Positions 1-64,000 of a DNA stretch of 64,000 nt are shown here, piece by piece (position 1 is the stretch's first letter; the number at the start of each line of letters is the position of its first letter). The DNA is from Aliiglaciecola sp. LCG003 (lineage in GTDB: Bacteria > Pseudomonadota > Gammaproteobacteria > Enterobacterales > Alteromonadaceae). The position numbers and the translations under genes are program-made. The notes under the pieces are model-generated. The model saw nothing but the letters and a program-made list of their open reading frames with translations. It was not told the origin of the DNA and searched no databases. The stretch is taken from positions 3,534,001-3,598,000 of the forward strand of contig NZ_CP128185.1 in the NCBI RefSeq assembly GCF_030316135.1, read 5' to 3'.

Positions 1-381
1 TTGCTGCTTGATGGCATCCCAATTTTGCGCGACCTGCTCTACACTCACCTTGGATTGTTGAGCAAAAACGTGTGGGTGACGGCGAATCAGTTTATCCGCA
101 ACGGTTTGTGCTATGGCTTCAAAATCAAAATGCTGCTGCTCCTTACCCAATTGTGCATAAAACACAATTTGAAACAACAGATCACCAAGTTCATCTTTCA
201 CCTCGTGCATATTACCATTTTCGATAGCATCCGCTACCTCGTAGGCCTCTTCGATGGTGTGCGGCACTATAGATGAAAAGGTCTGCTGCAAATCCCATGG
301 GCAGCCTGTCTCGGGATCACGCAGTTGTTCCATAACCCAGAGTAACCGCTCTGTTTGAATAAAGTTGTTGTTAGGCTGCAT
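1..381 (-). CDS. mazG: MazG, nucleoside triphosphate pyrophosphohydrolase (partial, C-terminus off window)
   Basis: Reverse-strand reading gives 127 codons that stay open to the window edge, so only the N-terminal half is present (E. coli MazG is about 263 residues). MazG hydrolyses NTPs to NMP and pyrophosphate in the cytoplasm and in E. coli influences ppGpp level. The N-terminus has the family pattern: a helix with the WVMEQLRDPETGCPWD stretch (residues about 15-30), then an EEAYEVADAIE segment and KDELGDLLFQIVF, which carry the acidic metal-binding residues (EExxE and ExxD). The ATG at 379-381 lies one base after the relA stop, so it is the last visible gene of the rlmD-relA-mazG run. Pairing with relA is the same as in E. 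coli and supports the call. Confidence 0.93.
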   Translation of the reverse strand, partial: MQPNNNFIQTERLLWVMEQLRDPETGCPWDLQQTFSSIVPHTIEEAYEVADAIENGNMHEVKDELGDLLFQIVFYAQLGKEQQHFDFEAIAQTVADKLIRRHPHVFAQQSKVSVEQVAQNWDAIKQQ

Positions 382-382
382 A

Positions 383-2539
383 TTAACGATCCAACCGCTT
401 CACATCAGACACACCCTTTATCTGTAATAATTTAGCGGTAGTACGAGAAAGGGTATTTAGGTCTTTCATTTCCAGTGAAAGCTTAATCTTAGCCGTATGA
501 TCACTAGTGTCACTGATACTATTGACGCCCAGCAAGGCAACTTTTTCGTTGGCCAGTATGGTCGTAATATCACGCAGGATCCCGTCTCTATCGGCGGTAT
601 AAACATCCAATTCAGTTTGAAAACTGCCAGCCACTTCACTGGCCCAATTAACATCTATTTCCCGTTCGGGGTGTTGATCGAGCAAATGACTCAATTGCTC
701 GCAACTTGCTCTATGCACGCTAACCCCCCGGCCCATAGTGATATAACCTTGGATGGGATCCCCTGGCAATGGCTGACAACATTTTGCGATCTGGCTCATC
801 AAGTTGCCTACCCCTTCAACCACAATACTATCCTTATTTCCTTTGCGGGGCTTGGCCTTGGTCGTTTTTACCCTAGGGTCAATAGTTGGAGGCGGAGCAT
901 CAAGCTGATGTAGGTAGTTGACTACTTGCATGATCCTGATATCGCCACCGCCAACGGCGGCGTATAAATCTTCAACTTGGTTAACGTTAAATCGCTCACA
1001 GGCTTTGGTTACCTGTTTCAACGCTAACCCTACCTTGCTGAGCTCTCGTTCCAGTAATTCCTTGCCAGCCTGTTGATTTTTCTCTTTATCTTGCTTTTTG
1101 AACCAGGTATGGATTTTGGCTCTGGCGCGAGAAGAATGAACATAGCCTAACCCTGGGTGCATCCAGTCACGACTCGGATTCGGATTTTTACCGGTCAATA
1201 CTTCCACTTGATCACCGGTTTCTAGCTGATAGGTGAACGGTACGATGCGCCCGCCAATTTTGGCCCCGATGCAGCGATGACCCACATTACTATGGATATA
1301 ATAAGCAAAATCGAGCGGCGTTGAGCCAAGCGGTAAATCAACAACGTCACCTTTGGGAGTGAATACATATACGCGATCATCAAATACTTGGCTGCGCAAC
1401 TCTTCTACGATATCGCCTGACTCAGCCACTTCTTCTTGCCACAAGAGTATTTTACGTAACCAATTAATTTTTTCTTCATAAGAAGAGCGTTCAGTACTGA
1501 CTCCTTCCTTATATTTCCAATGCGCTGCCACCCCTAACTCAGCATCTTGATGCATTTGATGGGTACGAATTTGGATTTCGATCGAGCGGCCTTGAGGGCC
1601 AACTACTACACTGTGGATAGATTGGTATCCATTGGGTTTTGGCGTGGCAATATAGTCGTCAAATTCGTTGGGAATATGTTTAAACATCGAATGAACTATA
1701 CCCAAGGCACTGTAGCAATCTTGTAATCGCTCAGCGATAATTCGCACCGCACGGATATCAAATAATTGTTCGAAGGTTAGGTTCTTTTTCTGCATCTTTT
1801 TCCAGATGCTATAAATGTGTTTGGGTCGTCCCTGTACTTGAGCTTTTATCCCGGCATCATCTAACTCTTTTTGCAAGTTAGTCACAAAATCAGCGATGTA
1901 CTGCTCACGATCGGCACGGCGCTCATCAAGTAGTTGGGCGATTTGTTTGTAGGTTGTAGGATGCAGATAGCGAAAGGATAAATCTTCCAGCTCCCATTTC
2001 AACTGACCGATGCCTAAACGATTCGCCAAAGGCGCATAAATATTGGCACACTCACGGGCCACCATCACCCGCAATTCTTCATCTTCGCGCTTGATTCTTT
2101 GTAGCGTACAGATACGTTCAGCCAGTTTAATCAGCACGGTACGAACATCTTCGACCATGGCCAATAACATACGACGAATATTATCTATCTGGCTTTCATC
2201 GGCGCGTTTCCCAGCCCGAGTGTGTAAGGACTTAATCGCGTCGATACGGCGCACGCCGCTAATTAGGCGCTGAATACCTGCCCCAAACTCTTGTTCGATT
2301 TGTTCGTCGTTTAACTCATGCATTTCGCAATATGGGTAGACTAATGAAGCTTGGAGCGTCTCATCATCCATGTTCAATTCCGACAGAATTTCCACCATTT
2401 CTTGCCCAATCAACAAGGTTTCTGGAGATTTGGCCGTATTGCGCAATTTTTGCTTGGTGCTATCCGAAAGGCTCAAGCTATCCAACCACTCGTCGAAGGG
2501 TGGACGTTGAGGTTGGTGCACTGTTCGAATTGAAACCAT
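383..2539 (-). CDS. relA: RelA, ribosome-dependent GTP pyrophosphokinase (ppGpp synthetase I)
   Basis: 718 residues (E. coli RelA 744). It makes pppGpp/ppGpp from ATP and GTP/GDP when uncharged tRNA enters the ribosomal A site. Domain order: pseudo-hydrolase HD region (about 30-190), synthetase domain (about 235-350, with RPKHIYSIWKKM and NEFDDYIATPKPNGYQSIHS), TGS (about 405-465, DRVYVFTPKGDVVDLP), then regulatory helical region with CCQPLPGD and a C-terminal ACT domain. The hydrolase region lacks the HD...HDxxED residues of SpoT (the corresponding stretch reads ELNMDDETLQASLVYPY), so it should be synthetase-only, as in RelA. It starts 25 bp after the rlmD stop and is followed by mazG after one base. 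Confidence 0.97.
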   Translation of the reverse strand: MVSIRTVHQPQRPPFDEWLDSLSLSDSTKQKLRNTAKSPETLLIGQEMVEILSELNMDDETLQASLVYPYCEMHELNDEQIEQEFGAGIQRLISGVRRIDAIKSLHTRAGKRADESQIDNIRRMLLAMVEDVRTVLIKLAERICTLQRIKREDEELRVMVARECANIYAPLANRLGIGQLKWELEDLSFRYLHPTTYKQIAQLLDERRADREQYIADFVTNLQKELDDAGIKAQVQGRPKHIYSIWKKMQKKNLTFEQLFDIRAVRIIAERLQDCYSALGIVHSMFKHIPNEFDDYIATPKPNGYQSIHSVVVGPQGRSIEIQIRTHQMHQDAELGVAAHWKYKEGVSTERSSYEEKINWLRKILLWQEEVAESGDIVEELRSQVFDDRVYVFTPKGDVVDLPLGSTPLDFAYYIHSNVGHRCIGAKIGGRIVPFTYQLETGDQVEVLTGKNPNPSRDWMHPGLGYVHSSRARAKIHTWFKKQDKEKNQQAGKELLERELSKVGLALKQVTKACERFNVNQVEDLYAAVGGGDIRIMQVVNYLHQLDAPPPTIDPRVKTTKAKPRKGNKDSIVVEGVGNLMSQIAKCCQPLPGDPIQGYITMGRGVSVHRASCEQLSHLLDQHPEREIDVNWASEVAGSFQTELDVYTADRDGILRDITTILANEKVALLGVNSISDTSDHTAKIKLSLEMKDLNTLSRTTAKLLQIKGVSDVKRLDR

Positions 2540-2564
2540 ATTCAGGTCCGTTTGCTATTAACAA

Positions 2565-4019
2565 TTAAGAATCAGGCACAAATAGTGCCATCAATTCAGT
2601 ATGAGCGGTTTGTGGAAACATATCCATCAGACTGATTTTTTCAATCCGATAATTCCCTTCGAGTAATTTTGCTGCGTCTCGGGCAAATGTAGCTGGATTA
2701 CAAGATACATAAACAATGTGCGACAAAGAGCGTTTCGCTAACTGAGAGACCGCTTCCAAAGCGCCTTCGCGGGCAGGGTCAAGTAACACTTTTTGATAAG
2801 ATACTGCCGGCTTAGTCTGAAAAAATGCGGTTTGGGCCAAATCGGCTTGTTCGAAACGGCAATTCTCAATGTGATTGGATAGTGCATTGTGCTTTGCACG
2901 TTGCACCATTTTGGCCACGCCTTCCACACCAATCACTTGCTTACACCGTTGGGCCATAGGCAAACTAAAATTGCCTATACCGCAAAATAGGTCTAGGACA
3001 GTATCGTCTTGGCTCAATTGCAGCCAATCAATGGCCTGAACGATCATTTGGCCATTTATCTGCTGGTTGACTTGAATGAAGTCATCCATCTGTGCTTCTA
3101 AAAGCACACCAACGACAGGGGAAAACTGCACGCCACTATGCTCCCCATTCAATGGCTGCTGATGTTGTTCACTACCTTCCAAAACAATCTGGATGTCTAA
3201 TCTCTGGGCTAACTTAGTCAGTATAGTATGGTCGTTGGATGATAACGGCTTTACCTGTCGTAAGTTAACTTGAATTCCTCGATCACCTTTTAGCATGGCA
3301 ATATGAGCAATCTTAGCTGGACTTTGCAAACTTTGTATCGCTGCTTTGATCGGCTCAATCAGCTTTTGCAAGTCTGCTACCAGCACTGGGCACTCTTGCA
3401 GTGAAAACACTTTGTTATCCGCTTTACCGCGGTAACCGATACGGATGTCTTGTGGATTTCGAGCGTCAATGGCCAGACGTGTTTTACGGCGATATTGCTG
3501 AACATCGCCCTGAATTTGATTCACCCAAGGCAGGTTTGTCATTTTATCTGCTATTGTTCGAGATGAATTTGCCGCAGACAGTGATTGCTTTCGCGACTTA
3601 ACAAGTCCTCTTTTGGCCGGCTTATTTGATTTGTTCCCGGTACCGATTGGGGTGTGTAGAATTTGTTGCTCAATGGCTTGCTGCTTGAAGTTTAACATAG
3701 CATCGCTGGCACAAAACTGAGTTTGGCAGCCACCACACTGGGAAAAGTGCTGACAAAAAGGAACCTGGCGATAAGGACTAGCTTCAAGCACATTCAACAC
3801 TTTCGCTCGCAGCATCCGCGCTTTATGCTCAGTGATAACAACTTCTACTGTTTCATTTGGCAAGACTCCATCAACAAACATAATAGGTTGATGATCTGCA
3901 CTAATGCCTTGACCGTGTTGATCTAACTTTGCAATTTTTACAACTTTCTTGCTGCCTACGTTATTGGCACCAACAGCCTTGCCCTGAGGCTTGCGCTGGG
4001 GTTTAAATATATTCACCAT
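2565..4019 (-). CDS. rlmD: RlmD, 23S rRNA (uracil-1939-C5)-methyltransferase
   Basis: 484 residues. It is a SAM-dependent enzyme that methylates U1939 of 23S rRNA. Visible features: N-terminal TRAM-like beta-barrel (about 25-85, VDGVLPNETVEVVITE), the iron-sulfur cysteines (CQHFSQCGGCQTQFC, about 88-103), and the Rossmann methyltransferase domain with VLDLFCGIGNFSLPMAQ. The catalytic motif YVSCNPATFARD near the C-terminus contains the nucleophilic cysteine. An insertion rich in Lys/Ser after the FeS motif (about 120-160) makes it about 50 residues longer than the E. coli protein (433). It sits 5 bp after acpS and 25 bp before relA, an arrangement common in gammaproteobacteria (rumA-relA-mazG). 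Confidence 0.96.
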   Translation of the reverse strand: MVNIFKPQRKPQGKAVGANNVGSKKVVKIAKLDQHGQGISADHQPIMFVDGVLPNETVEVVITEHKARMLRAKVLNVLEASPYRQVPFCQHFSQCGGCQTQFCASDAMLNFKQQAIEQQILHTPIGTGNKSNKPAKRGLVKSRKQSLSAANSSRTIADKMTNLPWVNQIQGDVQQYRRKTRLAIDARNPQDIRIGYRGKADNKVFSLQECPVLVADLQKLIEPIKAAIQSLQSPAKIAHIAMLKGDRGIQVNLRQVKPLSSNDHTILTKLAQRLDIQIVLEGSEQHQQPLNGEHSGVQFSPVVGVLLEAQMDDFIQVNQQINGQMIVQAIDWLQLSQDDTVLDLFCGIGNFSLPMAQRCKQVIGVEGVAKMVQRAKHNALSNHIENCRFEQADLAQTAFFQTKPAVSYQKVLLDPAREGALEAVSQLAKRSLSHIVYVSCNPATFARDAAKLLEGNYRIEKISLMDMFPQTAHTELMALFVPDS

Positions 4020-4024
4020 AACTA

Positions 4025-4405
4025 TTACTTTTGCTCCAGTAAAACCGTCGCGACCGCATAATGCTGTTCATCAGAAATCGACACGTGCACGCTGTTGATA
4101 CCCCGTTGCTCGCAAAGCTCAGCAAAGTAGCCACTAAGCGATAGAACTGGCTGGCCTTTATCCAAGTTTTGAACTTCTATATGTTGCCAACTGATCCCGT
4201 GTCCAATTCCCGTTCCCAAGGCTTTCACGGCAGCTTCTTTGGCAGCAAATCGTTTGGCTAGATAACGGACTGGATAGGAGTGTTGCTCAAATATTTCCAT
4301 CTCATACTCGGTCAAGATCCTTACAGCCAAGCGGTCTGATTTGGCCAATTGCTGCTCCAGTCGCGCGATCTCGACTATATCTGTGCCTAATCCAACAATG
4401 GCCAA
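4025..4405 (-). CDS. acpS: AcpS, holo-[acyl-carrier-protein] synthase
   Basis: 126 residues, the usual family length. It transfers 4'-phosphopantetheine from CoA to apo-ACP, activating fatty acid synthesis. The N-terminal motif GLGTDIVEIARLE carries the Mg-binding Asp, and AKRFAAKEAAVKALGTG carries the Glu/Lys of the phosphopantetheinyl transferase signature. The gene starts one base after the pdxJ stop and is followed by rlmD after 5 bp, so it belongs to the recO-pdxJ-acpS operon seen across gammaproteobacteria. Confidence 0.97.
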   Translation of the reverse strand: MAIVGLGTDIVEIARLEQQLAKSDRLAVRILTEYEMEIFEQHSYPVRYLAKRFAAKEAAVKALGTGIGHGISWQHIEVQNLDKGQPVLSLSGYFAELCEQRGINSVHVSISDEQHYAVATVLLEQK

Positions 4406-4406
4406 A

Positions 4407-5138
4407 CTAACCTCGCGCCTCGGTCATAAGTCGTTTCATATCTGCCACAGCGGTATGTAAACCATCAAAAGCCGCTCTGGCGATAATAGCGTGACCAATA
4501 TTGAGCTCTACAAGGCCCTGAATTGCGGCTATAGGTTTAACGTTGTGATAATGCAATCCATGACCTGCATTGACTTTTAGCCCTTTGGAATGTGCATAGG
4601 CAATACCTTCACGCAACTTCTCTAATTCTGCATGCTGTTGTTGTTCTGTGCGTGCTTCAGCATATTGACCCGTATGTATTTCGATATAGGGCGCTCCAGC
4701 TTCTATTGCTGCATCAATCTGCTGCTGTTCGGCATCAATAAATAGTGAAACCAAGATATCGGCGGCGGCTAAACGAGCGCAAGCGGTGCGAATACGGTCA
4801 AGATTACCGACCACGTCCAACCCACCTTCGGTGGTAAGTTCTTCGCGCTTTTCGGGTACCAAGCAACAGAATTCAGGTTTGGTTTCAATGGCGATCATCA
4901 ACATCTCTTCGGTGACCGCCATTTCCAGATTCAAGCGAGTATTGATGGTTTCTCTGAGTAAGCGCACATCCCGATCTTTAATATGTCTGCGGTCTTCGCG
5001 CAAATGGACTGTTATTCCATCTGCACCGGCTCTTTCTGCGATATCAGCAGCATGAACGGGATCTGGATATTGGGTTCCTCTAGCGTTACGTAAAGTGGCA
5101 ATATGGTCGATATTGACACCTAGAAATAATTCACTCAC
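4407..5138 (-). CDS. pdxJ: PdxJ, pyridoxine 5'-phosphate synthase
   Basis: 243 residues, the family length. It condenses 1-deoxy-D-xylulose 5-phosphate with 3-amino-2-oxopropyl phosphate in the DXP-dependent vitamin B6 pathway. A TIM barrel is indicated by the N-terminal [17 protein letters not shown] with the phosphate/substrate His, then [26 protein letters not shown] and [12 protein letters not shown], and the C-terminal [12 protein letters not shown] phosphate-binding loop. The start overlaps the recO stop by 8 bp, indicating translational coupling. Confidence 0.98.
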
Positions 5139-5853
5139 CTTGTTTCTCCAATTTTTGAAAAAGCTCTCTGCTTTTTAATGGCTTGTCCCCTAAAATCGGT
5201 CTAAAAGCCATTCTTGTGATTCGTTTAGCTGCCGCTAGGCTTTGGCTATTCCAGTTAAAATTATTGATATCTTGGAGGGTTGTTCCTAAAAAGCAATTGC
5301 CATGACCTTCTGCATAAGGCAATCCTTGGAAACCGTATTCATTGACGAAAGCATAATAAGCATCGGGGACCAATGCTTGGTTGGTTTGCCAATCGGCTAG
5401 CCAATCAAAACCATAGCCCAGATGGTGCAATGCGCTGATTTCAAACTCTCGTAAGACCGCTTCAATATTTTCTAATTTTGAAAGTCTAAGCAAACTTGCC
5501 AGATAAAGATCATAAATTTCTGGATAGGTCACTTCTTTGGGTAACATGCGATTAAGTAATTCATTTAAGTATAGTGCCGAGAAAAGTGCAGGGCCATCTA
5601 AATTGAATGCTCTACCGTCACTATCTAACTGAGTTAGGTTCTTAAGCTCGTGGCGACCGGATAAACCCAACAATAGTGGCTGGAATGGTTGCAGTAAACT
5701 CTTTTTTTCGCCACTTTTAGCGCTCTTTGCGCCACGCACACCACGGCAAACAGCCGACACGCGACCGCTCTCTTTGGTTAAGAAGTCAACAATCAAGCTG
5801 GTCTCGCGATAAGGTCTATGGTGTAACACTACACCACTGTATAGAAGCTGCAT
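5131..5853 (-). CDS. recO: RecO, DNA repair protein
   Basis: 240 residues (E. coli 242). RecO anneals single-stranded DNA and, with RecR, loads RecA on SSB-coated gaps. The N-terminal OB-fold is seen in the first 80 residues ([35 protein letters not shown]), followed by a helical domain with [12 protein letters not shown] and [15 protein letters not shown]. There is no zinc-finger cysteine set, as expected for the gammaproteobacterial form. It is the first gene of recO-pdxJ-acpS. Unlike E. coli, rnc-era are not directly upstream; a small unknown gene lies there instead. Confidence 0.96.
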
Positions 5854-5882
5854 GGATACCTTTATGGATTAAATACAAATCG

Positions 5883-6161
5883 CTAAGCAACCTTAATTCG
5901 GACTACTTTCATTGCTTCGAATTCCATACCTGCAACCGTCTCAGTAATCGGATAATAGGTCAAATTGACCACACTGCCATTTAAGTTTTTATACACTTTT
6001 TTACGACGGAATTTAAACGGCACCTCGTATCCTTCAATCAGGATAGTGTTCATCATCCATCCTTCATCTTGTCGCTGAACATGGGAGACCACTTTCATTG
6101 ACTCTGAATGAATAAGATTATCGTGCTTTTCCAGCAGCTTTGATATATTGGATTTAGCCAT
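5883..6161 (-). CDS. Conserved small protein of unknown function (92 aa)
   Basis: I do not recognise a named family. The protein is basic, soluble-looking, with no signal peptide or membrane segment. The C-terminal half has alternating hydrophobic residues (FKFRRKKVYKNLNGSVVNLTYYP), suggesting a small beta-rich fold. A longer start at 6191 (102 aa) exists, but the ATG at 6159-6161 is preceded by a purine-rich AAGGTAAAGG and gives a cleaner N-terminus (MAKSNISKLLEKHDN), so I prefer it. It is co-directional with recO, 29 bp upstream of it, and divergent from the lipoprotein gene at 6266. It may be transcribed with recO. Confidence 0.72.
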   Translation of the reverse strand: MAKSNISKLLEKHDNLIHSESMKVVSHVQRQDEGWMMNTILIEGYEVPFKFRRKKVYKNLNGSVVNLTYYPITETVAGMEFEAMKVVRIKVA

Positions 6162-6265
6162 TTTTACCTTTACCTTAATGCTCTTTTGCATGATAACATT
6201 TAGCCAGACAAAATTGGCAATTTACCCATAAAGTTATCATAACGATGGAAAATAAGAGGGTTTTA

Positions 6266-6931
6266 ATGTTTAGCTGGATAGGGAAAACGAGTATTGTTTT
6301 GTTACTCATCATAGGAATTAATGGTTGCGACAACCAACCGATAAAAACCGATTCTATGTTGTTCCGCGAAACCGCGATAAAAGAAGCACAAATCCCCATA
6401 GCTAAAGCCAACCGCATTCTAACCCCGAGTATTCGAGCTAATATAGCTGAAAACTTGGACTCTCTGATTATAGCAAAACATGCAATGTCTGAGGCAAAAC
6501 GCATTTATCAGAAAAATAATATCACTAACCATCAAGATGATAAATTACAGCAACTAGAGGACTATTATCAAAGCCTTTCGCCGCAATTGGTCAGTATAGG
6601 TCAAAGCCTGCTTCTTAGTGTGTTGAAGCGTACCATTGAATTACGCAAGCAGATCGAAGAAGCCAAGAATCAGCCTTACAGTGCTAGAGGGAGCGATAGC
6701 GGTCAGCTGGTCGACTTTTTAGGTCAACAATATAATCTCGACGTAAAGCAATGTTGCTTGAGTAAGTTAGGACAAATTGACCAATTATTGCAAAGCGAAG
6801 CAAAAAAATATCGCGAATTGCTGATATTAATTCGTTCCATTAACACTGAACTGGGTAAAGTAATAAAGACCGAGAGTTTCGCCATCAAAATGAGAAAACG
6901 CATCTTAAAGGCTACGGAAAACACCAACTAA
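6266..6931 (+). CDS. Predicted lipoprotein of unknown function
   Basis: 221 residues. The N-terminus is a lipoprotein signal peptide ending in IINGC-type lipobox (IGINGC, Cys21), so it should be acylated and periplasm-facing. The rest is highly charged and helical (IAKHAMSEAKRIYQKN, LLQSEAKKYRELLILIRS), likely coiled coil. No family is recognised. An ATG at 6245 is in frame, but the ATG at 6266 has a strong GAGGG five bases upstream and puts the signal peptide at the very N-terminus, so I chose it. It is the only plus-strand gene in the first 29 kb and stands alone between divergent and convergent neighbours. Confidence 0.75.
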   Translation: MFSWIGKTSIVLLLIIGINGCDNQPIKTDSMLFRETAIKEAQIPIAKANRILTPSIRANIAENLDSLIIAKHAMSEAKRIYQKNNITNHQDDKLQQLEDYYQSLSPQLVSIGQSLLLSVLKRTIELRKQIEEAKNQPYSARGSDSGQLVDFLGQQYNLDVKQCCLSKLGQIDQLLQSEAKKYRELLILIRSINTELGKVIKTESFAIKMRKRILKATENTN

Positions 6932-6977
6932 GTACCGCCAAAAACGTTCTTAGCCGATTAAAAGCCGCCTATCGGAG

Positions 6978-7370
6978 TTATTTAGTTTGACTCTGTAACT
7001 TGTCGATAATGGCTTGGTTGGCAGCTGGAAAGTTTAAATCCACAAGTTTATCGATGGCAATCCATTGTGTAAGCTGCCCTTCTTTGCCATGTGCCCGTCC
7101 TTTAAATTGCTCAATCATATGAATATGTAAGCGCACATGTTTGTCACCATAATCGTGCTCAAGCAACATAAAGGGTGATTGCTTAGTTACTTCTATACCG
7201 ACCTCTTCGTACAGCTCGCGACACATTGCGCTTTCCACGGACTCACCCGCCTCGACTTTTCCACCAGGAAATTCCCACAAGCCCCCCTGATGGACATCCT
7301 CTGCCCGCTTACTGACAAAAATCTTGTTATCTTGGCGGATCACCCCGACGGCAACATCAACTACTTTCAT
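6978..7370 (-). CDS. mutT: MutT, 8-oxo-dGTP diphosphatase (Nudix hydrolase)
   Basis: 130 residues (E. coli MutT 129). It removes 8-oxo-dGTP from the nucleotide pool, preventing A:T to C:G transversions. The Nudix box is complete from about residue 37: GGKVEAGESVESAMCRELYEEVGI, with the REL-EE core (REXXEE). The N-terminus VVDVAVGVIRQDNKIFVSKR and the WEFPGGK lead-in match MutT. It lies downstream of secA, as in E. coli, but a strong terminator (7385-7419) separates them, so it probably relies on readthrough or its own promoter. Confidence 0.94.
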   Translation of the reverse strand: MKVVDVAVGVIRQDNKIFVSKRAEDVHQGGLWEFPGGKVEAGESVESAMCRELYEEVGIEVTKQSPFMLLEHDYGDKHVRLHIHMIEQFKGRAHGKEGQLTQWIAIDKLVDLNFPAANQAIIDKLQSQTK

Positions 7371-7384
7371 TTATCTATCCACAT

Positions 7385-7419
7385 AAAAAAGGGACAGCGT
7401 TTATTATCACGATGTCCCT
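7385..7419 (-). terminator. Rho-independent terminator of secA
   Basis: On the minus strand a 7-bp stem (AGGGACA paired with TGTCCCT, bases 7413-7419 and 7390-7396) closes a 16-base loop and is followed directly by a run of six T (7385-7390). It sits about 20 bp after the secA stop and about 15 bp before the mutT start. Confidence 0.8.
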
Positions 7420-7438
7420 GATATATCAGCCGGTAAAC

Positions 7439-10159
7439 TTAGTTAAGCTTGCCGTGACACTGTTTATATTTTTTGCCTGATCCGCAAGGACAGGGATCGT
7501 TACGGCCCACTTTGGGACCTTCCCTTACTGAGGTTGACGGCTGATCCTGCGCATCCTGGGTAGACTGTTCAGGCGACTCATGCTCATAGTTTTTTGGCAT
7601 ATCATCGGCTTGGCGACGTTGCTCTTCAACCGCTTCAACATCCGACTCTGCCTTTACTTTTACCTTGCTGAGAATATTGATTACTTCTACTTTTAAGCTT
7701 TCCAACATCTCAGAAAACAGCTGGAAAGACTCACGCTTATATTCTTGCTTGGGGTTTTTCTGAGCATAGCCACGTAAGTGAATACCTTGACGCAGATGAT
7801 CCATCGCCGCTAGATGCTCTTTCCAAGCACTATCTAGGTTTTGTAGCATCACCGCTTTTTCAAACTGGCGCATAACATCCACACCGACGGTATCTTCTTT
7901 GAATTTGTAGGCCGCATTTACTTCTTCAAAAATACGCTGACGGACTTTTTCTTCATGCAGTTTATCATCTTCATCAAGCCACTTTTGAATCGGCATTTCT
8001 AGTAAGAAATCCCCTTGAATACGTTCTTCAAGACCCTTCACATCCCACATTTCTTCTAGCGACTGCGGAGGAATATATTCATTGACCAGATTAGTCACCA
8101 CATCAACACGAATAGCCTGGATGGTTTCACTAATATCGCCTTCGTCCAACAACTCGTTGCGTTGCTCGTAAATAACTTTACGTTGATCGTTAGCCACATC
8201 GTCAAACTCAAGCAATTGCTTACGAATGTCGAAGTTACGCCCCTCAACTTTACGTTGGGCATTTTCAATCGCTCGGGTAACCCAAGGATGTTCTATGGCT
8301 TCACCACGTTCCATACCTAAGCGTTTCATCATTGCACCCATTTTCTCTGAGGCAAAAATCCGCATAAGGGCATCATCTAATGATAAGTAGAAACGCGAAG
8401 AACCTGGATCACCTTGACGACCAGAACGACCACGCAACTGATTATCAATACGACGGGATTCATGACGCTCAGTACCAATGATATGTAATCCACCGGCATC
8501 TAGGACTTTTTGATGATCCTCTTTCCATTGGGCCTTAATACGTTCAATTTTTTCCGGCTTAGGATCATTGATTTTATCAATTTCAGATTGCCAGTTACCG
8601 CCTAAAACTATATCTGTACCACGACCCGCCATGTTGGTCGCTATAGTAACTGCGCCAGAACGACCGGCTTGGGCCACAATATCTGCTTCTTGTTCATGGA
8701 ATTTGGCGTTCAATACTTTGTGGGGTATTTTTGCCTTTTTCAAAATCCGTGATATCAATTCAGAGTTTTCAATCGAAACTGTACCCACCAATGTTGGCTG
8801 GCCGCGCTTCACACATTCTTTAATATCTTCAACTATGGCTTCGTATTTCTCTTCAGCAGTTAGATAAATCAAATCTGCCTTGTCTTTACGTATCATAGGT
8901 TGATTGGTCGGTATAACCACAGTTTCAAGACCATAAATATGATTGAACTCGAAGGCTTCGGTATCTGCCGTTCCTGTCATTCCCGACAATTTTTCATATA
9001 AACGGAAGTAATTCTGGAAGGTAATAGAAGCTAAGGTTTGGTTTTCATTTTGAATTTTAACACCTTCTTTAGCTTCAACTGCCTGATGCAGCCCTTCAGA
9101 CCAACGACGGCCTTCCATAGTGCGGCCTGTATGCTCATCAACAATTACGATTTCATCGTCTTTGACAATATAGTCAACATCTCGGCTAAATAATTTGTGT
9201 GCGCGTAAGGCTGCATTCACATGATGAAGTAATGATATATTAGTCGCTGAAAATAAGGAGTCATCTTCGGCTAGAATACCTTGACGCTGCAAAATCTCTT
9301 CAACGTGTATCTGTCCACGTTCTGTTAGATGGATTTGCTTACCTTTTTCATCGATGGTGAAATCACCTTCACCTTCACGGCCTGCTTCATCACCTTCTTT
9401 ATCTTCATCAGCTTGCTGAATAAGTTCGGGGATAATCAGGTTGATAGCACGATACAGCTCAGAGCTGTCTTCTGCTTGACCAGATATAATCAATGGAGTT
9501 CGGGCTTCATCGATTAAGATAGAGTCAACTTCATCGATTACCGCAAAATTTAGACTGCGTTGTACCCGGTCTTGCGGGCTAAAAGCCATATTGTCACGCA
9601 GGTAATCAAAGCCGAATTCGTTATTTGTACCGTAGGTCACATCAGCAGCGTAAGCGGCTTTTTTATCTACATGGGACATGCCAGGTACATTACAGCCGAC
9701 TGTCAAACCCAAAAATTCGAATAAAGGTGTACTCCAGGCCGCATCTCGACTGGCTAAGTAGTCGTTCACAGTAATAACGTGAACCCCTTTGCCAGACAGC
9801 GCATTCAGATAGGTGGGTAATGTAGAGGTCAGGGTTTTACCTTCACCGGTACGCATCTCTGAAATCCTACCTTGATGCAGCACTTGGCCACCGAGCATTT
9901 GCACATCGAAGTGGCGCATTTGGAAAACGCGTTTACTCGCTTCCCTAACCACAGCAAAAGCTTCAATCAGCAAATCTTCAAGGGTTTCACCGTTTTCCAG
10001 ACGTTGTTTAAACTCTGCGGTTTTGCCTTTAAGCTGATCATCATCTAATGCTTCGTACGGTGCTTCTAGCTCGTTAATTTGCACAACGTTTTTGTTGAGT
10101 TTCTTCAACAGGCGGTCATTACGACTACCAAAAATTTTTCTGACAATACTCGAAAACAT
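7439..10159 (-). CDS. secA: SecA, preprotein translocase ATPase
   Basis: 906 residues (E. coli 901). SecA drives unfolded preproteins through SecYEG using ATP. Visible in order: Walker A with MRTGEGKT (about residue 102-109), [19 protein letters not shown] (Walker B and following), the preprotein cross-linking domain (about 225-375), the second nucleotide-binding fold with [15 protein letters not shown] and [13 protein letters not shown], the helical scaffold, and a C-terminal zinc/SecB-binding tail [14 protein letters not shown]. It follows the M23 peptidase gene. No secM-type arrest-peptide gene is seen upstream. Confidence 0.99.
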
Positions 10160-10228
10160 GGATTTACAGCTTCCAATCTAACGTGTTAACACTACTTGCG
10201 TCATTGCAAAGCAGAGAGTTTAAATAAC

Positions 10229-10256
10229 ACAATCGGCTCCGTGTGGAGCCGATTGT
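10229..10256 (-). terminator. Hairpin after the M23 peptidase gene, probable terminator
   Basis: A 12-bp perfect stem with a GTGT loop (ACAATCGGCTCC paired with GGAGCCGATTGT) lies 48 bp after the stop of the minus-strand peptidase gene and about 70 bp before the secA start. The tract that follows on the minus strand is only moderately T-rich (GTTATTTA), so it may be a weak terminator or an attenuating or RNA-stabilising hairpin in the secA leader. Confidence 0.55.
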
Positions 10257-10304
10257 CTGATATATGGGGTTAATACTATTTGCATAACCTAAGTCGAACA
10301 CTAG

Positions 10305-11210
10305 TTATTGCGTTCGGTAGACAAAAGGTAATGGATCTTGCTGTTTTCCGTCGCGCAACACTTCATAATGCACGTGGACACCAGTTGATCTGCCAGAACT
10401 GCCCATAGAAGCAATTTGCTGTCCTTTTGTCACAACATCGCCCATCTTAACACTGACAGCTTTGTTGTGACCATAGCGAGTCACAATTCCGTCGCCATGA
10501 TCGATTTCAACCAATTGGCCGTAGCCATATCGTTCACCTGACCAGGTCACTAAACCTGCACCAGTAGCGATGACTGATTCACCTTCTTTGCCCGCAAAGT
10601 CGATACCTTTGTGCATCGCCGGCAAACCATTAAAGGGGTCTTTACGCACACCATAGTATGAGGACAACCATCCTGATTCAATCGGTTTCCCCGCTAAATC
10701 AGCCTCTTCACGGATATGGTGATTCATCATGATAGATTCAAGGGCACTTAATTGCTGAGTCTTGCTATCTAGTTCCTGCAACATAGTATCGATGCGGCCT
10801 AGCAACTCATTGTTGCCTTCAAAATTTATGCTTATTTCTGTTAGCGGTCCGCCGATAGGAGGTAATTCGTTGAAGCTAAACTCATCTGAGTTCAAGCCTG
10901 CCTGTTGCACAAGTCGGGAACCTAGCGCATTAACACGCTGCATTTGACTTTGTACTTCAGCCAATTTCAATACCACCCCGGTCAATTGCTCTTGGGTGGC
11001 GGATTTTAAGGCCGCGACTTCTTGCTTCTGCTGGGTCAAGCCGGTGTGAGCAAAGTCGATACGGGCAAGGGTTTCATCCGGTGCATTTATTGAGCGACTC
11101 GATAACATCAATAATCCACCGACCAATACTAAGGCAACCACTAAAGGTCGTTTTCCTATTTGATAGGAAAATTCACCTGACTTGCCCTTGTAATGTAGTG
11201 TTAAGCTCAT
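10305..11210 (-). CDS. M23 family metallopeptidase, membrane-anchored, LytM type
   Basis: 301 residues. An N-terminal membrane segment (about 25-40, PLVVALVLVGGLLML) anchors the protein; then a coiled-coil stretch (about 50-165) and a C-terminal peptidase M23 domain. The zinc-binding pattern is present: MHKGIDFAG (His and Asp) and VHVHYEV (HxH), with YGHNKAVSVKMGDVV between, so it should be an active DD-endopeptidase or a close relative acting on peptidoglycan in the periplasm. It occupies the position between lpxC and secA where E. coli has secM. Hairpins flank the gene on both sides, suggesting a separate transcript. Confidence 0.93.
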   Translation of the reverse strand: MSLTLHYKGKSGEFSYQIGKRPLVVALVLVGGLLMLSSRSINAPDETLARIDFAHTGLTQQKQEVAALKSATQEQLTGVVLKLAEVQSQMQRVNALGSRLVQQAGLNSDEFSFNELPPIGGPLTEISINFEGNNELLGRIDTMLQELDSKTQQLSALESIMMNHHIREEADLAGKPIESGWLSSYYGVRKDPFNGLPAMHKGIDFAGKEGESVIATGAGLVTWSGERYGYGQLVEIDHGDGIVTRYGHNKAVSVKMGDVVTKGQQIASMGSSGRSTGVHVHYEVLRDGKQQDPLPFVYRTQ

Positions 11211-11433
11211 TGTTTTATTGTCTCATTACTTTATCAATCCGCAAGCATTCTATGTTTCTTTAACCTAACTTGATAGCTGTTTATGGTATCAGAACACAAC
11301 CTACGTGATTAAATTTTATACAATCTTATCGGCTAACAACAGGGTTTCTTCTCCCCCAATTAACCACTTTTTATTATGGCTGTAACAATACCTTGTAAAA
11401 CATAAGGTTATCAAGGTAATTGAACGCATAAAC

Positions 11434-11464
11434 AAAAAATGCCGCTAGATGCGGCATTTTTTTT
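11434..11464. terminator. Bidirectional Rho-independent terminator after lpxC
   Basis: A-tract, stem TGCCGC, loop TAGAT, stem GCGGCA, T-tract: six A on the left and eight T on the right, so the hairpin can work in both directions. It lies 10 bp after the lpxC stop on the minus strand and ends the dcw-lpxC transcription unit. Confidence 0.88.
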
Positions 11465-11473
11465 CTAATTATC

Positions 11474-12388
11474 TTAATTCGCTAATAACGCTGGCGCAAA
11501 GTGAATTGGCACATCCTCGTTGGATTCGTAACTAACAAATTCCCAACAAGATGCATCGGCAAGCATCGCATTGAGTAATTTATTATTCAAACCGTGACCA
11601 GATTTATAGGCTTTTAGTTCACCCACAATACTATGACCACCTAAGTATAAATCTCCAACAGCATCTAGGATCTTGTGCTTCAAGAATTCGTCATCGTAAC
11701 GAAGCCCTTCAGGGTTCAATACTCTGTACTCATCTAACGCGACTGCATTTTCCATGCTACCGCCTAAGGCAAGATTGTTGGCGTTCATATATTCTAGGTC
11801 ACGCATAAAACCAAAGGTACGTGCTCGGCTAACTTCATCAACATAGGAAGAGGCATCAAAATCCATTACAAGGTGCTGACGAGTCTGACTGATAACCGGG
11901 TGTGCAAAATCAATTCTGAAATCGACTCGGAAACCATCATAGGGGCGAAACTCCGCCCACTTATCGCCATCTTCAACCCGAATTGGTTTGATGATTCGAA
12001 TGAATTTTTTAGCTGCATTTAACTCTTCGATTCCAGCAGATTGTAGCAAGAAAATGAACGGACTCGCGCTGCCGTCCATTATCGGTAGTTCATTACTGTT
12101 CACTTCAACAATAATATTATCTATGCCCAATCCAGCTAATGCCGAAGATAAATGCTCAACTGTAAAGATCGACACACCGTCTTTATTGCTCAAACAAGTA
12201 CAAAGCACAGTGTCTCCAACCGCGTTTGCTTTTGCTGGGATATCTACATGAGGCTCAAGGTCTATACGGCGAAATACAATACCTGTATTCGCCGGCGCAG
12301 GCCGGAGAGTCATGGTGACCTTTTCACCTTTGTGCAGACCAATCCCAGTTTCTTGCACAGCATGTTTTATTGTGCGTTGCTTAATCAT
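11474..12388 (-). CDS. lpxC: LpxC, UDP-3-O-acyl-N-acetylglucosamine deacetylase
   Basis: 304 residues (E. coli 305). It catalyses the committed step of lipid A synthesis, a zinc-dependent deacetylation. Zinc ligands and catalytic residues are visible: [15 protein letters not shown] (His near 79), and [20 protein letters not shown] (His and Asp near 238-242) followed by [11 protein letters not shown] (catalytic His). The N-terminus [23 protein letters not shown] is typical. It ends the dcw cluster after a 264-bp gap from ftsZ that probably contains its own promoter, as in E. coli. Confidence 0.98.
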
Positions 12389-12652
12389 CTAACAGTTTGC
12401 CTATCCTAAATTAACAAGCGAAAAAACGGCGCATAGTATACTGACCAACTGGTCCAATGTCAAAAAACTGCAACATAGAACCAAATCAATCCGTATTTCA
12501 GCTGACACAAAAGCCCAACAATGAACATATTCGTTCAGGGTTTAAGGGGCCATATCACTGCGCAAGCGACTTTTCCTGCCTGATATTCATCGAAGTATTA
12601 CAGTATTTGCATAAGACCTGTTTTCGACGAATAAATTCACTTTGTTTATATT

Positions 12653-13819
12653 TTAATCTGCTTGTTTACGCAAAAACGCTGGAATATCGAGATATTCCAA
12701 ATCAGATTTGGCTTCAGCTTTTTCTTCTGTCGCCATTATTTTATTCATATCAGTGGCGGCGTTGCCAACACGATCACTGCCTTCCGACTGCAGTTTAAAC
12801 TGCTTGGCCTCAGCGCTAACACGAGAACCCTGGCTGCTGACTAAGGAGATATCAGGTTTACGTTCCGCACCAATTCCTGTGGCAACAACAGTCACTCTTA
12901 GTTCATCAGTCATTTCCATATCAATTACCGTACCCACAACGACGGTTGCATTTTCAGATGCAAAGGCCTTCACTGCATTACCTACGGTCTCAAACTCATC
13001 GATGGAGAAATCAGGACCCGCTGTGATATTAACCAAAATACCCCGCGCGCCGGTTAAGTCGATATCTTCTAATAAAGGACTCGCAATTGCTGCTTCTGAG
13101 GCTTCTTCTGCACGATCTTCCCCCGTTGCAGAGCCGCTGCCCATCATCGCCGTGCCCATTTCAGACATGACAGTTTTTACATCCGCAAAATCCACATTGA
13201 TCAAGCCAGGACGGGTAATCAATTCAGCGATACCTTGGACCGCTCCGCGCAATACATCGTTCGCTGCACTAAAGGCTTGCAACAAAGGCGTACCACGGCC
13301 CATTACTTTTAGTAATTTTTCATTCGGGATGGTGATCAATGAATCTACATATTTGGTAAGCTCTTCAATACCTTGTTCAGCAAATTCGATTCGTTTACGG
13401 CCTTCAAAAGGAAAGGGCTTAGTCACAACCGCAACCGTAAGAATGCCTAATTCTTTGGCTATCTTAGCTACTTCAGGTGCAGCCCCAGTTCCTGTACCGC
13501 CGCCCATTCCTGCGGTGATAAATACCATGTCGGCACCCTCAAGACTTTGACGAATTGTCTCTCGGTCTTCTTCAGCTGCCTGACGACCGATATTTGGATT
13601 CGCCCCCGCACCTAGACCTTTGGTTACACCAGAACCAATTTGTAGGGTTACATTGGCCGATGAGCTTCGCAATACTTGAGCGTCGGTGTTTACCGCAATA
13701 AACTCCACCCCCTCAATACTGTGAGCTACCATGTGCTCAATCGCATTTCCACCGCCGCCGCCGACGCCGATTACTTTTATGACAGCTTCTTCGCTGTGAC
13801 TATCCATTAATTCAAACAT
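12653..13819 (-). CDS. ftsZ: FtsZ, cell division tubulin-like GTPase
   Basis: 388 residues. FtsZ polymerises into the Z ring at mid-cell. The GTP-binding tubulin signature [14 protein letters not shown] (about 105-118) and the T7 loop region [11 protein letters not shown] are intact. A variable linker (about 320-375) leads to the conserved C-terminal peptide [12 protein letters not shown], which binds FtsA and ZipA. The frame is open to 13870, but the ATG at 13817-13819 has GGAGAAATAAA upstream and gives the standard MFELMD N-terminus. ftsA lies 85 bp upstream. Confidence 0.98.
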
Positions 13820-13904
13820 TTTATTTCTCCGATTTTTGCGCGATAGAATGTAAGTTTCACAACTCAACATTCACTTTATTAAAGATTCTGAGACTGATCC
13901 ATTC

Positions 13905-15134
13905 TCAGAACTCCCCTTTAAACCAACTCTGAACACGGTGCCAAAGCCCTTCAGCAGCGCTTGTTTTTTGCGTCGCTTTTGACTGCATTGACTCTTTGCC
14001 GTATTGCAACAAACCTATTACGGTTGCAAATGTGGCATCTTCTACGTATTCAGATAGACCTTTGACGCCAATAGGCACGCCTACGCGCACCGGCATCTGA
14101 AATAGTTCCTCGGCAAATTCAACCGCCCCTTCCATTTTTGCAGAGCCGCCGGTCAATACAATTCCGGCAGCGATTTGCTCTTCCAATCCACTGGATTTGA
14201 TCTCTTCGTGGACCAATTCAAATAATTCCTGATAACGAGGCTCAATCACCTCAGCCAATGTGTGACGAGACATGGCTCGTGCGGGTCTACCGCCTACACT
14301 TGGCACTTCTATATTTTCTTCCATGCTCACCATGTCTCGCAGAGCACAGGCATAATTTATTTTTATATCTTCAGCATGGCTAATTGGTGTTCTAAATATT
14401 TTTGCAATGTCACTGGTAATCTGATTACCCGCAACTGGGATCACTGCGGTGTGACGTATCGCTCCGTCGGTGTAAATCACCATATCGATAGTGCCACCAC
14501 CGATATCGACCACACACACCCCTAATTCTTTTTCGTCTTCGGTTAACACCGCATAACTTGATGCCAGTGCAGAGAAGATAATTTGGTCTGCATTAAGTTC
14601 ACAACGTTCAACACATTTAACTAAATTTTTAGCCATGTCATCAGCACAAGTAATGATATGTGCTTTGGCTTCCATTCTTACTCCGGACATACCAATGGGA
14701 TTTTTAATTCCCTCTTGTACGTCTATGGTAAATTCCTGTGGCAATACATGCAGCAAACGACGTTCTAGGGCAATAGGCACTGACCTAGCCGCGTGCACTA
14801 CATTGTCGACGTCATCTGCTGTCACTTCTTGATTGTTGATGGGTACCATACCGCTCTCGTTCTGACATTTAACATGCCGACCCGAGATAGACATAAATAC
14901 CGATGAAACTCGGCAATCTGCCATCAGTTCCATTTCATCTACAGCACGTTGAACAGACTGAACTAATAAATTCAGATCATTCACCCCACCCTTATCCATT
15001 CCTTTAGATGAAGATGTGCCCACGCCTACGATACTGATATCACCACTATCTAAGACTTCACCCACCACAGCTTTGACCTTACTGGTCCCCATGTCTAAGC
15101 CAACGATTAGATTTCTTTCTGCCACCTTAGACAT
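13905..15134 (-). CDS. ftsA: FtsA, actin-like cell division protein
   Basis: 409 residues. FtsA tethers FtsZ to the membrane and recruits later division proteins. Actin-fold motifs: LIVGLDMGTSKVKAVVGE (phosphate 1), CVVDIGGGTIDMVIYTDG (phosphate 2) and IVLTGGSAKMEG (adenosine). The C-terminal amphipathic helix GLWHRVQSWFKGEF is the membrane-targeting sequence. The frame is open upstream to 15191, overlapping ftsQ. The ATG at 15132-15134 gives the family-typical MSKVAERNLIVG; a GTG at 15149 is an alternative. Confidence 0.97.
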   Translation of the reverse strand: MSKVAERNLIVGLDMGTSKVKAVVGEVLDSGDISIVGVGTSSSKGMDKGGVNDLNLLVQSVQRAVDEMELMADCRVSSVFMSISGRHVKCQNESGMVPINNQEVTADDVDNVVHAARSVPIALERRLLHVLPQEFTIDVQEGIKNPIGMSGVRMEAKAHIITCADDMAKNLVKCVERCELNADQIIFSALASSYAVLTEDEKELGVCVVDIGGGTIDMVIYTDGAIRHTAVIPVAGNQITSDIAKIFRTPISHAEDIKINYACALRDMVSMEENIEVPSVGGRPARAMSRHTLAEVIEPRYQELFELVHEEIKSSGLEEQIAAGIVLTGGSAKMEGAVEFAEELFQMPVRVGVPIGVKGLSEYVEDATFATVIGLLQYGKESMQSKATQKTSAAEGLWHRVQSWFKGEF

Positions 15135-15154
15135 ACCTATTTTACTCACTTTCA

Positions 15155-15901
15155 CTAGCTCTCTTGTTTCTTCGAATTTGCGTCTTTCCACCCCACGGCC
15201 AACCCCGTGTCGTAACGCAAATCTACATAATCGACCTGTCTGTCTTGCTGTTTGAGCAGCGGATATACATCTACAAAGCGCTGCAACCGGTCGACAAACT
15301 CCGAACGACCTAAATTGAGTTTCACGCCATTATTCAAACGCAAATTCCAAGCGAAACGCTCACTCAGATATAATTCTACTATGCGCAAATTAGCGCCATT
15401 GAGCAGAGTTTGCATCGCTCTATACCCTCGCAGTGCAGTCTGTTCGCTACCACCTGGTCCGAATAAATTTGGCAAAGATTCATCATCTAACTGCGCTAAA
15501 AATGTCTCGCCATACTGATTCAACAATGAATCGTTGTTCCACCGTGCACTGGCAATCTCTTCGATCACATGTATGTTCAAACTATTCGGCCAGCGTTTGC
15601 GTACCGACGCTTGGTGTACCCAAGGTAGTGCCTCAATCTCCTGATGGACTTGATTGACATCTAATTCAAAAAAGCTCTCAGGATGTTGTTGACGAATTCG
15701 CTGTTCAATCACGTACTCACCAATATGCACCCTATTCCCCGTAACAATCACTCTTTGTAGCGGTGATTTTTGCGCATCTTCCAACCAGTGATTCAACCAC
15801 CAGCCTGCATAGACTAAGGATAAAATCACTACTGACAAAAACACTATTCCCGATATCTGATAGCGAGAACTCATGCTTGTTTTGTCAGCTAAACTCTCCA
15901 T
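15155..15901 (-). CDS. ftsQ: FtsQ, cell division protein (POTRA domain)
   Basis: 248 residues. FtsQ is a bitopic inner-membrane protein that links early and late divisome proteins through FtsB/FtsL. There is a short cytoplasmic N-terminus, one membrane segment (about 17-36, ISGIVFLSVVILSLVYAGWWL), a POTRA domain beginning LQRVIVTGNRVHIGEYVIEQ, and the beta domain with the NLRLNNGVKLNLGR segment. The start ATG shares one base with the ddl stop (TAATG), indicating coupling. Confidence 0.96.
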   Translation of the reverse strand: MESLADKTSMSSRYQISGIVFLSVVILSLVYAGWWLNHWLEDAQKSPLQRVIVTGNRVHIGEYVIEQRIRQQHPESFFELDVNQVHQEIEALPWVHQASVRKRWPNSLNIHVIEEIASARWNNDSLLNQYGETFLAQLDDESLPNLFGPGGSEQTALRGYRAMQTLLNGANLRIVELYLSERFAWNLRLNNGVKLNLGRSEFVDRLQRFVDVYPLLKQQDRQVDYVDLRYDTGLAVGWKDANSKKQES

Positions 15902-16848
15902 TATGCAACTTTAGCCGTGCATAATATCGCTAAGGCTAGTTGTGAAAAACTCAAACCAGCTTGCTTAGCTGCCATCGGCACCAAGCTTTTTTCGGTCATA
16001 CCAGGCACCGTATTAGCCTCCAGTAAGTAAAAACTTCCTGACCTATCTTGCATAAAATCGACTCTTCCCCAACCACTGCCAGACACTGCATGAAAGGCTT
16101 CACAAGCCATTTTACCTAGCATACTTTCGTCCTCGGCGGATAAACCACTGGGACAGAAATACTCCGTGGAGTCGGAGTGATACTTCGCTTGATAATCATA
16201 AAATGTACGAGGAGTGGACATGCGAATAGATGGCAATGCTTCGCCATTCAGAATAGTCACAGTAAATTCTGGACCATGAATGAACTGCTCTAACAAGACA
16301 GTATCATCATACTTGAACGCGTCTTGTATGGCCGTTTCTAATTGTGTGGCGCTTGTTACCTTGGCTATACCAATGCTGGAACCTTCCTGCGCTGGCTTAA
16401 CCATAACAATATCTCCTAAGCTTGCCATTATAACCTTGCATGATCCCGCATCAAAGCTTCTTTTTTCTGCAATGTGGTATTTAGCGGTGGGCAGGCCTAG
16501 GGTTTGCCAAATCTGTTTAGTTCTGACTTTATCCATTGCTAAAGCAGAACCTAATACACCACTACCCGTGTAGGGTAGTTTTAACAATTGCAACGCCCCT
16601 TGCATGCTGCCGTCTTCACCGCCGCGACCGTGTAACATGATCACCACAGTTTGAAATTTTTCTGTGATTAAGTCAGTGATTGCTTTTTCGGCCGGGTCGA
16701 AGGCGTGGGCATCAACACCTGCTTCACACAAGGCGTTCAGCACGGCATGTCCAGAACGAAGGGAAACTTCCCGTTCCGCAGAAGCGCCACCGAGCATAAC
16801 AGCCACCTTGCCAAATTGTTTTACATCGACCTGGGTTGCGGCGCTCAT
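15901..16848 (-). CDS. ddl: D-alanine--D-alanine ligase
   Basis: 315 residues (E. coli DdlB 306). It makes the D-Ala-D-Ala dipeptide used by MurF. ATP-grasp features: [19 protein letters not shown] at the N-terminus, [35 protein letters not shown], and the C-terminal [20 protein letters not shown] with the metal-binding Glu/Asn. The position between murC and ftsQ corresponds to ddlB of E. coli. It overlaps murC by 4 bp. Confidence 0.97.
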
Positions 16849-18299
16849 ACAGGCCTCCTTTCGCTCAAAATGTTTTTGTCTAACTTAATACTTTGTAAAT
16901 AACTTGCTATCTGACCGATATTTCCCGCGCCTTGGGTCATCAATATATCTTGATCTTTGAGCCCTTCCGCTAACAAACTCGGCAGCTCATCTTTATTGGC
17001 CACGTAAATAGGTTCAATTTGTCCCCGTTGACGAATTGAACGACACAGGGCTTTGCTATCAGCTCCTTCAATTGGAGACTCACCTGCCGAATAGACTTCC
17101 AACAGCAATAACACATCGACTTGAGATAGCACCCGTACGAAATCTTCATATAAATCTCGGGTACGAGTAAATCTGTGAGGTTGATAGGCCATCACTATAC
17201 GTCTATCTGGCCAATTGTTGCGTGCAACGGCTATGGTCGCCTCTACTTCAGTGGGATGGTGACCATAGTCATCTACCAGCGTTACCAATCCATCACCGGT
17301 TTCAAAGCTGCCTAATTGTTCAAAGCGACGACCAATACCCTCAAACGCAGCAAGCGCAGCGACGATAGCTTTATCTGCCACGCCTTCGTCAGTGGCAACA
17401 GCAATGGCAGCTAAAGCATTTAGTACATTGTGTTTACCGGCAATGTTGAGCTCGATAGTTAGATCGGTGTGTCCCTTTCGAATCACGGTAAATTTGCTTT
17501 GATTGAACGCATACTCAATATTTTGCGCGCTAAAATCAGCTTCTTTGCCCAGCCCGTATGTCAGTATTTTACGGCCGATACGTGGCACTAGCGATTGGAT
17601 AACTGGATCATCAATGCATACCACGGCCAAACCGTAGAAAGGTAAGTTATGCAAAAAGTCTACGTAGGTGTCTTGCATACGCTGGAAGTCACCATCATAG
17701 GTATCCATATGATCAGGTTCGATATTGGTCACAATCGAGACCATAGGTTGCAAATGCACAAATGAAGCATCACTTTCGTCTGCTTCAGCGATAAGATAAC
17801 GACTGCTACCTAATTTTGCGTTGGTACCCGCGCTATTTAAGAGCCCGCCAATCACAAAAGTTGGATCTAATTCGTCTTGGGCGAAAATGGTCGCCAACAA
17901 ACTAGTTGTTGTGGTTTTCCCATGGGTACCCGCAACTGCAATGCCATGACGAAAGCGCATTAATTCAGCTAGCATTTCGGCCCGACGGATCACTGGAATG
18001 CGCTCACGTTTGGCGGCGATGATCTCTGGATTATTGTGATCAATCGCACTGGATACCACGACTACATTGGCATCTTGCACATTGCTGTGGCGATGACCAA
18101 TAAACACTTGTGCACCTTTGCCCGTTAACCGAGCTGTCATCGCATTATTCTGTTGATCAGAGCCTGTTATCCGATACCCTTCATTGAGCAACACTTCGGC
18201 AATGCCACCCATACCTGCACCACCAATACCAATAAAATGGATTTGCTTGATACGACGCATCTCTGGTACATGATAATGAATTTTATCAGGCTTAATCAT
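16845..18299 (-). CDS. murC: MurC, UDP-N-acetylmuramate--L-alanine ligase
   Basis: 484 residues (E. coli 491). It adds the first amino acid, L-Ala, to UDP-MurNAc using ATP. The N-terminal Rossmann domain has [23 protein letters not shown], the P-loop of the central domain is [27 protein letters not shown] follows, and the C-terminal domain includes [15 protein letters not shown] and [12 protein letters not shown]. Start and stop overlap ddl and murG by 4 bp each. Confidence 0.98.
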
Positions 18300-19378
18300 G
18301 CCACTTGCGCTCCCAATTCAATGCAAATTTCAGCAACGGTTTTTGTCGCGTCAGGTTTTGCCAATTTACGGGCCGCGATACCAGTAGCAATGCGAACATC
18401 AGGATTGGATAGTAGTTCTCTCATTAATTCCTCTAATTTGCCACTTTCGAGTTGTGATTGTGGCAGCAAAAATCCAGCTTTATTATCTGACAAAGCTTTA
18501 GCATTCATAGTTTGATGGTCATCAACCGCATAGGGCAGAGGTACAAATATGGCTGTCACTCCGGACATTGCCACCTCAGCTACCGTTAATGCGCCGGCAC
18601 GGCAGATGACGATATCTGCCCAATTATAGGCCACTGCCATATCGTCTATAAATTCACTAACTTGCCAATTAAATTTTTGACCTATGTGGTGTTGATAGTC
18701 TTGTTTAACAGTTTCAACATGACCTTTACCAGTTTGATGTTGCACACTGATCTTAGTAAATTCAGCTAGCGCCCTAGGCACCTGCTGATTCAGAGCTTGC
18801 GCCCCTAATGAGCCGCCCACAACTAGGACATTAATCTGTTCTTTATAACCGGCTTTGGCAGCAACCTTTGCGAAATCCTCACGGACAGGGTTCCCCACCC
18901 AATAGAATTTGCCAGTTGTAGGTTGTTGCGCAAACGCATTGTCAAAGCCAGTTAAAACTTTACTCGCAATTTTTGATAATACTTTGTTGGTTAAGCCCGG
19001 TATCGCATTTTGTTCATGCACCACTAAAGGAATTCCGCCCATCCAAGCTGCAATACCGCCAGGGCCACTGGCAAAACCGCCCATGCCTAGCACCACATCA
19101 GGTTTAACCTGACGGATCACTTTTCTAGCTTGAACGATTGCACGCAAAAGTTGAAACGGCGCTTTAAGCAGACGCAACAAACCATTGCCCCTGACACCCA
19201 CAACATCGATGAAACTAATGGAATATCCTGCTTTAGGTACTATATCGGCTTCCATGCGCATGGCCGTGCCCAACCAGTGAATAGACCAGCCTCGTGCCGC
19301 TAACTCTTTAGCGACCGCAATACCTGGAAACACGTGACCTCCGGTCCCTCCTGCCATGACTAACAATGTCTTATTCAT
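18296..19378 (-). CDS. murG: MurG, lipid II synthase (GlcNAc transferase)
   Basis: 360 residues. MurG transfers GlcNAc from UDP-GlcNAc to lipid I on the inner face of the membrane. The N-terminal glycine-rich loop [19 protein letters not shown], the second loop [12 protein letters not shown], and the UDP-GlcNAc site [16 protein letters not shown] with [16 protein letters not shown] are intact. A start at 19393 is in frame, but the ATG at 19376-19378 has GAGGTGGG just upstream and is the standard [11 protein letters not shown] start. It overlaps ftsW by 8 bp. Confidence 0.97.
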
Positions 19379-20669
19379 TGCCCACCTCGACATCGCCTTG
19401 GGCTACATCAGTGAGCAATTTTTTAACTTTAGATTTGCCTTTAGTGGATTTAGATTTATTGCCTTTGCTCATCGCTTGTACACCATCCACACGTATTTCA
19501 AAGTCAATACGAATAAGAATAGACACCGCGACTGTCATAATAATTAAACTAGAACCACCATAACTGACTAACGGTAAAGTCAGCCCCTTGGTGGGCAAGA
19601 TACCCGCGCTGGCGCCCACGTTTACAGCCGTCTGAAAGCTAAACCATATACCTATTGCATAGGCGAGATACCCGTCAAAGGGGCGGTCATTAGATAGGGC
19701 CAAGTTACCCAACTTCAAGGCTTTGTAAACTAGTGTAAACAATAAAGCCAACACCAGCGCAATACCCATAAAGCCAAACTCTTCAGCTAATATGGCAACA
19801 ATAAAATCTGTGTGAGCTTCTGGCAGATATTCCAATTTCTGCAAGCTATTACCTAGGCCTTGACCTAACCAGTCTCCCCGTCCAAAAGCCATTAACGATT
19901 GAGTCAGCTGATAGCCTTTTCCGAATGGGTCTTGCCAGGGATCGAGGAAAACTTTCATCCTGTCCATACGGTAACCTTCGACCAGTATAAGAGCCGTAAT
20001 CGCGCATAGGCCAGTGATCACCAACCCAAAGAACTGCCACAGTTTAGCGCCTGCTAAAAATAACAAACCTATAGTAGTGGCGAACATGACTATCACTGTG
20101 CCCAAATCCGGTTGCAACAGTAACAACACCGCAAGCACAAAAAATACCACCAAGGGTTTGAGGAACCCCTTAAGGTTTTCAGTTACTTCTTCATAGCGAC
20201 GCACCATGTAGCCCGCTAAGTAACAGAAGAAGAACAACTTAGCCACTTCAGCGACCTGTATGGTGATTGGCCCGACTACTAACCAACGAGTACTACCGTT
20301 AACCGTCCGGCCGATGAATAAAACTGATACCAGTAACAGCACACTAAATAACAATAACCAAGGGTTGCTGATCCGCCACCATTGCATAGGAATTTGTAGC
20401 ACGACAATTGCGGCCACTATGGATAACCCGAGATAGATGCAATGACGGATAGCGAAATGAAAGGGTTCATCAAATAAGCGGGCGGCTACCGGCATTGATG
20501 CCGAGGTGACAATCACTAAACCGATAGCCATCAAAGCGATGCTGAGCAAAATGAAATACACGTCAAATGGCAACTTCGTTACGCTGACACCATCATGGCG
20601 CTGCGCGAAAAGGCGGCGCAAGCCGGTGTATTGTGAGTAACTTTCCTGTTGAGTCATGCTAGCGCTCAT
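19371..20669 (-). CDS. ftsW: FtsW, septal peptidoglycan polymerase (SEDS family)
   Basis: 432 residues. FtsW is a polytopic glycosyltransferase that polymerises lipid II together with FtsI. About ten membrane segments are visible. SEDS hallmarks are LLQPDLGTVIVMFATTIGLLF, the WQDPFGKGYQLTQSLMAFGRG extracellular loop with the catalytic Asp region, and GILPTKGLTLPLVSYGGSSL. A basic C-terminal tail (KGNKSKSTKGKSKVKK) follows. It overlaps murD by 11 bp with this start; an ATG 12 bp further in is an alternative. Confidence 0.97.
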   Translation of the reverse strand: MSASMTQQESYSQYTGLRRLFAQRHDGVSVTKLPFDVYFILLSIALMAIGLVIVTSASMPVAARLFDEPFHFAIRHCIYLGLSIVAAIVVLQIPMQWWRISNPWLLLFSVLLLVSVLFIGRTVNGSTRWLVVGPITIQVAEVAKLFFFCYLAGYMVRRYEEVTENLKGFLKPLVVFFVLAVLLLLQPDLGTVIVMFATTIGLLFLAGAKLWQFFGLVITGLCAITALILVEGYRMDRMKVFLDPWQDPFGKGYQLTQSLMAFGRGDWLGQGLGNSLQKLEYLPEAHTDFIVAILAEEFGFMGIALVLALLFTLVYKALKLGNLALSNDRPFDGYLAYAIGIWFSFQTAVNVGASAGILPTKGLTLPLVSYGGSSLIIMTVAVSILIRIDFEIRVDGVQAMSKGNKSKSTKGKSKVKKLLTDVAQGDVEVGNE

Positions 20670-21984
20670 GAGGCCCCCCCTTTTGCAGGGCTAACACCGA
20701 TTGCTTGAACACCTCACCACGATGTTGATAGTTATCAAACATATCTAAACTTGCACAGGCTGGAGAAAGTAAAACTACATCATCTTTTTCCACTAACTTG
20801 GCTGCGAATGCCACCGCCTCTTCTAGGCTAGCGACTTCCACACTGCCCGGCTTTAATCCTGCAATGGTACGACCATCCTTGCCTAGAGTAATAACTAAAT
20901 CCACGTCATTCAGCAAGGTGCCTTGCAGCTCAGTGAAATCGGCGTTTTTACCATCACCTCCGGCGATAAGAATAAGTTTCCCCGCCGAGCGATTTGCCAA
21001 GCTTTGGATTGCTGCAATAGTAGCCCCAACATTGGTGGCTTTGGAATCATTGATCCAGCGAACATGATTGAATTGACTAACTAATTCGAACCTGTGGGAT
21101 AACCCACGGAATTGTCCTAGGGCAAGGTTAATAGCTTGCACCTTTATACCTAATGGCAACACACAAGCGATAGCGGCTTGTATGTTTAGCATGTTATGAC
21201 TGCCGCTGAGGGTGGATTTTACAGGCACAATCAAGGGTAAGCCATTACGTAAAATAGCGTTATTTTGAGCATCCCAACTTAAACCCTCATCACTTTGCGT
21301 TAAGCCAAAGCTAAGCTGGGGCTGATAATCTTGTGGCCAAGTCTGGCTGTCGTCCCGATTGGCAATTTTATATTTTGCTTGGTGATAAATACGTTGTTTG
21401 GCATCGGAATAGTTAGCCAAGGTAAGGTGTCGATCTAGATGATCTTCGGTAACATTTAGAATAGTGGCAGATACTGGTGCTAAAGAACTCAGTGTCTCCA
21501 ATTGAAAACTGGACAATTCTAGTACCAAATATTCAGCATCCGCGTGTAAAAGCTCTAAGACTGGGGTGCCAATATTACCGCCCATCAATGCTTTTATACC
21601 GGCACAATTTAATATTTCAGCGACTAAGCTGGTTACCGTTGATTTGCCATTTGAGCCGGTAATAGCAATGACTGGGATAGTATTGAATCTGGCAAATAAT
21701 TCAACATCACCAATAACCTCTATGCCAGCAGAAATTGCTCCTTGCACTGCGCCAATTCGCGGGTCTATGCCTGGGCTGAGCACAACCATATCTGCTGAAC
21801 ATAATACCCCTTGATCGAACTCACCGGTCAATAGGGTCACATCCTCAGGCATAGCTTTATTTGGATTGGTGTCCATGGCAGTAACTTTCGCTCCCTGGGA
21901 TTGCAAAAAACGCACACATGATTGTCCGGTTAGCCCTAGGCCAACTACCACAACATGCTTATTTTGCAAATCAGGCTTGTGCAC
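20659..21984 (-). CDS. murD: MurD, UDP-N-acetylmuramoylalanine--D-glutamate ligase
   Basis: 441 residues (E. coli 438). It adds D-Glu to UDP-MurNAc-L-Ala. The N-terminal domain has VVVGLGLTGQSCVRFLQSQGAKV, the central P-loop is ITGSNGKSTVTSLVAE, the metal/carbamyl-Lys region is NVTEDHLDRH, and the C-terminal domain has WINDSKATNVGATIAAI and LSPACASLDMFDNYQHRGEVF. It starts 7 bp after the mraY stop. Confidence 0.98.
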   Translation of the reverse strand: MHKPDLQNKHVVVVGLGLTGQSCVRFLQSQGAKVTAMDTNPNKAMPEDVTLLTGEFDQGVLCSADMVVLSPGIDPRIGAVQGAISAGIEVIGDVELFARFNTIPVIAITGSNGKSTVTSLVAEILNCAGIKALMGGNIGTPVLELLHADAEYLVLELSSFQLETLSSLAPVSATILNVTEDHLDRHLTLANYSDAKQRIYHQAKYKIANRDDSQTWPQDYQPQLSFGLTQSDEGLSWDAQNNAILRNGLPLIVPVKSTLSGSHNMLNIQAAIACVLPLGIKVQAINLALGQFRGLSHRFELVSQFNHVRWINDSKATNVGATIAAIQSLANRSAGKLILIAGGDGKNADFTELQGTLLNDVDLVITLGKDGRTIAGLKPGSVEVASLEEAVAFAAKLVEKDDVVLLSPACASLDMFDNYQHRGEVFKQSVLALQKGGPHER

Positions 21985-21991
21985 TTAGTTA

Positions 21992-23074
21992 CTACCTCAA
22001 TTTCAACGTAGCCAGTCCAATCAACACGAGGATCAAAGAAATGATCCAAAACCGAACGATAACCCTAGGCTCTGGCCATCCTTTCAGTTCATAGTGATGA
22101 TGGATAGGGGCCATACGAAAAATACGTTTACCGCGCAATTTGAACGAACCCACTTGTAATATCACCGACAAGGTCTCGATCACGAAAACGCCACCCATTA
22201 TGATTAACACAATCTCTTGACGGACTAAAACCGCCATAATCCCTAAGGTGCCACCTAGTGCCAAAGAACCCACATCTCCCATGAACACTTGAGCTGGATA
22301 GGTGTTAAACCATAAAAATCCCAACCCTGCCCCCACAATCGCGGTACAGACAATCACCAACTCGCTGGTAAGTGGGATATATGGAATATTTAGATACGCT
22401 GAAAAGTTAATGTTGCCCGTCGCGTATGCAAAGATTGCCAGTGCCCCTGCGACTAAGATTGTCGGCACGATAGCCAGGCCATCCAAGCCATCGGTTAAGT
22501 TAACCGCGTTGCTGGTGCCGACCACAGTAAAGTACACTACCACCATAAAGAACATGCCCAACTGCGGCATCACTTCTTTAAAAAACGGTACCAATAATGC
22601 GGTCTCGGCAGGGTCCTGACGATAGGTATATAAGTAGATCGCAACACCGATGGCAATCAGTGACTGCCAGAAATATTTCCACTTAGCGATTAATCCCTTG
22701 GGATCTTTACGAATGACTTTCCGGTAATCATCAATGAAGCCGATCAGTCCGTAGCCCACCACGACAGACAAGACCACCCATACATAACGATTACTCAAAT
22801 CTGCCCATAACAAAGCACTGGTCAAAATCGCCGCAAGAATAAGTAAACCGCCCATGGTCGGCGTGCCAGATTTAGACAAATGACTTTGCGGTCCGTCATC
22901 ACGTACCGTTTGGCCAATCTGCATTCTTTGCAGTGCGCGGATCATGGCAGGACCGATTAAAACAGCCATCAGCAAAGCCGTTAGGGTACTTAAAATGGCT
23001 CGCAGAGTCAGGTACGAAAAGACATTGAAACCTGAGTCATACTGCTGCAGCCATTCTGCCAACCAAATCAGCAT
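21992..23074 (-). CDS. mraY: MraY, phospho-MurNAc-pentapeptide transferase
   Basis: 360 residues, identical in length to E. coli MraY. It makes lipid I from UDP-MurNAc-pentapeptide and undecaprenyl phosphate in the inner membrane. Ten membrane segments are predicted. Motifs: [19 protein letters not shown] near the N-terminus, GFIDDYRKV (the DDxxK catalytic pair), [25 protein letters not shown], and [18 protein letters not shown]. It overlaps murF by 7 bp. Confidence 0.99.
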
Positions 23075-24459
23075 GCGATTCGCTCCCTAACTCTTTCAAA
23101 CTTTCCCACTGGCGATTCCTCCAATGCTTTAACCACTTCTTCCATGCGAGCACTGCGAGAGCCCTTGACCAAAATAGTTATGTCTCGCTGCTCTTTAGCT
23201 AATAATTCGTTGACGTAATCGACCAATTTGCTTTTGTCGCTGAAATGTTTGCCGCCGAATCCATCACTAGCGGATTGACTTAACACGCCAACGGTTAACA
23301 GCGAGTCGATCATTTTGTGTTTTGCGTGCAAACCCACCTGTTCGTGATAGTAACGGGCTTTTTCGCCCAATTCGCCCATGTCACCGAGGATCAAAATCCG
23401 ATGTCCACTGAAGCTACTCAATAGATCAATGGCGGCGTTGACTGACGATACGTTGGCGTTGTAGGTGTCATCTAAAATTTTAACTTGATTGGTCAGTTGT
23501 TTAACTTGTAGGCGCCCAGCAACTTGTTGCATGTTTTGCAGCCCGAACTTAACATCATCCAGACCCGCGCCAACACTCATCGCCAGTGCTGCAGCAACTA
23601 AGGCGTTACTGACATTGTGTTCACCTGGCAATGCTAGATTTAAATGAATATTGCCCTGCGGGGTATTGAGTAAAAACTGCGCACAACCGTCCAATCCAAG
23701 CGTAATATCTTCAGCATAAAAATCGCTATTTTCAGACATGGAGAAACTCAGCGTGGGCTGGTGTTTCAGTTTGCCCGACCAAAATTGATGGAACTGGCTA
23801 TCAAGATTTAAAATTGCGATACCCTTTTCATTCAACCCTTTGAAGATTTCACTTTTCGCTCTAGCCACCCCTAATAAACTGCCAAACCCTTCTAGATGTG
23901 CCGCTGCAGCATTAACAATAGTGGCAACATCCGGCTTGACTAAGTTTGTGGTGTAGGCAATTTCGCCCAAATGGTTGGCGCCCATTTCTATCACCGCGAA
24001 GTCATGTTTAGGCTCTAGGCGTAACAAGGTAAGAGGCACACCAATGTCATTATTGAAATTACCTTTGGTGGACAATACGTTGCCGATACGGGATAGAATA
24101 GCCGTGACCATTTCTCTGACTGTCGTTTTGCCACTGCTGCCAGTAATCCCAACCGTTTTCGGAGCAACCTTTGCTTTTACTGCAGCCGACAACGCACCTA
24201 ACGCTAATTTTGTATCCTCTACCAGAATATAAGGTAAATCTGATTCGATAGGCTGGGATACGATACTCGCCAAGGCACCTTGTTTAATTGCTGCTGCAAC
24301 AAATTTATGGCCATCGAAATTAGGCCCAACAAGGGCAATAAATAAATCTCCAGGAGCAATCGTTCTGGTATCTGTGCTGACGCCCGTGATAGAGCGATTT
24401 TCACCTATTAATCTTCCATCGACTTGCTCAGCTACCCACTCAAGTGTCACCGTAATCAT
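23068..24459 (-). CDS. murF: MurF, UDP-MurNAc-tripeptide--D-Ala-D-Ala ligase
   Basis: 463 residues (E. coli 452). It adds D-Ala-D-Ala to complete the cytoplasmic peptidoglycan precursor. The central P-loop is [19 protein letters not shown], with [18 protein letters not shown] and [14 protein letters not shown] downstream, then [18 protein letters not shown] in the C-terminal domain. The start overlaps the murE stop by 4 bp. Confidence 0.98.
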
Positions 24460-25985
24460 TGCTGTTTCCCCAAAGAAAGCGTCTCTACATATGCGCGTTC
24501 ATCATAAAGCAGGTTTTGCTCGCCGATGATTTGTATGCGTTCGTGGCCTTTACCGGCGACGACAATTAAGTCACCGGGTTGGCTATCTTTTAATGCCATT
24601 TGAATTGCCGTTTTACGGTCAGCTTCAAGTTGGACTTTTTGTTTATTCTTGATACCCGCGAGAATATCCGCGGCGATTGAGCTTGGTGCTTCCGAGCGGC
24701 TATTGTCGGTAGTGATGATTACCCTGTCGCTGAAGGCTTCAGCGATTTGGCCCATCAATGGACGCTTTCCTTTGTCTCTATCACCGCCACAACCAAATAC
24801 GCACACGAGCTTACCACTACAGTGCATTCTGGCTGACTTTAAGGCTTGTTCTAGCGCATCAGGAGTGTGCGCGAAATCTACGATAATGTTTCCGCCGGTA
24901 AGACAGTGAAACAATTCCATTCTCCCGGCTACCGGCTTTAACTGCAGACAATGCTGTGCCAGCAAATCCAGCGGCGAACCTAAAATCAGTTGACAGGCTA
25001 TACCGGCCAACAAGTTTGACACATTGAAGTTGCCCATCAGTTGACACTCAATCACAGCTTGCCCCCAGCTAGAATCAAGTTCAAAGCGCAAGCCGGTGTG
25101 GCTAAATTGGACCTGTGACGCTAGGCAATACTGAACGTTCTGCGGCAGCGCAGCTTTACTAAGCTGTTGGGAAAACACCGTCACAGTTTGACTTTCGCTG
25201 ACCCTCTCCAACCAATTAAAGGCCTCGGGATCATCCATGTTCAACACTACATTGCGTAAACCAGGTTGACCGAGCAACAGACGCTTAGCCTGTGCATATT
25301 CTTGCATGGTGCCATGATAGTCGAGGTGATCTCTGGTCAAATTGGTGAACACAGCGATATCGGTTTTGAGCCCTTGAATGCGGCCCTGAACTAGCGCATG
25401 CGACGAGGCCTCTATGGCGACTTGGGTGGCCTGTGAAGCTTTAAATTTTGCCATAAGGCGCTGCACTTGACAGGCATCAGGCGTAGTATTTAGGGTTTTT
25501 TCTAAGTCGCTAATATCGGCGCTATACATCCCCGCACCCAAAGTTCCAATCGAAGCGGAACCTTGACCACACAATGCACGCAATTGACTGACCAATTGCA
25601 CCGTAGAGGTTTTACCATTTGTACCTGTGACTGCAATGATATCTAGCTGATCTGCTGGAAAACCATAAAAGCGTGCCGCCAATGCAGATACTTTATTATT
25701 TAACTCAAAAAACGATAGCAAAATGCTTTGTTCACGCATTTCTACTTTGCCATGTTCAGTGGCTATTTCAGTATTTTGAATAATCATCCGCGCCCCCAAA
25801 CTAATGGCTTGCGGGATAAAGTCACGGCCGTCTAAGCTATGTCCTTTAACCGCAACAAAGACACTATGAATGCCAACTTCGCGGCTATCTAAAACCAGAT
25901 TATCCACCACCACCTGCGGTGCGTCTATTTGGAAGTCAGCTAACACTTGTTTAATGTTGTATGGCGTCACCGCTAAGGTATTCAT
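24456..25985 (-). CDS. murE: MurE, UDP-MurNAc-dipeptide--2,6-diaminopimelate ligase
   Basis: 509 residues (E. coli 495). It adds meso-diaminopimelate at position 3 of the stem peptide. P-loop AVTGTNGKTSTVQLVSQL, then TTPDACQVQ, EASSHALVQGRI and NLTRDHLDYHGTM, and C-terminal FGCGGDRDKGKRPLMG. The substrate-selecting motif, usually DNPR in meso-DAP enzymes, reads DNSR here (TTDNSRSEAP); the Arg that contacts DAP is kept. It overlaps ftsI by 4 bp. Confidence 0.97.
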   Translation of the reverse strand: MNTLAVTPYNIKQVLADFQIDAPQVVVDNLVLDSREVGIHSVFVAVKGHSLDGRDFIPQAISLGARMIIQNTEIATEHGKVEMREQSILLSFFELNNKVSALAARFYGFPADQLDIIAVTGTNGKTSTVQLVSQLRALCGQGSASIGTLGAGMYSADISDLEKTLNTTPDACQVQRLMAKFKASQATQVAIEASSHALVQGRIQGLKTDIAVFTNLTRDHLDYHGTMQEYAQAKRLLLGQPGLRNVVLNMDDPEAFNWLERVSESQTVTVFSQQLSKAALPQNVQYCLASQVQFSHTGLRFELDSSWGQAVIECQLMGNFNVSNLLAGIACQLILGSPLDLLAQHCLQLKPVAGRMELFHCLTGGNIIVDFAHTPDALEQALKSARMHCSGKLVCVFGCGGDRDKGKRPLMGQIAEAFSDRVIITTDNSRSEAPSSIAADILAGIKNKQKVQLEADRKTAIQMALKDSQPGDLIVVAGKGHERIQIIGEQNLLYDERAYVETLSLGKQQ

Positions 25986-27718
25986 GGCGCCTCCCGTTTT
26001 GCAATGGAAGACACATCTTTAGCGTCAGGCGTCACATTCAACAACTGCAGCGAGCTTGACATAATCGAGCTGAACACAGGCGCCGCTGTGTCGCCGCCAT
26101 AGTACAAGTCCCCTTTTGGCTCATTGATTAATACCACTACTGCAATTTGAGGATCGGAAACCGGGGCGACGCCGGCAAATATATTCACATATTGTTCACC
26201 ATACCCCCCCTTAACGGCTTTACGACTAGTGCCCGTTTTACCGGCCACACGATAGCCTGGCACCCGCGCTTTGCGACCGGAGCCGCCTTCTTCAACCACA
26301 CTTTCCATCATGCTAAGGAGCTTATCGGCATTCCCTTGACTAATAACCCGCTCAGTGATTTTCTGCTCGTCTGATTTTATAATGCTGAAGGGTTGCTTTA
26401 AGCCGCCATTCCCTAGAATCGCGTACATTCTGGCTAATTGCATGGTGGTGACGGTTAAACCATAACCAAAAGATAAAGTTGATAGTTCAAAATCAGACCA
26501 ACGCCGCTGCTCGTTAAATAGTCCTTCACGCTCGCCAATCAAATTGGTGCCGGTGTCGCTCATCAGGCCCATGTTGTAGTAGGTATCGAGTAAAAATTCT
26601 TTCGGCACCGACAAAGCCAACTTGGATGTGCCGATATTGCTCGACTTTTGAATAATGCCGTTAAGGTCCAATTTTCCGTAATTTCGCGAATCACGCACTA
26701 TGCTGCCGCCGAGACGTTTCCAGCCAGGTGAGGTGTCGATTACCGTATCCATATTCGCCGAGCCAAATTCAAGCGCACTGATGACAGCCAAAGGTTTCAC
26801 CGATGAGCCTGGCTCAAAGGTATCGGTTATGGCTCTATTACGAATACGATGTTCCGATACACCTTGTCGATTATTTGGGTTATATGATGGGCTATTGACC
26901 ATCGCCAATACTTCCCCGGTATTAACATCAACTACCACCGCTGAGCCAGAGGTTGCCCGATAATAATGTACCGCCGACTTTAGCTCGCGATAAGCAATTG
27001 ACTGAATTCTTTGATCGATGGTTAACTGGATATCTTGCGCAGTTTTACCTTTTTTCTCGAGCAGCACTTCTACTTGACGGCCTTTGCCATCGCGACGAAT
27101 GGTGCGTGAGTCAGGGGTCCCAGATAGCCACTCGTCATACAACTTTTCAATGCCTTCAATGCCTTTATCATCAACGTCTGTAAATCCTATTACATGAGCG
27201 GTGACTTCTCCGGCAGGATAAAAACGGCGTGACTCATCGACCAAATGAACCCCTGGTATATCTAAATTTTCAACAAAGGTTGCCATGGCTGGGGAAACTT
27301 GGCGCTGTAAGTAAACAAACTTTTTATCTTGGCTAGATGCCTTTTTGATAAGCTCGTCTACATTCTGACCCAATACCTGTGCTAGCGCTTCCCATCGACG
27401 GGTATCTTGCAATGCAGCTTTGGCAGGATCATTGACCGTGGGCGGATGTGCCCATACTGCCTTAGCCGGTACACTTACAGCCAGTTGCTCACCATGCCTG
27501 TCAGTCACTAGACCGCGATAGACTGCGGTATTACGCACACGAAGAGTGCGATTATCACCACGCTCAATCAAAATATCAGGGTTTATCACTTGGATGTAAG
27601 CAGCACGTGCAGTCAGTACCGCAAAGACTAAAAAAATCACGCCCACCACAACCATAAAGCGCCACTGCATTAGGCTTGGCGCGATATTCTTTTTGGCTTG
27701 TTTGGTTTTAGCATTCAT
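25982..27718 (-). CDS. ftsI: FtsI (PBP3), septal peptidoglycan transpeptidase
   Basis: 578 residues (E. coli 588). A class B penicillin-binding protein that cross-links septal peptidoglycan with FtsW. One N-terminal membrane segment (about 20-42), a dimerisation (pedestal) domain with TAVYRGLVTDRHGEQLAVS, then the transpeptidase domain with the three active-site motifs: SSVK (SxxK, in EPGSSVKPLAV), SSN (KSSNIGTSK), and KTG (VAGKTGTSRKA). Start and stop overlap ftsL and murE by 4 bp. Confidence 0.98.
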   Translation of the reverse strand: MNAKTKQAKKNIAPSLMQWRFMVVVGVIFLVFAVLTARAAYIQVINPDILIERGDNRTLRVRNTAVYRGLVTDRHGEQLAVSVPAKAVWAHPPTVNDPAKAALQDTRRWEALAQVLGQNVDELIKKASSQDKKFVYLQRQVSPAMATFVENLDIPGVHLVDESRRFYPAGEVTAHVIGFTDVDDKGIEGIEKLYDEWLSGTPDSRTIRRDGKGRQVEVLLEKKGKTAQDIQLTIDQRIQSIAYRELKSAVHYYRATSGSAVVVDVNTGEVLAMVNSPSYNPNNRQGVSEHRIRNRAITDTFEPGSSVKPLAVISALEFGSANMDTVIDTSPGWKRLGGSIVRDSRNYGKLDLNGIIQKSSNIGTSKLALSVPKEFLLDTYYNMGLMSDTGTNLIGEREGLFNEQRRWSDFELSTLSFGYGLTVTTMQLARMYAILGNGGLKQPFSIIKSDEQKITERVISQGNADKLLSMMESVVEEGGSGRKARVPGYRVAGKTGTSRKAVKGGYGEQYVNIFAGVAPVSDPQIAVVVLINEPKGDLYYGGDTAAPVFSSIMSSSLQLLNVTPDAKDVSSIAKREAP

Positions 27719-28035
27719 TTGAGTCTCACCACTTTTTCTTCTTCAGGTGATGGGCGACGCATATTCAATTGATTTTTCATTGCCACTTCAATGCGGTTAT
27801 GATCAGTTAAAGCACCTTGCTCAAGGATCAAATGACGCCACTCGATATCCAACTGATCCTGCTGTTGCATCATCTGCTCCATAGCAATCGCCATCTGTCG
27901 ATTGTGGTGAGCACTGAGGATCACGGCAAAGGCACTAATCATAACCATTAAAAACAACAAAACCCGTATCGGATGACGGGCTAATTCTGAGAGGATAATG
28001 GTGACCAGATTGAAGTTGGTCCTGGTTTCCGTCAT
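27715..28035 (-). CDS. ftsL: FtsL, cell division protein
   Basis: 106 residues. FtsL is a small bitopic protein that forms the FtsQBL complex and activates FtsWI. There is a cytoplasmic N-terminus, one membrane segment (about 25-43, [21 protein letters not shown]), and a periplasmic coiled coil ([25 protein letters not shown]). Sequence is weakly conserved in this family, but size, topology and position between rsmH and ftsI are decisive. It overlaps both neighbours by 4 bp. Confidence 0.95.
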
Positions 28036-28985
28036 AGCTTCTCAGCGACCCTTAAGACCGAACTTCGCGCTCGCGGGTTTCGCCCTATCTCGGCTTGGCT
28101 AGGCTTGATGGCCTTGCCAATTAATTTCATGGCACGGGTAGCGTCTATTTCTGCTTGGGTGATGGCCATCCGAGCAGGCACTTGCATACCGCGACTTTGT
28201 TCACGCATAAAGCGTTTAACTAAGCGATCCTCTAATGAGTGAAAACTGATTACCGCCAGGCGTCCGCCTGAGCCTAAACAGGCTAGTGCACCTTTCAATC
28301 CAGAGCGCACTTCGTCCAATTCACTATTTATATAAATGCGAATAGCTTGAAACGTGCGGGTTGCTGGGTGCTTATATTTATCTTTAACTGGCACCGCTAA
28401 GTCGACCAATTTAGCTAATTCCAGTGTGGTCGTAATTGGCGATTCATCACGGGTAGTGACTATCGCATGTGCAATGCGTTTACCAAATTTTTCCTCGCCA
28501 AATTCTTTGATCACCTGAGTGATATCGTCGGCATCGGCATACTTTAGCCATTCGGCAGCACTGACACCTTTAGAGGTATCCATGCGCATGTCTAGCGGGC
28601 CTTCACGCATAAAACTAAAGCCACGCTGTGCGTCATCCAATTGCGGAGACGACACCCCGAAATCCATCAGTATGCCATCTACTTTGCCTAATACTTGATG
28701 CTTTTCGGCAACCTGTTGAATGTCAGAAAAGGTGACATGCTCAATGCAAAATCGAGGGTCTTTAGCGAATCGCTTAGCTGATTCAATTGCCTGAGGATCT
28801 CTGTCAAGGGCGATTAGTCGACCCTGTTGCGAAAGCAGTTGCAGAATTTGTTCTGAGTGACCTCCACGACCAAAAGTGGCATCAATATAGACACCGTCAG
28901 GACGAATCGCTAGGCCATCAATTGACTCGCTCAGTAGAACTGATTTATGCAACGCTTGGGATTGCGCCAGATCAGAAGTAGTCAT
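28032..28985 (-). CDS. rsmH: RsmH, 16S rRNA (cytosine-1402-N4)-methyltransferase
   Basis: 317 residues (E. coli 313). It N4-methylates C1402 of 16S rRNA in the P-site region. Signature segments: [32 protein letters not shown] (SAM-binding), [49 protein letters not shown], and the C-terminal [15 protein letters not shown] and [13 protein letters not shown]. It shares one base with the mraZ stop and overlaps ftsL by 4 bp. Confidence 0.98.
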
Positions 28986-29443
28986 TATAGTGAGAAATCC
29001 TGCAAACGTTCGGTTAATTCAAATTGACCCGCTTTTTCGGTTTCAATATCTTGATGTACTTGATCCTGCCAGACTTTGGCATCCCAGATTTCAAACTTGT
29101 TTAATTGACCTACCAACATAATTTCTTTTTCTAACTGAGCATGTTGGCGCAACGGTGCGGATAACAGTAAACGACCATTTTTGTCCATTTCACCTTCCGT
29201 TGCATAGCCCAACAACAACCTTTGCAGGCGACGTTCATGGGGTATCATGCTAGAAAGTTTACTGAGTTTTAATTCTATTTCTTCCCATTCAGGAAGTGGG
29301 TAAAGTAGCAAGCAGCTTTGTTGTGTATCGATCGTGCAAACTAGTTGTCCCTGACAATCATCCAGCAACAACTGCCGATACCGTGTAGGTATCGTCACCC
29401 TGCCTTTTACATCTAGATTGATTGCGTTAGCGCCGCGGAACAT
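28985..29443 (-). CDS. mraZ: MraZ, transcriptional regulator of the dcw cluster
   Basis: 152 residues, the E. coli length. It is a SpoVT/AbrB-fold DNA-binding protein that represses its own promoter. Two repeats of the domain are visible: [25 protein letters not shown] (residues about 3-27) and [28 protein letters not shown] (about 78-105), each with the DxKGR / DxNGR core. The start has AGGGGAT immediately upstream. The direct-repeat operator at 29524-29548 upstream fits autoregulation. Confidence 0.98.
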
Positions 29444-29512
29444 ATCCCCTAGCCTTTGTTATTTGTTTGCTTTTATTGTTTTTTGTTTAGCACCAGTTTG
29501 CGACACAAAAAG

Positions 29513-29518
29513 ATCATA
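29513..29518 (-). promoter_or_regulatory. Candidate -10 box of the mra promoter inside paired GATC sites
   Basis: Minus-strand TATGAT about 70 bp upstream of the mraZ start. It is enclosed by a near-perfect palindrome, GATCATTATGATC (29512-29524), so a Dam site lies on each side. A -35 is not clear: TTGTGG at a 15-base spacing or ATTGTG at 16 are the options, both overlapping the MraZ boxes. Confidence 0.4.
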
Positions 29519-29523
29519 ATGAT

Positions 29524-29548
29524 CCACTTTTTGCCACAATTACCCACA
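29524..29548 (-). promoter_or_regulatory. MraZ operator: three GTGG boxes at 10-bp spacing
   Basis: On the minus strand GTGG occurs at 29544-29547, 29534-29537 and 29524-29527, exactly 10 bp apart (GTGGG, GTGGC, GTGGA). A fourth GTGGA lies at 29565-29569, one base beyond a two-turn spacing. E. coli MraZ binds GTGGG-type repeats separated by 5 bases upstream of its own gene, so this matches the known operator. It overlaps the likely -35 region, consistent with repression. Confidence 0.75.
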
Positions 29549-29927
29549 AAATAGAGTTTAGGTTTCCACTCGACCCCTTGTCAAGGACAAAAATGGCTTT
29601 ATTGATTAGCTGCAAAGCTATATAAATTAAGGGCTCAACCAAAGAGGCTGATTAATATGAGAAAAGCCGAAAAAGCTGTTTTTATGTACAGCTAAAATGA
29701 ATTTTATAATCTGCGCGGGTTTTGCTTAAAAAAACTCCAATCAGAATGGGCTAAGCAACCAATTCGTTATATGCAGTGAAACGATGTAAATAACATGACT
29801 CTCGGTATTCACAAAAAAACGGATTGTATATCACTCGACAAATTCCCTGTACCACTGCAGTATATTCCACCGAAGTTATTATCAACTGTTACCTAAATAA
29901 GCTTTAAATTTACGGAGTAATTCGATT

Positions 29928-31421
29928 GTGAATATGGACAATTGTATCTTGGCCATCGACCAAGGCACCACTTCCAGCCGTGCCATAGTGTTTAATGCTG
30001 CATCCGAAATAGTTTGCTCTGCCCAACAAGAATTTATCCAACACTACCCCAATGACGGCTGGGTAGAGCATGACCCTGAGGAAATTTGGCAATCAACCTT
30101 GGCGGTGTGCAAAAAAGCGTTGCAGCAGGCAAATGAAAAAGGCGCTCAAGTGCTGGGAATTGGTGTAACCAATCAACGCGAAACCACCTTAGTCTGGGAG
30201 CGTAAAACTGGTAAAACCATTTACAATGCAATTGTTTGGCAAGATCGCAGAACCGCAGCTGCATGTAAAACACTTATCGATGCGGGACAGCTACAACATG
30301 TTCGCGATAAAACAGGCCTATTACTCGATCCTTATTTTTCGGCTTCTAAAATAGCTTGGATCCTAGAGCATGTAGAAGGCGCGAGGCAGAAAGCCAAAGC
30401 TGGCGAGCTCGCATTCGGTACCATAGATAGCTTCATTATTTGGCGCTTAACCGGCGGTAAAGTTCATGCCACAGACATTACCAATGCCAGCCGGACTAAT
30501 TTATTTAATATTCACCAGCAACACTGGGATGAAGAGTTACTGACGCTGTTCGATGTACCCGAGTCTATGCTACCCACGGTGAAAGAGTGCGCCGATGATT
30601 ATGGTATGACTGAATCAACCTTATTCGGTGAAGCGTTACCCATTTGTGGGGTCGCAGGCGATCAACAAGCGGCCGCCATAGGTCAATGCTGTTTTACAAA
30701 AGGTAGCATCAAAAGTACTTATGGCACAGGTTGCTTTGTCTTAGTCAACACTGGTGAAGAAGCATTCGAGTCTGAACATAAACTGCTAACCACAGTGGCC
30801 TATAAAATCAATGGCACCACCCATTACGCTCTGGAAGGTTCTATTTTTATCGCCGGAGCTGCCATACAGTGGCTAAGAGATGGTATTAAAGTTATTGACA
30901 ATGCCTTTCAGACCGAGCCTTTGGCAACCAGTTTAGACTATGAGCATGGTGTTTATCTGGTGCCCGCTTTCGCTGGGTTGGGCGCACCCTACTGGGACCC
31001 TGATGCGCGAGGAGCAATTTATGGTCTAACCCGCGGGACAACCAACGCTCATCTGTCTCGCGCGGCATTAGAATCTGTCGCCTTTCAAACCTCAGATCTG
31101 CTAAACGCGATGGCGGAAGATGGGGTCACCCCCAAGGTTTTGAGAGTGGACGGGGGTATGGTAGCTAATAATTGGGTCTGTCAGTTTATTGCTGATGTAT
31201 TAAACATTGAAGTGCAACGTCCGAGCATCATGGAAACCACAGCCCTAGGTGCCGCCTACCTCGCCGGTTTGCATTTAGGCATCTACCCATCATTGGAGTC
31301 TCTAAAAGATAGCAATAAAATCGATGCTGAGTTTAAGCCTCAAATGCAAGATTCAGTTCGACAGAAGCTGCTTAGTGGATGGAAAAGTGCAGTGCAAAGC
31401 ACCTTGGGGTTCAAACGCTAA
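29928..31421 (+). CDS. glpK: GlpK, glycerol kinase
   Basis: 497 residues (E. coli 502). It phosphorylates glycerol to sn-glycerol 3-phosphate in the cytoplasm. FGGY kinase features: [17 protein letters not shown] (N-terminal phosphate loop), [54 protein letters not shown] and [24 protein letters not shown], then [22 protein letters not shown] at 29928 is used because ACGGAG lies 10 bases upstream; the ATG two codons later is too far from it. There is no glpF next to it. glpD lies about 4 kb away on the other strand. Confidence 0.97.
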
Positions 31422-31498
31422 ACGTGATAATTCTATTGCTGGCTAATAGCATTACATGCCCTGTGGCTTAATTTAATTTTATATAACGGAATCAATCC

Positions 31499-32572
31499 AT
31501 GATTGAACAAACATTATTTGGCCACATGCCCGATGGTCATCCCATAACGTCATATACTTTGACCAACCAAAATAACATGTCCGTTGAGGTATTAACTCTT
31601 GGGGCGACCATTAGAAGCTGGCAGTTGGGTGATCCCAAGCAAACCGATATCGTCTTAGGATTTGATTGTGTAGACGACTATCTAGCCGATCAAGGCTATT
31701 TAGGTCGCACCGTGGGTCGTTACGCGAACCGCATCGAAAACGGCCTATTTAAGATTGATGGAAACCCCATAAAGGTGAGTACAAACTTACAGGGAAACTC
31801 ATTGCATGGCGGAGTTGACGGCTTTCACAATAGAATTTGGACGGTAACAAAACAAGCCAATAGCGCAGAGCCATCGATCTGCTTGAGTCTTATCAGTGAA
31901 GATGGTGATCAAGGGTTTCCTGGTACCTTGTCGGTGGATGTTACCATGCAGTTGGACAAACATAATTGTTTGAGCATTGAATACCGGGCAATATCAAATC
32001 AAGATACGGTTTTTAATCCCACTCAGCATACCTATTTCAATCTAGCAGGGCATGATAGCGGCCAAGTTTTTGAGCAACTAATTAAAGTGCATGCAAGCCA
32101 TTATACTCCGGCAAACGAGCAAGCCATTCCAACCGGTGAACTAAAATCAGTGAAGGGTACCGCCTTTGATTTGCAGCATTTTACCAAATTGGGAACACTT
32201 ATTCACCAAGATGACGCACAGATAAAAGCAGCCAGTGGTCTAGATCATAACTGGTGCGTAGATGGATTTGATGCTGCACAACAGCACCTGCAATTAGCAG
32301 CAGAGGTCATTGAGCCGATCAGCGGCAGAAAGCTTATCGCCCGCACTACTATGCCCGGTGTGCAAGTATACACTGGCAACTTTATCGGCTCGGATCTGAT
32401 AGGTAAAAATGACCAACACTACTGTGCTCATCAGGGCTTTTGTATAGAGTCTCAATTCTATCCCAATAGTCCCAATGTTGCGCACTTTCCCAGTCCGATA
32501 TTGCGCGCGGGGCAGAGTTTCGTATCCACTACCTCTTATCAAATAATCGAGACTGAGGGCGACGTTGAATAA
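31499..32572 (+). CDS. galM: GalM-type aldose 1-epimerase
   Basis: 357 residues (E. coli GalM 346). It interconverts alpha and beta anomers of aldoses such as galactose and glucose. Motifs: LGATIRSWQ near the N-terminus, GRYANRIENGLFKIDG, NSLHGGVDGFHNRIW (catalytic/substrate His), NPTQHTYFNLAGH (second His), GLDHNWCVDG, and a C-terminal FCIESQFYPNSPN with the catalytic Glu. It lies 77 bp after glpK, possibly in one transcript, ending at the hairpin at 32652-32687. No other Leloir gene is adjacent. Confidence 0.93.
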   Translation: MIEQTLFGHMPDGHPITSYTLTNQNNMSVEVLTLGATIRSWQLGDPKQTDIVLGFDCVDDYLADQGYLGRTVGRYANRIENGLFKIDGNPIKVSTNLQGNSLHGGVDGFHNRIWTVTKQANSAEPSICLSLISEDGDQGFPGTLSVDVTMQLDKHNCLSIEYRAISNQDTVFNPTQHTYFNLAGHDSGQVFEQLIKVHASHYTPANEQAIPTGELKSVKGTAFDLQHFTKLGTLIHQDDAQIKAASGLDHNWCVDGFDAAQQHLQLAAEVIEPISGRKLIARTTMPGVQVYTGNFIGSDLIGKNDQHYCAHQGFCIESQFYPNSPNVAHFPSPILRAGQSFVSTTSYQIIETEGDVE

Positions 32573-32651
32573 CTGAATACGGCAATATATTGTCTGTGCA
32601 CCGCTTGTTTTTTAGTGGTTAGTGGTTTTTGAATTGTCGAAACGAGCTTAT

Positions 32652-32687
32652 AAAAAAGGCTGCTTGTGTAACACAAGCAGCCTTTTA
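32652..32687. terminator. Bidirectional terminator between galM and the SapC-family gene
   Basis: AAAAGGCTGCTTGTG and its complement CACAAGCAGCCTTTT form a stem of about 15 bp around a three-base loop, with an A-run on the left and T-run on the right. It ends the plus-strand glpK-galM unit and the minus-strand SapC-family gene, whose stop is about 60 bp to the right. Confidence 0.88.
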
Positions 32688-32748
32688 TCAATAACACTGA
32701 GTATTTCAACCTGTAACCAATCAAGAAATACGTAGAAGTGTAGGTATC

Positions 32749-33510
32749 TTAGTTAGCAGCAGGAGCTTGCGCTTTATCACCAACCAAACTTAATTGAATA
32801 CCGCGAATCGGTTTATCTGTGTTAGCAGATAATTGAACCAAGCGGTTAAGCTGTGCAAGTGACAACATAACAGTGTATATCGCACCTAAATAGCCGTTCT
32901 TTTTCAATTCTAGGATGGTTTCATCGCTTAGTTCATTAACACGCTTTTCATTTATGCTGAAAAGACCTGTCACATTGCGTTTTTCGCCCGTAGCGTATTG
33001 AACGTTCAATTGAACTTCATCTAAAAGCTCTAGCTCAACAATTCGTTTAACAAAACGTTGAGTGGCTAGTTCGCTATTGGCTACTTCACCTAGAAGATCT
33101 TGACGATTTTTCAAATATTCTGAAGGTTCGCCTTCAGCGGTAAACAGGCTTTCACCTTCATCACCCACCAACTCGCTGTTCTCATCGATAAACACACCTA
33201 ACTTATCGCCGTCAGGTCTTACATCGAAAGGAAAGCGTTGAATATTCAAAGGCATAACGTGGCCTTGCCATTTATCTTGGCTGAAATATAAATTGCTACT
33301 TGGCTCCAAACCTAACATCGCTATAGTGTGAAAGCTGCCGTTAGGTTGATCTTTAATAAAGATAATCGGCATGCAGCTAGCAATCTGAGCAAACTCACGC
33401 AATGTTGCCGATGCTAAATGGGTTTCTTTGGCGAATTCAAAGTTATGTTTAGTGTTAACTTTAAGGGCGCTATGTTTCTCTTTGTCTAATGGAATATAAT
33501 TCGTTTTCAT
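32749..33510 (-). CDS. SapC family protein
   Basis: 253 residues. The sequence matches the SapC family common in Alteromonadales and Caulobacterales, where it is often found by tryptophan halogenase and TonB receptor genes; its function there is not settled. Family features: YIPLDKEKHSALKVNT near the N-terminus, FAQIASCMPIIFIKD, NLYFSQDKWQGHVMPLNIQRFPFDV, and a C-terminal half with IYTVMLSLAQLNRLVQL. No signal peptide or membrane segment is seen. The frame is open to 33597, but the ATG at 33508-33510 gives the usual MKTNYIPLD start. Halogenase and TonB-receptor partners are not adjacent. A terminator follows. Confidence 0.85.
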   Translation of the reverse strand: MKTNYIPLDKEKHSALKVNTKHNFEFAKETHLASATLREFAQIASCMPIIFIKDQPNGSFHTIAMLGLEPSSNLYFSQDKWQGHVMPLNIQRFPFDVRPDGDKLGVFIDENSELVGDEGESLFTAEGEPSEYLKNRQDLLGEVANSELATQRFVKRIVELELLDEVQLNVQYATGEKRNVTGLFSINEKRVNELSDETILELKKNGYLGAIYTVMLSLAQLNRLVQLSANTDKPIRGIQLSLVGDKAQAPAAN

Positions 33511-33913
33511 TAAATCTTGTCTCTTTTTTAATAATGCTCCGTGAAGAATCCCATGACGGAGTCTGGAATCACTCTCTGGCCCTAAGTTAAATAGCAAACT
33601 CTATAGTTTGACCAAAATAAAGGGTCACCTTGGGCGAGAAGGTCAGCAAGTATCATTTATTTGCGCAACGAAGTCACCACCCAAAATAGTAAATTTGCAA
33701 ATAGATTGTTAAAAATAAGTGTTTATTGTGCTTTTTTCACCCAACACCTACTTAGTGATGAAACTCAGACATGCACCGCGGTAGAATTCAGCAAATTTAA
33801 CTAATCAAAATCACCGCTAGTTCCGCTGCACACCTCACAATGCAGGTATACCAAGCCAAGGTGCTAGACAACCTTGCTTTAACTTGATTGATTAACTAAG
33901 CACAAAAGCCAAC
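33511..33913. other. Intergenic region between SapC-family gene and glpD (403 bp)
   Basis: It should hold the promoter of the SapC-family gene, which reads leftward. A small hairpin, CAAGGT and ACCTTG around an 8-base loop (33857-33876), lies about 40 bp after the glpD stop but has no T-run on the minus strand, so it is a weak terminator candidate at most. I see no gene. Confidence 0.5.
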
Positions 33914-35527
33914 TCACGTATTATCCAGTGATGCGATATATTCTTGCAATTTGGCTTCGGCTTCATCGCCAAATAGAATGTCACAAGCTTCGCGCAATCC
34001 CGGCGCATTGAGGATATCCTGTTTGCGAACAACCAGTGATATCTTAGCCCGGCGACGCAGAAAATCTTCGAGTTTAGTGACCATTTCGCGATCCGCAGCA
34101 TGCTCGATTTCAACTCTGAGGTACTCACTATTTTTTATCAGTAACTCGCCCATTTGCGGATTTTCCCGAATTTTTTCTAGCATGTTGATTGCGTTACGCC
34201 CATATCGCCGCCAAAATCGTTGCGTTAAGGGTTCAGATGAGCTTGCAGGGGTGAGTTCATCCAAGTTCATAAGTTTTGCCCGATGGTAAAATTCCCGTTT
34301 GATGAAGTCATTGGGCTCACCGTACCACTTATGATTTTTGAAAGGTAAGTCGATGCCAAAACTGGCAACAAATTCAGCCACCTCATCACCCACGTTAAGG
34401 CAGTCAGTCAGTTTGCCACCGAATATAGACATATATTTACTGTCGTGATCCACATCGATGGCGTGCTTACGGGATAATTGCACCCAATCGGCTTTGCCTC
34501 CCTGCCCTTTGATAGCAAGGGGTCTTACCCCACATCGCTGGGCGATAACATCCTCTTTAGTTAATGGTTTATCTAACGCCAGCAACTTGTTCACGTTCGA
34601 CAAAATAAAATCGCGGTCGGCATCGGTTACTTGGGTATAAGGTTGATCCACTTGGGTATCTGTTGTACCTATACAGGTTTTCGGACCCATAGGGATTATG
34701 AAAAACAATCGACCATCATCAGCAAAAAAGGTCAGCACTTTATTACTTTGGGTAATCCGGTCAACAATCAGATGAATGCCTTTGGAAAATACATGATGGT
34801 GTTCGGTTTGTTGATGATTTATCTGGTTAACTTGATCCACAAAGGGTCCAGTGGCATTGATCATTGCTTTGCTGCGAATTTGAATGGTCTCACCGCTGAT
34901 TTCATCTTTGGCCTGCGCAAGCCAGTTATCCCCTTCTCGTGTGGCTGCAGTTAGACTCACATAGTTGGCCGCAATACAGCCATAACTCATGCTAGAACGA
35001 ATAAAGTTGAAGACAAATCGCGCATCATTGTCGTACAGATAGCAATCAGAGTACTCAAACCCCCCGGCAGTGTTGGTGGTATCAACTAAGGGTTCCATTG
35101 CCTTGATTTTTTTGGCTGACATATAGGTTGGCATACGGGTGAAGAAGCGGCCCATAATCCAGTATAAAATGGTGCCCATAAAAACAAACCATGGCGGGAA
35201 GCGGAAACCGTTTTGAATACTGGTAAAAAAGCGTATCTCTTTCACCGTAGAGGGGTAACTGCGCATTAAATGATTACGGCTTTTGCATAATTTATTCACC
35301 AATGCATATTCATGGCTCTCTAAATATTTGATCCCCCCCCAAGCTAAGTTTGATGAATTTGAACTGGTGAATCCAGCAAAGTCACCTTTATCAATTAGGG
35401 CAACCTTGACTCCTTTGGCCGCAAGTGCTGCTGCAGAAACTGCACCATTAATTCCCCCTCCCACAATTAATACGTCAAATACATTTTGAGGAAGCTTTGC
35501 AATGTTGCTTTTTCTAAGGTTAGTCAT
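33914..35527 (-). CDS. glpD: Aerobic glycerol-3-phosphate dehydrogenase/oxidase
   Basis: 537 residues (E. coli GlpD 501). An FAD enzyme that oxidises sn-glycerol 3-phosphate to dihydroxyacetone phosphate, feeding electrons to quinone at the inner membrane. The FAD-binding motif is VLIVGGGINGAVSAAALAAKG (about 20-40), followed by SSNSSNLAWGGIKYLES, INATGPFVDQVNQ, and IPMGPKTCIGTTDTQ. The C-terminal helical domain is also present. A short hydrophobic stretch (PPWFVFMGTILYWIMG, about 118-133) could aid membrane contact. It completes, with glpK, the route from glycerol to DHAP, although the two are separated by galM and the SapC-family gene and read in opposite directions. Confidence 0.9.
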   Translation of the reverse strand: MTNLRKSNIAKLPQNVFDVLIVGGGINGAVSAAALAAKGVKVALIDKGDFAGFTSSNSSNLAWGGIKYLESHEYALVNKLCKSRNHLMRSYPSTVKEIRFFTSIQNGFRFPPWFVFMGTILYWIMGRFFTRMPTYMSAKKIKAMEPLVDTTNTAGGFEYSDCYLYDNDARFVFNFIRSSMSYGCIAANYVSLTAATREGDNWLAQAKDEISGETIQIRSKAMINATGPFVDQVNQINHQQTEHHHVFSKGIHLIVDRITQSNKVLTFFADDGRLFFIIPMGPKTCIGTTDTQVDQPYTQVTDADRDFILSNVNKLLALDKPLTKEDVIAQRCGVRPLAIKGQGGKADWVQLSRKHAIDVDHDSKYMSIFGGKLTDCLNVGDEVAEFVASFGIDLPFKNHKWYGEPNDFIKREFYHRAKLMNLDELTPASSSEPLTQRFWRRYGRNAINMLEKIRENPQMGELLIKNSEYLRVEIEHAADREMVTKLEDFLRRRAKISLVVRKQDILNAPGLREACDILFGDEAEAKLQEYIASLDNT

Positions 35528-35751
35528 GATATTTTCTTGGTAAGTTTCACTGTTTAGGTTATCAAACAGGCGCTATTTCATTATAGGCTATCGCGTGTTT
35601 AGAGAATATTGAACAGATCAGCCTCTATTCGCAATAACCCTTCAGATAAAAACACTGCACATTATTTGAGTTCAACAGCTTAACACTAAGTAGAATACAT
35701 TATAGGATAGGCTGAATTAGATCCTAAGCACAGCATCAAGGAATTTACAGT

Positions 35752-36960
35752 ATGAAACAACTACTATGGATAAGTGTAGCATTGGCGTTGAGCGGCAATG
35801 TTAGCGCCCAAACAAAAACCTATACGGCATCTGACAAAGCAATTAAGTTGGCCCAGAGCATGATTCTGGTGGATGGTCATATTGACGTCCCCTACCGCTT
35901 ACAAGAAAAATGGGTTGACGTGACCAAGGCTACTGCCGACGGTGACTTTGATTATCCACGGGCTAAAGCCGGCGGTTTGAACGCTCCCTTTATGTCTATT
36001 TACATCCCAGCTTCACTAGATAGCTCAGCTCAATCTACTGCACTGGCGCATCAATTAATCGACTATGTTGAAGCCATCGTGGGTCGGGCACCGGAGAAGT
36101 TTGCGATTGCCAAGACAGTTGCAGATGTGGAAGCCCAATTTGCCAAAGGTCTAATTTCACTGCCCATGGGAATGGAGAATGGCTCACCGATTCAAGGTAG
36201 CTTAGATAATCTAAGACAGTTTTATCAACGAGGCATTCGCTATATCACCTTGGCCCACTCCATGAGCAACCATATTTCAGACTCCTCTTATGATTTACGC
36301 CGCAAGTGGAAAGGACTCAGTCCATTTGGTAAACAACTGGTACCAGAAATGAACAAATTAGGCATCATGGTTGATATATCCCATGTGTCCGATGCCGCAT
36401 TCTATCAAGCCATTGAATTGAGTAGCGCGCCTGTCATCGCCTCCCATTCTTCCCTGCGCAGCTTTACGCCGGGATTCGAGCGCAATATGGATGACGATAT
36501 GCTCAAAGCTCTTGCCGCAAATGGAGGGGTCATTATGATTAACTTTGGCTCGACTTTCGTTGATCAGCAATCTCGGGCGTGGCGCACCAAATTATCAGCC
36601 CAACGAGATATCGTTAAGCAACAACATGGCGAAGATAGTGCTGAATTTAAGGACTATGAAGCGAAGTACCGGCAAGCAGCGCCATTCCCCTATGCAAATG
36701 TCGACACTGTCATTGAACATATTGAACACGTAGTCAAACTGGTCGGTATCGATCATGTTGGACTTGGTTCTGACTATGATGGAGTGGGTGATTCATTGCC
36801 GGTTGGATTGAAAGATGTGTCTAGTTACCCCAATTTGGTTCAAGGCTTATTAGATAAAGGCTACAGTGAAGCAGACATCGACAAAATTCTCGGCAAAAAC
36901 TTGCTTAGAGTGTGGCGTCAGGTTGAACAAGTAGCAGCCCAAAGCAAATCCAAAGTATAA
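35752..36960 (+). CDS. Secreted membrane dipeptidase (peptidase M19 family)
   Basis: 402 residues. A signal peptide (residues 1-19, ending VSAQ) directs it to the periplasm or outside. The M19 renal-dipeptidase metal ligands are all visible: VDGHIDVPY (HxD), GMENGS (Glu), MVDISHVSD (His), IASHSSLR (His), and GLGSDYDGVG (Asp). The family hydrolyses dipeptides, including some D-amino-acid peptides and beta-lactams. It is a single gene with 12 bp between its stop and the convergent exonuclease gene. Confidence 0.95.
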   Translation: MKQLLWISVALALSGNVSAQTKTYTASDKAIKLAQSMILVDGHIDVPYRLQEKWVDVTKATADGDFDYPRAKAGGLNAPFMSIYIPASLDSSAQSTALAHQLIDYVEAIVGRAPEKFAIAKTVADVEAQFAKGLISLPMGMENGSPIQGSLDNLRQFYQRGIRYITLAHSMSNHISDSSYDLRRKWKGLSPFGKQLVPEMNKLGIMVDISHVSDAAFYQAIELSSAPVIASHSSLRSFTPGFERNMDDDMLKALAANGGVIMINFGSTFVDQQSRAWRTKLSAQRDIVKQQHGEDSAEFKDYEAKYRQAAPFPYANVDTVIEHIEHVVKLVGIDHVGLGSDYDGVGDSLPVGLKDVSSYPNLVQGLLDKGYSEADIDKILGKNLLRVWRQVEQVAAQSKSKV

Positions 36961-36972
36961 ATGAATATTGAG

Positions 36973-37488
36973 TCAAAATATTGGGGCTGATTGAGGCAAA
37001 AGTTGGGTATGCATATACACACTCTGGATCAGTTCCGCATCGCTGCTGGCGCGGTGCCTATGGCACTGCGTTGCGGCGCAAATCACCTCTTGGCTTTCAT
37101 ACCAATTGTCCATCTGTTGTTGCGATAAGATATTTTCTAATGGACTGAGAGTGAATTTCATCGGCATTCTGGCCGCATAAAATAGTTTTATCATCCATGG
37201 GTAGTCGACCACCCAACCATCAGAATAAACAGTTTGGCCCAACAGCAATTGATTTAGCTCAGCACATATTTGCGTAGGAGCATGACCATGCAGTTCGAGC
37301 ATCTCTCGGGATATCCCATGCAAGTTTTCAGCTTCTTCAGACCAGTGCTGCCAGTCTTCTTCGGGTTTAATCAAGCGACAATACTTCTGTGACAAAAAGG
37401 TCATCACGCCAACCTCTATAGGATAACTGACACTGCCAAATCCACTTGCTTCAATATCAATGATTGTTGGAGTTAATATTTTATTAAT
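36973..37488 (-). CDS. DEDDh 3'-5' exonuclease (DnaQ/RNase T-like) with probable ATT start
   Basis: The first ATG/GTG of the frame (37407) lies inside the fold, after exonuclease motif I. Reading upstream in the same frame gives PTIIDIEASGFGSVSYPIEVG, which supplies the catalytic Asp and Glu (codons 37456-37458 and 37450-37452). Motif II YSDGWVVDYPWMIKLF and motif III HRASSDAEL (H-x4-D) complete a DEDDh site. The frame stays open to 37548 with no ATG, GTG, TTG or CTG. ATT at 37486-37488 has GAGG eight bases upstream and gives a 171-residue protein. An out-of-frame ATG at 37500-37502 ends after nine codons, so an indel frameshift is the alternative. The substrate is unknown. Confidence 0.75.
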   Translation of the reverse strand: MNKILTPTIIDIEASGFGSVSYPIEVGVMTFLSQKYCRLIKPEEDWQHWSEEAENLHGISREMLELHGHAPTQICAELNQLLLGQTVYSDGWVVDYPWMIKLFYAARMPMKFTLSPLENILSQQQMDNWYESQEVICAATQCHRHRASSDAELIQSVYMHTQLLPQSAPIF

Positions 37489-37630
37489 AAACGACGCCTC
37501 ATAATGACTATGCTTAAAATATATTAGAAGATTGGCGTTTCTGCCTATTTATTTAAAAAATTTAAACATATATGTAATAAAAACTCCCAGGCATAGACTA
37601 CTAGTTCATAACTAGGCCACGGACTTCGCC

Positions 37631-38590
37631 ATGCTAGCTGTGCAATCATTATCAAAAAGTTATCAACAAAAACGGGTTTTAAGTGACATTTCGTTCACCA
37701 TTGAACCAGGAGAAATCGTCGCGCTATTAGGAGCCAACGGCTCAGGCAAGACCACCACCATACAATCCATTTGTGGCTTGATTGAGTTTGATTCTGGTCA
37801 AATCGAGTTTGATGGAATATCAATAGGAAAAGACCCTAAATATCTAGCCCATATTGGAGCCGTTCTAGGCGGTAGTAGAAATACAAACTGGCGCTTAACC
37901 GCCAGTCAAAATGCGCAATATTTTGCGGCATTAAGGGGCTTTGGCGGCAATAAAATCACACAAACTATCGCAACCTTAGAGCAACGTCTCGGTTTACAAC
38001 AATATCACCATCAGGAGGTACTAAAACTATCTACTGGCAATAAGCAAAAGGCTGCATTGCTTTGTGCTTTAGCTTATTCGCCAAAATTATTATTACTGGA
38101 TGAGCCCACCCTAGGTTTAGACTTTGAGACAGTCTCAGAGTTACAAAACATCATCAGACAACAGTCCAAAGATTTACAGCAAGGCTTTTTGATTACCTCC
38201 CATGATTTAGCTTTCATCGATAAAATATGTCAAAAAGTTTTAGTCATTAACGACGGTAAACTGGCCTTTAATGGTAGTATTGAACAGCTGAAAAAGACCT
38301 TGTACTCCTATTCTATGTGCATCAAAGTTGAGCAAGCTGAGCTACAAAACGTCTTTCACGCGGCACAGGAAAAGTGTCACGGTCATTTCAAACACTACCA
38401 ACAGCAAGACAGTGTCATTATTGAATATGAACATAGCGAACAAGTCATGCCATTGCTCGCGTGGCTGCATAATTGCAAGATAATGTTGCTGGATTTAACC
38501 ATGACCCCCATCTCAATCGAAGACGCCTATCACTCTTTAAATATCGATTCGGCTGCCCGCGAAGCCCGATTAGGCGAGGTTGCAGCATGA
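37631..38590 (+). CDS. ABC transporter ATP-binding protein
   Basis: 319 residues. The nucleotide-binding domain covers about residues 1-225: Walker A GANGSGKTTT (about 35-44), signature LSTGNKQK (a variant of LSGGQ), Walker B LLLLDEPTLGLD and switch His in ITSHDLAF. About 90 C-terminal residues form an accessory domain. It overlaps the permease gene by 4 bp (ATGA), so the two form an ABC-2-type export pair. The substrate cannot be told from sequence; family members export polysaccharides, drugs or antibiotics. It starts 140 bp beyond the divergent exonuclease gene. Confidence 0.92.
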   Translation: MLAVQSLSKSYQQKRVLSDISFTIEPGEIVALLGANGSGKTTTIQSICGLIEFDSGQIEFDGISIGKDPKYLAHIGAVLGGSRNTNWRLTASQNAQYFAALRGFGGNKITQTIATLEQRLGLQQYHHQEVLKLSTGNKQKAALLCALAYSPKLLLLDEPTLGLDFETVSELQNIIRQQSKDLQQGFLITSHDLAFIDKICQKVLVINDGKLAFNGSIEQLKKTLYSYSMCIKVEQAELQNVFHAAQEKCHGHFKHYQQQDSVIIEYEHSEQVMPLLAWLHNCKIMLLDLTMTPISIEDAYHSLNIDSAAREARLGEVAA

Positions 38591-39351
38591 GTTGGTTATT
38601 ATTATTGAGCAATGAAGTTAAATTGCAGTGGTTCGATATGCGCCAATATTGGTTTGAAACTGTCACCAGTCTGACGGTGATGTGCGTGATGTTCATTGGG
38701 CTGTTCTTGGGGGTTAAATCCTTTTTGCTAGAATCCCCCGAAGGAACATCCCTAGACGGCTTGTTGTTTGGCTTCTTACTGTGGAGCTACGCCACAACCT
38801 GTTATATGACATCAACCCGCACCGTGGTTGAAGATACTCAAAAAGGTTACTTAGAACAGTTATTCCTGTGCCCTAAGGGGTTTACGTCCATCCTGTTTGC
38901 CAAAGCCTTAGTCGATGTAACTTTAGGGCTACTTTACACCACCATCTTTGCCTATTTAACCATGTGGTTAACCGGTAATTGGATTGATATCAATTTTGCC
39001 CTATTCTACGCTGCACTTTTATTGGGTGCTCCCTCTTTGATTGGCCTGGGGTTAATTGTCAGTGGTTTAGCACTGGTCTTTAAACGTGTCGAGACTGTGG
39101 GACAAATCCTCACGTTATTTTTGATAGGATTGGTGGCCATAGATGGCCTACCAATTGGACCCGCCAGTTTACTACCCTTCACCCCAAGTGTGTCTTTGGC
39201 TCGCGGCTGGGTGCTTGAACATAGCGTATTTTCTGCCAGTGATATCTTGCTGGTAGTGGCGAATTCCGCAATCTATTTCGCTATTGGGATTTTGGTTTTC
39301 AAAAAAGCAGAAAAGATTGCCAAACGAAAGAATCTTATTGGTCAGTACTGA
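38587..39351 (+). CDS. ABC-2 type transporter permease
   Basis: 254 residues with about six membrane segments: VTSLTVMCVMFIGLFLGV (about 26-44), a segment near 58-75, then ALVDVTLGLLYTTIFAYLTMW, FALFYAALLLGAPSLIGLGLIVSGLAL, ILTLFLIGLVAIDGL and SDILLVVANSAIYFAIGILVF. The pattern fits the membrane half of an ABC-2 exporter. The frame is open upstream, but the ATG at 38587-38589 overlaps the ATPase stop and begins MSWLLLLSNEVKLQW, so this is the start. It is followed by the convergent DUF4190 gene. Confidence 0.9.
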   Translation: MSWLLLLSNEVKLQWFDMRQYWFETVTSLTVMCVMFIGLFLGVKSFLLESPEGTSLDGLLFGFLLWSYATTCYMTSTRTVVEDTQKGYLEQLFLCPKGFTSILFAKALVDVTLGLLYTTIFAYLTMWLTGNWIDINFALFYAALLLGAPSLIGLGLIVSGLALVFKRVETVGQILTLFLIGLVAIDGLPIGPASLLPFTPSVSLARGWVLEHSVFSASDILLVVANSAIYFAIGILVFKKAEKIAKRKNLIGQY

Positions 39352-39390
39352 GCTTTGGCCTAAGTAGAAATGATTATTTCCCTAAGCAAT

Positions 39391-39858
39391 TTAAAACATG
39401 CTTAGAAATATACTTGAGCCAAATACTAACAAGATCAAAAGTGTCATTACCACACCTAGATAGCCGGTAATTAAGCCGGCTAGCGCCAAGCCGTCTCCTT
39501 CGATTTGGTTTTCACTTTTACGAATTTGCGAACGGGCGATATGCCCAAATATTACGGCAAGCAATGAGCCAAAAAAGAACAACCCCAAGATCCCAAAGAG
39601 TAAAGATAACACCGCCAATACCGAGGTGGTTCGGTGCATCGAAGGATGCTCGGTTATTTCTACTTTGGAGGACTGTACCTGCAGTGCATAAATATTGGCG
39701 ACTTGTCCGCCATTAAACTCGTAATCAACCTGCATACCGACCGTGGGCTCAACGCTACTGCGCCACTGGTCCATCGAAATATCATGGCGCGCTCCAGTGT
39801 CGCCACTTATAACTAATTGCCCCAGAATTGAATCAAAATCGAGAATTGTCCCTTTCAT
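39391..39858 (-). CDS. DUF4190-domain membrane protein
   Basis: 155 residues. The first 65 residues look like a small soluble beta domain ([20 protein letters not shown]), resembling the cold-shock/OB-like N-termini seen in some paralogues. The C-terminal part has two membrane segments with the DUF4190 pattern: [29 protein letters not shown] and [19 protein letters not shown]. The function of DUF4190 is unknown. The gene stands alone, convergent with the ABC permease. Confidence 0.85.
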
Positions 39859-40296
39859 ACTGCTATATCCTACTGCTGCTGAGTCTGTTGCGAGTGCAAA
39901 TCAAAATATACTCCCCTGGCAAAAACAATAATTTTCGCAACTAATGGGATTTCCGCAATATGATAACTTAGTTATTGAGTTTTTTTAAGTTCAGATGGTT
40001 GGTCTTGAGGAGCTAGCCATACCTTTGGACTATAGATGAATTTTGACCAGTACCGAGCTGTCAATGCTTGGCGTAAATTGGGCCAATGAGATGTGGCTAA
40101 CCACATGATAATTCCGTGGTCAGCTGTATTCATAGTGTGGGTCGGTTTCCCGGGTTGGGGGCTCGCACAATGATGAAGTCATTCCCCCCACAGGTAGAAT
40201 TTTCATGTAGGTTGTAAAATTTACACGTTAGAAGCGACTCAAGTAACCCGACCCTACTGGTAAAGAACCCTTTAAACTAACAGCCCTTTTCCGCGC
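39859..40296. other. Intergenic region (438 bp) with a possible small coding remnant
   Basis: It contains the promoter side of the DUF4190 gene and the 3' side of the metalloprotease-like gene. At 40036-40173 (plus) a 17-codon ORF ends in TGA and continues in the same frame for 27 codons of protein-like, hydrophobic sequence (MIIPWSAVFIVWVGFPGWG). This may be a decayed gene piece; I could not identify it. Confidence 0.35.
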
Positions 40297-41916
40297 CTAA
40301 TGAACTGCCGAATGACTGTTCTTTTGACGTCTTAGCAACGCAACTAATCCCAACAGAAACGCACTGATCCCCATGCTTCCCCCGCCAGAACCACTCGACT
40401 CGGGTAGCTTAACTGATGCTGGAGGTGTGTCGTCATTGTCGACTATAGTGATCTCTACGCTACCACTAACCGTTGAATCCTTGTCTGTGCTACTAATACT
40501 GATTGAAAAAGCCTCGTCATTTTCGTCAATTGAGTCATCGATGGCAGTAATCACAACGTCTTTCGTTCTTTCGCCATCTGAAAATACGAACTGGGGTTCA
40601 CTAATCGTGTAATCGCTGTTTGTCGCAGTATCATTATATGCAGTGAAGGAAATCCTCAACTCCCCATTAGCGCCCCCTGTGCGCTCTAATGTTAAAGTCT
40701 TTGATTGGCCTTCAGTAATAACGATGTTGCCGGATATAGTCACATCACCCTTATACAAAGAATCCTCTGATACGATAAATATCTCCCTTGGCTCGCTACC
40801 AATAGACACCCCTACCGGATATCTGAAGCCCACTTCAATGGACTCGACTTCTTCGATTTCATTATCATCAGTGAGGGTTATTTCATATACTTCGCTGCCG
40901 CTGGCGGTCGTTAGCGCTATTCGCTGGTTTTCGAACTGATAATCATTTTCGTCGGCTGTTAATGGTCTGACATAAAGTTCTACAAAGCTGGCTGGATCTG
41001 ATACTTCTGCCCAATTAACCATAACTGAGATAGACCCGCTGTTTTCATCGAACGAATCTGCTGCGAGTGAGTAGGTTATTTGTCCTGAACTGGCAATTGG
41101 AGCGACATAATTACTGAATGGGCCTTGTGCATTAATGAACAGATCATTCTCTACGGCATTAAAATAGTAAGAGCGCACATCCGCAGTATCAGGATCACCA
41201 CAATTTTCAGCCGTTAGGTTGTTCATTGTTTGAGGTGATGACAACAAATATTCAGTTCTATTTCGTACTTGAGGAGACATTAAACTCGAGACAGTCCCGC
41301 AGTCACTTCCACCCATGGTGTCATAACCTTCGTTACCTGTAACCTCATGCACTAACCCATCGTTATGTCCCAGCATGTGCCCCAGGGTGCTATATTCTAT
41401 ACCGTCTAGATAATTGGGCGTGAAGTAAGATACTGAACCACCTTGTGAGGCTATGCCGACAACATTATCCGGAATACTGCCGACGATGACAGCGTAATAA
41501 GTAGCGTTGTATTCTTGTGTCAGTGAGGCCAGGTTTTCCCGAACGTACAAGGCAGCCTCAGCGATGCTAATCTTGCTCTCATCAAGCTCCTCTGGATAAG
41601 GGATGACTGCTGATATACTGCGTTCAAGACTAATGTTATTAGTCGAGGTGTACAAATTAGCATTTTCTACTGCAAGGTTAATATAGTCATTTAGCTTATC
41701 TATTCCACCTAAGCGTGACAAAGCTGCATCAGTGTAGAAAAACACAATATTGGTTTTTACTTGCTTTGTATTGGCTTCGAAGTTAGGGAAAGATAAAATT
41801 GGCGTTGGTGTCGATTCAGCCATGACTGACGACGAATTGGAGTTAGTTGTATTTGCATACAGATCTGTAGAAAGGGCTGCTAAAGGAATTAACAACGAAT
41901 AAATAAACTTTTTCAT
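40297..41916 (-). CDS. Secreted surface protein with degenerate metalloprotease site, Calx-beta repeats and GlyGly-CTERM tail
   Basis: 539 residues. Signal peptide (1-22, ending LYANT), then a reprolysin/M12B-like domain. The zinc motif HExxHxxGxxH appears as HMLGHNDGLVH (residues 180-190): all three His and the Gly remain but the catalytic Glu is Met. A Met-turn-like SSLMSP follows. Calx-beta-type segments lie at about 275-370 and 385-490 (VVITAIDDSIDENDEAFSI and ITIVDNDD are typical). The C-terminus SGSGGGSMGISAFLLGLVALLRRQK has Gly-rich, hydrophobic and basic parts like a GlyGly-CTERM sorting signal, predicting rhombosortase processing and surface display. It is a single gene. It may bind rather than cut its target. 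Confidence 0.8.
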   Translation of the reverse strand: MKKFIYSLLIPLAALSTDLYANTTNSNSSSVMAESTPTPILSFPNFEANTKQVKTNIVFFYTDAALSRLGGIDKLNDYINLAVENANLYTSTNNISLERSISAVIPYPEELDESKISIAEAALYVRENLASLTQEYNATYYAVIVGSIPDNVVGIASQGGSVSYFTPNYLDGIEYSTLGHMLGHNDGLVHEVTGNEGYDTMGGSDCGTVSSLMSPQVRNRTEYLLSSPQTMNNLTAENCGDPDTADVRSYYFNAVENDLFINAQGPFSNYVAPIASSGQITYSLAADSFDENSGSISVMVNWAEVSDPASFVELYVRPLTADENDYQFENQRIALTTASGSEVYEITLTDDNEIEEVESIEVGFRYPVGVSIGSEPREIFIVSEDSLYKGDVTISGNIVITEGQSKTLTLERTGGANGELRISFTAYNDTATNSDYTISEPQFVFSDGERTKDVVITAIDDSIDENDEAFSISISSTDKDSTVSGSVEITIVDNDDTPPASVKLPESSGSGGGSMGISAFLLGLVALLRRQKNSHSAVH

Positions 41917-42410
41917 AATTTCTATACTCTGTTACTTATGACCTACCATTTGTGTTTGATATAACCTGTGCGAAATAATTTCAGCAGGGCTGATTTACAG
42001 CCGTTGTCACACAAGCAGCGATATACTTTCTGGACAAATATTGGATTCTGGCTTGCTGCAGCATTAGTCGACTATTGGATTAATTCACAAATGAACATAC
42101 ACAGGTAATGCACGAAATATGCCACTAGTAGACATTTACTGTATTAACTTGTTATCCAGAGGTGCCATAGAAATTACGCATAGCCGTTGATTGTTCTGGT
42201 AAGTGTTTGATTCTTCGAATGTCAGTTTGAGTGGTTATTGAATCTGACGTTTTAAGGGCGGTCAACCTAGAGTAAATAGAACCTTCTACCCTAGGGTATA
42301 AAAATGGGGAATTGGCTACTGCAATTACACGCATCCCTTACTTTTATAGTAGCCATATTAATAGCAAACTGCACTAAGTATTGAATTAGATTCAATACTT
42401 ACAATTAGTT
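41917..42410. other. Intergenic region between rnpB and the Calx-beta protein gene (494 bp)
   Basis: The left end must contain the promoter of the minus-strand surface-protein gene. Next to rnpB there is a 10-bp inverted repeat (42376-42400, listed separately). A longer-range repeat TGGCTACT and AGTAGCCA (42315-42352) could also pair. One 60-codon minus-strand frame (42152-42334) has no support as a gene. Confidence 0.5.
42376..42400 (-). terminator. Perfect inverted repeat just after rnpB, possible terminator
   Basis: AAGTATTGAA and TTCAATACTT pair over 10 bp around a five-base loop, 10 bp beyond the mature 3' end of rnpB. The sequence that follows on the minus strand has no clear T-run, so termination is possible but not certain; it may also mark the end of the precursor for 3' processing. 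Confidence 0.45.
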
Positions 42411-42784
<374 letters not shown>

Positions 42785-42791
42785 GCGGCGG

Positions 42792-42820
42792 ATTGTACGT
42801 TGATGTGAGTACAAGTGCAA
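42792..42820 (-). promoter_or_regulatory. Sigma-70 promoter of rnpB
   Basis: On the minus strand TTGCAC (42815-42820), a 17-base spacer, and TACAAT (42792-42797). The predicted start of transcription, about 6-8 bases on, coincides with the GCGGAG at the 5' end of the P1 helix, as expected for an RNA with an unprocessed 5' end. Confidence 0.8.
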
Positions 42821-42866
42821 AAATATCAATTCGGCTGCCCTTCCATAATAACGTTTCGCCCAATGA

Positions 42867-42886
42867 TATAGCCGCCAGAGGCTATA
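42867..42886 (-). terminator. Weak hairpin after the TonB-like gene
   Basis: TATAGCC and GGCTATA form a 7-bp stem with a six-base loop starting 8 bp after the stop of the AgmX-domain gene. No T-run follows, so it is at best a weak terminator ahead of the rnpB promoter. Confidence 0.3.
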
Positions 42887-42893
42887 ATATTGA

Positions 42894-43898
42894 TTAGAAG
42901 GGCAAGAAGTCGAAGGAGTAATCCAAGGTTGTGGTGGTGACAGACGAAGGACCAAAATTAATCAACCTTATCCGGTTGAGCAATTTATCTTCTAACTCCG
43001 GATAGTTCAGTTCACTTGAAACTAACTTTATCTGAGTAATGGAGCCGTCAGGGGCGATTTCCAAATTCACCGTAACCTTGCCTTGTAAGCCTGGATCTTC
43101 CCGTAATGCACGACGATAGATGGTGTAGATAGCGCCTTTATTTGCATCAAACCCTTTGCGGATAGATTCTATATCTCGGCTGCCAATCACCGCGTCTTCG
43201 GTGACCAATTCTTTGGCAGCCAAAGACGCCAAACCTTCATTCGGTGCGTCAAATTCAGTGGTTTTACGTCCGGCCAGCTCCCCTCTAGCACCCACATCAG
43301 TAGATAGTTCACCGGTATTTAACCCGCCACTTTTTTCAGCCACTTTTTTACCCACAAACGCCCGTTGCGCTTCATTGGTTTTGCCTGCGCCTTGGATCAT
43401 CTCGGTATCAGCCAGATTGTTAATATTAGTTTGGCTGCGCATACTATTAAGCTCATCCTGAAATTGCAGTAAACCGGTTTTTTGCGCTTTGGCTCTAGCC
43501 TGTTGAGCCAATTCAGCTTGGGTCGGCTTTTTCACTTCAGGTTTGGGTTTTTCAATTGGCTTTACAATTTTATTTTCTACCGGTTTAGGCTTCTCAGGCT
43601 CGACCTTAGGCGGCTCTTTAACCTCTACAGGTTTCTCTTGAGGGATCACTTTTGGCGGTTCAATCGGTTTGGGCGGTTCTACTTTCTGCGCTTCTAGTAT
43701 TTTGGTCAACTGGGGGGGGACTCGTTCTTTTTCTTCGCGGGTCTGTTCGGGCAACTGTTGCCATTTCACCAACAACGCCAAAAAAATTGTTAGGGCTAAA
43801 ACCCCAATAGTCAGACGATGGAAGACTTTATCGTCCCGTTCGCTGGATGACCAGGGTAATTGACTTCTGAAATAAACTGGTTGAGTCAAACTACTCAC
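42894..43898 (-). CDS. TonB-like energy transducer with AgmX/PglI C-terminal domain
   Basis: 334 residues. One membrane segment (about 30-45, GVLALTIFLALLVKW), then a long Pro/Lys/Glu-rich periplasmic region (about 55-130, with repeated EPPKP and KPxE units), a linker, and a C-terminal domain (about 245-334: RKGFDANKGAIYTIYRRALREDPGLQGKVTVNLEIAPDG) of the AgmX/PglI type, related to TonB C-termini. This architecture suits transmission of proton-motive force from ExbB/ExbD to the outer membrane; in Myxococcus, GltG and GltJ have this domain. The GTG start overlaps the upstream exbD stop (GTGA). It lacks the N-terminal cytoplasmic zinc/GYF domains of Myxococcus GltJ. Confidence 0.88.
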   Translation of the reverse strand: MSSLTQPVYFRSQLPWSSSERDDKVFHRLTIGVLALTIFLALLVKWQQLPEQTREEKERVPPQLTKILEAQKVEPPKPIEPPKVIPQEKPVEVKEPPKVEPEKPKPVENKIVKPIEKPKPEVKKPTQAELAQQARAKAQKTGLLQFQDELNSMRSQTNINNLADTEMIQGAGKTNEAQRAFVGKKVAEKSGGLNTGELSTDVGARGELAGRKTTEFDAPNEGLASLAAKELVTEDAVIGSRDIESIRKGFDANKGAIYTIYRRALREDPGLQGKVTVNLEIAPDGSITQIKLVSSELNYPELEDKLLNRIRLINFGPSSVTTTTLDYSFDFLPF

Positions 43899-44422
43899 GC
43901 ATCCCCCTCAATCGGCTTCTGCTCTACCGCCAATGAAATATTGGTGTAGCCCGCTTGAGCACAGGTTTGCATAATTTTTTTCAATAACTTATATGGAATG
44001 GCTTGGTCACCCATAATGGTAATCGCACGGGCAATCTCTTCAGAATGTTGAGCGTCCTGGTGATCAGCGGCAATCACTTTAACTCGACTTTTCTGATAGA
44101 GCAGCTCTTTTTCTAAGGCATCGATAATATCGTCGCTCTGTGACATCACTTGCGCCACATCAGCCATTTTCTGGCCTTGTAGCAGGATATCTTGACTGTT
44201 AACTAGCAACACTAAGGTTTCTTGGGCGGCAGTATCAGCTGAAGATTCAGGCAGTTGCACGCTTTTGTGGGTTTGCAAGACTTGCACATCCGATGCATTA
44301 AACATCAGAAAGAATACCAAAATGGTAAAGATGTCCATCAAGGAAACCAGACTGAGTTTGGACTCCTTGGCCATTCTTTTGTGGTGCCTTTCCATACGAG
44401 AGGCGCGAACTGATTTTTTCAT
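43895..44422 (-). CDS. ExbD/TolR family protein (active-type, membrane Asp present)
   Basis: 175 residues. Basic cytoplasmic N-terminus, one membrane segment (about 24-42, LSLVSLMDIFTILVFFLMF) with the conserved proton-carrying Asp at residue 30, and a periplasmic domain (about 60-170). The family works with ExbB/TolQ as a proton-driven motor part. The start has GGAGTAAAACG upstream. It follows a second, different exbD gene after 17 bp and overlaps the TonB-like gene. Confidence 0.9.
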   Translation of the reverse strand: MKKSVRASRMERHHKRMAKESKLSLVSLMDIFTILVFFLMFNASDVQVLQTHKSVQLPESSADTAAQETLVLLVNSQDILLQGQKMADVAQVMSQSDDIIDALEKELLYQKSRVKVIAADHQDAQHSEEIARAITIMGDQAIPYKLLKKIMQTCAQAGYTNISLAVEQKPIEGDA

Positions 44423-44439
44423 CGTTTTACTCCTCTTTG

Positions 44440-44970
44440 CTATGGGGTCGCATTCTGGGCATCAGGCGCTGCCGGAGCATCACCTAAGGAAATCTGAGGA
44501 AAAAGCTCTGCTTGTACCACAGATGCCACCACGACTTCGTCATAGGATCGGGTTGTGTCCATTAATGCCACTATGACTTGATATGGAATATCCGGCTCCA
44601 ACAATAAGGTCGCCTGATTTTTCTCTAACTGTTTATTTTTCAAAGTCTGCTTTATTTGTTTTAGCAGTGTTTGCAATGCTAGGTAATCGTAACCTTGTTC
44701 AGTATTAGCGATAGCTTCGACTAAATACCTTTGGGGATAAAATACTTCGATGCCGTCATGACGAACGATAATTTCCAGTTGTTGGTCTTTCTCATCCAAT
44801 TGCTGTTCCCTTGCTTCACTCAATTCAGGCAGAGTGAGTTCCACCACAGTGATACGAGAAAACACCATCATCATTAGCAGTACCGGCACTAACACTATCA
44901 TCAAGTTCATGAATGAGGTTATGTCGAGTTCTGCGTCCGATTTTTGCAGACGTCTAGTTCTGCCCAACAT
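44440..44970 (-). CDS. ExbD/TolR family protein lacking the membrane aspartate
   Basis: 176 residues with the same layout as its neighbour: short N-terminus, one membrane segment (about 17-38, ITSFMNLMIVLVPVLLMMM) and a periplasmic domain (about 50-165). The position of the conserved Asp aligns with Asn22 (SFMN against SLMD in the partner), so it probably cannot carry protons itself. It begins 6 bp after the exbB stop. A two-ExbD motor is also found in AglRQS of Myxococcus. Confidence 0.87.
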   Translation of the reverse strand: MLGRTRRLQKSDAELDITSFMNLMIVLVPVLLMMMVFSRITVVELTLPELSEAREQQLDEKDQQLEIIVRHDGIEVFYPQRYLVEAIANTEQGYDYLALQTLLKQIKQTLKNKQLEKNQATLLLEPDIPYQVIVALMDTTRSYDEVVVASVVQAELFPQISLGDAPAAPDAQNATP

Positions 44971-44976
44971 GCTGAA

Positions 44977-45639
44977 TTAATCCGAAGAACGAGAGTGAGT
45001 GGTAATCGATTGACGGCCCATTAAGGTGTTAAGACACTTCACCCCAGCCATTTCCATGCTATCAATAATCTCGGTGGTTTTGGTTTGTAAAATAGCGTGA
45101 AAGCCCAATAAGGGGATGGCTGCAATCAAGCCAAATGCCGTGGTATTCATCGCAACTGAAATACTTTGCGATAACAAACTGGCTTTTTCTGATGGATCCG
45201 CTGAGGCAACCGCAGAAAACGCCGCGATCAAACCGATAATGGTACCCAGCAAACCTAACAAGGTTGAGATGTTGGCAAGAGTCGCCAAGTAGCCAGTACG
45301 TTTCTCAAGTCTAGGGGTGCTCTCCATTAAACCCTCTTCCATTGCGTACTCAATGTCCTCACGACGCTGACTGATAGACATTCTATCAATTCCAGCGGCG
45401 ATAATGCGACTAATGGGTGCATCATTTGACTGACCAAATTTAACAATCCCAGCGTAATTTGCTGATTCAAGCATAGGTTCGATTTGTCTGAATGCCCGCT
45501 GATTAGTGCCCTTGGCCATGGTTAAAAATATAAAGCGCTCCAGCGCAATGGCTAAGCCGATAGCCAATACCACGGCAATGGGAAACATAAATGTTCCACC
45601 TTCTTGAAAGAACCGTACAATAACGTTGAAAATTTCCAT
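44977..45639 (-). CDS. MotA/TolQ/ExbB family proton channel protein
   Basis: 220 residues with three membrane segments: FMFPIAVVLAIGLAIALERFIFL (about 17-40), LATLANISTLLGLLGTIIGLIAAF (about 118-142) and ISVAMNTTAFGLIAAIPLLGFHAIL (about 160-185), the usual TolQ topology. The LLGTIIG and TAFGLIAAIP motifs are typical of the channel. It should form the stator ring around the two ExbD proteins in the inner membrane. The upstream gap of 121 bp is the largest in this part of the cluster, so a second promoter may lie there. Confidence 0.93.
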   Translation of the reverse strand: MEIFNVIVRFFQEGGTFMFPIAVVLAIGLAIALERFIFLTMAKGTNQRAFRQIEPMLESANYAGIVKFGQSNDAPISRIIAAGIDRMSISQRREDIEYAMEEGLMESTPRLEKRTGYLATLANISTLLGLLGTIIGLIAAFSAVASADPSEKASLLSQSISVAMNTTAFGLIAAIPLLGFHAILQTKTTEIIDSMEMAGVKCLNTLMGRQSITTHSRSSD

Positions 45640-45760
45640 AACAGTACCTTAATTTGCAATGGGGACAGTCTACTTGCTAATCCACCACTGTAGCGTATAT
45701 CAATCTCTACAAAGTTAACTTATTTAATAACTTAGCAGTGCTATTGGGTTTTATCTGGTG

Positions 45761-46183
45761 TTACTTCTGTGGCTGAGGTGCACCAGACACCCGCTCAAAA
45801 TGCTCCACTAATCGGGTAAATTCCTGGCGTTCTACAGGCATAAAATCTTGTTCAATCCGTTTTACAAAGGGACTGGGTAGTGAGGCTTTATCGCGCGGTG
45901 GTTGCCAAGGCACTATTGTCAGTACTTTGGGCTGCTCACGACTGGATCTGATAGTGTCCTGCAAATGCAATTTTCCATCAGCAGTTTTCATTGAGTCTGT
46001 CATTGCCCGAGTTGGCAATGGTGCCGTCGGTCCTTGCACGTCAGTCCGAATTGGCTGCTGCGCAGCACTGGTAGTTAAGGGACGTATAGGTTGCTGCTCT
46101 TCACGGTTTTTGCCAGTATCTTCAGCCAAAGCTGAAAATGAGCAGGCAAACCCCAGACTGATCATTACCACTAAATTATTCAT
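45761..46183 (-). CDS. Small exported protein of unknown function
   Basis: 140 residues. Signal peptide MNNLVVMISLGFACSFSALA, then a Pro/Gln/Thr-rich, probably disordered stretch (QQPIRPLTTSAAQQPIRTDV) and a short helical C-terminus (MPVERQEFTRLVEHFERVSG). No domain is recognised. A longer frame from 46228 is open, but the ATG at 46181-46183 has AGGAG six bases upstream and starts at the signal peptide. It overlaps the TPR lipoprotein gene by 8 bp. Confidence 0.72.
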   Translation of the reverse strand: MNNLVVMISLGFACSFSALAEDTGKNREEQQPIRPLTTSAAQQPIRTDVQGPTAPLPTRAMTDSMKTADGKLHLQDTIRSSREQPKVLTIVPWQPPRDKASLPSPFVKRIEQDFMPVERQEFTRLVEHFERVSGAPQPQK

Positions 46184-47015
46184 CCATTGCTCCTGCTGCA
46201 AGAGGTTGGGAGATATCATTGGAGGCACTCACCGGCGCTTTAGGAAGTTGTCGTTGCAAATCGGCAATCCAACCGCGTATTTGCCGAATCGGCTTATTTT
46301 GCAATGCCTGATAGATTTCATAATGCTCAAGTGCTTGTTGTTTATTGCCTAAATATAAATCATATAGGATACCGAGATTTAAATAGGCATTGGCATAGGC
46401 AGGCCAACTAGCAATAGCTAATTTGTAATGTCGCTCAGCCTGTTCAAAACGCCCAAGCTCGCGGTACACCTTGGCTAACCGATTATGTGCAAAGTAATTA
46501 GCATGATTAGCATCAACCGCTTTTTCATACAGAGCTTTACTGGCAAGTAAGACGTCTTGATTAGCTTGCCATTGGTCAGCACCGACATTCTCACGTTCCA
46601 ACAGTTTAATATCACCTAAGTGCAACCAAGGGCCTGACAAATTTGGGGTCATTTTGGTCAGGGCCGTAAATCGCTGTTTAGCAAGGTCGAATTGCTTATT
46701 ATTTTTCGCTTGAAGTGCTTGATTAAATTGATATTTCACGCTTTCATCAACCTGTGGCGAGGCGGAGAAATACACATTAGGTCGGGCTTTCAAATCAGCC
46801 ACTTTTTGTTCAAAGGGGCTTAATTGTGGCGCTGCTTGGGTTCCAACTTCACCGTCAGCGACTACTGATTTATGGTCAATTTGATTGCCTGTAGTAGTGC
46901 TAAGCATTTGATTGAAATTGGCACAGCCGGACAAGACCAGCAGCCCAAATACCAGCACAAAAGATTTGTAGCGGCTTAAGCATTGCATTGGGATTGGCGC
47001 TTTAATATATTTCAT
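46176..47015 (-). CDS. TPR-repeat lipoprotein
   Basis: 279 residues. A lipobox LVLSGC (Cys31) follows a long signal peptide, predicting lipid anchoring, most likely in the outer membrane (next residues ANF, no Asp at +2). Two or three TPR motifs lie in the second half: AKQRFTALTKMTPNLSGPWLHLGDI, HFAHNRLAKVYRELGRFEQAERHYKLAI-type and ANAYLNLGILYDLYLGNKQQALEHYEIY. The longer start at 47039 is less likely; the ATG at 47013-47015 has GGAGGT six bases upstream (47021-47026). Overlaps the large TPR gene by 14 bp. Resembles GltE/GltC-type TPR proteins in layout. Confidence 0.83.
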   Translation of the reverse strand: MKYIKAPIPMQCLSRYKSFVLVFGLLVLSGCANFNQMLSTTTGNQIDHKSVVADGEVGTQAAPQLSPFEQKVADLKARPNVYFSASPQVDESVKYQFNQALQAKNNKQFDLAKQRFTALTKMTPNLSGPWLHLGDIKLLERENVGADQWQANQDVLLASKALYEKAVDANHANYFAHNRLAKVYRELGRFEQAERHYKLAIASWPAYANAYLNLGILYDLYLGNKQQALEHYEIYQALQNKPIRQIRGWIADLQRQLPKAPVSASNDISQPLAAGAMDE

Positions 47016-49947
47016 CAACCACCTCCGCGACTTTTTCAACTTTGTTATAACGCCCGGGCAACAAAGCGCTCAAGGCTGCAAAGCTTTCACTAACCCAACG
47101 ATCATACACACCTTGCCAACTTCGTTTTATATTAGCTTCATGCACTTCGATGGCTTGCTCTTCAAAGGGATACGCCTGCTCTTCTAATAAAATATCATAT
47201 TGCTCCAATTCTAAGGCATTCAGTCCCTTGGGTCGTTCTGAAGCAATCAAGTCTCTGGCCAATTGAGCATAAATTTCTGCAATTTTATAATTTGCTGCGG
47301 TACTGAACTCCGCAATCTTGTAATCAAGGGTATGATTTAAGAGGCTCATAGCGGTATCTAGCGCACCGCGCTTTTTGGCTAAGCTGGATTTCAAAGGCAA
47401 GGTTAGCTTTATGTGTTGGAATGTCTGCAGCGCATCTTCGGCAAATACCATGGAAGACATAGCGGCCAAATAACGAGAACGGTCTGTTCTCCCTGCCCCG
47501 GCTTGTGCATCAGCTTCAATCAACTTATTTAACCAAAAACGACGCTTGCTATCATCTTGAGCAACTAAATAAAATTCGCTCATTTCAAAACGGGCTTCAG
47601 TCGCATCATCAAAAGGTAAAGTATAGGTGTTGGCGTAATTGCGGTAAGCCTCCAACGCCTGCTGAGTTTCACCGGCTTTTTTAAAGTACTGAGCGGCCAC
47701 AAACAAGGCTTCTCGCCCAGTCTCTGTTTCCGGCTGCTGTTGCCAAACTTGATTTAGCTCTTGTGCGGCCAATAACCAGTTCTGGTTTTGTTGATACGCG
47801 AAAATGAGTTTATCTCGTATTCCCACCAAAAGGGGGTGCTGAGGGAAACGTTGACGGAAGTCTTCCAATAATTCGATGCCTTGCTGCCACTGAGCCATTT
47901 CCAGTAAATAACTAGCGGCATCATATTGTGCAGTTACCCGCACCTTACTTAGTGGCGCTTTTTCGATCACTCGCAAGAAGTCATCTATGGCTAAGGATAC
48001 ATACTGCTTGGCTAGATTGGCTTCGGCTTGTTTGTAAATACTGGCCGCTAGACGGTCTAGCATATCTGCATATCGCGGATCATCTTGCCCAATATTAGTC
48101 AAAATTAACTGGTAGCTGTTTTCCGCTCGTTGATATTGTTCTAGAGCGAATTCACTGTGGGCGATAACTTGCATACCGGCAATGCGACGTATCTGCTCAA
48201 TTTCAGGCTTCCAGGCTAGCAATTGTTCTGCACTTTCAATCGCCCCTAGGTAACGAGCTAAGTCAAACTGTTGCTGCATGGAGTCATACAAGACCTTGTC
48301 CGCTCGAGGATCTCTAGCAAAGCGATTAACGAATTGTTGCTGGCTGGCTAACTGCTCATCTTGCCAGCGCTGCTGTTCTAGTGGGTCGGTCAGCTTTGCT
48401 CTCAATTCACGAAAGGCTAAGATGGCAGCGTAACCCGCTTCTGCCGCGCGAGGTTCTTTCAAATAGCGGTAAGCATATTTTTCAAAGGCTTCGATCGCCG
48501 CTGCATATTGTTGAGACTCGAATAAACTTTCAGCTAAGTTGAAAGTAATTTCTGGGGTCAGGTCATCCCGCGGAAAGGTTTCAATAAACTGCCGATATAA
48601 GTTTGCCGCTTGCTCATAGGCTTGCAAAGATTTTTGACGATTTTCAGCTACATTGCTTAGTTGAGTAGTATCGGAGTCAGCGGCGGCGTTGGCGTTGGAG
48701 AGCAATTGGGCCTTGCTGTGTTCAAACTGTGCCAATTCCTGTAGATATGCTTTAAGAAAAGGTTTCACCTCATCTTGCAGCAGTTGTCCCCAATCGGACC
48801 AGTAAGGCCCATGAATACCATATTCGCCAATAAACCTTTGTTTGGCCGGTAGTACTAAGGTGGGAAAGTCACCTAAAATAAAGGCATCAATTTGCTTTAC
48901 CGCAAAAAACGGCGCTTGATTGTGCTCGGGATGCACATCTGTAAAGGCCCGATACACCAAAGCACCGTCACGGAAACGATCTTCATTGAGGAATTGCTGA
49001 CCTAAACGGTCGTATAATAAGTTTTCATAATGGCGACCGCCAACCTCTTGGTAAAAGCTTAGCAGACTCTGTTCTGCGCCCTGGTAGGAAAACATTAATG
49101 CCATCATACGAATACTATCATTGACCAGACGTTTTTCTCCAACTGCCAGACTTTCCAATTGCTGCTCACTGCGCAGCTCCCTTAGCATATGGGAATCAAT
49201 GACACTGTTGGGCAACTTCTGGTCGAGTAACCTAGTAAAGGCACGCAACGAAAAGTTGTACTGCTCCGACTTATAGTAGCTCCAGCCCAGCATGTAAGCC
49301 GATGTCATGTAATAATCATTGCTTTCGCCGTTTTCCAGTACTTTACTATAGGCCGCGATGGCACCTAGATAATCACTACGGTTGAATAAGATCTCACCTT
49401 TGCGAAAATACAATTCTGGTGCATACATGCTATGGGGATAGTCGTTCAGCAATTGCTCAATAACCTCCAGACTTTGTTGAGACTGCCCTTGCAAATCATA
49501 GGATTTGGCTAGTTGATACAATACCTCAGCGTTGTCCCGTTGATTTGGGTGTTGAGCGAGTATTTGTTGGTACTGTGCAATGGCCAAATCAAAATAACCT
49601 TGTTCAAGCACTACACTGCCCACTTCTTGCTTTTGTTCTGCTAGCAATATTTCTAAATCTGCCAAACGATACTGAACTATCTTTAAGGTCTCAGGATCGT
49701 CTAACACATTGAGCAACCCCGTATAGGCATCCCGCAAATTCTCCAGCCCATTGTCTGGCAAGGGATCATGGTTTAGGGGCACGGGCTCAAAATAGAGCTC
49801 ACCAAGTGTTTTCTTTGGCTCAACTACTGCCGTTTCTGGTGAATCAAACATATTGGCGCAGCCTGCTAAAGAGATGATCGAGGTACTAGCAAATATCACT
49901 TTGAACAGCATGGCGGAGGTAAACTTAACCCTAGACTTATTCATCAT
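47002..49947 (-). CDS. Large TPR-repeat lipoprotein (981 aa)
   Basis: 981 residues. Lipobox ISLAGC (Cys30), then TPR-like helix pairs through most of the length (for example AQYQQILAQHPNQRDNAEVLYQLAKSYDLQGQ, LYFRKGEILFNRSDYLGAIAAYSKVL, AYMLGWSYYKSEQYNFSLRAFTRLL, ITFNLAESLFESQQYAAAIEAFEKYAY). It is a periplasmic scaffold anchored to a membrane. Such long TPR proteins are part of the Myxococcus gliding machinery (GltD/GltI), but I cannot assign orthology. The two start codons ATGATG overlap the upstream stop. Confidence 0.82.
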   Translation of the reverse strand: MMNKSRVKFTSAMLFKVIFASTSIISLAGCANMFDSPETAVVEPKKTLGELYFEPVPLNHDPLPDNGLENLRDAYTGLLNVLDDPETLKIVQYRLADLEILLAEQKQEVGSVVLEQGYFDLAIAQYQQILAQHPNQRDNAEVLYQLAKSYDLQGQSQQSLEVIEQLLNDYPHSMYAPELYFRKGEILFNRSDYLGAIAAYSKVLENGESNDYYMTSAYMLGWSYYKSEQYNFSLRAFTRLLDQKLPNSVIDSHMLRELRSEQQLESLAVGEKRLVNDSIRMMALMFSYQGAEQSLLSFYQEVGGRHYENLLYDRLGQQFLNEDRFRDGALVYRAFTDVHPEHNQAPFFAVKQIDAFILGDFPTLVLPAKQRFIGEYGIHGPYWSDWGQLLQDEVKPFLKAYLQELAQFEHSKAQLLSNANAAADSDTTQLSNVAENRQKSLQAYEQAANLYRQFIETFPRDDLTPEITFNLAESLFESQQYAAAIEAFEKYAYRYLKEPRAAEAGYAAILAFRELRAKLTDPLEQQRWQDEQLASQQQFVNRFARDPRADKVLYDSMQQQFDLARYLGAIESAEQLLAWKPEIEQIRRIAGMQVIAHSEFALEQYQRAENSYQLILTNIGQDDPRYADMLDRLAASIYKQAEANLAKQYVSLAIDDFLRVIEKAPLSKVRVTAQYDAASYLLEMAQWQQGIELLEDFRQRFPQHPLLVGIRDKLIFAYQQNQNWLLAAQELNQVWQQQPETETGREALFVAAQYFKKAGETQQALEAYRNYANTYTLPFDDATEARFEMSEFYLVAQDDSKRRFWLNKLIEADAQAGAGRTDRSRYLAAMSSMVFAEDALQTFQHIKLTLPLKSSLAKKRGALDTAMSLLNHTLDYKIAEFSTAANYKIAEIYAQLARDLIASERPKGLNALELEQYDILLEEQAYPFEEQAIEVHEANIKRSWQGVYDRWVSESFAALSALLPGRYNKVEKVAEVVDEIY

Positions 49948-51893
49948 TGCGCCCCCTGCTTATCTGCTTGCGCTTTACGAAAAGCCTTGTCATTTAGCCG
50001 CACCGTGGCCAACTGAGCTTGCAAAGTGTAGCTCGCAAGCTGTCCTATCTGTTGCTGTATTTTCTTCGCAAACAATTGATTTAATTCAGTTAACTGTAAA
50101 CTCTGAATCGATTGGTTGACGACTTGCTGTTGCTCTAATTTCTGACGTAAAACGCCGATGCGTTGCCGCTGGCCATCATACTTTGGCTTGGCATCTAAAT
50201 GCTGTTGCAATCTAGCCTGTTGGCCCTGAGTTACAGAAATTAAAGTATCCACGTGCTTTAAACTTTTTTTCGCTTCCCACACACGACTTGGATATTGCTC
50301 CATCGCTTGCCAACTGAGGATCCCTTCGATGCGTTGTAAACGCTTTGCGTAGCTATCTGCTAACGGCGGTTGCTGCAATTGTTGGCGCATTAGGACAATG
50401 TGCTGATGAGTGTGTTTAGCTTTAGCCAGACGAGTATTCCAGCTCATTTGCTGTTCATCGGCTAAAAGAGCAGGTTCGGAGGCGGCCCTCTCAATACTGG
50501 CAGATAACTTATTACGCCACACTTTGAGTGTCTCTAGCTTCAACAGCAAGTCATTTTGGCGTAGTTGCTCAGCCCGAAACAAAAAGTTTTGCTGCCGCTC
50601 ATCGAGCATTAAATTAAAGGTGTCTAATTGCGTTTGCCATAGCTGCATTTGTGCTTCGGCGGTCAAGCTTTGCGATAAAACCTGCACTTGATTGCGGAAC
50701 TCGTTGCTTAGCATGACAGCCGCCAGATGGTCTGGCACTTTATCGGTCCAATCTGCATTTCCGGCTAATTGAATAAAAAACTGATTATTAATAGTGTTTA
50801 ATTGGTTTTGCAGAAACTGTGTTTCTTGGTCAAAACGGGCGAGTCCGCGCTTTAAATTGTCTAGCGCTTGAGTGGGTGCAAACGCCTGTTCATAAGCATA
50901 GGACGAGGCTAAATAAGATTCCATCACGTATTCGTTACTGCGCGGCATTTTTTGCAATCTCTGCCAGGCCGACAAGGCGGTCTGGTATTCTTCCCGCTGG
51001 GCAGCGGCCCAACCATAGCCTAATAGGGCTGAATCTGTGTCTAAACTGTCCACTCGAATGCGATCAAATGCGTCTAGGGCCTGCAAGGCTTGTTTATTCT
51101 TCAGATGGGCATAGCCGATGGTTAAATTAGTACGGTCCCGCAACGCGTCGATTTCAGTATCGGTAAAATCAGAAACGGGCGACCACCAGCCATCTAACCA
51201 ATCGATAAAGAAGCGCGTTTGTCGATTTCCTAGCGGCTCCAAGGTTTGTATTGCAACAGCATATTGGCCATTTTGCAGTTGCGCTAGGCCTTTATTGTAC
51301 GTCACATATTGGCGGAACACTGAGTCGTCGGATAATTCCGCTAACCAATAATCTTTACTGGGACTTATCGAAGCTGGTGCTAATTTAACATGATGAGACA
51401 ATTGGCTTTGCAGATAAATCCACTCGTCTTTGTCAGCGATATCCAAATATTGATTGGCACTGCTTAAGCTAATATTGCCAAGGGCCTGTGCGGCCGCTTC
51501 AAATTGCTGCTTGTGGAATAAAGCTTTTCCGAGTAGTAGCCATGCCTGGGTTTGAGTTTTCAGGTCAGCATTGTCCACCAGCAATTGATTAAAAATGTCT
51601 ACCGCTTGCTGCTCCAATCCATAGGCTAGGCTCATTCCTCCCTTTAGGATCATGGGGTCTATGCCTGGTTGGTTAATCTTATTTAAACTTTTTGGGCAGC
51701 GTTGTTGTAATACACTAAATTGAGTTAACGCTTGATGAATATCTTGCTGGAAATAGTGATAGAGAATTTGTTGATAGGCTTTATCGACTTGCGCCGGCTC
51801 ACATTTTTGCTGGGCAAATGCCGCACTCATTACCAGAGGTAATAAAGCGATTGAATAAATAACCTTGCGCAACAATAGAGACAATCTAGCCAT
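49944..51893 (-). CDS. Exported TPR/coiled-coil protein (649 aa)
   Basis: 649 residues. Signal peptide MARLSLLLRKVIYSIALLPLVMSAAFA (cleavage before QQKCEP), then TPR-like helices (about 30-320: AYQQILYHYFQQDIHQALTQFSVLQQRCP, QTQAWLLLGKALFHKQQFEAAAQAL, LLGYGWAAAQREEYQTALSAWQRLQ) and a long Gln/Leu-rich coiled-coil C-terminal half (about 340-640). Periplasmic. A TTG at 51926 is in frame, but the ATG at 51891-51893 sits at the signal peptide. The stop overlaps the start of the 981-residue TPR gene. Confidence 0.82.
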   Translation of the reverse strand: MARLSLLLRKVIYSIALLPLVMSAAFAQQKCEPAQVDKAYQQILYHYFQQDIHQALTQFSVLQQRCPKSLNKINQPGIDPMILKGGMSLAYGLEQQAVDIFNQLLVDNADLKTQTQAWLLLGKALFHKQQFEAAAQALGNISLSSANQYLDIADKDEWIYLQSQLSHHVKLAPASISPSKDYWLAELSDDSVFRQYVTYNKGLAQLQNGQYAVAIQTLEPLGNRQTRFFIDWLDGWWSPVSDFTDTEIDALRDRTNLTIGYAHLKNKQALQALDAFDRIRVDSLDTDSALLGYGWAAAQREEYQTALSAWQRLQKMPRSNEYVMESYLASSYAYEQAFAPTQALDNLKRGLARFDQETQFLQNQLNTINNQFFIQLAGNADWTDKVPDHLAAVMLSNEFRNQVQVLSQSLTAEAQMQLWQTQLDTFNLMLDERQQNFLFRAEQLRQNDLLLKLETLKVWRNKLSASIERAASEPALLADEQQMSWNTRLAKAKHTHQHIVLMRQQLQQPPLADSYAKRLQRIEGILSWQAMEQYPSRVWEAKKSLKHVDTLISVTQGQQARLQQHLDAKPKYDGQRQRIGVLRQKLEQQQVVNQSIQSLQLTELNQLFAKKIQQQIGQLASYTLQAQLATVRLNDKAFRKAQADKQGAQ

Positions 51894-51912
51894 CCTTGCT
51901 TGAATGAGATAA

Positions 51913-52449
51913 TTACAGTTCAACAACAGAAAATACAGCTTGCTGCTTTGACGTCGAGTCGGAAATAATCAGCTCAAACGCCTTGGCGTCTGACCCTTTA
52001 CTAAAGGTTATGGCTGTCGCCTGCTTATACTCCCGATCTTTTGGCCCCATCCCCGTAAAGAAAGCAGTTAACTGATGTTCACCTTGGGCCAAATTTCCGA
52101 TATGTAAGCGCTGTACACCACCGCGATTTAGCGCATCCACTTGCCGTTCAGTATAAAGATAATGGTCAACGACTTTATCATCAATACGTAGTTCCACAGA
52201 ATCCAACTTAAAGTAAGTGCCTACATCCATTGAAAGATAGACTACTACTTGGGTGCTAGAAGGAAAAAGTAAATCTTCTTCAAGTACAAATAAGTCCCGA
52301 TTTAGCTCGACCAATTCTTTTCTTAGCGCCTGTAACTGTTTAGCAATGGGTTGGTTATCCTGCACAGACACGGGCTCTGGTGATTGCGCAGCGCTAAATC
52401 CAGCCATACACCATAACGCTATTGAGAGGAAAATAGTACGCACATTCAT
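51913..52449 (-). CDS. Exported protein of unknown function
   Basis: 178 residues. Signal peptide MNVRTIFLSIALWCMAGFSAA, a short coiled coil (QLQALRKELVELNRDLFVLEEDLL, about 37-60), then a beta-rich domain (STQVVVYLSMDVGTYFKLDSVELRIDDKVV, LHIGNLAQGEHQLTAFFTGMG), like a single sandwich domain. No named family is recognised. The start at 52447-52449 has TAGGTGAG upstream. It lies 8 bp after the DUF3570 stop. Confidence 0.75.
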   Translation of the reverse strand: MNVRTIFLSIALWCMAGFSAAQSPEPVSVQDNQPIAKQLQALRKELVELNRDLFVLEEDLLFPSSTQVVVYLSMDVGTYFKLDSVELRIDDKVVDHYLYTERQVDALNRGGVQRLHIGNLAQGEHQLTAFFTGMGPKDREYKQATAITFSKGSDAKAFELIISDSTSKQQAVFSVVEL

Positions 52450-52457
52450 AATCTCAC

Positions 52458-53600
52458 CTAATACCAAATTGATACAAATATTCTCGTGACGTTAGCTGAA
52501 AATTCAAATAAAGGTTCAGCGCCAACCGGTCCATCAGCGAGGATATTTCTAAAATCATCATACTCAAAACGCAGATGATCTAACTCATAATTTATCGTAC
52601 TCTTTTTCAACCAAGAAGATTGAGAAAACTTAAACTCATAAGTCAAACTAAATCCTATAGAGCTATTTCTGAAGCTACTCATCTCTTTGTCTCTGGCGCG
52701 AAAATTCTGCTCAGCACTACGGGTAAATAAATCTTGATAGAAATCCGCCCTATCCTGCTGATAATGCCGTACGCGCAGATCCAAAATCCAATTATCACCA
52801 AAGGTATGGATATATCCTACTTTAAAACTATTGGCGTCAATACCCCAAGTATCAGAAAAAATCCGAGCTTCGCCATAGATGCTGGCGCGATATGCTAAAT
52901 AGTAATTTAGATTGAGCGCGGCAGCATTACTGGTACGTGTATTGGGATACAATTCTGTTTCAAAGCGATAGCCCCTGTCTGCCGTTGTATCGGTATACCG
53001 TACCGCACGATATGGATTATTCAAATACCCTTCGTCCGTTATAGTTTCAAAGGTGAGTCCCATGATCATATTTTTAGTCAGTACTTGAGTCAGACCTAGT
53101 TGAAATTGTTGGCGGTCAGCTTCTTCAGCAAAATTTTCATCCCCTCGCTTGCCTACTTCATCCCAACCTTTGGCATAACCTAGACTAAGGGTTGTCAAGT
53201 CACCGAAGAAGTCTTGTGAGATACCAAAATGCACAGAACGAGCTTCAAAATCATTTTCCGAACTACTGGTGTAATTTAGATTCAACAGGGTTTTATTGTG
53301 CAAAAAGTCAATTCCTACACTGTGCTCTGTGCGCTCTTCTGTGTAGGGACTGGCGGTGGCTAGTACATCAATAGAGGCGCCGGATATCATATCCACATAA
53401 TAATTAGCCGACACCGATACTTTGTTGCCGATTTGTTTACGCAGCAATACCGATGGACCATCTATAGACATGCCGTCACCTTGATAGGAATGATACATCA
53501 CATCGGCACGTTCCTGAGGCAGAACCGCGGCGTTTACGCCTAGGGAAATTGCTAAGAGTAATTGCACTATCAGCAAAATCAGCAACCAAGGCTTGGTCAT
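52458..53600 (-). CDS. DUF3570 outer-membrane beta-barrel protein
   Basis: 380 residues. Signal peptide MTKPWLLILLIVQLLLAISLGVNA, then regular alternating beta strands to a C-terminal aromatic residue (FVSIWY), typical of outer-membrane barrels. The N-terminal LPQERADVMYHSYQGDGMSIDGPSVLLRKQIGNKVSVSANYYVDMISGASIDV matches DUF3570, a family usually encoded next to DUF4266, as here. The function is unknown. The frame is open to 53675; the ATG at 53598-53600, 4 bp after the DUF4266 stop, is the start consistent with the signal peptide. Confidence 0.88.
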   Translation of the reverse strand: MTKPWLLILLIVQLLLAISLGVNAAVLPQERADVMYHSYQGDGMSIDGPSVLLRKQIGNKVSVSANYYVDMISGASIDVLATASPYTEERTEHSVGIDFLHNKTLLNLNYTSSSENDFEARSVHFGISQDFFGDLTTLSLGYAKGWDEVGKRGDENFAEEADRQQFQLGLTQVLTKNMIMGLTFETITDEGYLNNPYRAVRYTDTTADRGYRFETELYPNTRTSNAAALNLNYYLAYRASIYGEARIFSDTWGIDANSFKVGYIHTFGDNWILDLRVRHYQQDRADFYQDLFTRSAEQNFRARDKEMSSFRNSSIGFSLTYEFKFSQSSWLKKSTINYELDHLRFEYDDFRNILADGPVGAEPLFEFSANVTRIFVSIWY

Positions 53601-53604
53601 TGTT

Positions 53605-53841
53605 TTAGTTACAGCCACAGCCACCTCCCGCTCCACCTTCTGCACCTCGCGCCCCTTCCCTAGCCTGAAAAGCATGTTTGGTGTAGCTAAAGGAAACTGG
53701 ATTAGGGTTGAGGGCCATGATGGGATCCGCTAGATTGTCACGCTCATAAGGCTTAACCCATGGCTCCAGGGTACTGACACATCCGGTGAGATACGCCACG
53801 CTGACACTGGCCATTAATCCTGCTGCAATTTTTTTAAGCAT
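53605..53841 (-). CDS. DUF4266 lipoprotein with C-terminal CxC tail
   Basis: 78 residues. Lipobox AYLTGC (Cys21), then a conserved core VKPYERDNLADPIMALNPNPVSFSYTKHAFQAREG and a Gly-rich tail ending GGAGGGCGCN with two Cys (75 and 77). This is the DUF4266 pattern. The short CxC end could bind metal or be a redox substrate. The gene lies between a TlpA-like thioredoxin and DUF3570, which are typical partners. The start at 53839-53841 has TAGGTAGGG upstream; a longer frame from 53883 is less likely. Confidence 0.85.
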   Translation of the reverse strand: MLKKIAAGLMASVSVAYLTGCVSTLEPWVKPYERDNLADPIMALNPNPVSFSYTKHAFQAREGARGAEGGAGGGCGCN

Positions 53842-53882
53842 AGCCCTACCTATATAAACAAAAGAATTAGTCACTTTGCTCA

Positions 53883-54398
53883 CTATTCTCTTAGTAAAGC
53901 TTTAACCACGGACTGATACTTGGTCTCGTCGCCAGTTTTATATCCGTAATGCGTCAAGCGCTTGTTGCCATCCCGATCAATGATCACCGTAGTGGGCATG
54001 GCACGCACATCATAAAGCTTGCTGACTTGATCGTTATCATCAAACAATACCGGGAAGCTCACTGCAATATCTTTAAGCAATGCCGTGGCCTTTTCTGGAT
54101 TCTCATCCACATTCACCGCCAATACGGTAAAACCGATATCCTGGTACTCTTGCTGCATTGCTTCAAAATGCGGCAATTCTTCGCGACATGGCGCACACCA
54201 TGATGCCCAAAAGTTAATCAATACCACATTACCTTGCTGCTCTTCCAAGCGCATATTTTCGCCAGACTGGCTTTTCAGGGTGAAATCTGGAGCGCTGCTG
54301 ATGGTATCAGACGCCTTGGCGGTAAATGTGGCTATGATCAACAATGAAATCACCGCGACAAATAGATAATAAAAATTAGAAAATGGTTTTGAATTCAT
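53883..54398 (-). CDS. TlpA-like periplasmic thioredoxin
   Basis: 171 residues. N-terminal membrane/signal segment (about 10-28, FYYLFVAVISLLIIATFTA), then a thioredoxin/AhpC-TSA fold with the active site WASWCAPC (Cys68 and Cys71), FPVLFDDNDQ, and the cis-Pro loop RAMPTTVIIDRDG. TlpA/ResA-type proteins reduce specific periplasmic disulfides, often for cytochrome c or copper-site assembly. Here possible clients are the CxC tail of the DUF4266 protein or the CXXCH proteins encoded nearby. Confidence 0.92.
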   Translation of the reverse strand: MNSKPFSNFYYLFVAVISLLIIATFTAKASDTISSAPDFTLKSQSGENMRLEEQQGNVVLINFWASWCAPCREELPHFEAMQQEYQDIGFTVLAVNVDENPEKATALLKDIAVSFPVLFDDNDQVSKLYDVRAMPTTVIIDRDGNKRLTHYGYKTGDETKYQSVVKALLRE

Positions 54399-54432
54399 GA
54401 CAATACTCCGTCAGCTATTCAGTTAGTTTGGC

Positions 54433-55089
54433 TCAAAAGAAAAAGGTTGCACCCAGTCCATACTCGATGTTGTGGGTGGCTTTTTCTTCGCCAATAATTT
54501 CACTATTAAAAATATGATCTTTGAGGCCCACATGGAGGGCAAAATAATCGGTGAGCAGCAAACGATAGCCAGCACCAGCGCTTATGGTAAAACGACTATC
54601 ACCGGCAAAATCTGTACTACCTGCGCCCAAGGTAAAATAGGTCGCGGAATTAAATACCAAATCATTGCTCACAAAAACTTCGCCGTTCAGGTTATACCCG
54701 AGGGACAAGTTATAATAGGTATAGTCACGCTCATCTTCAGTTAGAAAGGGCGCACCGCCGCTCAATTTTTCAAAACTGGTTTTACCCGCTTTGGATTGGG
54801 CATAGCTAGCCTCCACAAAGAAATCTTCATTAACATGATAAGCAACACGAGCACCAATCACTGCATTGGAAGAAAAATCTTCGATACTCAACACACCAAC
54901 AAACAACCCTAATTCAAAATTTTCACTGTCGATTTTTGCAGCGTTGATATCTCTACGTTGCAAGTCAGGTTCAAACACTGTTTGAGTAGATGTGCGAGTG
55001 TCTTGTGGTTCAGCCTGCTGAGCCACTGCATGGGATGCGCTGCCCAATAGCATAACGCCTAGAAAAATACTGCAAATCCGAGTTTCCAC
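54433..55089 (-). CDS. Outer-membrane beta-barrel protein
   Basis: 218 residues. A GTG start gives the signal peptide METRICSIFLGVMLLGSASHAVA; the later ATG at 55053 would leave too short a signal. The mature part has amphipathic strands (FELGLFVGVLSIEDFSSNAVIGARVAYHVN, FVEASYAQSKAG, YYNLSLGYNL, GYRLLLTDYFALHVGLKDHIF) and ends in FFF, a barrel terminal signature. The fold resembles 8-strand OmpA-like porins (OMP_b-brl). It overlaps the SH3/barrel gene by 31 bp. Similar to GltA/GltB class proteins only in type. Confidence 0.8.
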   Translation of the reverse strand: METRICSIFLGVMLLGSASHAVAQQAEPQDTRTSTQTVFEPDLQRRDINAAKIDSENFELGLFVGVLSIEDFSSNAVIGARVAYHVNEDFFVEASYAQSKAGKTSFEKLSGGAPFLTEDERDYTYYNLSLGYNLNGEVFVSNDLVFNSATYFTLGAGSTDFAGDSRFTISAGAGYRLLLTDYFALHVGLKDHIFNSEIIGEEKATHNIEYGLGATFFF

Positions 55090-55811
55090 TCTTCCAACTC
55101 CTCATTCTCGTCACGCTCGGTAAGCACAACTAAATTTTGATATTCCAGTTTGAGCACAAAGTTTTGTGTCAGGTAATAGCGCACACCAATGCTCGCCGCG
55201 AGTAGATCGTTAGTACGTGTATCTTCACCAGACTGCACCAAGTTAGCTCGCGGTTTAGTTTGTATTTGCCCTGCGCCCAGTCGAAAATACGGTGACCAGC
55301 GCCATTCAGGGAAGGGACTATGAGTGATACTTAAAGTTGCATAACGATTTTCTGAAAAATCGCCTAGTGCCTGACTAAGACTCAGTTCTGTAGCGATATT
55401 TTCAGTCCAAACCCAACTGGCGACCACCGATAACGAAGGCACACCATCAAGAGAGCCACCATTGGCGCCAAATTCAAAATCTCGCTGTTGATAGCTTGCG
55501 AAACTTTGCTGAACAATCTCCACCGGCTGGCCTTCACTACTGAGTGTCATTGCCAGATCAGCCAATTTCACCCAACCTTCCTTTCCCTTACGTGTTCGGA
55601 CTTTGAACCAGTTGGTGCGACGTTTGAGAACCGTTATCCATTCATCTTTCGTCGCCACGTAAAACACCGGATACCCCATCGCGGGTCCCGTATGCAATTC
55701 GATATAAGGCTGTGCAATTTGCACCTCTGGCAAGATATCTTCGCCAAAGGCTGGATTAACGATTAAGGCAAACCCTATCAGGAAGAACCATTTGGCCATT
55801 TTTTCCATCAT
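55059..55811 (-). CDS. SH3-like plus outer-membrane beta-barrel protein
   Basis: 250 residues. Signal peptide (1-23, ending AFG), a bacterial SH3 domain (about 30-90: QPYIELHTGPAMGYPVFYVATKDEWITVLKRR and WFKVRTRKGKEGWVKLADL), then a beta-barrel (about 105-250) ending in GFAVFF, an outer-membrane insertion signal. SH3b domains commonly bind peptidoglycan, so this protein may link cell wall and outer membrane. It starts at the stop of the upstream di-heme lipoprotein gene and overlaps the next barrel gene. Confidence 0.82.
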   Translation of the reverse strand: MMEKMAKWFFLIGFALIVNPAFGEDILPEVQIAQPYIELHTGPAMGYPVFYVATKDEWITVLKRRTNWFKVRTRKGKEGWVKLADLAMTLSSEGQPVEIVQQSFASYQQRDFEFGANGGSLDGVPSLSVVASWVWTENIATELSLSQALGDFSENRYATLSITHSPFPEWRWSPYFRLGAGQIQTKPRANLVQSGEDTRTNDLLAASIGVRYYLTQNFVLKLEYQNLVVLTERDENEELEEWKLGFAVFF

Positions 55812-58540
55812 TAATCCGCCGGAGCTGCAAAAGGATTATTGTAATACTGACCACCAATATCCAGCCACTCAGCAATCAGTTTGAGTTCTGCCTTTGATAG
55901 CCAACTTTGATGACTGCCGGTGGCGCTAAACGGGTTAAAGAATCTCGCACTGCTGCGGGCACCATTGGTACTCATAGCATTTGCCACCCTGATATTTTGA
56001 AATACCGCAATTGGATTCCCATCAGCATCGAGGATTAGCTCACCATCTTCATCAACTTCAAACACCGGATCGCCGTTGGCGTCAAGCACCGCAACTAGAC
56101 GATCTACTATTGCGCCTTCCAACAATTCTTGTTCGTTATCAGTAAACATTAGCTCGCGATAACTGGTGAGGTGATCGGGGTTATCAACTGAGACTGAACC
56201 GCTTAAGTCCAGTTGCGCCACTGGCACCTGCGGCATTTGCGCCTCGTCGATGGGCGAATGACAGCTTGTACAAGTGTGATTGGCAAGTACCGAAATGCCA
56301 TCTTCGGCTAAGACCATTCTGGGCAATTCAAAAATAGGTTGAATGGCATCAGGATAATTAATTTGAATACGGCAAAGTGATGTCCATTGGGTTGCACAAG
56401 CAGAAGTAATAGGTATGGCCGTAGCTAAATCAGCATAGGTATAAGCAAAGCCCGGCACAGGATTGGCAATAGCCGGATCGGTCCAAATATCCTCAAATTC
56501 AATATCGGCTTGTGGGCGTTGAACGCCGTTAAATCGACCATTGGTTTGCGCCATGGTCTCGCCAGTATCAGCAAACAATACAGGATTTGTATTAGGAAAT
56601 GGCGTTCCGGTTGTGGCAGCGCCTAAATTTATCGATGGAGCTTCTGCTGCCACGCGGCCGTGGGGTAATTCACTACTTTGAGTATGGCAGCCATTACAGG
56701 TCTTTACTTCTCCGGGCGCAAATTGCATCCAATTTTGATGCCGCTCGCTGACCCGTTGACCATTAATATCTAACAAGCTGATTGCCAGTGGCAAATTCGC
56801 GGGTACATTAAAAAGTGCAGAGCCATCGGGTTGTACTGGCACATAGCCAATGATTTCACGCATTAACTGATTGCGACTGCGACCAAACGCAGAATTGTCA
56901 AAATCCCTTACATCTTGGTCAGGAATTGATACAGCTTTAACCACACGAATGAATTGTACGGGTCTTTGCAATACTGGAGTTTGCGTAGGGTCAGCTAACA
57001 CCGCAATACCTTGCGGGGATGCATCCACACCGGCAAAATCATACACGCTTTTAATATGGATCTGAGCCAAACTAGCATCCGCTAAATCTTGACTAAAGAC
57101 TTCGGCTATTTGAGCATCATCAGGAAACGCTCTAGATTCCATCGCCACGACTTCGCTAAACATCACACCTTCTGTCGGTACACCAATCGGTAACTGGGTG
57201 TTTTCAATGGGATCAAACATCCACAAACCAAACAAAAGTGGAGCTGCTTGCACATCAGGATTGGCCAACAAGGCATCGGTGCAAGGCAGAATACGGCGCT
57301 CTTCACCTTCTAGCAATTCTTCATCAGGGTCATACACTCGGCATTGACTCCAGCTAAACAGAACACGTTCACTACCATCCCACAAAGGATAAACCGCGTT
57401 AAAGTGTCCACCAGGCGAAATACTGCCGTCGATATTGATATTATCAAATAATATCGGCTGTTGTGCCGGGCCTGAAAGTCCACCTTGATTGGCAAACGGT
57501 TGTTGAATATCGATGAAGTTCTGAATGTCGATAGCCACATAGTCACCGCCTATTGTGGACGAATTAAAGCTACGAATTGCGCTTAATAATCGGCCATCGG
57601 CTAGCTCGCGACTCTGGGTAAATTGCAGCGCTTGCTCGCTGCGTTCAATATTATGACTATGTCGGCCGTAAACAATTTCTAGGCCAGAACCATCGGCATT
57701 CATCTGATACAAGTTAATCGTGTTGTTGTTGCCCGCTTGGTCCCAACGACTAAACAATATTTTGCCATTGCTTAGCACGGTAGCATCAAGATCATGGGAT
57801 TGATTAAATGAGATTTGTTGGATGTCTTGGCCATTCGCTGACATCACATGCAGTACAGAAGCATGCTGGTCCAAGCCTTCTTCTAAACCTTGATATTGAG
57901 GTTTGCCTTCATCTAACAATACTGCTTGATTACCCGCTTGGCGAGTGGAGCTAAACAATATCCGCCCATCTGGCAGATAAACCGGTGCGGTATCCTGGCC
58001 TTCTTCAGCTACGATATCAGACACTATTAATCTGGAAAGCTGGTCAGTCAGACGATTGTATTGCCAGATATTCCAACTAGGTTGCTGATCATCATCAGCA
58101 TCTTCAATTTCCGGGGCGCGCATGGCAAAAAGTAAACGTTCGCCATCATAAGAGACTTCTAAATCTTTCACATCATAACCGGCTAACGGATTATCTTGAC
58201 TGGCTTGGCTGATTTGCTCTTCGGTATAAAAAGCTCGGTCAGTAATATTGCTTTCAACGGCGCTGGCAGAAGCTCTAGGTTTAAGGTAAATCGCAGCGCC
58301 GGGAATAAAATCAGTCGGGTTAGTCAAGTCGGCTGTGAGTAGCTCACCATCTTCATTCAAAGGCAAAGCACGTTTGATATAGGCGATGGGGATATCCACT
58401 ACCACGGGATCAGGCTGCTGATTGTTTGATACTAAAGCTTGGCCACCGCCACAGCCGCTAAGCAAGATCATGCAGCAAGCACCAGCAAAAACCATAAGGT
58501 TGGAGTTGAGCCCTAGTGTTGTAAAACGAACATAATTCAT
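55811..58540 (-). CDS. Di-heme (two CXXCH) beta-propeller lipoprotein, HZS-alpha-like
   Basis: 909 residues. Lipobox MILLSGC (Cys30). Residues about 100-340 contain TolB/PD40-type propeller units (VYLPDGRILFSSTRQAGN, ATVLSNGKILFSRWDQAGNNNTINLYQMNADGSGLEIVYG). The middle part resembles the hydrazine synthase alpha family. Two c-type heme motifs follow, CNGCH (615-619) and CTSCH (757-761). The family occurs widely outside anammox bacteria with no known role, so hydrazine synthesis is not implied. It is the first gene of the minus-strand cluster; the ATG at 58538-58540 is chosen because of the lipobox (the frame is open to 58603). Confidence 0.85.
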   Translation of the reverse strand: MNYVRFTTLGLNSNLMVFAGACCMILLSGCGGGQALVSNNQQPDPVVVDIPIAYIKRALPLNEDGELLTADLTNPTDFIPGAAIYLKPRASASAVESNITDRAFYTEEQISQASQDNPLAGYDVKDLEVSYDGERLLFAMRAPEIEDADDDQQPSWNIWQYNRLTDQLSRLIVSDIVAEEGQDTAPVYLPDGRILFSSTRQAGNQAVLLDEGKPQYQGLEEGLDQHASVLHVMSANGQDIQQISFNQSHDLDATVLSNGKILFSRWDQAGNNNTINLYQMNADGSGLEIVYGRHSHNIERSEQALQFTQSRELADGRLLSAIRSFNSSTIGGDYVAIDIQNFIDIQQPFANQGGLSGPAQQPILFDNINIDGSISPGGHFNAVYPLWDGSERVLFSWSQCRVYDPDEELLEGEERRILPCTDALLANPDVQAAPLLFGLWMFDPIENTQLPIGVPTEGVMFSEVVAMESRAFPDDAQIAEVFSQDLADASLAQIHIKSVYDFAGVDASPQGIAVLADPTQTPVLQRPVQFIRVVKAVSIPDQDVRDFDNSAFGRSRNQLMREIIGYVPVQPDGSALFNVPANLPLAISLLDINGQRVSERHQNWMQFAPGEVKTCNGCHTQSSELPHGRVAAEAPSINLGAATTGTPFPNTNPVLFADTGETMAQTNGRFNGVQRPQADIEFEDIWTDPAIANPVPGFAYTYADLATAIPITSACATQWTSLCRIQINYPDAIQPIFELPRMVLAEDGISVLANHTCTSCHSPIDEAQMPQVPVAQLDLSGSVSVDNPDHLTSYRELMFTDNEQELLEGAIVDRLVAVLDANGDPVFEVDEDGELILDADGNPIAVFQNIRVANAMSTNGARSSARFFNPFSATGSHQSWLSKAELKLIAEWLDIGGQYYNNPFAAPAD

Positions 58541-59314
58541 TGTAACTTTCAAGCCTCCAACGTTAGACGGTTGTCTCTGAGTAGCGATAATTTGCGCGAG
58601 CAATTATCCACTGCCAACTTTAAACTTTAAACTGTCTCTGCATACAGACTGACGGACTTGGGGCCGACTAGTATCCGAATACTCAAACAGCTATTGCTTT
58701 TAACTAGGCTGGCGAGTGTTTCATTTTGCCTAGAGCTAAACAATCAGGGGATCAATCCAAAGTAATGTAATCTCATACCTTTAATGCCCCTGCCCCTCAA
58801 AAAATTTTCGTGATTGAACTGGTTAGATTGAAAAAATATTCCATTTAGTTGCCGGCGAAACCACCATGTCACAGATGACAGACAGCCAATTACGCCCGCC
58901 GTATATACATAAAAAGCTGATTTAAAGGGAGTTTGTCCAAATCCATCCATTAATCTGATCGTTAGACTGAATTTGCTGTGGCTAATTGGGTACGATATTC
59001 GAACCAAGATTGGGATAGCACTTGGATCCATTCCCTTCAACGCCCACCGAATACCTAGTGGTCTAATTTATGCTAAAGGGTCACAGCTGTTGCTTGCCAA
59101 TTGGTGAGCGTCGCTATCTGATCCCCAGGTCATTTTAGCTAGCGGATATTTATACGGGTAATAATGTCCGATTAAACGAATGCCCCTCAGCAGGTTTAAT
59201 TTTATGGATGCCATGAAAGGTATTGATAACTAGACCCTAAGCTCAGCAACTATATTTACCCTTAGTGGGTAATTCGACTATTTTTACCTTGGAAGCAGTT
59301 AGGAGCGCCAAAAT
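58541..59314. other. Divergent intergenic region (774 bp) between the two envelope operons
   Basis: It must contain promoters for both the minus-strand cluster and the plus-strand operon. Seen here: an ACTTTAAACTTTAAAC short repeat near 58617-58631 and a hairpin/operator-like inverted repeat at 59256-59272. A 98-codon minus-strand frame (58744-59040) has no support as a gene. Confidence 0.5.
59256..59272 (+). promoter_or_regulatory. Inverted repeat TTACCC-N5-GGGTAA upstream of the plus-strand operon
   Basis: A perfect 6-bp inverted repeat with a 5-base spacer, 43 bp before the TTG start of the CXXCH protein gene. The size and position suit a regulator-binding site or a small leader hairpin; neither can be decided from sequence. 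Confidence 0.35.
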
Positions 59315-60568
59315 TTGAAAAGTGTAGTATCAAAAAAAGGCCATGTTAGGTTCAAGCAACAAAGTATAAAGATTAGTCTGCTAGGTCTGTTATTCGTAAA
59401 TAGTCTAGCGTTGCCAATCAATGGTTGGGCTGGGCCTCGTGAACAAGCTAAACGAATCCATGACCGCTTAGCAGGTGTACCTGCAAATGCAGCCACGTTA
59501 GACGCCATGGCCACTTTACTTGAGCAAGGTGACAATCAGCAAGCAGCCTATTTGGCGATGGACAACCCCGGCTTCTACAGTGTCACCCTTAAAAATTGGA
59601 TCACCCCTTGGACCAATGAAGAGGCAGATAGTTTTGCCCCTTTAAACGACTATACTGCAACGGTTATTGGGATTACCCGTGATGATGTAGATTTTCGACA
59701 AATTCTCAGTGGCAATCTGCTTTATGTTGGCAACGATAGTTTAAACCTACCAAGCTATGCAGTTGATAATAATGACCATTATCAGGCATTAGAAGACCAA
59801 GAGCTGGATCTTTCTAGTGCACTAACAGCTACCACTCAAACCGCTGTTACTGGACTTCCAGCAGAAGCCACTGCCGGCGTGTTAACCACCCGCGCAGCGG
59901 CCAAATCATTCTTCAAAGACGGCACGAATCGCGCCATGTTCCGCTTTACCCTGATTAACCATTTGTGTACCGATTTGGAAGGTGTAAAAGATATCAGCCG
60001 CGCACCAGATCGCATCCGCCAAGACGTCAGTCGCAGTCCCGGCGGCGACAGCCGAATATTTTTAAACTCCTGTATTGGTTGCCACTCAGGCATGGATCCT
60101 TTAGCTCAAGCTTTTGCCTACTATGATTACCGTTACGATAGCGACGCCGACCCAGAGGGTTTAAGAGGCCGACTATTGTATAATTCAGCCGGCCAGAATG
60201 ATCCGATTAGCAATTCTCGAGTCACTAGCAAACATCAAATCAATGCCAATAATTTTCCATTCGGATTTATTATCCAAGATGATAAATGGGACAACTACTG
60301 GCGCGCGGGACAAAACAAACATCTAGGCTGGGACAGCACTCTGCCCGGCTCAGGATCCGGAGCCAAAAGCATGGGCCAAGAATTGGCCAATAGTCAAAAG
60401 TTCGCCCAATGCCAGGTCAAAAAAGTATTCACCAATGTTTGTCTCAGAGATCCACAGGATGGTAACGACCGAGCCCAGGTTACCCAGATGATCAGCAACT
60501 TCGAAAACAGTGGCTTTCAAATTAAACGTGTCTTTGCCGATGCAGCAAACTATTGTAAAGGGAGCTAG
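59315..60568 (+). CDS. Exported protein with one CXXCH motif (DUF1588-like C-terminal region)
   Basis: 417 residues. TTG start with AGGAG about 10 bases upstream; no ATG or GTG is usable until residue 65. Signal peptide (about 1-40, ISLLGLLFVNSLALPINGWA). The segment LNSCIGCHSGMDPLAQAFAYYDY (Cys253-His257) resembles the CASCH-DPIG heme region of DUF1588 planctomycete-type proteins. Other Cys occur near residues 216 and 360-370 (CQVKKVFTNVCLRDP) and at the C-terminus (YCKGS). It starts the plus-strand operon, two bases before the LamG lipoprotein gene. Confidence 0.78.
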   Translation: MKSVVSKKGHVRFKQQSIKISLLGLLFVNSLALPINGWAGPREQAKRIHDRLAGVPANAATLDAMATLLEQGDNQQAAYLAMDNPGFYSVTLKNWITPWTNEEADSFAPLNDYTATVIGITRDDVDFRQILSGNLLYVGNDSLNLPSYAVDNNDHYQALEDQELDLSSALTATTQTAVTGLPAEATAGVLTTRAAAKSFFKDGTNRAMFRFTLINHLCTDLEGVKDISRAPDRIRQDVSRSPGGDSRIFLNSCIGCHSGMDPLAQAFAYYDYRYDSDADPEGLRGRLLYNSAGQNDPISNSRVTSKHQINANNFPFGFIIQDDKWDNYWRAGQNKHLGWDSTLPGSGSGAKSMGQELANSQKFAQCQVKKVFTNVCLRDPQDGNDRAQVTQMISNFENSGFQIKRVFADAANYCKGS

Positions 60569-60570
60569 AG

Positions 60571-63039
60571 ATGCAGCAGTCAACTATCTCTCGGTCGATT
60601 AATCTATTAGTGGTAAGTGCGTTTATGCTATTACTAAATGGCTGTGGCGGGAGTACTGCGAAGGTAGAGAAAACCCCGCTGCCACCGCCAACCCAACAGC
60701 CGGGGGAAACCTATTCAGGTCCACCCGCTAATACTGATGACGTGCAGCGTTACAAACTCAATTTGTGGGACAATATTAGCAGTGTCGAGCGTTGCGGTGC
60801 CTGTCATGTTCAAACCGGTCAATCACCAGAGTTTGCCCGTAACGATGACATTAATTTAGCCTATGTAGCCACTAACCCATTGGTGAATCTGGCCGAGCCC
60901 GAAACTTCAACCTTGGTCACTAAGGTTGCTGGGGGGCATAATTGTTGGTTGTCCAGTGCTGCGGCCTGTGCTGACATTATGACGACTTGGATCACAAATT
61001 GGGCTGATACTGACGTGACGGCTAACCAGATCCAACTGGAAGCCCCCGTTGAAAAATCACCAGGCGCAAATAAAAACTTTCCGCTTGGCAGTGACTTGTT
61101 CGCCAGTACCGTTCATCCATTGTTAGCCTCCTATTGTGTTAACTGCCACGTCGGCTCTGCGACTATTCCTATTGCACCTTATTTTGCTTCGAGCGATGCT
61201 GACGAAGCCTACCAAGTATCCAAGTCTCGGCTTAATTTGGATAACCCTGCCGCTTCGCGCTTTGTCGGTAGGGTACGAGATGAATTCCACAACTGCTGGA
61301 GTGATTGTGCCAGCGACAGTGACGAATTGATTACTGCCATTCAAGCAATGTCGGATGGCATAGAGCTGACAGAATTGGATCCGCAACTGGTAAATAGCCA
61401 AGCATTAACCCTATTCGATGGCACTTTGGCCACAGGCGGCGGTCGTTTTGAAAATGACCTGATAGCCAAATGGGAATTTAAAACCGGTTCAGGTACCACC
61501 GCATTCGATACCAGTGGTGTTGAACCCGCGATGGATCTGACCTTAAGCGGTGACGTGAACTGGATAGGCGGATGGGGAATTCAGTTGCTAAACGGTAAAG
61601 CTCAAAGCAGTACCACCAGTAGTAAAAAGCTTCATGATTTATTGACAGCGACTAACGAGCTGTCCATTGAAGCTTGGGTGGTGCCAGCCAATGTGACCCA
61701 AGAAGGCCCCGCTCGTATTATGAGTTATTCAGGCGGTGCAGATACGCGCAACTTCACCTTGGGTCAAACCCTCTATAATTACGACTTTTTACTGCGTACC
61801 GACAATACTGATGCCAATGGTGAGCCTGCACTTTCGACCCCTAATGCAGATGATGTTTTGCAAGCTAGCTTGCAGCATGTGGTGATCACTTATGATCCAA
61901 TAAAGGGTAGACAAGTTTATGTCAATGGCGCATTGACCAACGCGAATGATGATATCCCGGTGGGTAACTTCAATGAATGGAACAGTACCTATGCCTTTGT
62001 TATGGGTAGCGAAGTATCTGGTCAGTTTCCATGGGCAGGCTCGATACGTATGGCTGCGGTACATAATCGCGCTCTGAGTCCCAGTCAAATTGCGCAAAAC
62101 TTTGACGCAGGCATCGGACAAAAGTTTTTCCTACTATTTAACGTATCCCAGCACAGCAACATCGCTCAAAGTTATGTGGTGATGGAAGTCAGTCAATTTG
62201 ACAGTTACAGTTACCTCTTCGCAGAACCCTTTTTCATTAGCCTTGATAGTAGCGCCGAGATCCAAACTGTTGCGATCGACGGCGTCCGAATCGGTCTGAA
62301 CGGTAAAGAAGTGGCATCCGGGCAAGTATTCCAAAATCTACAGGCTAGTATCAATCCATCTGACTATGTAAATGGCCAAGGGCAGCACTTGTCTCGTTTA
62401 GGTACAACTGTCGCAATTGAAAAAGGTCCGCAACTTGATGAGTTTTTTCTAACCTTCGAACAATTGGGTGATGCCAGCAATATTGTTGTCGAAGCCGAGC
62501 CTCCGGCGCAAAGCCTGCCAACCGACCTGCCCGCGCAGGCCGATATTGGGGTACGTAATTTTGCCGAAATCAATGCTACTCTGGCTACAATCACCACAGT
62601 TCCTACTAGCAACAGTGAAGTCAAAGCTGCGTTTGAAACCCTTAAACAGCAACTCCCAACCGTTACCGATCCAACTAGTTTTCTGGCGTCCAATCAAATG
62701 GCTATCACTCAGATGGCAATAAAATATTGCGACCAATTGGTTGAGAATAACAATTTGCGCGCAAGTTACTTCAGCGGATTCGATTTTAATCAAGCCGCCG
62801 ACCAAGCCTTTACAGCGCAAAATCGAGAGCTGATTGTGACACCGCTACTCGATCGTGTGATTGGACAAGATCTTGCGAGCCAGCCAGAACGCAGTGACGT
62901 GGCTCAAGAGCTAAATAACTTGATTGATACTCTGACAGATTGTTCAGGTAATAAAGTCTGTGATGCAACTTATACCCGCACAGTGGTGAAAGCCACTTGC
63001 GCTGCAACCATCGGCAGTGCAGCCATGCTTGTACAATAA
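60571..63039 (+). CDS. LamG-domain lipoprotein with two CXXCH motifs
   Basis: 822 residues. Lipobox LLLNGC (Cys25), a proline-rich linker, then an N-terminal cytochrome-c-like region with CGACH (75-79) and CVNCH (189-193). A concanavalin/LamG-type jelly roll lies at about 285-500 (LIAKWEFKTGSGTTAFDTSG, NELSIEAWVVPANV, LQHVVITYDPIKGRQVYVNG, GSIRMAAVHNRALSPSQIAQNF). A C-terminal region of about 300 residues has no recognised domain. Probably an outer-membrane, carbohydrate- or surface-binding electron carrier. The gene lies 2 bp after the CXXCH protein and 19 bp before the DUF1501-like gene. Confidence 0.83.
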   Translation: MQQSTISRSINLLVVSAFMLLLNGCGGSTAKVEKTPLPPPTQQPGETYSGPPANTDDVQRYKLNLWDNISSVERCGACHVQTGQSPEFARNDDINLAYVATNPLVNLAEPETSTLVTKVAGGHNCWLSSAAACADIMTTWITNWADTDVTANQIQLEAPVEKSPGANKNFPLGSDLFASTVHPLLASYCVNCHVGSATIPIAPYFASSDADEAYQVSKSRLNLDNPAASRFVGRVRDEFHNCWSDCASDSDELITAIQAMSDGIELTELDPQLVNSQALTLFDGTLATGGGRFENDLIAKWEFKTGSGTTAFDTSGVEPAMDLTLSGDVNWIGGWGIQLLNGKAQSSTTSSKKLHDLLTATNELSIEAWVVPANVTQEGPARIMSYSGGADTRNFTLGQTLYNYDFLLRTDNTDANGEPALSTPNADDVLQASLQHVVITYDPIKGRQVYVNGALTNANDDIPVGNFNEWNSTYAFVMGSEVSGQFPWAGSIRMAAVHNRALSPSQIAQNFDAGIGQKFFLLFNVSQHSNIAQSYVVMEVSQFDSYSYLFAEPFFISLDSSAEIQTVAIDGVRIGLNGKEVASGQVFQNLQASINPSDYVNGQGQHLSRLGTTVAIEKGPQLDEFFLTFEQLGDASNIVVEAEPPAQSLPTDLPAQADIGVRNFAEINATLATITTVPTSNSEVKAAFETLKQQLPTVTDPTSFLASNQMAITQMAIKYCDQLVENNNLRASYFSGFDFNQAADQAFTAQNRELIVTPLLDRVIGQDLASQPERSDVAQELNNLIDTLTDCSGNKVCDATYTRTVVKATCAATIGSAAMLVQ

Positions 63040-63058
63040 CAGCAATAAAGGTTTGAAC

Positions 63059-64000
63059 ATGAACAACAAAAAATTTAACAATTTATCCGCCGATGCACCT
63101 TTATTGCACGATGACCATGCAAAGCCAGTATCACGGAGAGAGTTCATCGCTCAAGGATTTACTGCCGGATTAGGCACAGTGATGGCAGGCTCAGTATTTA
63201 GCCTGTTTGGCAATCCTCGCAATGCCAATGCAGCGTTATCTGGCGATCTTGAAGCCCTTAAAGCTAACTGTGGTATCGCAACCCAAGGTGCGGGAAAAAT
63301 TCCGTTTATCTGCTTTGATTTGGCGGGCGGAGCAAATATTTCAGGTTCAAATGTGCTGGTCGGTGGTCGTGGCGGCCAATTGGATTTTTTAAGTACCGGT
63401 GGCTATAGCAAACTGGGATTACCCGGCGACATGGTGCCTTCAATAATGAATCCCGCCACAGGTTTAAGTGACTTTATCAATACTGAGTTGGGTTTGGCCT
63501 TTCATTCTGACAGCGCCTTTCTTAGGGGCATACTGGAAAAAGTCAGCCCGACAAATCGTGCGAATATCAATGGTGCGGTGATCCCCGCCCGCTCAGAGAA
63601 TGACACGGGCAATAATCCGCATAATCCGATGTATGGCATCAATAAAGTAGGCGCGGATGGTTCGCTGCTTACTTTGGTGGGCTCGCGCAATTCAGATTCT
63701 GGCGGCAACAGTATGTCACCCGCAGCGATGATAGACTCTGCCAAGCGTCCAACCAAAATTGATCGTCCTTCGGATGTGACAGGTTTAGTTGACACTGGCG
63801 ATCTCGTAGGCTTGTTAAGTCAGCAAGACTCGGTCGCGGTGATGGAGTCGATCCAACGGATAAGCGACATGAAGTTGGGTAAGGTCAATACCCAAATCAC
63901 CACAGATGAAGTGATCAAAGATTTGGTTCGGTGTGGCTATGTCAAAAGTGCAGATATTACCGATAGATTTGGTGACCCATCCTCACTCAATCCGGAGCTG
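63059..64000 (+). CDS. Tat-exported DUF1501-like protein (partial, C-terminus off window)
   Basis: 314 codons are visible and the frame runs off the edge. The N-terminus has a twin-arginine signal: SRREFIAQGFTAGLGTVMAGSVFSLFG (about residues 26-52). After that, KIPFICFDLAGGANISGSNVLVGG resembles the start of DUF1501 proteins, a sulfatase-fold group of unknown function exported by Tat, often paired with DUF1800 proteins. HNPMYGINKVGADG and DMKLGK segments follow. It is the third gene of the plus-strand operon, and Tat export fits a cofactor-containing or folded protein. I am sure of the gene and Tat signal and less sure of the family. Confidence 0.8.
   Translation, partial: MNNKKFNNLSADAPLLHDDHAKPVSRREFIAQGFTAGLGTVMAGSVFSLFGNPRNANAALSGDLEALKANCGIATQGAGKIPFICFDLAGGANISGSNVLVGGRGGQLDFLSTGGYSKLGLPGDMVPSIMNPATGLSDFINTELGLAFHSDSAFLRGILEKVSPTNRANINGAVIPARSENDTGNNPHNPMYGINKVGADGSLLTLVGSRNSDSGGNSMSPAAMIDSAKRPTKIDRPSDVTGLVDTGDLVGLLSQQDSVAVMESIQRISDMKLGKVNTQITTDEVIKDLVRCGYVKSADITDRFGDPSSLNPEL

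Follow-up and report, generated by a model that had tools for sequence, protein, structure and literature searches.

The closest described relative of the locus analyzed here is the gammaproteobacterial AglRQS/GltCDEG set, which Luciano et al. (2011) referred to as a "core complex of unknown function" (PMC3169522). According to that paper, the core comprises an ExbB, two ExbD proteins, a TonB-like transducer, three TPR proteins, and the product of an additional gene absent from Myxococcales. A second related group is the DsbD-type flavinylation clusters described by Meheust et al. (2021), who also report 316 flavinylation clusters without DsbD (PMC8238504).

Overall organization of the locus

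We analyzed a 64,000-nucleotide stretch of the genome of Aliiglaciecola sp. LCG003 (the window). The minus strand carries a run of 15 co-directional genes at positions 42894-58603, in which a nine-gene Agl-Glt-type core lies behind six envelope/redox genes. The core encodes ExbB, two ExbD proteins, AgmX, three TPR proteins, and two small exported proteins (sp184 and sp155), while the redox half encodes a di-heme HzsA-like protein, an SH3-domain barrel, a second barrel, a TlpA-like thioredoxin, and DUF4266 and DUF3570 proteins. The domains of the 15 proteins were assigned with Pfam and NCBIfam profiles. All genes named in a preliminary description of this DNA are present, co-directional, and on the minus strand. 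The number of genes, given there as thirteen, should be corrected, since its own list together with the DUF4266 gene amounts to 15 ORFs, as found here. The extent given there (42894-58540) is also too small. The HzsA-like gene has its ATG at position 58540, and its ORF can open at TTG 58603. The system also continues beyond 64 kb on the opposite strand and includes an ApbE gene outside the window.

The longest ORFs as listed overlap at 10 of the 14 junctions by 1-71 nt, and the widest gap, of 121 nt, separates sp155 from ExbB. Sites found in a promoter and terminator scan of the run were no more frequent than in shuffled sequence and were not used, so single-operon status is judged from spacing and synteny only. 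The run was previously suggested to be one co-regulated system, and it is indeed co-inherited as a whole.

The motor core

The motor half is already known, as it matches the core in the Luciano paper (PMC3169522). ExbB, two ExbD proteins, a TonB-like transducer, three TPR proteins, and the additional gene occur in one cluster in both cases, and Marinobacter, named in that paper, is represented in the present set (L112, L123, and others). The constant core here consists of nine genes, not eight, with sp184 and sp155 added. It is joined here to flavin and heme modules, whereas the words "cytochrome" and "thioredoxin" have 0 occurrences in the main text of PMC3169522.

The first core gene encodes sp184 (51913..52467), an exported protein modeled as a helix and a beta-sandwich (pLDDT 80), for which no fold in the PDB was found with E ≤ 0.001. 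The other small exported protein, sp155 (45761..46228), has a conserved place between TPR287 and ExbB. Neither protein belongs to a known family, judging from the absence of Pfam and NCBIfam matches. The ExbB/TolQ-like proton channel subunit (44977..45639; MotA_ExbB, 103 bits) is AglR-like. Its residues T133, T166, and T167, which we take to be the channel threonines, are invariant in an alignment of 12 rows. The positions of the transmembrane Asp in the two ExbD proteins (both PF02472) should be noted. In ExbDa (44440..44970), Asp is replaced by Asn, and the orthologs have N (83/98) or S (5/98) at this position, 10 being unreadable by the search pattern. In the AglQ-like ExbDb (43895..44422), Asp is kept, as it is in 85/98 orthologs, the remaining 13 being unreadable with the pattern. 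A proton-channel Asp in an ExbD protein is also common to the Myxococcus xanthus machines, and in Myxococcus the aglQ mutation D28N is reported to cause paralysis (PMC3858216).

The AgmX/GltG-like TonB-type transducer (42894..43898) has an AgmX/PglI tail (NF033768, 60 bits, cut-off 40; TonB_C, 26 bits, cut-off 24.6), with an N-terminal hydrophobic stretch and a proline-rich part recognized by eye. It scores 48 bits with the GltG model, under the equivalog cut-off of 650, no FHA family was matched in Pfam, and a profile search against the PDB gave nothing useful. The three TPR proteins are the exported TPR660 (49944..51926; TPR_16) and the lipoproteins TPR981 (47002..49947; TPR_6; ybgF model, 104 bits against a cut-off of 90) and TPR287 (46176..47039; TPR_12), the lipoboxes being recognized by eye. 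They fit GltC (673 aa), GltD (1191 aa; PMC3169522, Table 1), and GltE in kind and are candidate counterparts in this order, likened by size and domain only; the NCBIfam GltE match of TPR287 is weak (16 bits).

One ExbB/TolQ-like protein, two ExbD/TolR-like proteins, an AgmX/PglI-type transducer, and three TPR proteins are thus encoded in one region, which bears out the earlier assignment of this set as an Agl-Glt-type core in composition. The motor, transducer, and TPR composition is common to the M. xanthus Agl-Glt gliding and Agl-Nfs spore-coat machines. The run differs from these in that its transducer is without an FHA match, redox modules are added, and no Group A gliding gene is recognized; a search of the 15-gene run gave no GltI-sized gene and 23 of 450 bits for the GltJ model. 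The barrels of the run could be remote counterparts of GltA and GltB.

The redox half

The HzsA-like lipoprotein (55811..58603; 930 aa as listed; ATG at 58540) has a beta-propeller repeat match (PD40), an HZS_alpha middle domain (PF18582, 60 bits), and two CxxCH heme c motifs, CNGCH at 636 and CTSCH at 778. Two CxxCH motifs are found in 80 of the 81 orthologs scoring >800 bits. The middle domain and one 64-residue stretch (E 5e-14 to 5c2v) are shared with the alpha subunit of hydrazine synthase, whereas the score with the NCBIfam equivalog is 44 of 800 bits. Identity as hydrazine synthase was rejected on this score and because no other subunit is found among the 15 proteins.

The next two genes encode an SH3-domain outer-membrane barrel protein (55059..55811; SH3_3, 36 bits), whose position is conserved and whose OMP_b-brl score of 27.5 bits is just below the cut-off of 28.7, and an outer-membrane barrel of the OMP_myx_plus family (54433..55089; TIGR04565, 167 bits, cut-off 60). 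The exported TlpA/ResA-like thioredoxin (53883..54398; AhpC-TSA, 103 bits) scores 119 bits for the ResA subfamily, below the cut-off of 170, and CxxC is present in 80/80 orthologs above 100 bits. The DUF4266 protein (53605..53883; PF14086, 81 bits) is a small lipoprotein, with the lipobox assigned by eye, and a C-terminal GGGCGCN is found in the window protein and all 19 orthologs compared.

The DUF3570 outer-membrane barrel (52458..53675, likely start near 53600; PF12094, 139 bits) is modeled with sixteen long strands (pLDDT 82), and the model matches generic barrels only, FadL, OmpG, Cir, and PelB among them. It has an ApbE-type motif, D-M-I-S-G-A-S, at 95-101. Among 19 cluster families, D-x-x-[ST]-G-A-[ST] is recurrent only in DUF3570 (50/87). 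An ApbE motif on another cluster protein was considered and is not supported over these families, the nearest being SGAS without Asp in 7 of 66 W417 rows. The flavinylation Gly is replaced by Ser or Ala in 33 of the 85 aligned DUF3570 rows (17 SSAS, 15 SAAS, and 1 TSAS), and SSAS forms also occur at ApbE-bearing loci (L018 and L117). Flavinylation is therefore not assumed for all DUF3570 members, and an unqualified assignment was downgraded on account of the lost Gly.

The thioredoxin-like protein, DUF4266 with its CXC tail, DUF3570 with [ST]GA[ST], and an ApbE partner in the genome are features shared with the DsbD-type flavinylation clusters (PMC8238504). The present cluster differs from them in being joined to a motor and heme proteins, in its divergent DUF3570 subfamily, which has a single motif rather than two, and in the absence of a DsbD gene, the only DsbD_TM match of the genome being at 4184699, about 590 kb away. 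The same genome also has a canonical DUF3570 set with its own ApbE at 4.20 Mb.

The divergent genes and the dedicated ApbE

Three genes on the plus strand diverge from the run. W417 (59315..60568), its divergent partner, is exported, has one CxxCH (CIGCH at 253), and is weakly DUF1585-like (PSD2, 16.7 bits, below cut-off); homologs are found in 65/80 loci and in L157, with a partial one in L155. W822 (60571..63039) is a lipoprotein, judging from a lipobox seen by eye, with a LamG domain (Laminin_G_3, 69 bits) and two CxxCH motifs, CGACH at 75 and CVNCH at 189. Its homologs are found in 17/80 loci and in L157, a count limited by flank lengths. L570 (63017..64000, onward to about 64657; L161:5017-6657) has a Tat-like signal (SRREFI) and belongs to no known family, with no Pfam or NCBIfam match and nothing useful from a profile search against the PDB; the mean column identity is 64% over 9 rows. 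The HzsA-like protein, W417, and W822 together carry five heme c motifs.

A dedicated flavin transferase ApbE is encoded 16 kb outside the window. It is 44-52% identical to 16 cluster-borne ApbEs, and in a 41-genome test it is present in 25/26 genomes with the system and 0/15 without. The ApbE gene lies 86 nt after L570 in one genome (G031) and 56 nt after it in another (G006). The cytochrome/LamG/Tat-exported triad and the dedicated ApbE go with the system of the run.

Conservation and co-occurrence of the two halves

The exact 15-gene order is kept in 47 of the 80 closest loci, with 8 more keeping it up to the contig or flank end, so the arrangement is not due to chance. The TPR and barrel genes are thus conserved together with the motor genes, as the preliminary description would require. 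Among 369 gammaproteobacterial genomes, sp184 is found in 82, the HzsA ortholog in 52, and both in 51 (Fisher p 1.2e-39, a statistic that ignores relatedness). L570 is found in 50 of these genomes, with HzsA in 45, with sp184 in 48, and with both in 44; seven HzsA genomes are without L570 and five L570 genomes without HzsA. In the one genome with module 1 (the HzsA-like protein and the divergent triad) and without sp184 (G230), the HzsA gene is interrupted and its heme half is not matched. As a control, the 32 genomes with canonical DUF3570 (matches >400 bits, leaving out a middle-scoring group of about 235-355 bits) are weakly tied to sp184, with an odds ratio of 3.6 (p 0.008), versus 340 for the cluster subfamily.

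The halves lie apart in seven genomes of the order, all of which still carry both. A locus labeled split in the TPR981 tree (L060, genome G017) is not counted as such, since both this contig and L029 terminate within sp184 and an assembly break is more likely. In an independent arrangement (7/80 loci: L105, L126, L127, L129, L131, L139, and L140), W417-W822-L570-ApbE-sp184-core run in one direction and HzsA is divergent, the core of L129 being truncated where its contig ends. The nine genes of the core stay together whether the locus is linked, split, or standalone.

The HzsA ortholog is missing in 31 of the 82 sp184 genomes. In a sample of 19 core loci, taken from cases that scored low or had no HzsA, the redox hexad is absent from the fetched stretch in 16. 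These observations indicate that the redox half is not required by every core. In the TPR981 tree, redox-linked cores occur to either side of the midpoint root with standalone cores among them, and second, divergent sp184 copies occur in genomes that also have a linked copy.

Judging from gene order and co-occurrence, the redox half and the motor core are parts of one system, and this association is new here. A literature search, with most subscription journals outside it, found no paper joining the core with these redox genes. The co-inheritance partly reflects shared descent and is not proof of physical contact. The TlpA, DUF4266, DUF3570, and HzsA-like genes, previously set aside as lying outside a gliding core, are regarded here as an integral half of the system. 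Conversely, the three barrels, previously counted with the gliding core, go with the redox genes and are absent from the standalone core at 16/19 sampled loci.

Discussion

We think it rather probable that the locus encodes one envelope-spanning system of three modules, in which the motor does mechanical work on an outer-membrane redox complex. In module 3, the nine genes from sp184 to AgmX, the ExbB/ExbD channel would convert proton flow into motion, AgmX would carry the motion into the periplasm, and the TPR proteins, sp184, and sp155 may link the motor to the outer membrane. Module 2 (the SH3-barrel, the OMP_myx barrel, TlpA, DUF4266, DUF3570, and the dedicated ApbE) would form a thiol-to-flavin electron path ending at an outer-membrane barrel probably flavinylated by ApbE. 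Module 1, consisting of the HzsA-like di-heme lipoprotein, mono-heme W417, di-heme W822, and Tat-exported L570, may constitute a heme complex, which is probably located at the outer membrane or close to it. The task of the motor would be export, assembly, or movement of the redox complex or its substrate, with electrons supplied or taken by TlpA, DUF4266, and flavo-DUF3570.

The core might instead act as an Nfs- or secretion-like transport machine that exports or anchors the heme and flavin proteins and L570 on the surface, the redox proteins being cargo or folding helpers. The description of the core as possibly a basal transport machinery (PMC3858216), the Tat-like signal of L570, the lipobox-like signals of W822, HzsA, and DUF4266 (by eye), and a possible service of TlpA in heme or disulfide maturation are consistent with this idea. 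However, a TlpA-like protein, DUF4266, DUF3570, and ApbE are a described electron-transfer set (PMC8238504), beyond the needs of folding helpers, and none of the 15 proteins matches a secretin or translocon family at E 0.05, making the idea somewhat doubtful. It is unlikely that the Glt core and the flavin/heme redox set are two separate systems that are neighbors, tied only by shared regulation or ecology. The standalone cores, the second sp184 copies, and G230 would fit such a relationship, but sp184 accompanies HzsA in all genomes except G230 with its interrupted gene, both halves are retained when apart, the rearranged operon still joins the same gene sets, and the control with canonical DUF3570 gives a far weaker tie.

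A role in surface motility or adhesion, as in Myxococcus gliding, found no specific support here and appears quite unlikely. The core has the same composition as AglRQS-GltCDEG, W822 has a LamG domain, and the GltC-like gene is preceded by two barrel genes, an order resembling that of gltB-gltA before gltC in Myxococcus (PMC3169522). Against this, the run contains no GltI-sized gene and scores 23 of 450 bits with the GltJ model and 48 of 650 bits with the GltG model, and Luciano et al. argue that motility driven by the core alone is unlikely (PMC3169522). As to a Ras-like switch of the MglA kind, a PF00025 search of the genome gave a match in an 877-aa frame and one short Arf-type GTPase (163 aa). 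The gene of the latter is at 0.43 Mb, next to an OmpA-like gene, and by contig coordinates lies about 3.1 Mb away from the run. Least probable by far is an ordinary TonB- or Tol-type energy system beside uptake genes, an assignment that would contradict the Agl-Glt reading. The Pfam ExbB, ExbD, and TonB_C domains are above cut-offs and the solved relatives of the ExbB are TolQ and ExbB, yet every equivalog score is far under its cut-off (TolQ 60 of 221, ExbB 48 of 206, TolR 32 of 127, and ExbD 21 of 123 bits). Moreover, no TonB-dependent receptor domain is found in the 15 proteins at E 0.05, and the ExbB of the run scores 383 bits, compared with 34-76 bits for four other ExbB-like matches in the genome.

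A system in which the motor works on a redox complex also permits a tentative thought on its history. The gliding-type core possibly originated as the driving part of a redox machine, or at least long served gammaproteobacteria in this way. In such a machine, proton flow would mechanically drive a flavin/heme outer-membrane complex that handles electrons, or a redox substrate, on the surface of the cell. Cores that stand alone or serve in gliding or the spore coat would then be later re-uses. The TPR981 tree is compatible with this origin and does not demonstrate it.

Outside gliding bacteria, the function of the core was called unknown in its 2011 paper (PMC3169522). With the core found together with five heme c motifs, a dedicated ApbE, and an outer-membrane barrel that is probably flavinylated, this question becomes testable in marine bacteria available in culture, for instance Marinobacter or Alteromonadaceae. 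If the proposal is true, a mechanical drive would be added to the known outer-membrane redox systems. The motor and redox sets travel together in many related bacteria, and this offers a lead on the role of the motor outside gliding bacteria.

Gene organization

Fifteen co-directional ORFs occupy the minus strand at 42894–58603, in the order HzsA-like, SH3-barrel, OMP_myx barrel, TlpA, DUF4266, and DUF3570 (the redox set), followed by sp184, TPR660, TPR981, TPR287, sp155, ExbB, ExbDa, ExbDb, and AgmX (the Agl-Glt-type core, in which sp184 and sp155 are small exported proteins). Overlaps occur at 10 of the 14 junctions as listed, and the spacing elsewhere reaches 121 nt at most. The gene naming in the preliminary description agrees with the family searches, whereas its count of thirteen does not stand, since its own list together with DUF4266 amounts to fifteen. 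A divergent operon outside the coordinates of that description begins at 59315 and encodes W417 (one CxxCH), W822 (two CxxCH, LamG), and L570; the last carries a Tat-like signal, belongs to no family modelled in Pfam or NCBIfam, spans 63017–64000, and continues past the window end (L161:5017–6657). The signal, lipobox, and Tat assignments were read by eye from the sequences. The L570 family is highly conserved, and its PHNP, SGGNS, DYHT, and SDGS stretches are invariant; as a guess, these stretches may mark a metal site.

The window also holds an ordinary division and cell-wall (dcw) cluster at 13905–28985, in which ten genes were scanned (ftsA, ftsQ, ddl, murC, murG, ftsW, mraY, murE, ftsI, and rsmH). 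The gene at 40297–41916 encodes an SVAGG GlyGly-CTERM-like protein (58/150 bits) that matches a Reprolysin-like metallopeptidase and contains a Calx-beta domain. Elsewhere in the genome, a Rab-like small GTPase (G000:C1:433754–434245, L166) lies between EAL/GGDEF-like and OmpA-like proteins, as judged by eye.

Motor and transducer

ExbB scores 60 bits against the TolQ model (cut-off 221) and 48 bits against the ExbB model (206), and the two ExbD proteins score 32 bits against TolR (127) and 21 bits against ExbD (123). None of the motor proteins is therefore an ordinary Tol or TonB part, and the placement in such a system that would speak against the Agl-Glt resemblance was not found, all these equivalog scores being below cut-off. 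With 60 bits, AgmX clears the cut-off of 40 set for the AgmX/PglI tail domain; its 48 bits against the GltG model are far under the equivalog cut-off of 650. The genome contains four other ExbB-like matches (34–76 bits, versus 383 for the cluster ExbB) and one match for AgmX. The transmembrane Asp of ExbDb is found in 85 of 98 orthologs, the other 13 being unreadable by the pattern used; of the 98 ExbDa orthologs, 83 have Asn at the corresponding position, 5 have Ser, and 10 are unreadable. In Myxococcus, the aglQ D28N substitution reportedly abolishes proton conductance (PMC3858216).

Heme, thiol, and flavin proteins

Two CxxCH motifs are present in 80 of 81 HzsA-like orthologs scoring above 800 bits, and the protein has only one short stretch in common with hydrazine synthase. 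The TlpA CxxC is found in 80/80 orthologs, and DUF4266 orthologs share an invariant GGGCGC tail. Among 19 cluster families, D-x-x-[ST]-G-A-[ST] recurs only in DUF3570 (50/87). The motif column there reads SGAS in 50 rows, TGAS in 1, SSAS in 17, SAAS in 15, TSAS in 1, NDDS in 1, and gap in 2, so that the last Ser is kept in all 85 non-gap rows and the Gly is not. The DUF3570 model has sixteen long strands, and the motif would lie at the outer end of strand 3, because the long loops are taken to face outward.

Three ApbE genes are encoded in the genome. One neighbors a gene read by eye as nqrF, another neighbors the canonical DUF3570, and the third stands alone, 16 kb ahead of the window. The solitary ApbE is 44–52% identical to sixteen of the eighteen cluster-borne or adjoining ApbEs (two near-copies were omitted), versus 28–34% for the Nqr-side copy. 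Across 41 hand-chosen genomes, 25 of the 26 that have the system contain a match to it of at least 273 bits (in two of the 26, L096 and L110, the flank showed only the core and TlpA), and none of the 15 lacking sp184 exceeds 153 bits (p 2.5e-10); the exception among the 26, G113, is 88% complete. A dedicated ApbE immediately follows L570 in G031 and G006, and four Marinobacter genomes retain ApbE despite an SAAS motif. The canonical TlpA-DUF4266-DUF3570 set and the ApbE that accompanies it lie at G000:C1:4193001–4213000 (L032), and no core gene was matched within those 20 kb.

Conservation of the locus

A contig scan with sp184 gave 295 relatives, of which the best 80, biased to window-like loci, were examined. 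The exact 15-gene order occurs in 47 of these best 80, and 8 more keep it up to an end. The motor and TPR/barrel genes are thus conserved together in the synteny survey that the preliminary description called for. Both sets occur with one gene extra or missed in 4 of the 80, a divergent HzsA adjoins the core in 9, and the flank shows only TlpA and the core in 7; the remaining 5 are two short fragments and three full sets with a missed or repeated match. Represented among the best 80 are Alteromonadaceae, Hahella, Marinobacter, Aliikangiella, Pseudohalioglobus, and Chromatiales MAGs; 65 have W417 homologs, 17 W822, and 9 L570, the latter two limited by the flanks. In seven loci, W417, W822, L570, ApbE, sp184, and the core are co-directional and HzsA is divergent; L106 and L122 are similar without an ApbE match, and L106 also without a W417 match. 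This co-directional layout is an independent arrangement, again joining all sets. A TlpA-type gene stands directly or nearly directly before sp184 in L046, L048, L053, L096, L110, L114, L124, L101, L102, and L113, the last three having it as a second copy alongside that of the redox set.

Among 197 genomes drawn from the order, 22 have a cluster-type (divergent) DUF3570, 25 have sp184, and 20 have the two together (odds ratio 340, p 1e-20); for the 32 canonical-DUF3570 genomes, a control excluding a third, middle-scoring group, the odds ratio with sp184 is 3.6 (p 0.008). G038 and G127, whose contigs end at this point, have cluster-type DUF3570 and no sp184, yet core genes are in the fetched stretch. 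In G023 (L031), another of the 22, the barrels, TlpA, and DUF3570 follow AgmX, and HzsA and DUF4266 were not detected at this locus. The redox set is missing from five sp184 genomes (G041, G061, G096, G139, and G165). Seven genomes have the redox set without an adjoining core (G003, G013, G014, G029, G058, G059, and G173). All seven have the core elsewhere: in five of them every one of its nine genes was detected, in G003 sp155 was not, and in G058 the core is cut by a contig end.

In the class-level sample of 369 genomes, sp184 (E up to 1e-3) is found in 82 and an HzsA ortholog (E up to 1e-30) in 52, both in 51 (p 1.2e-39, without correction for relatedness). They are at most 12 kb apart in 36 genomes (same strand in 26), further apart in 2, and on different contigs in 13. 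In the sole HzsA genome without sp184, G230 (L157), the HzsA gene is interrupted with its heme half unmatched, and W417, W822, and L570 are all present, reading through. L570 occurs in 50/369 genomes, 45 with HzsA, 48 with sp184, and 44 with both; 7 HzsA genomes lack it.

Discussion

Each half has a published relative in the sources cited here. Luciano et al. (2011) describe gltC, D, E, and G with aglR, Q, and S and one additional gene clustered in gammaproteobacteria, as a core complex of unknown function (PMC3169522), and TPR660, TPR981, TPR287, AgmX, and the three motor genes fit these in kind and size. Meheust et al. (2021) describe gene clusters that combine thioredoxin-like, DUF4266, DUF3570, and ApbE genes, show DUF3570 flavinylation, and regard the DUF4266 CXC tail as possibly redox-active (PMC8238504). 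Our literature search listed no paper joining the Agl-Glt core with these redox genes.

The absence of HzsA from 31 of the 82 sp184 genomes counts against the two halves being one system. Where sp184 scores above 190 bits, 48 of 51 genomes have HzsA; where only a lower-scoring sp184 is present, 3 of 31 do, the line having been set after the scores were seen. Nineteen core loci were fetched from cases with a low score, a second copy, or no HzsA. Of these, 16 lack the redox set in the fetched stretch, eleven of them with all nine core genes and five with one undetected; in L151, L152 (cut by a contig end), and L155, the barrels, TlpA, and DUF3570 are present but HzsA is not. Standalone or second-copy cores with lower-scoring sp184 and no redox set in the fetched stretch were seen in L054–L056, L058, L059, L141–L150, L153, L154, L156, and L158–L160. 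In a quick TPR981 tree (74 rows selected from 115 plus the window, midpoint root, no outgroup), the redox-linked cores do not form one clade and lie on both sides of the root, with standalone and second-copy cores scattered among them; such a tree at most allows the linked form to be old.

The system very likely contains a member of the Agl-Glt core family and probably works like an Agl-Glt machine. That the core and the redox genes form one system is highly probable, while its task is much less certain. The joint claim, in which the motor would perform work on a flavin/heme complex of the outer membrane, is moderately probable.
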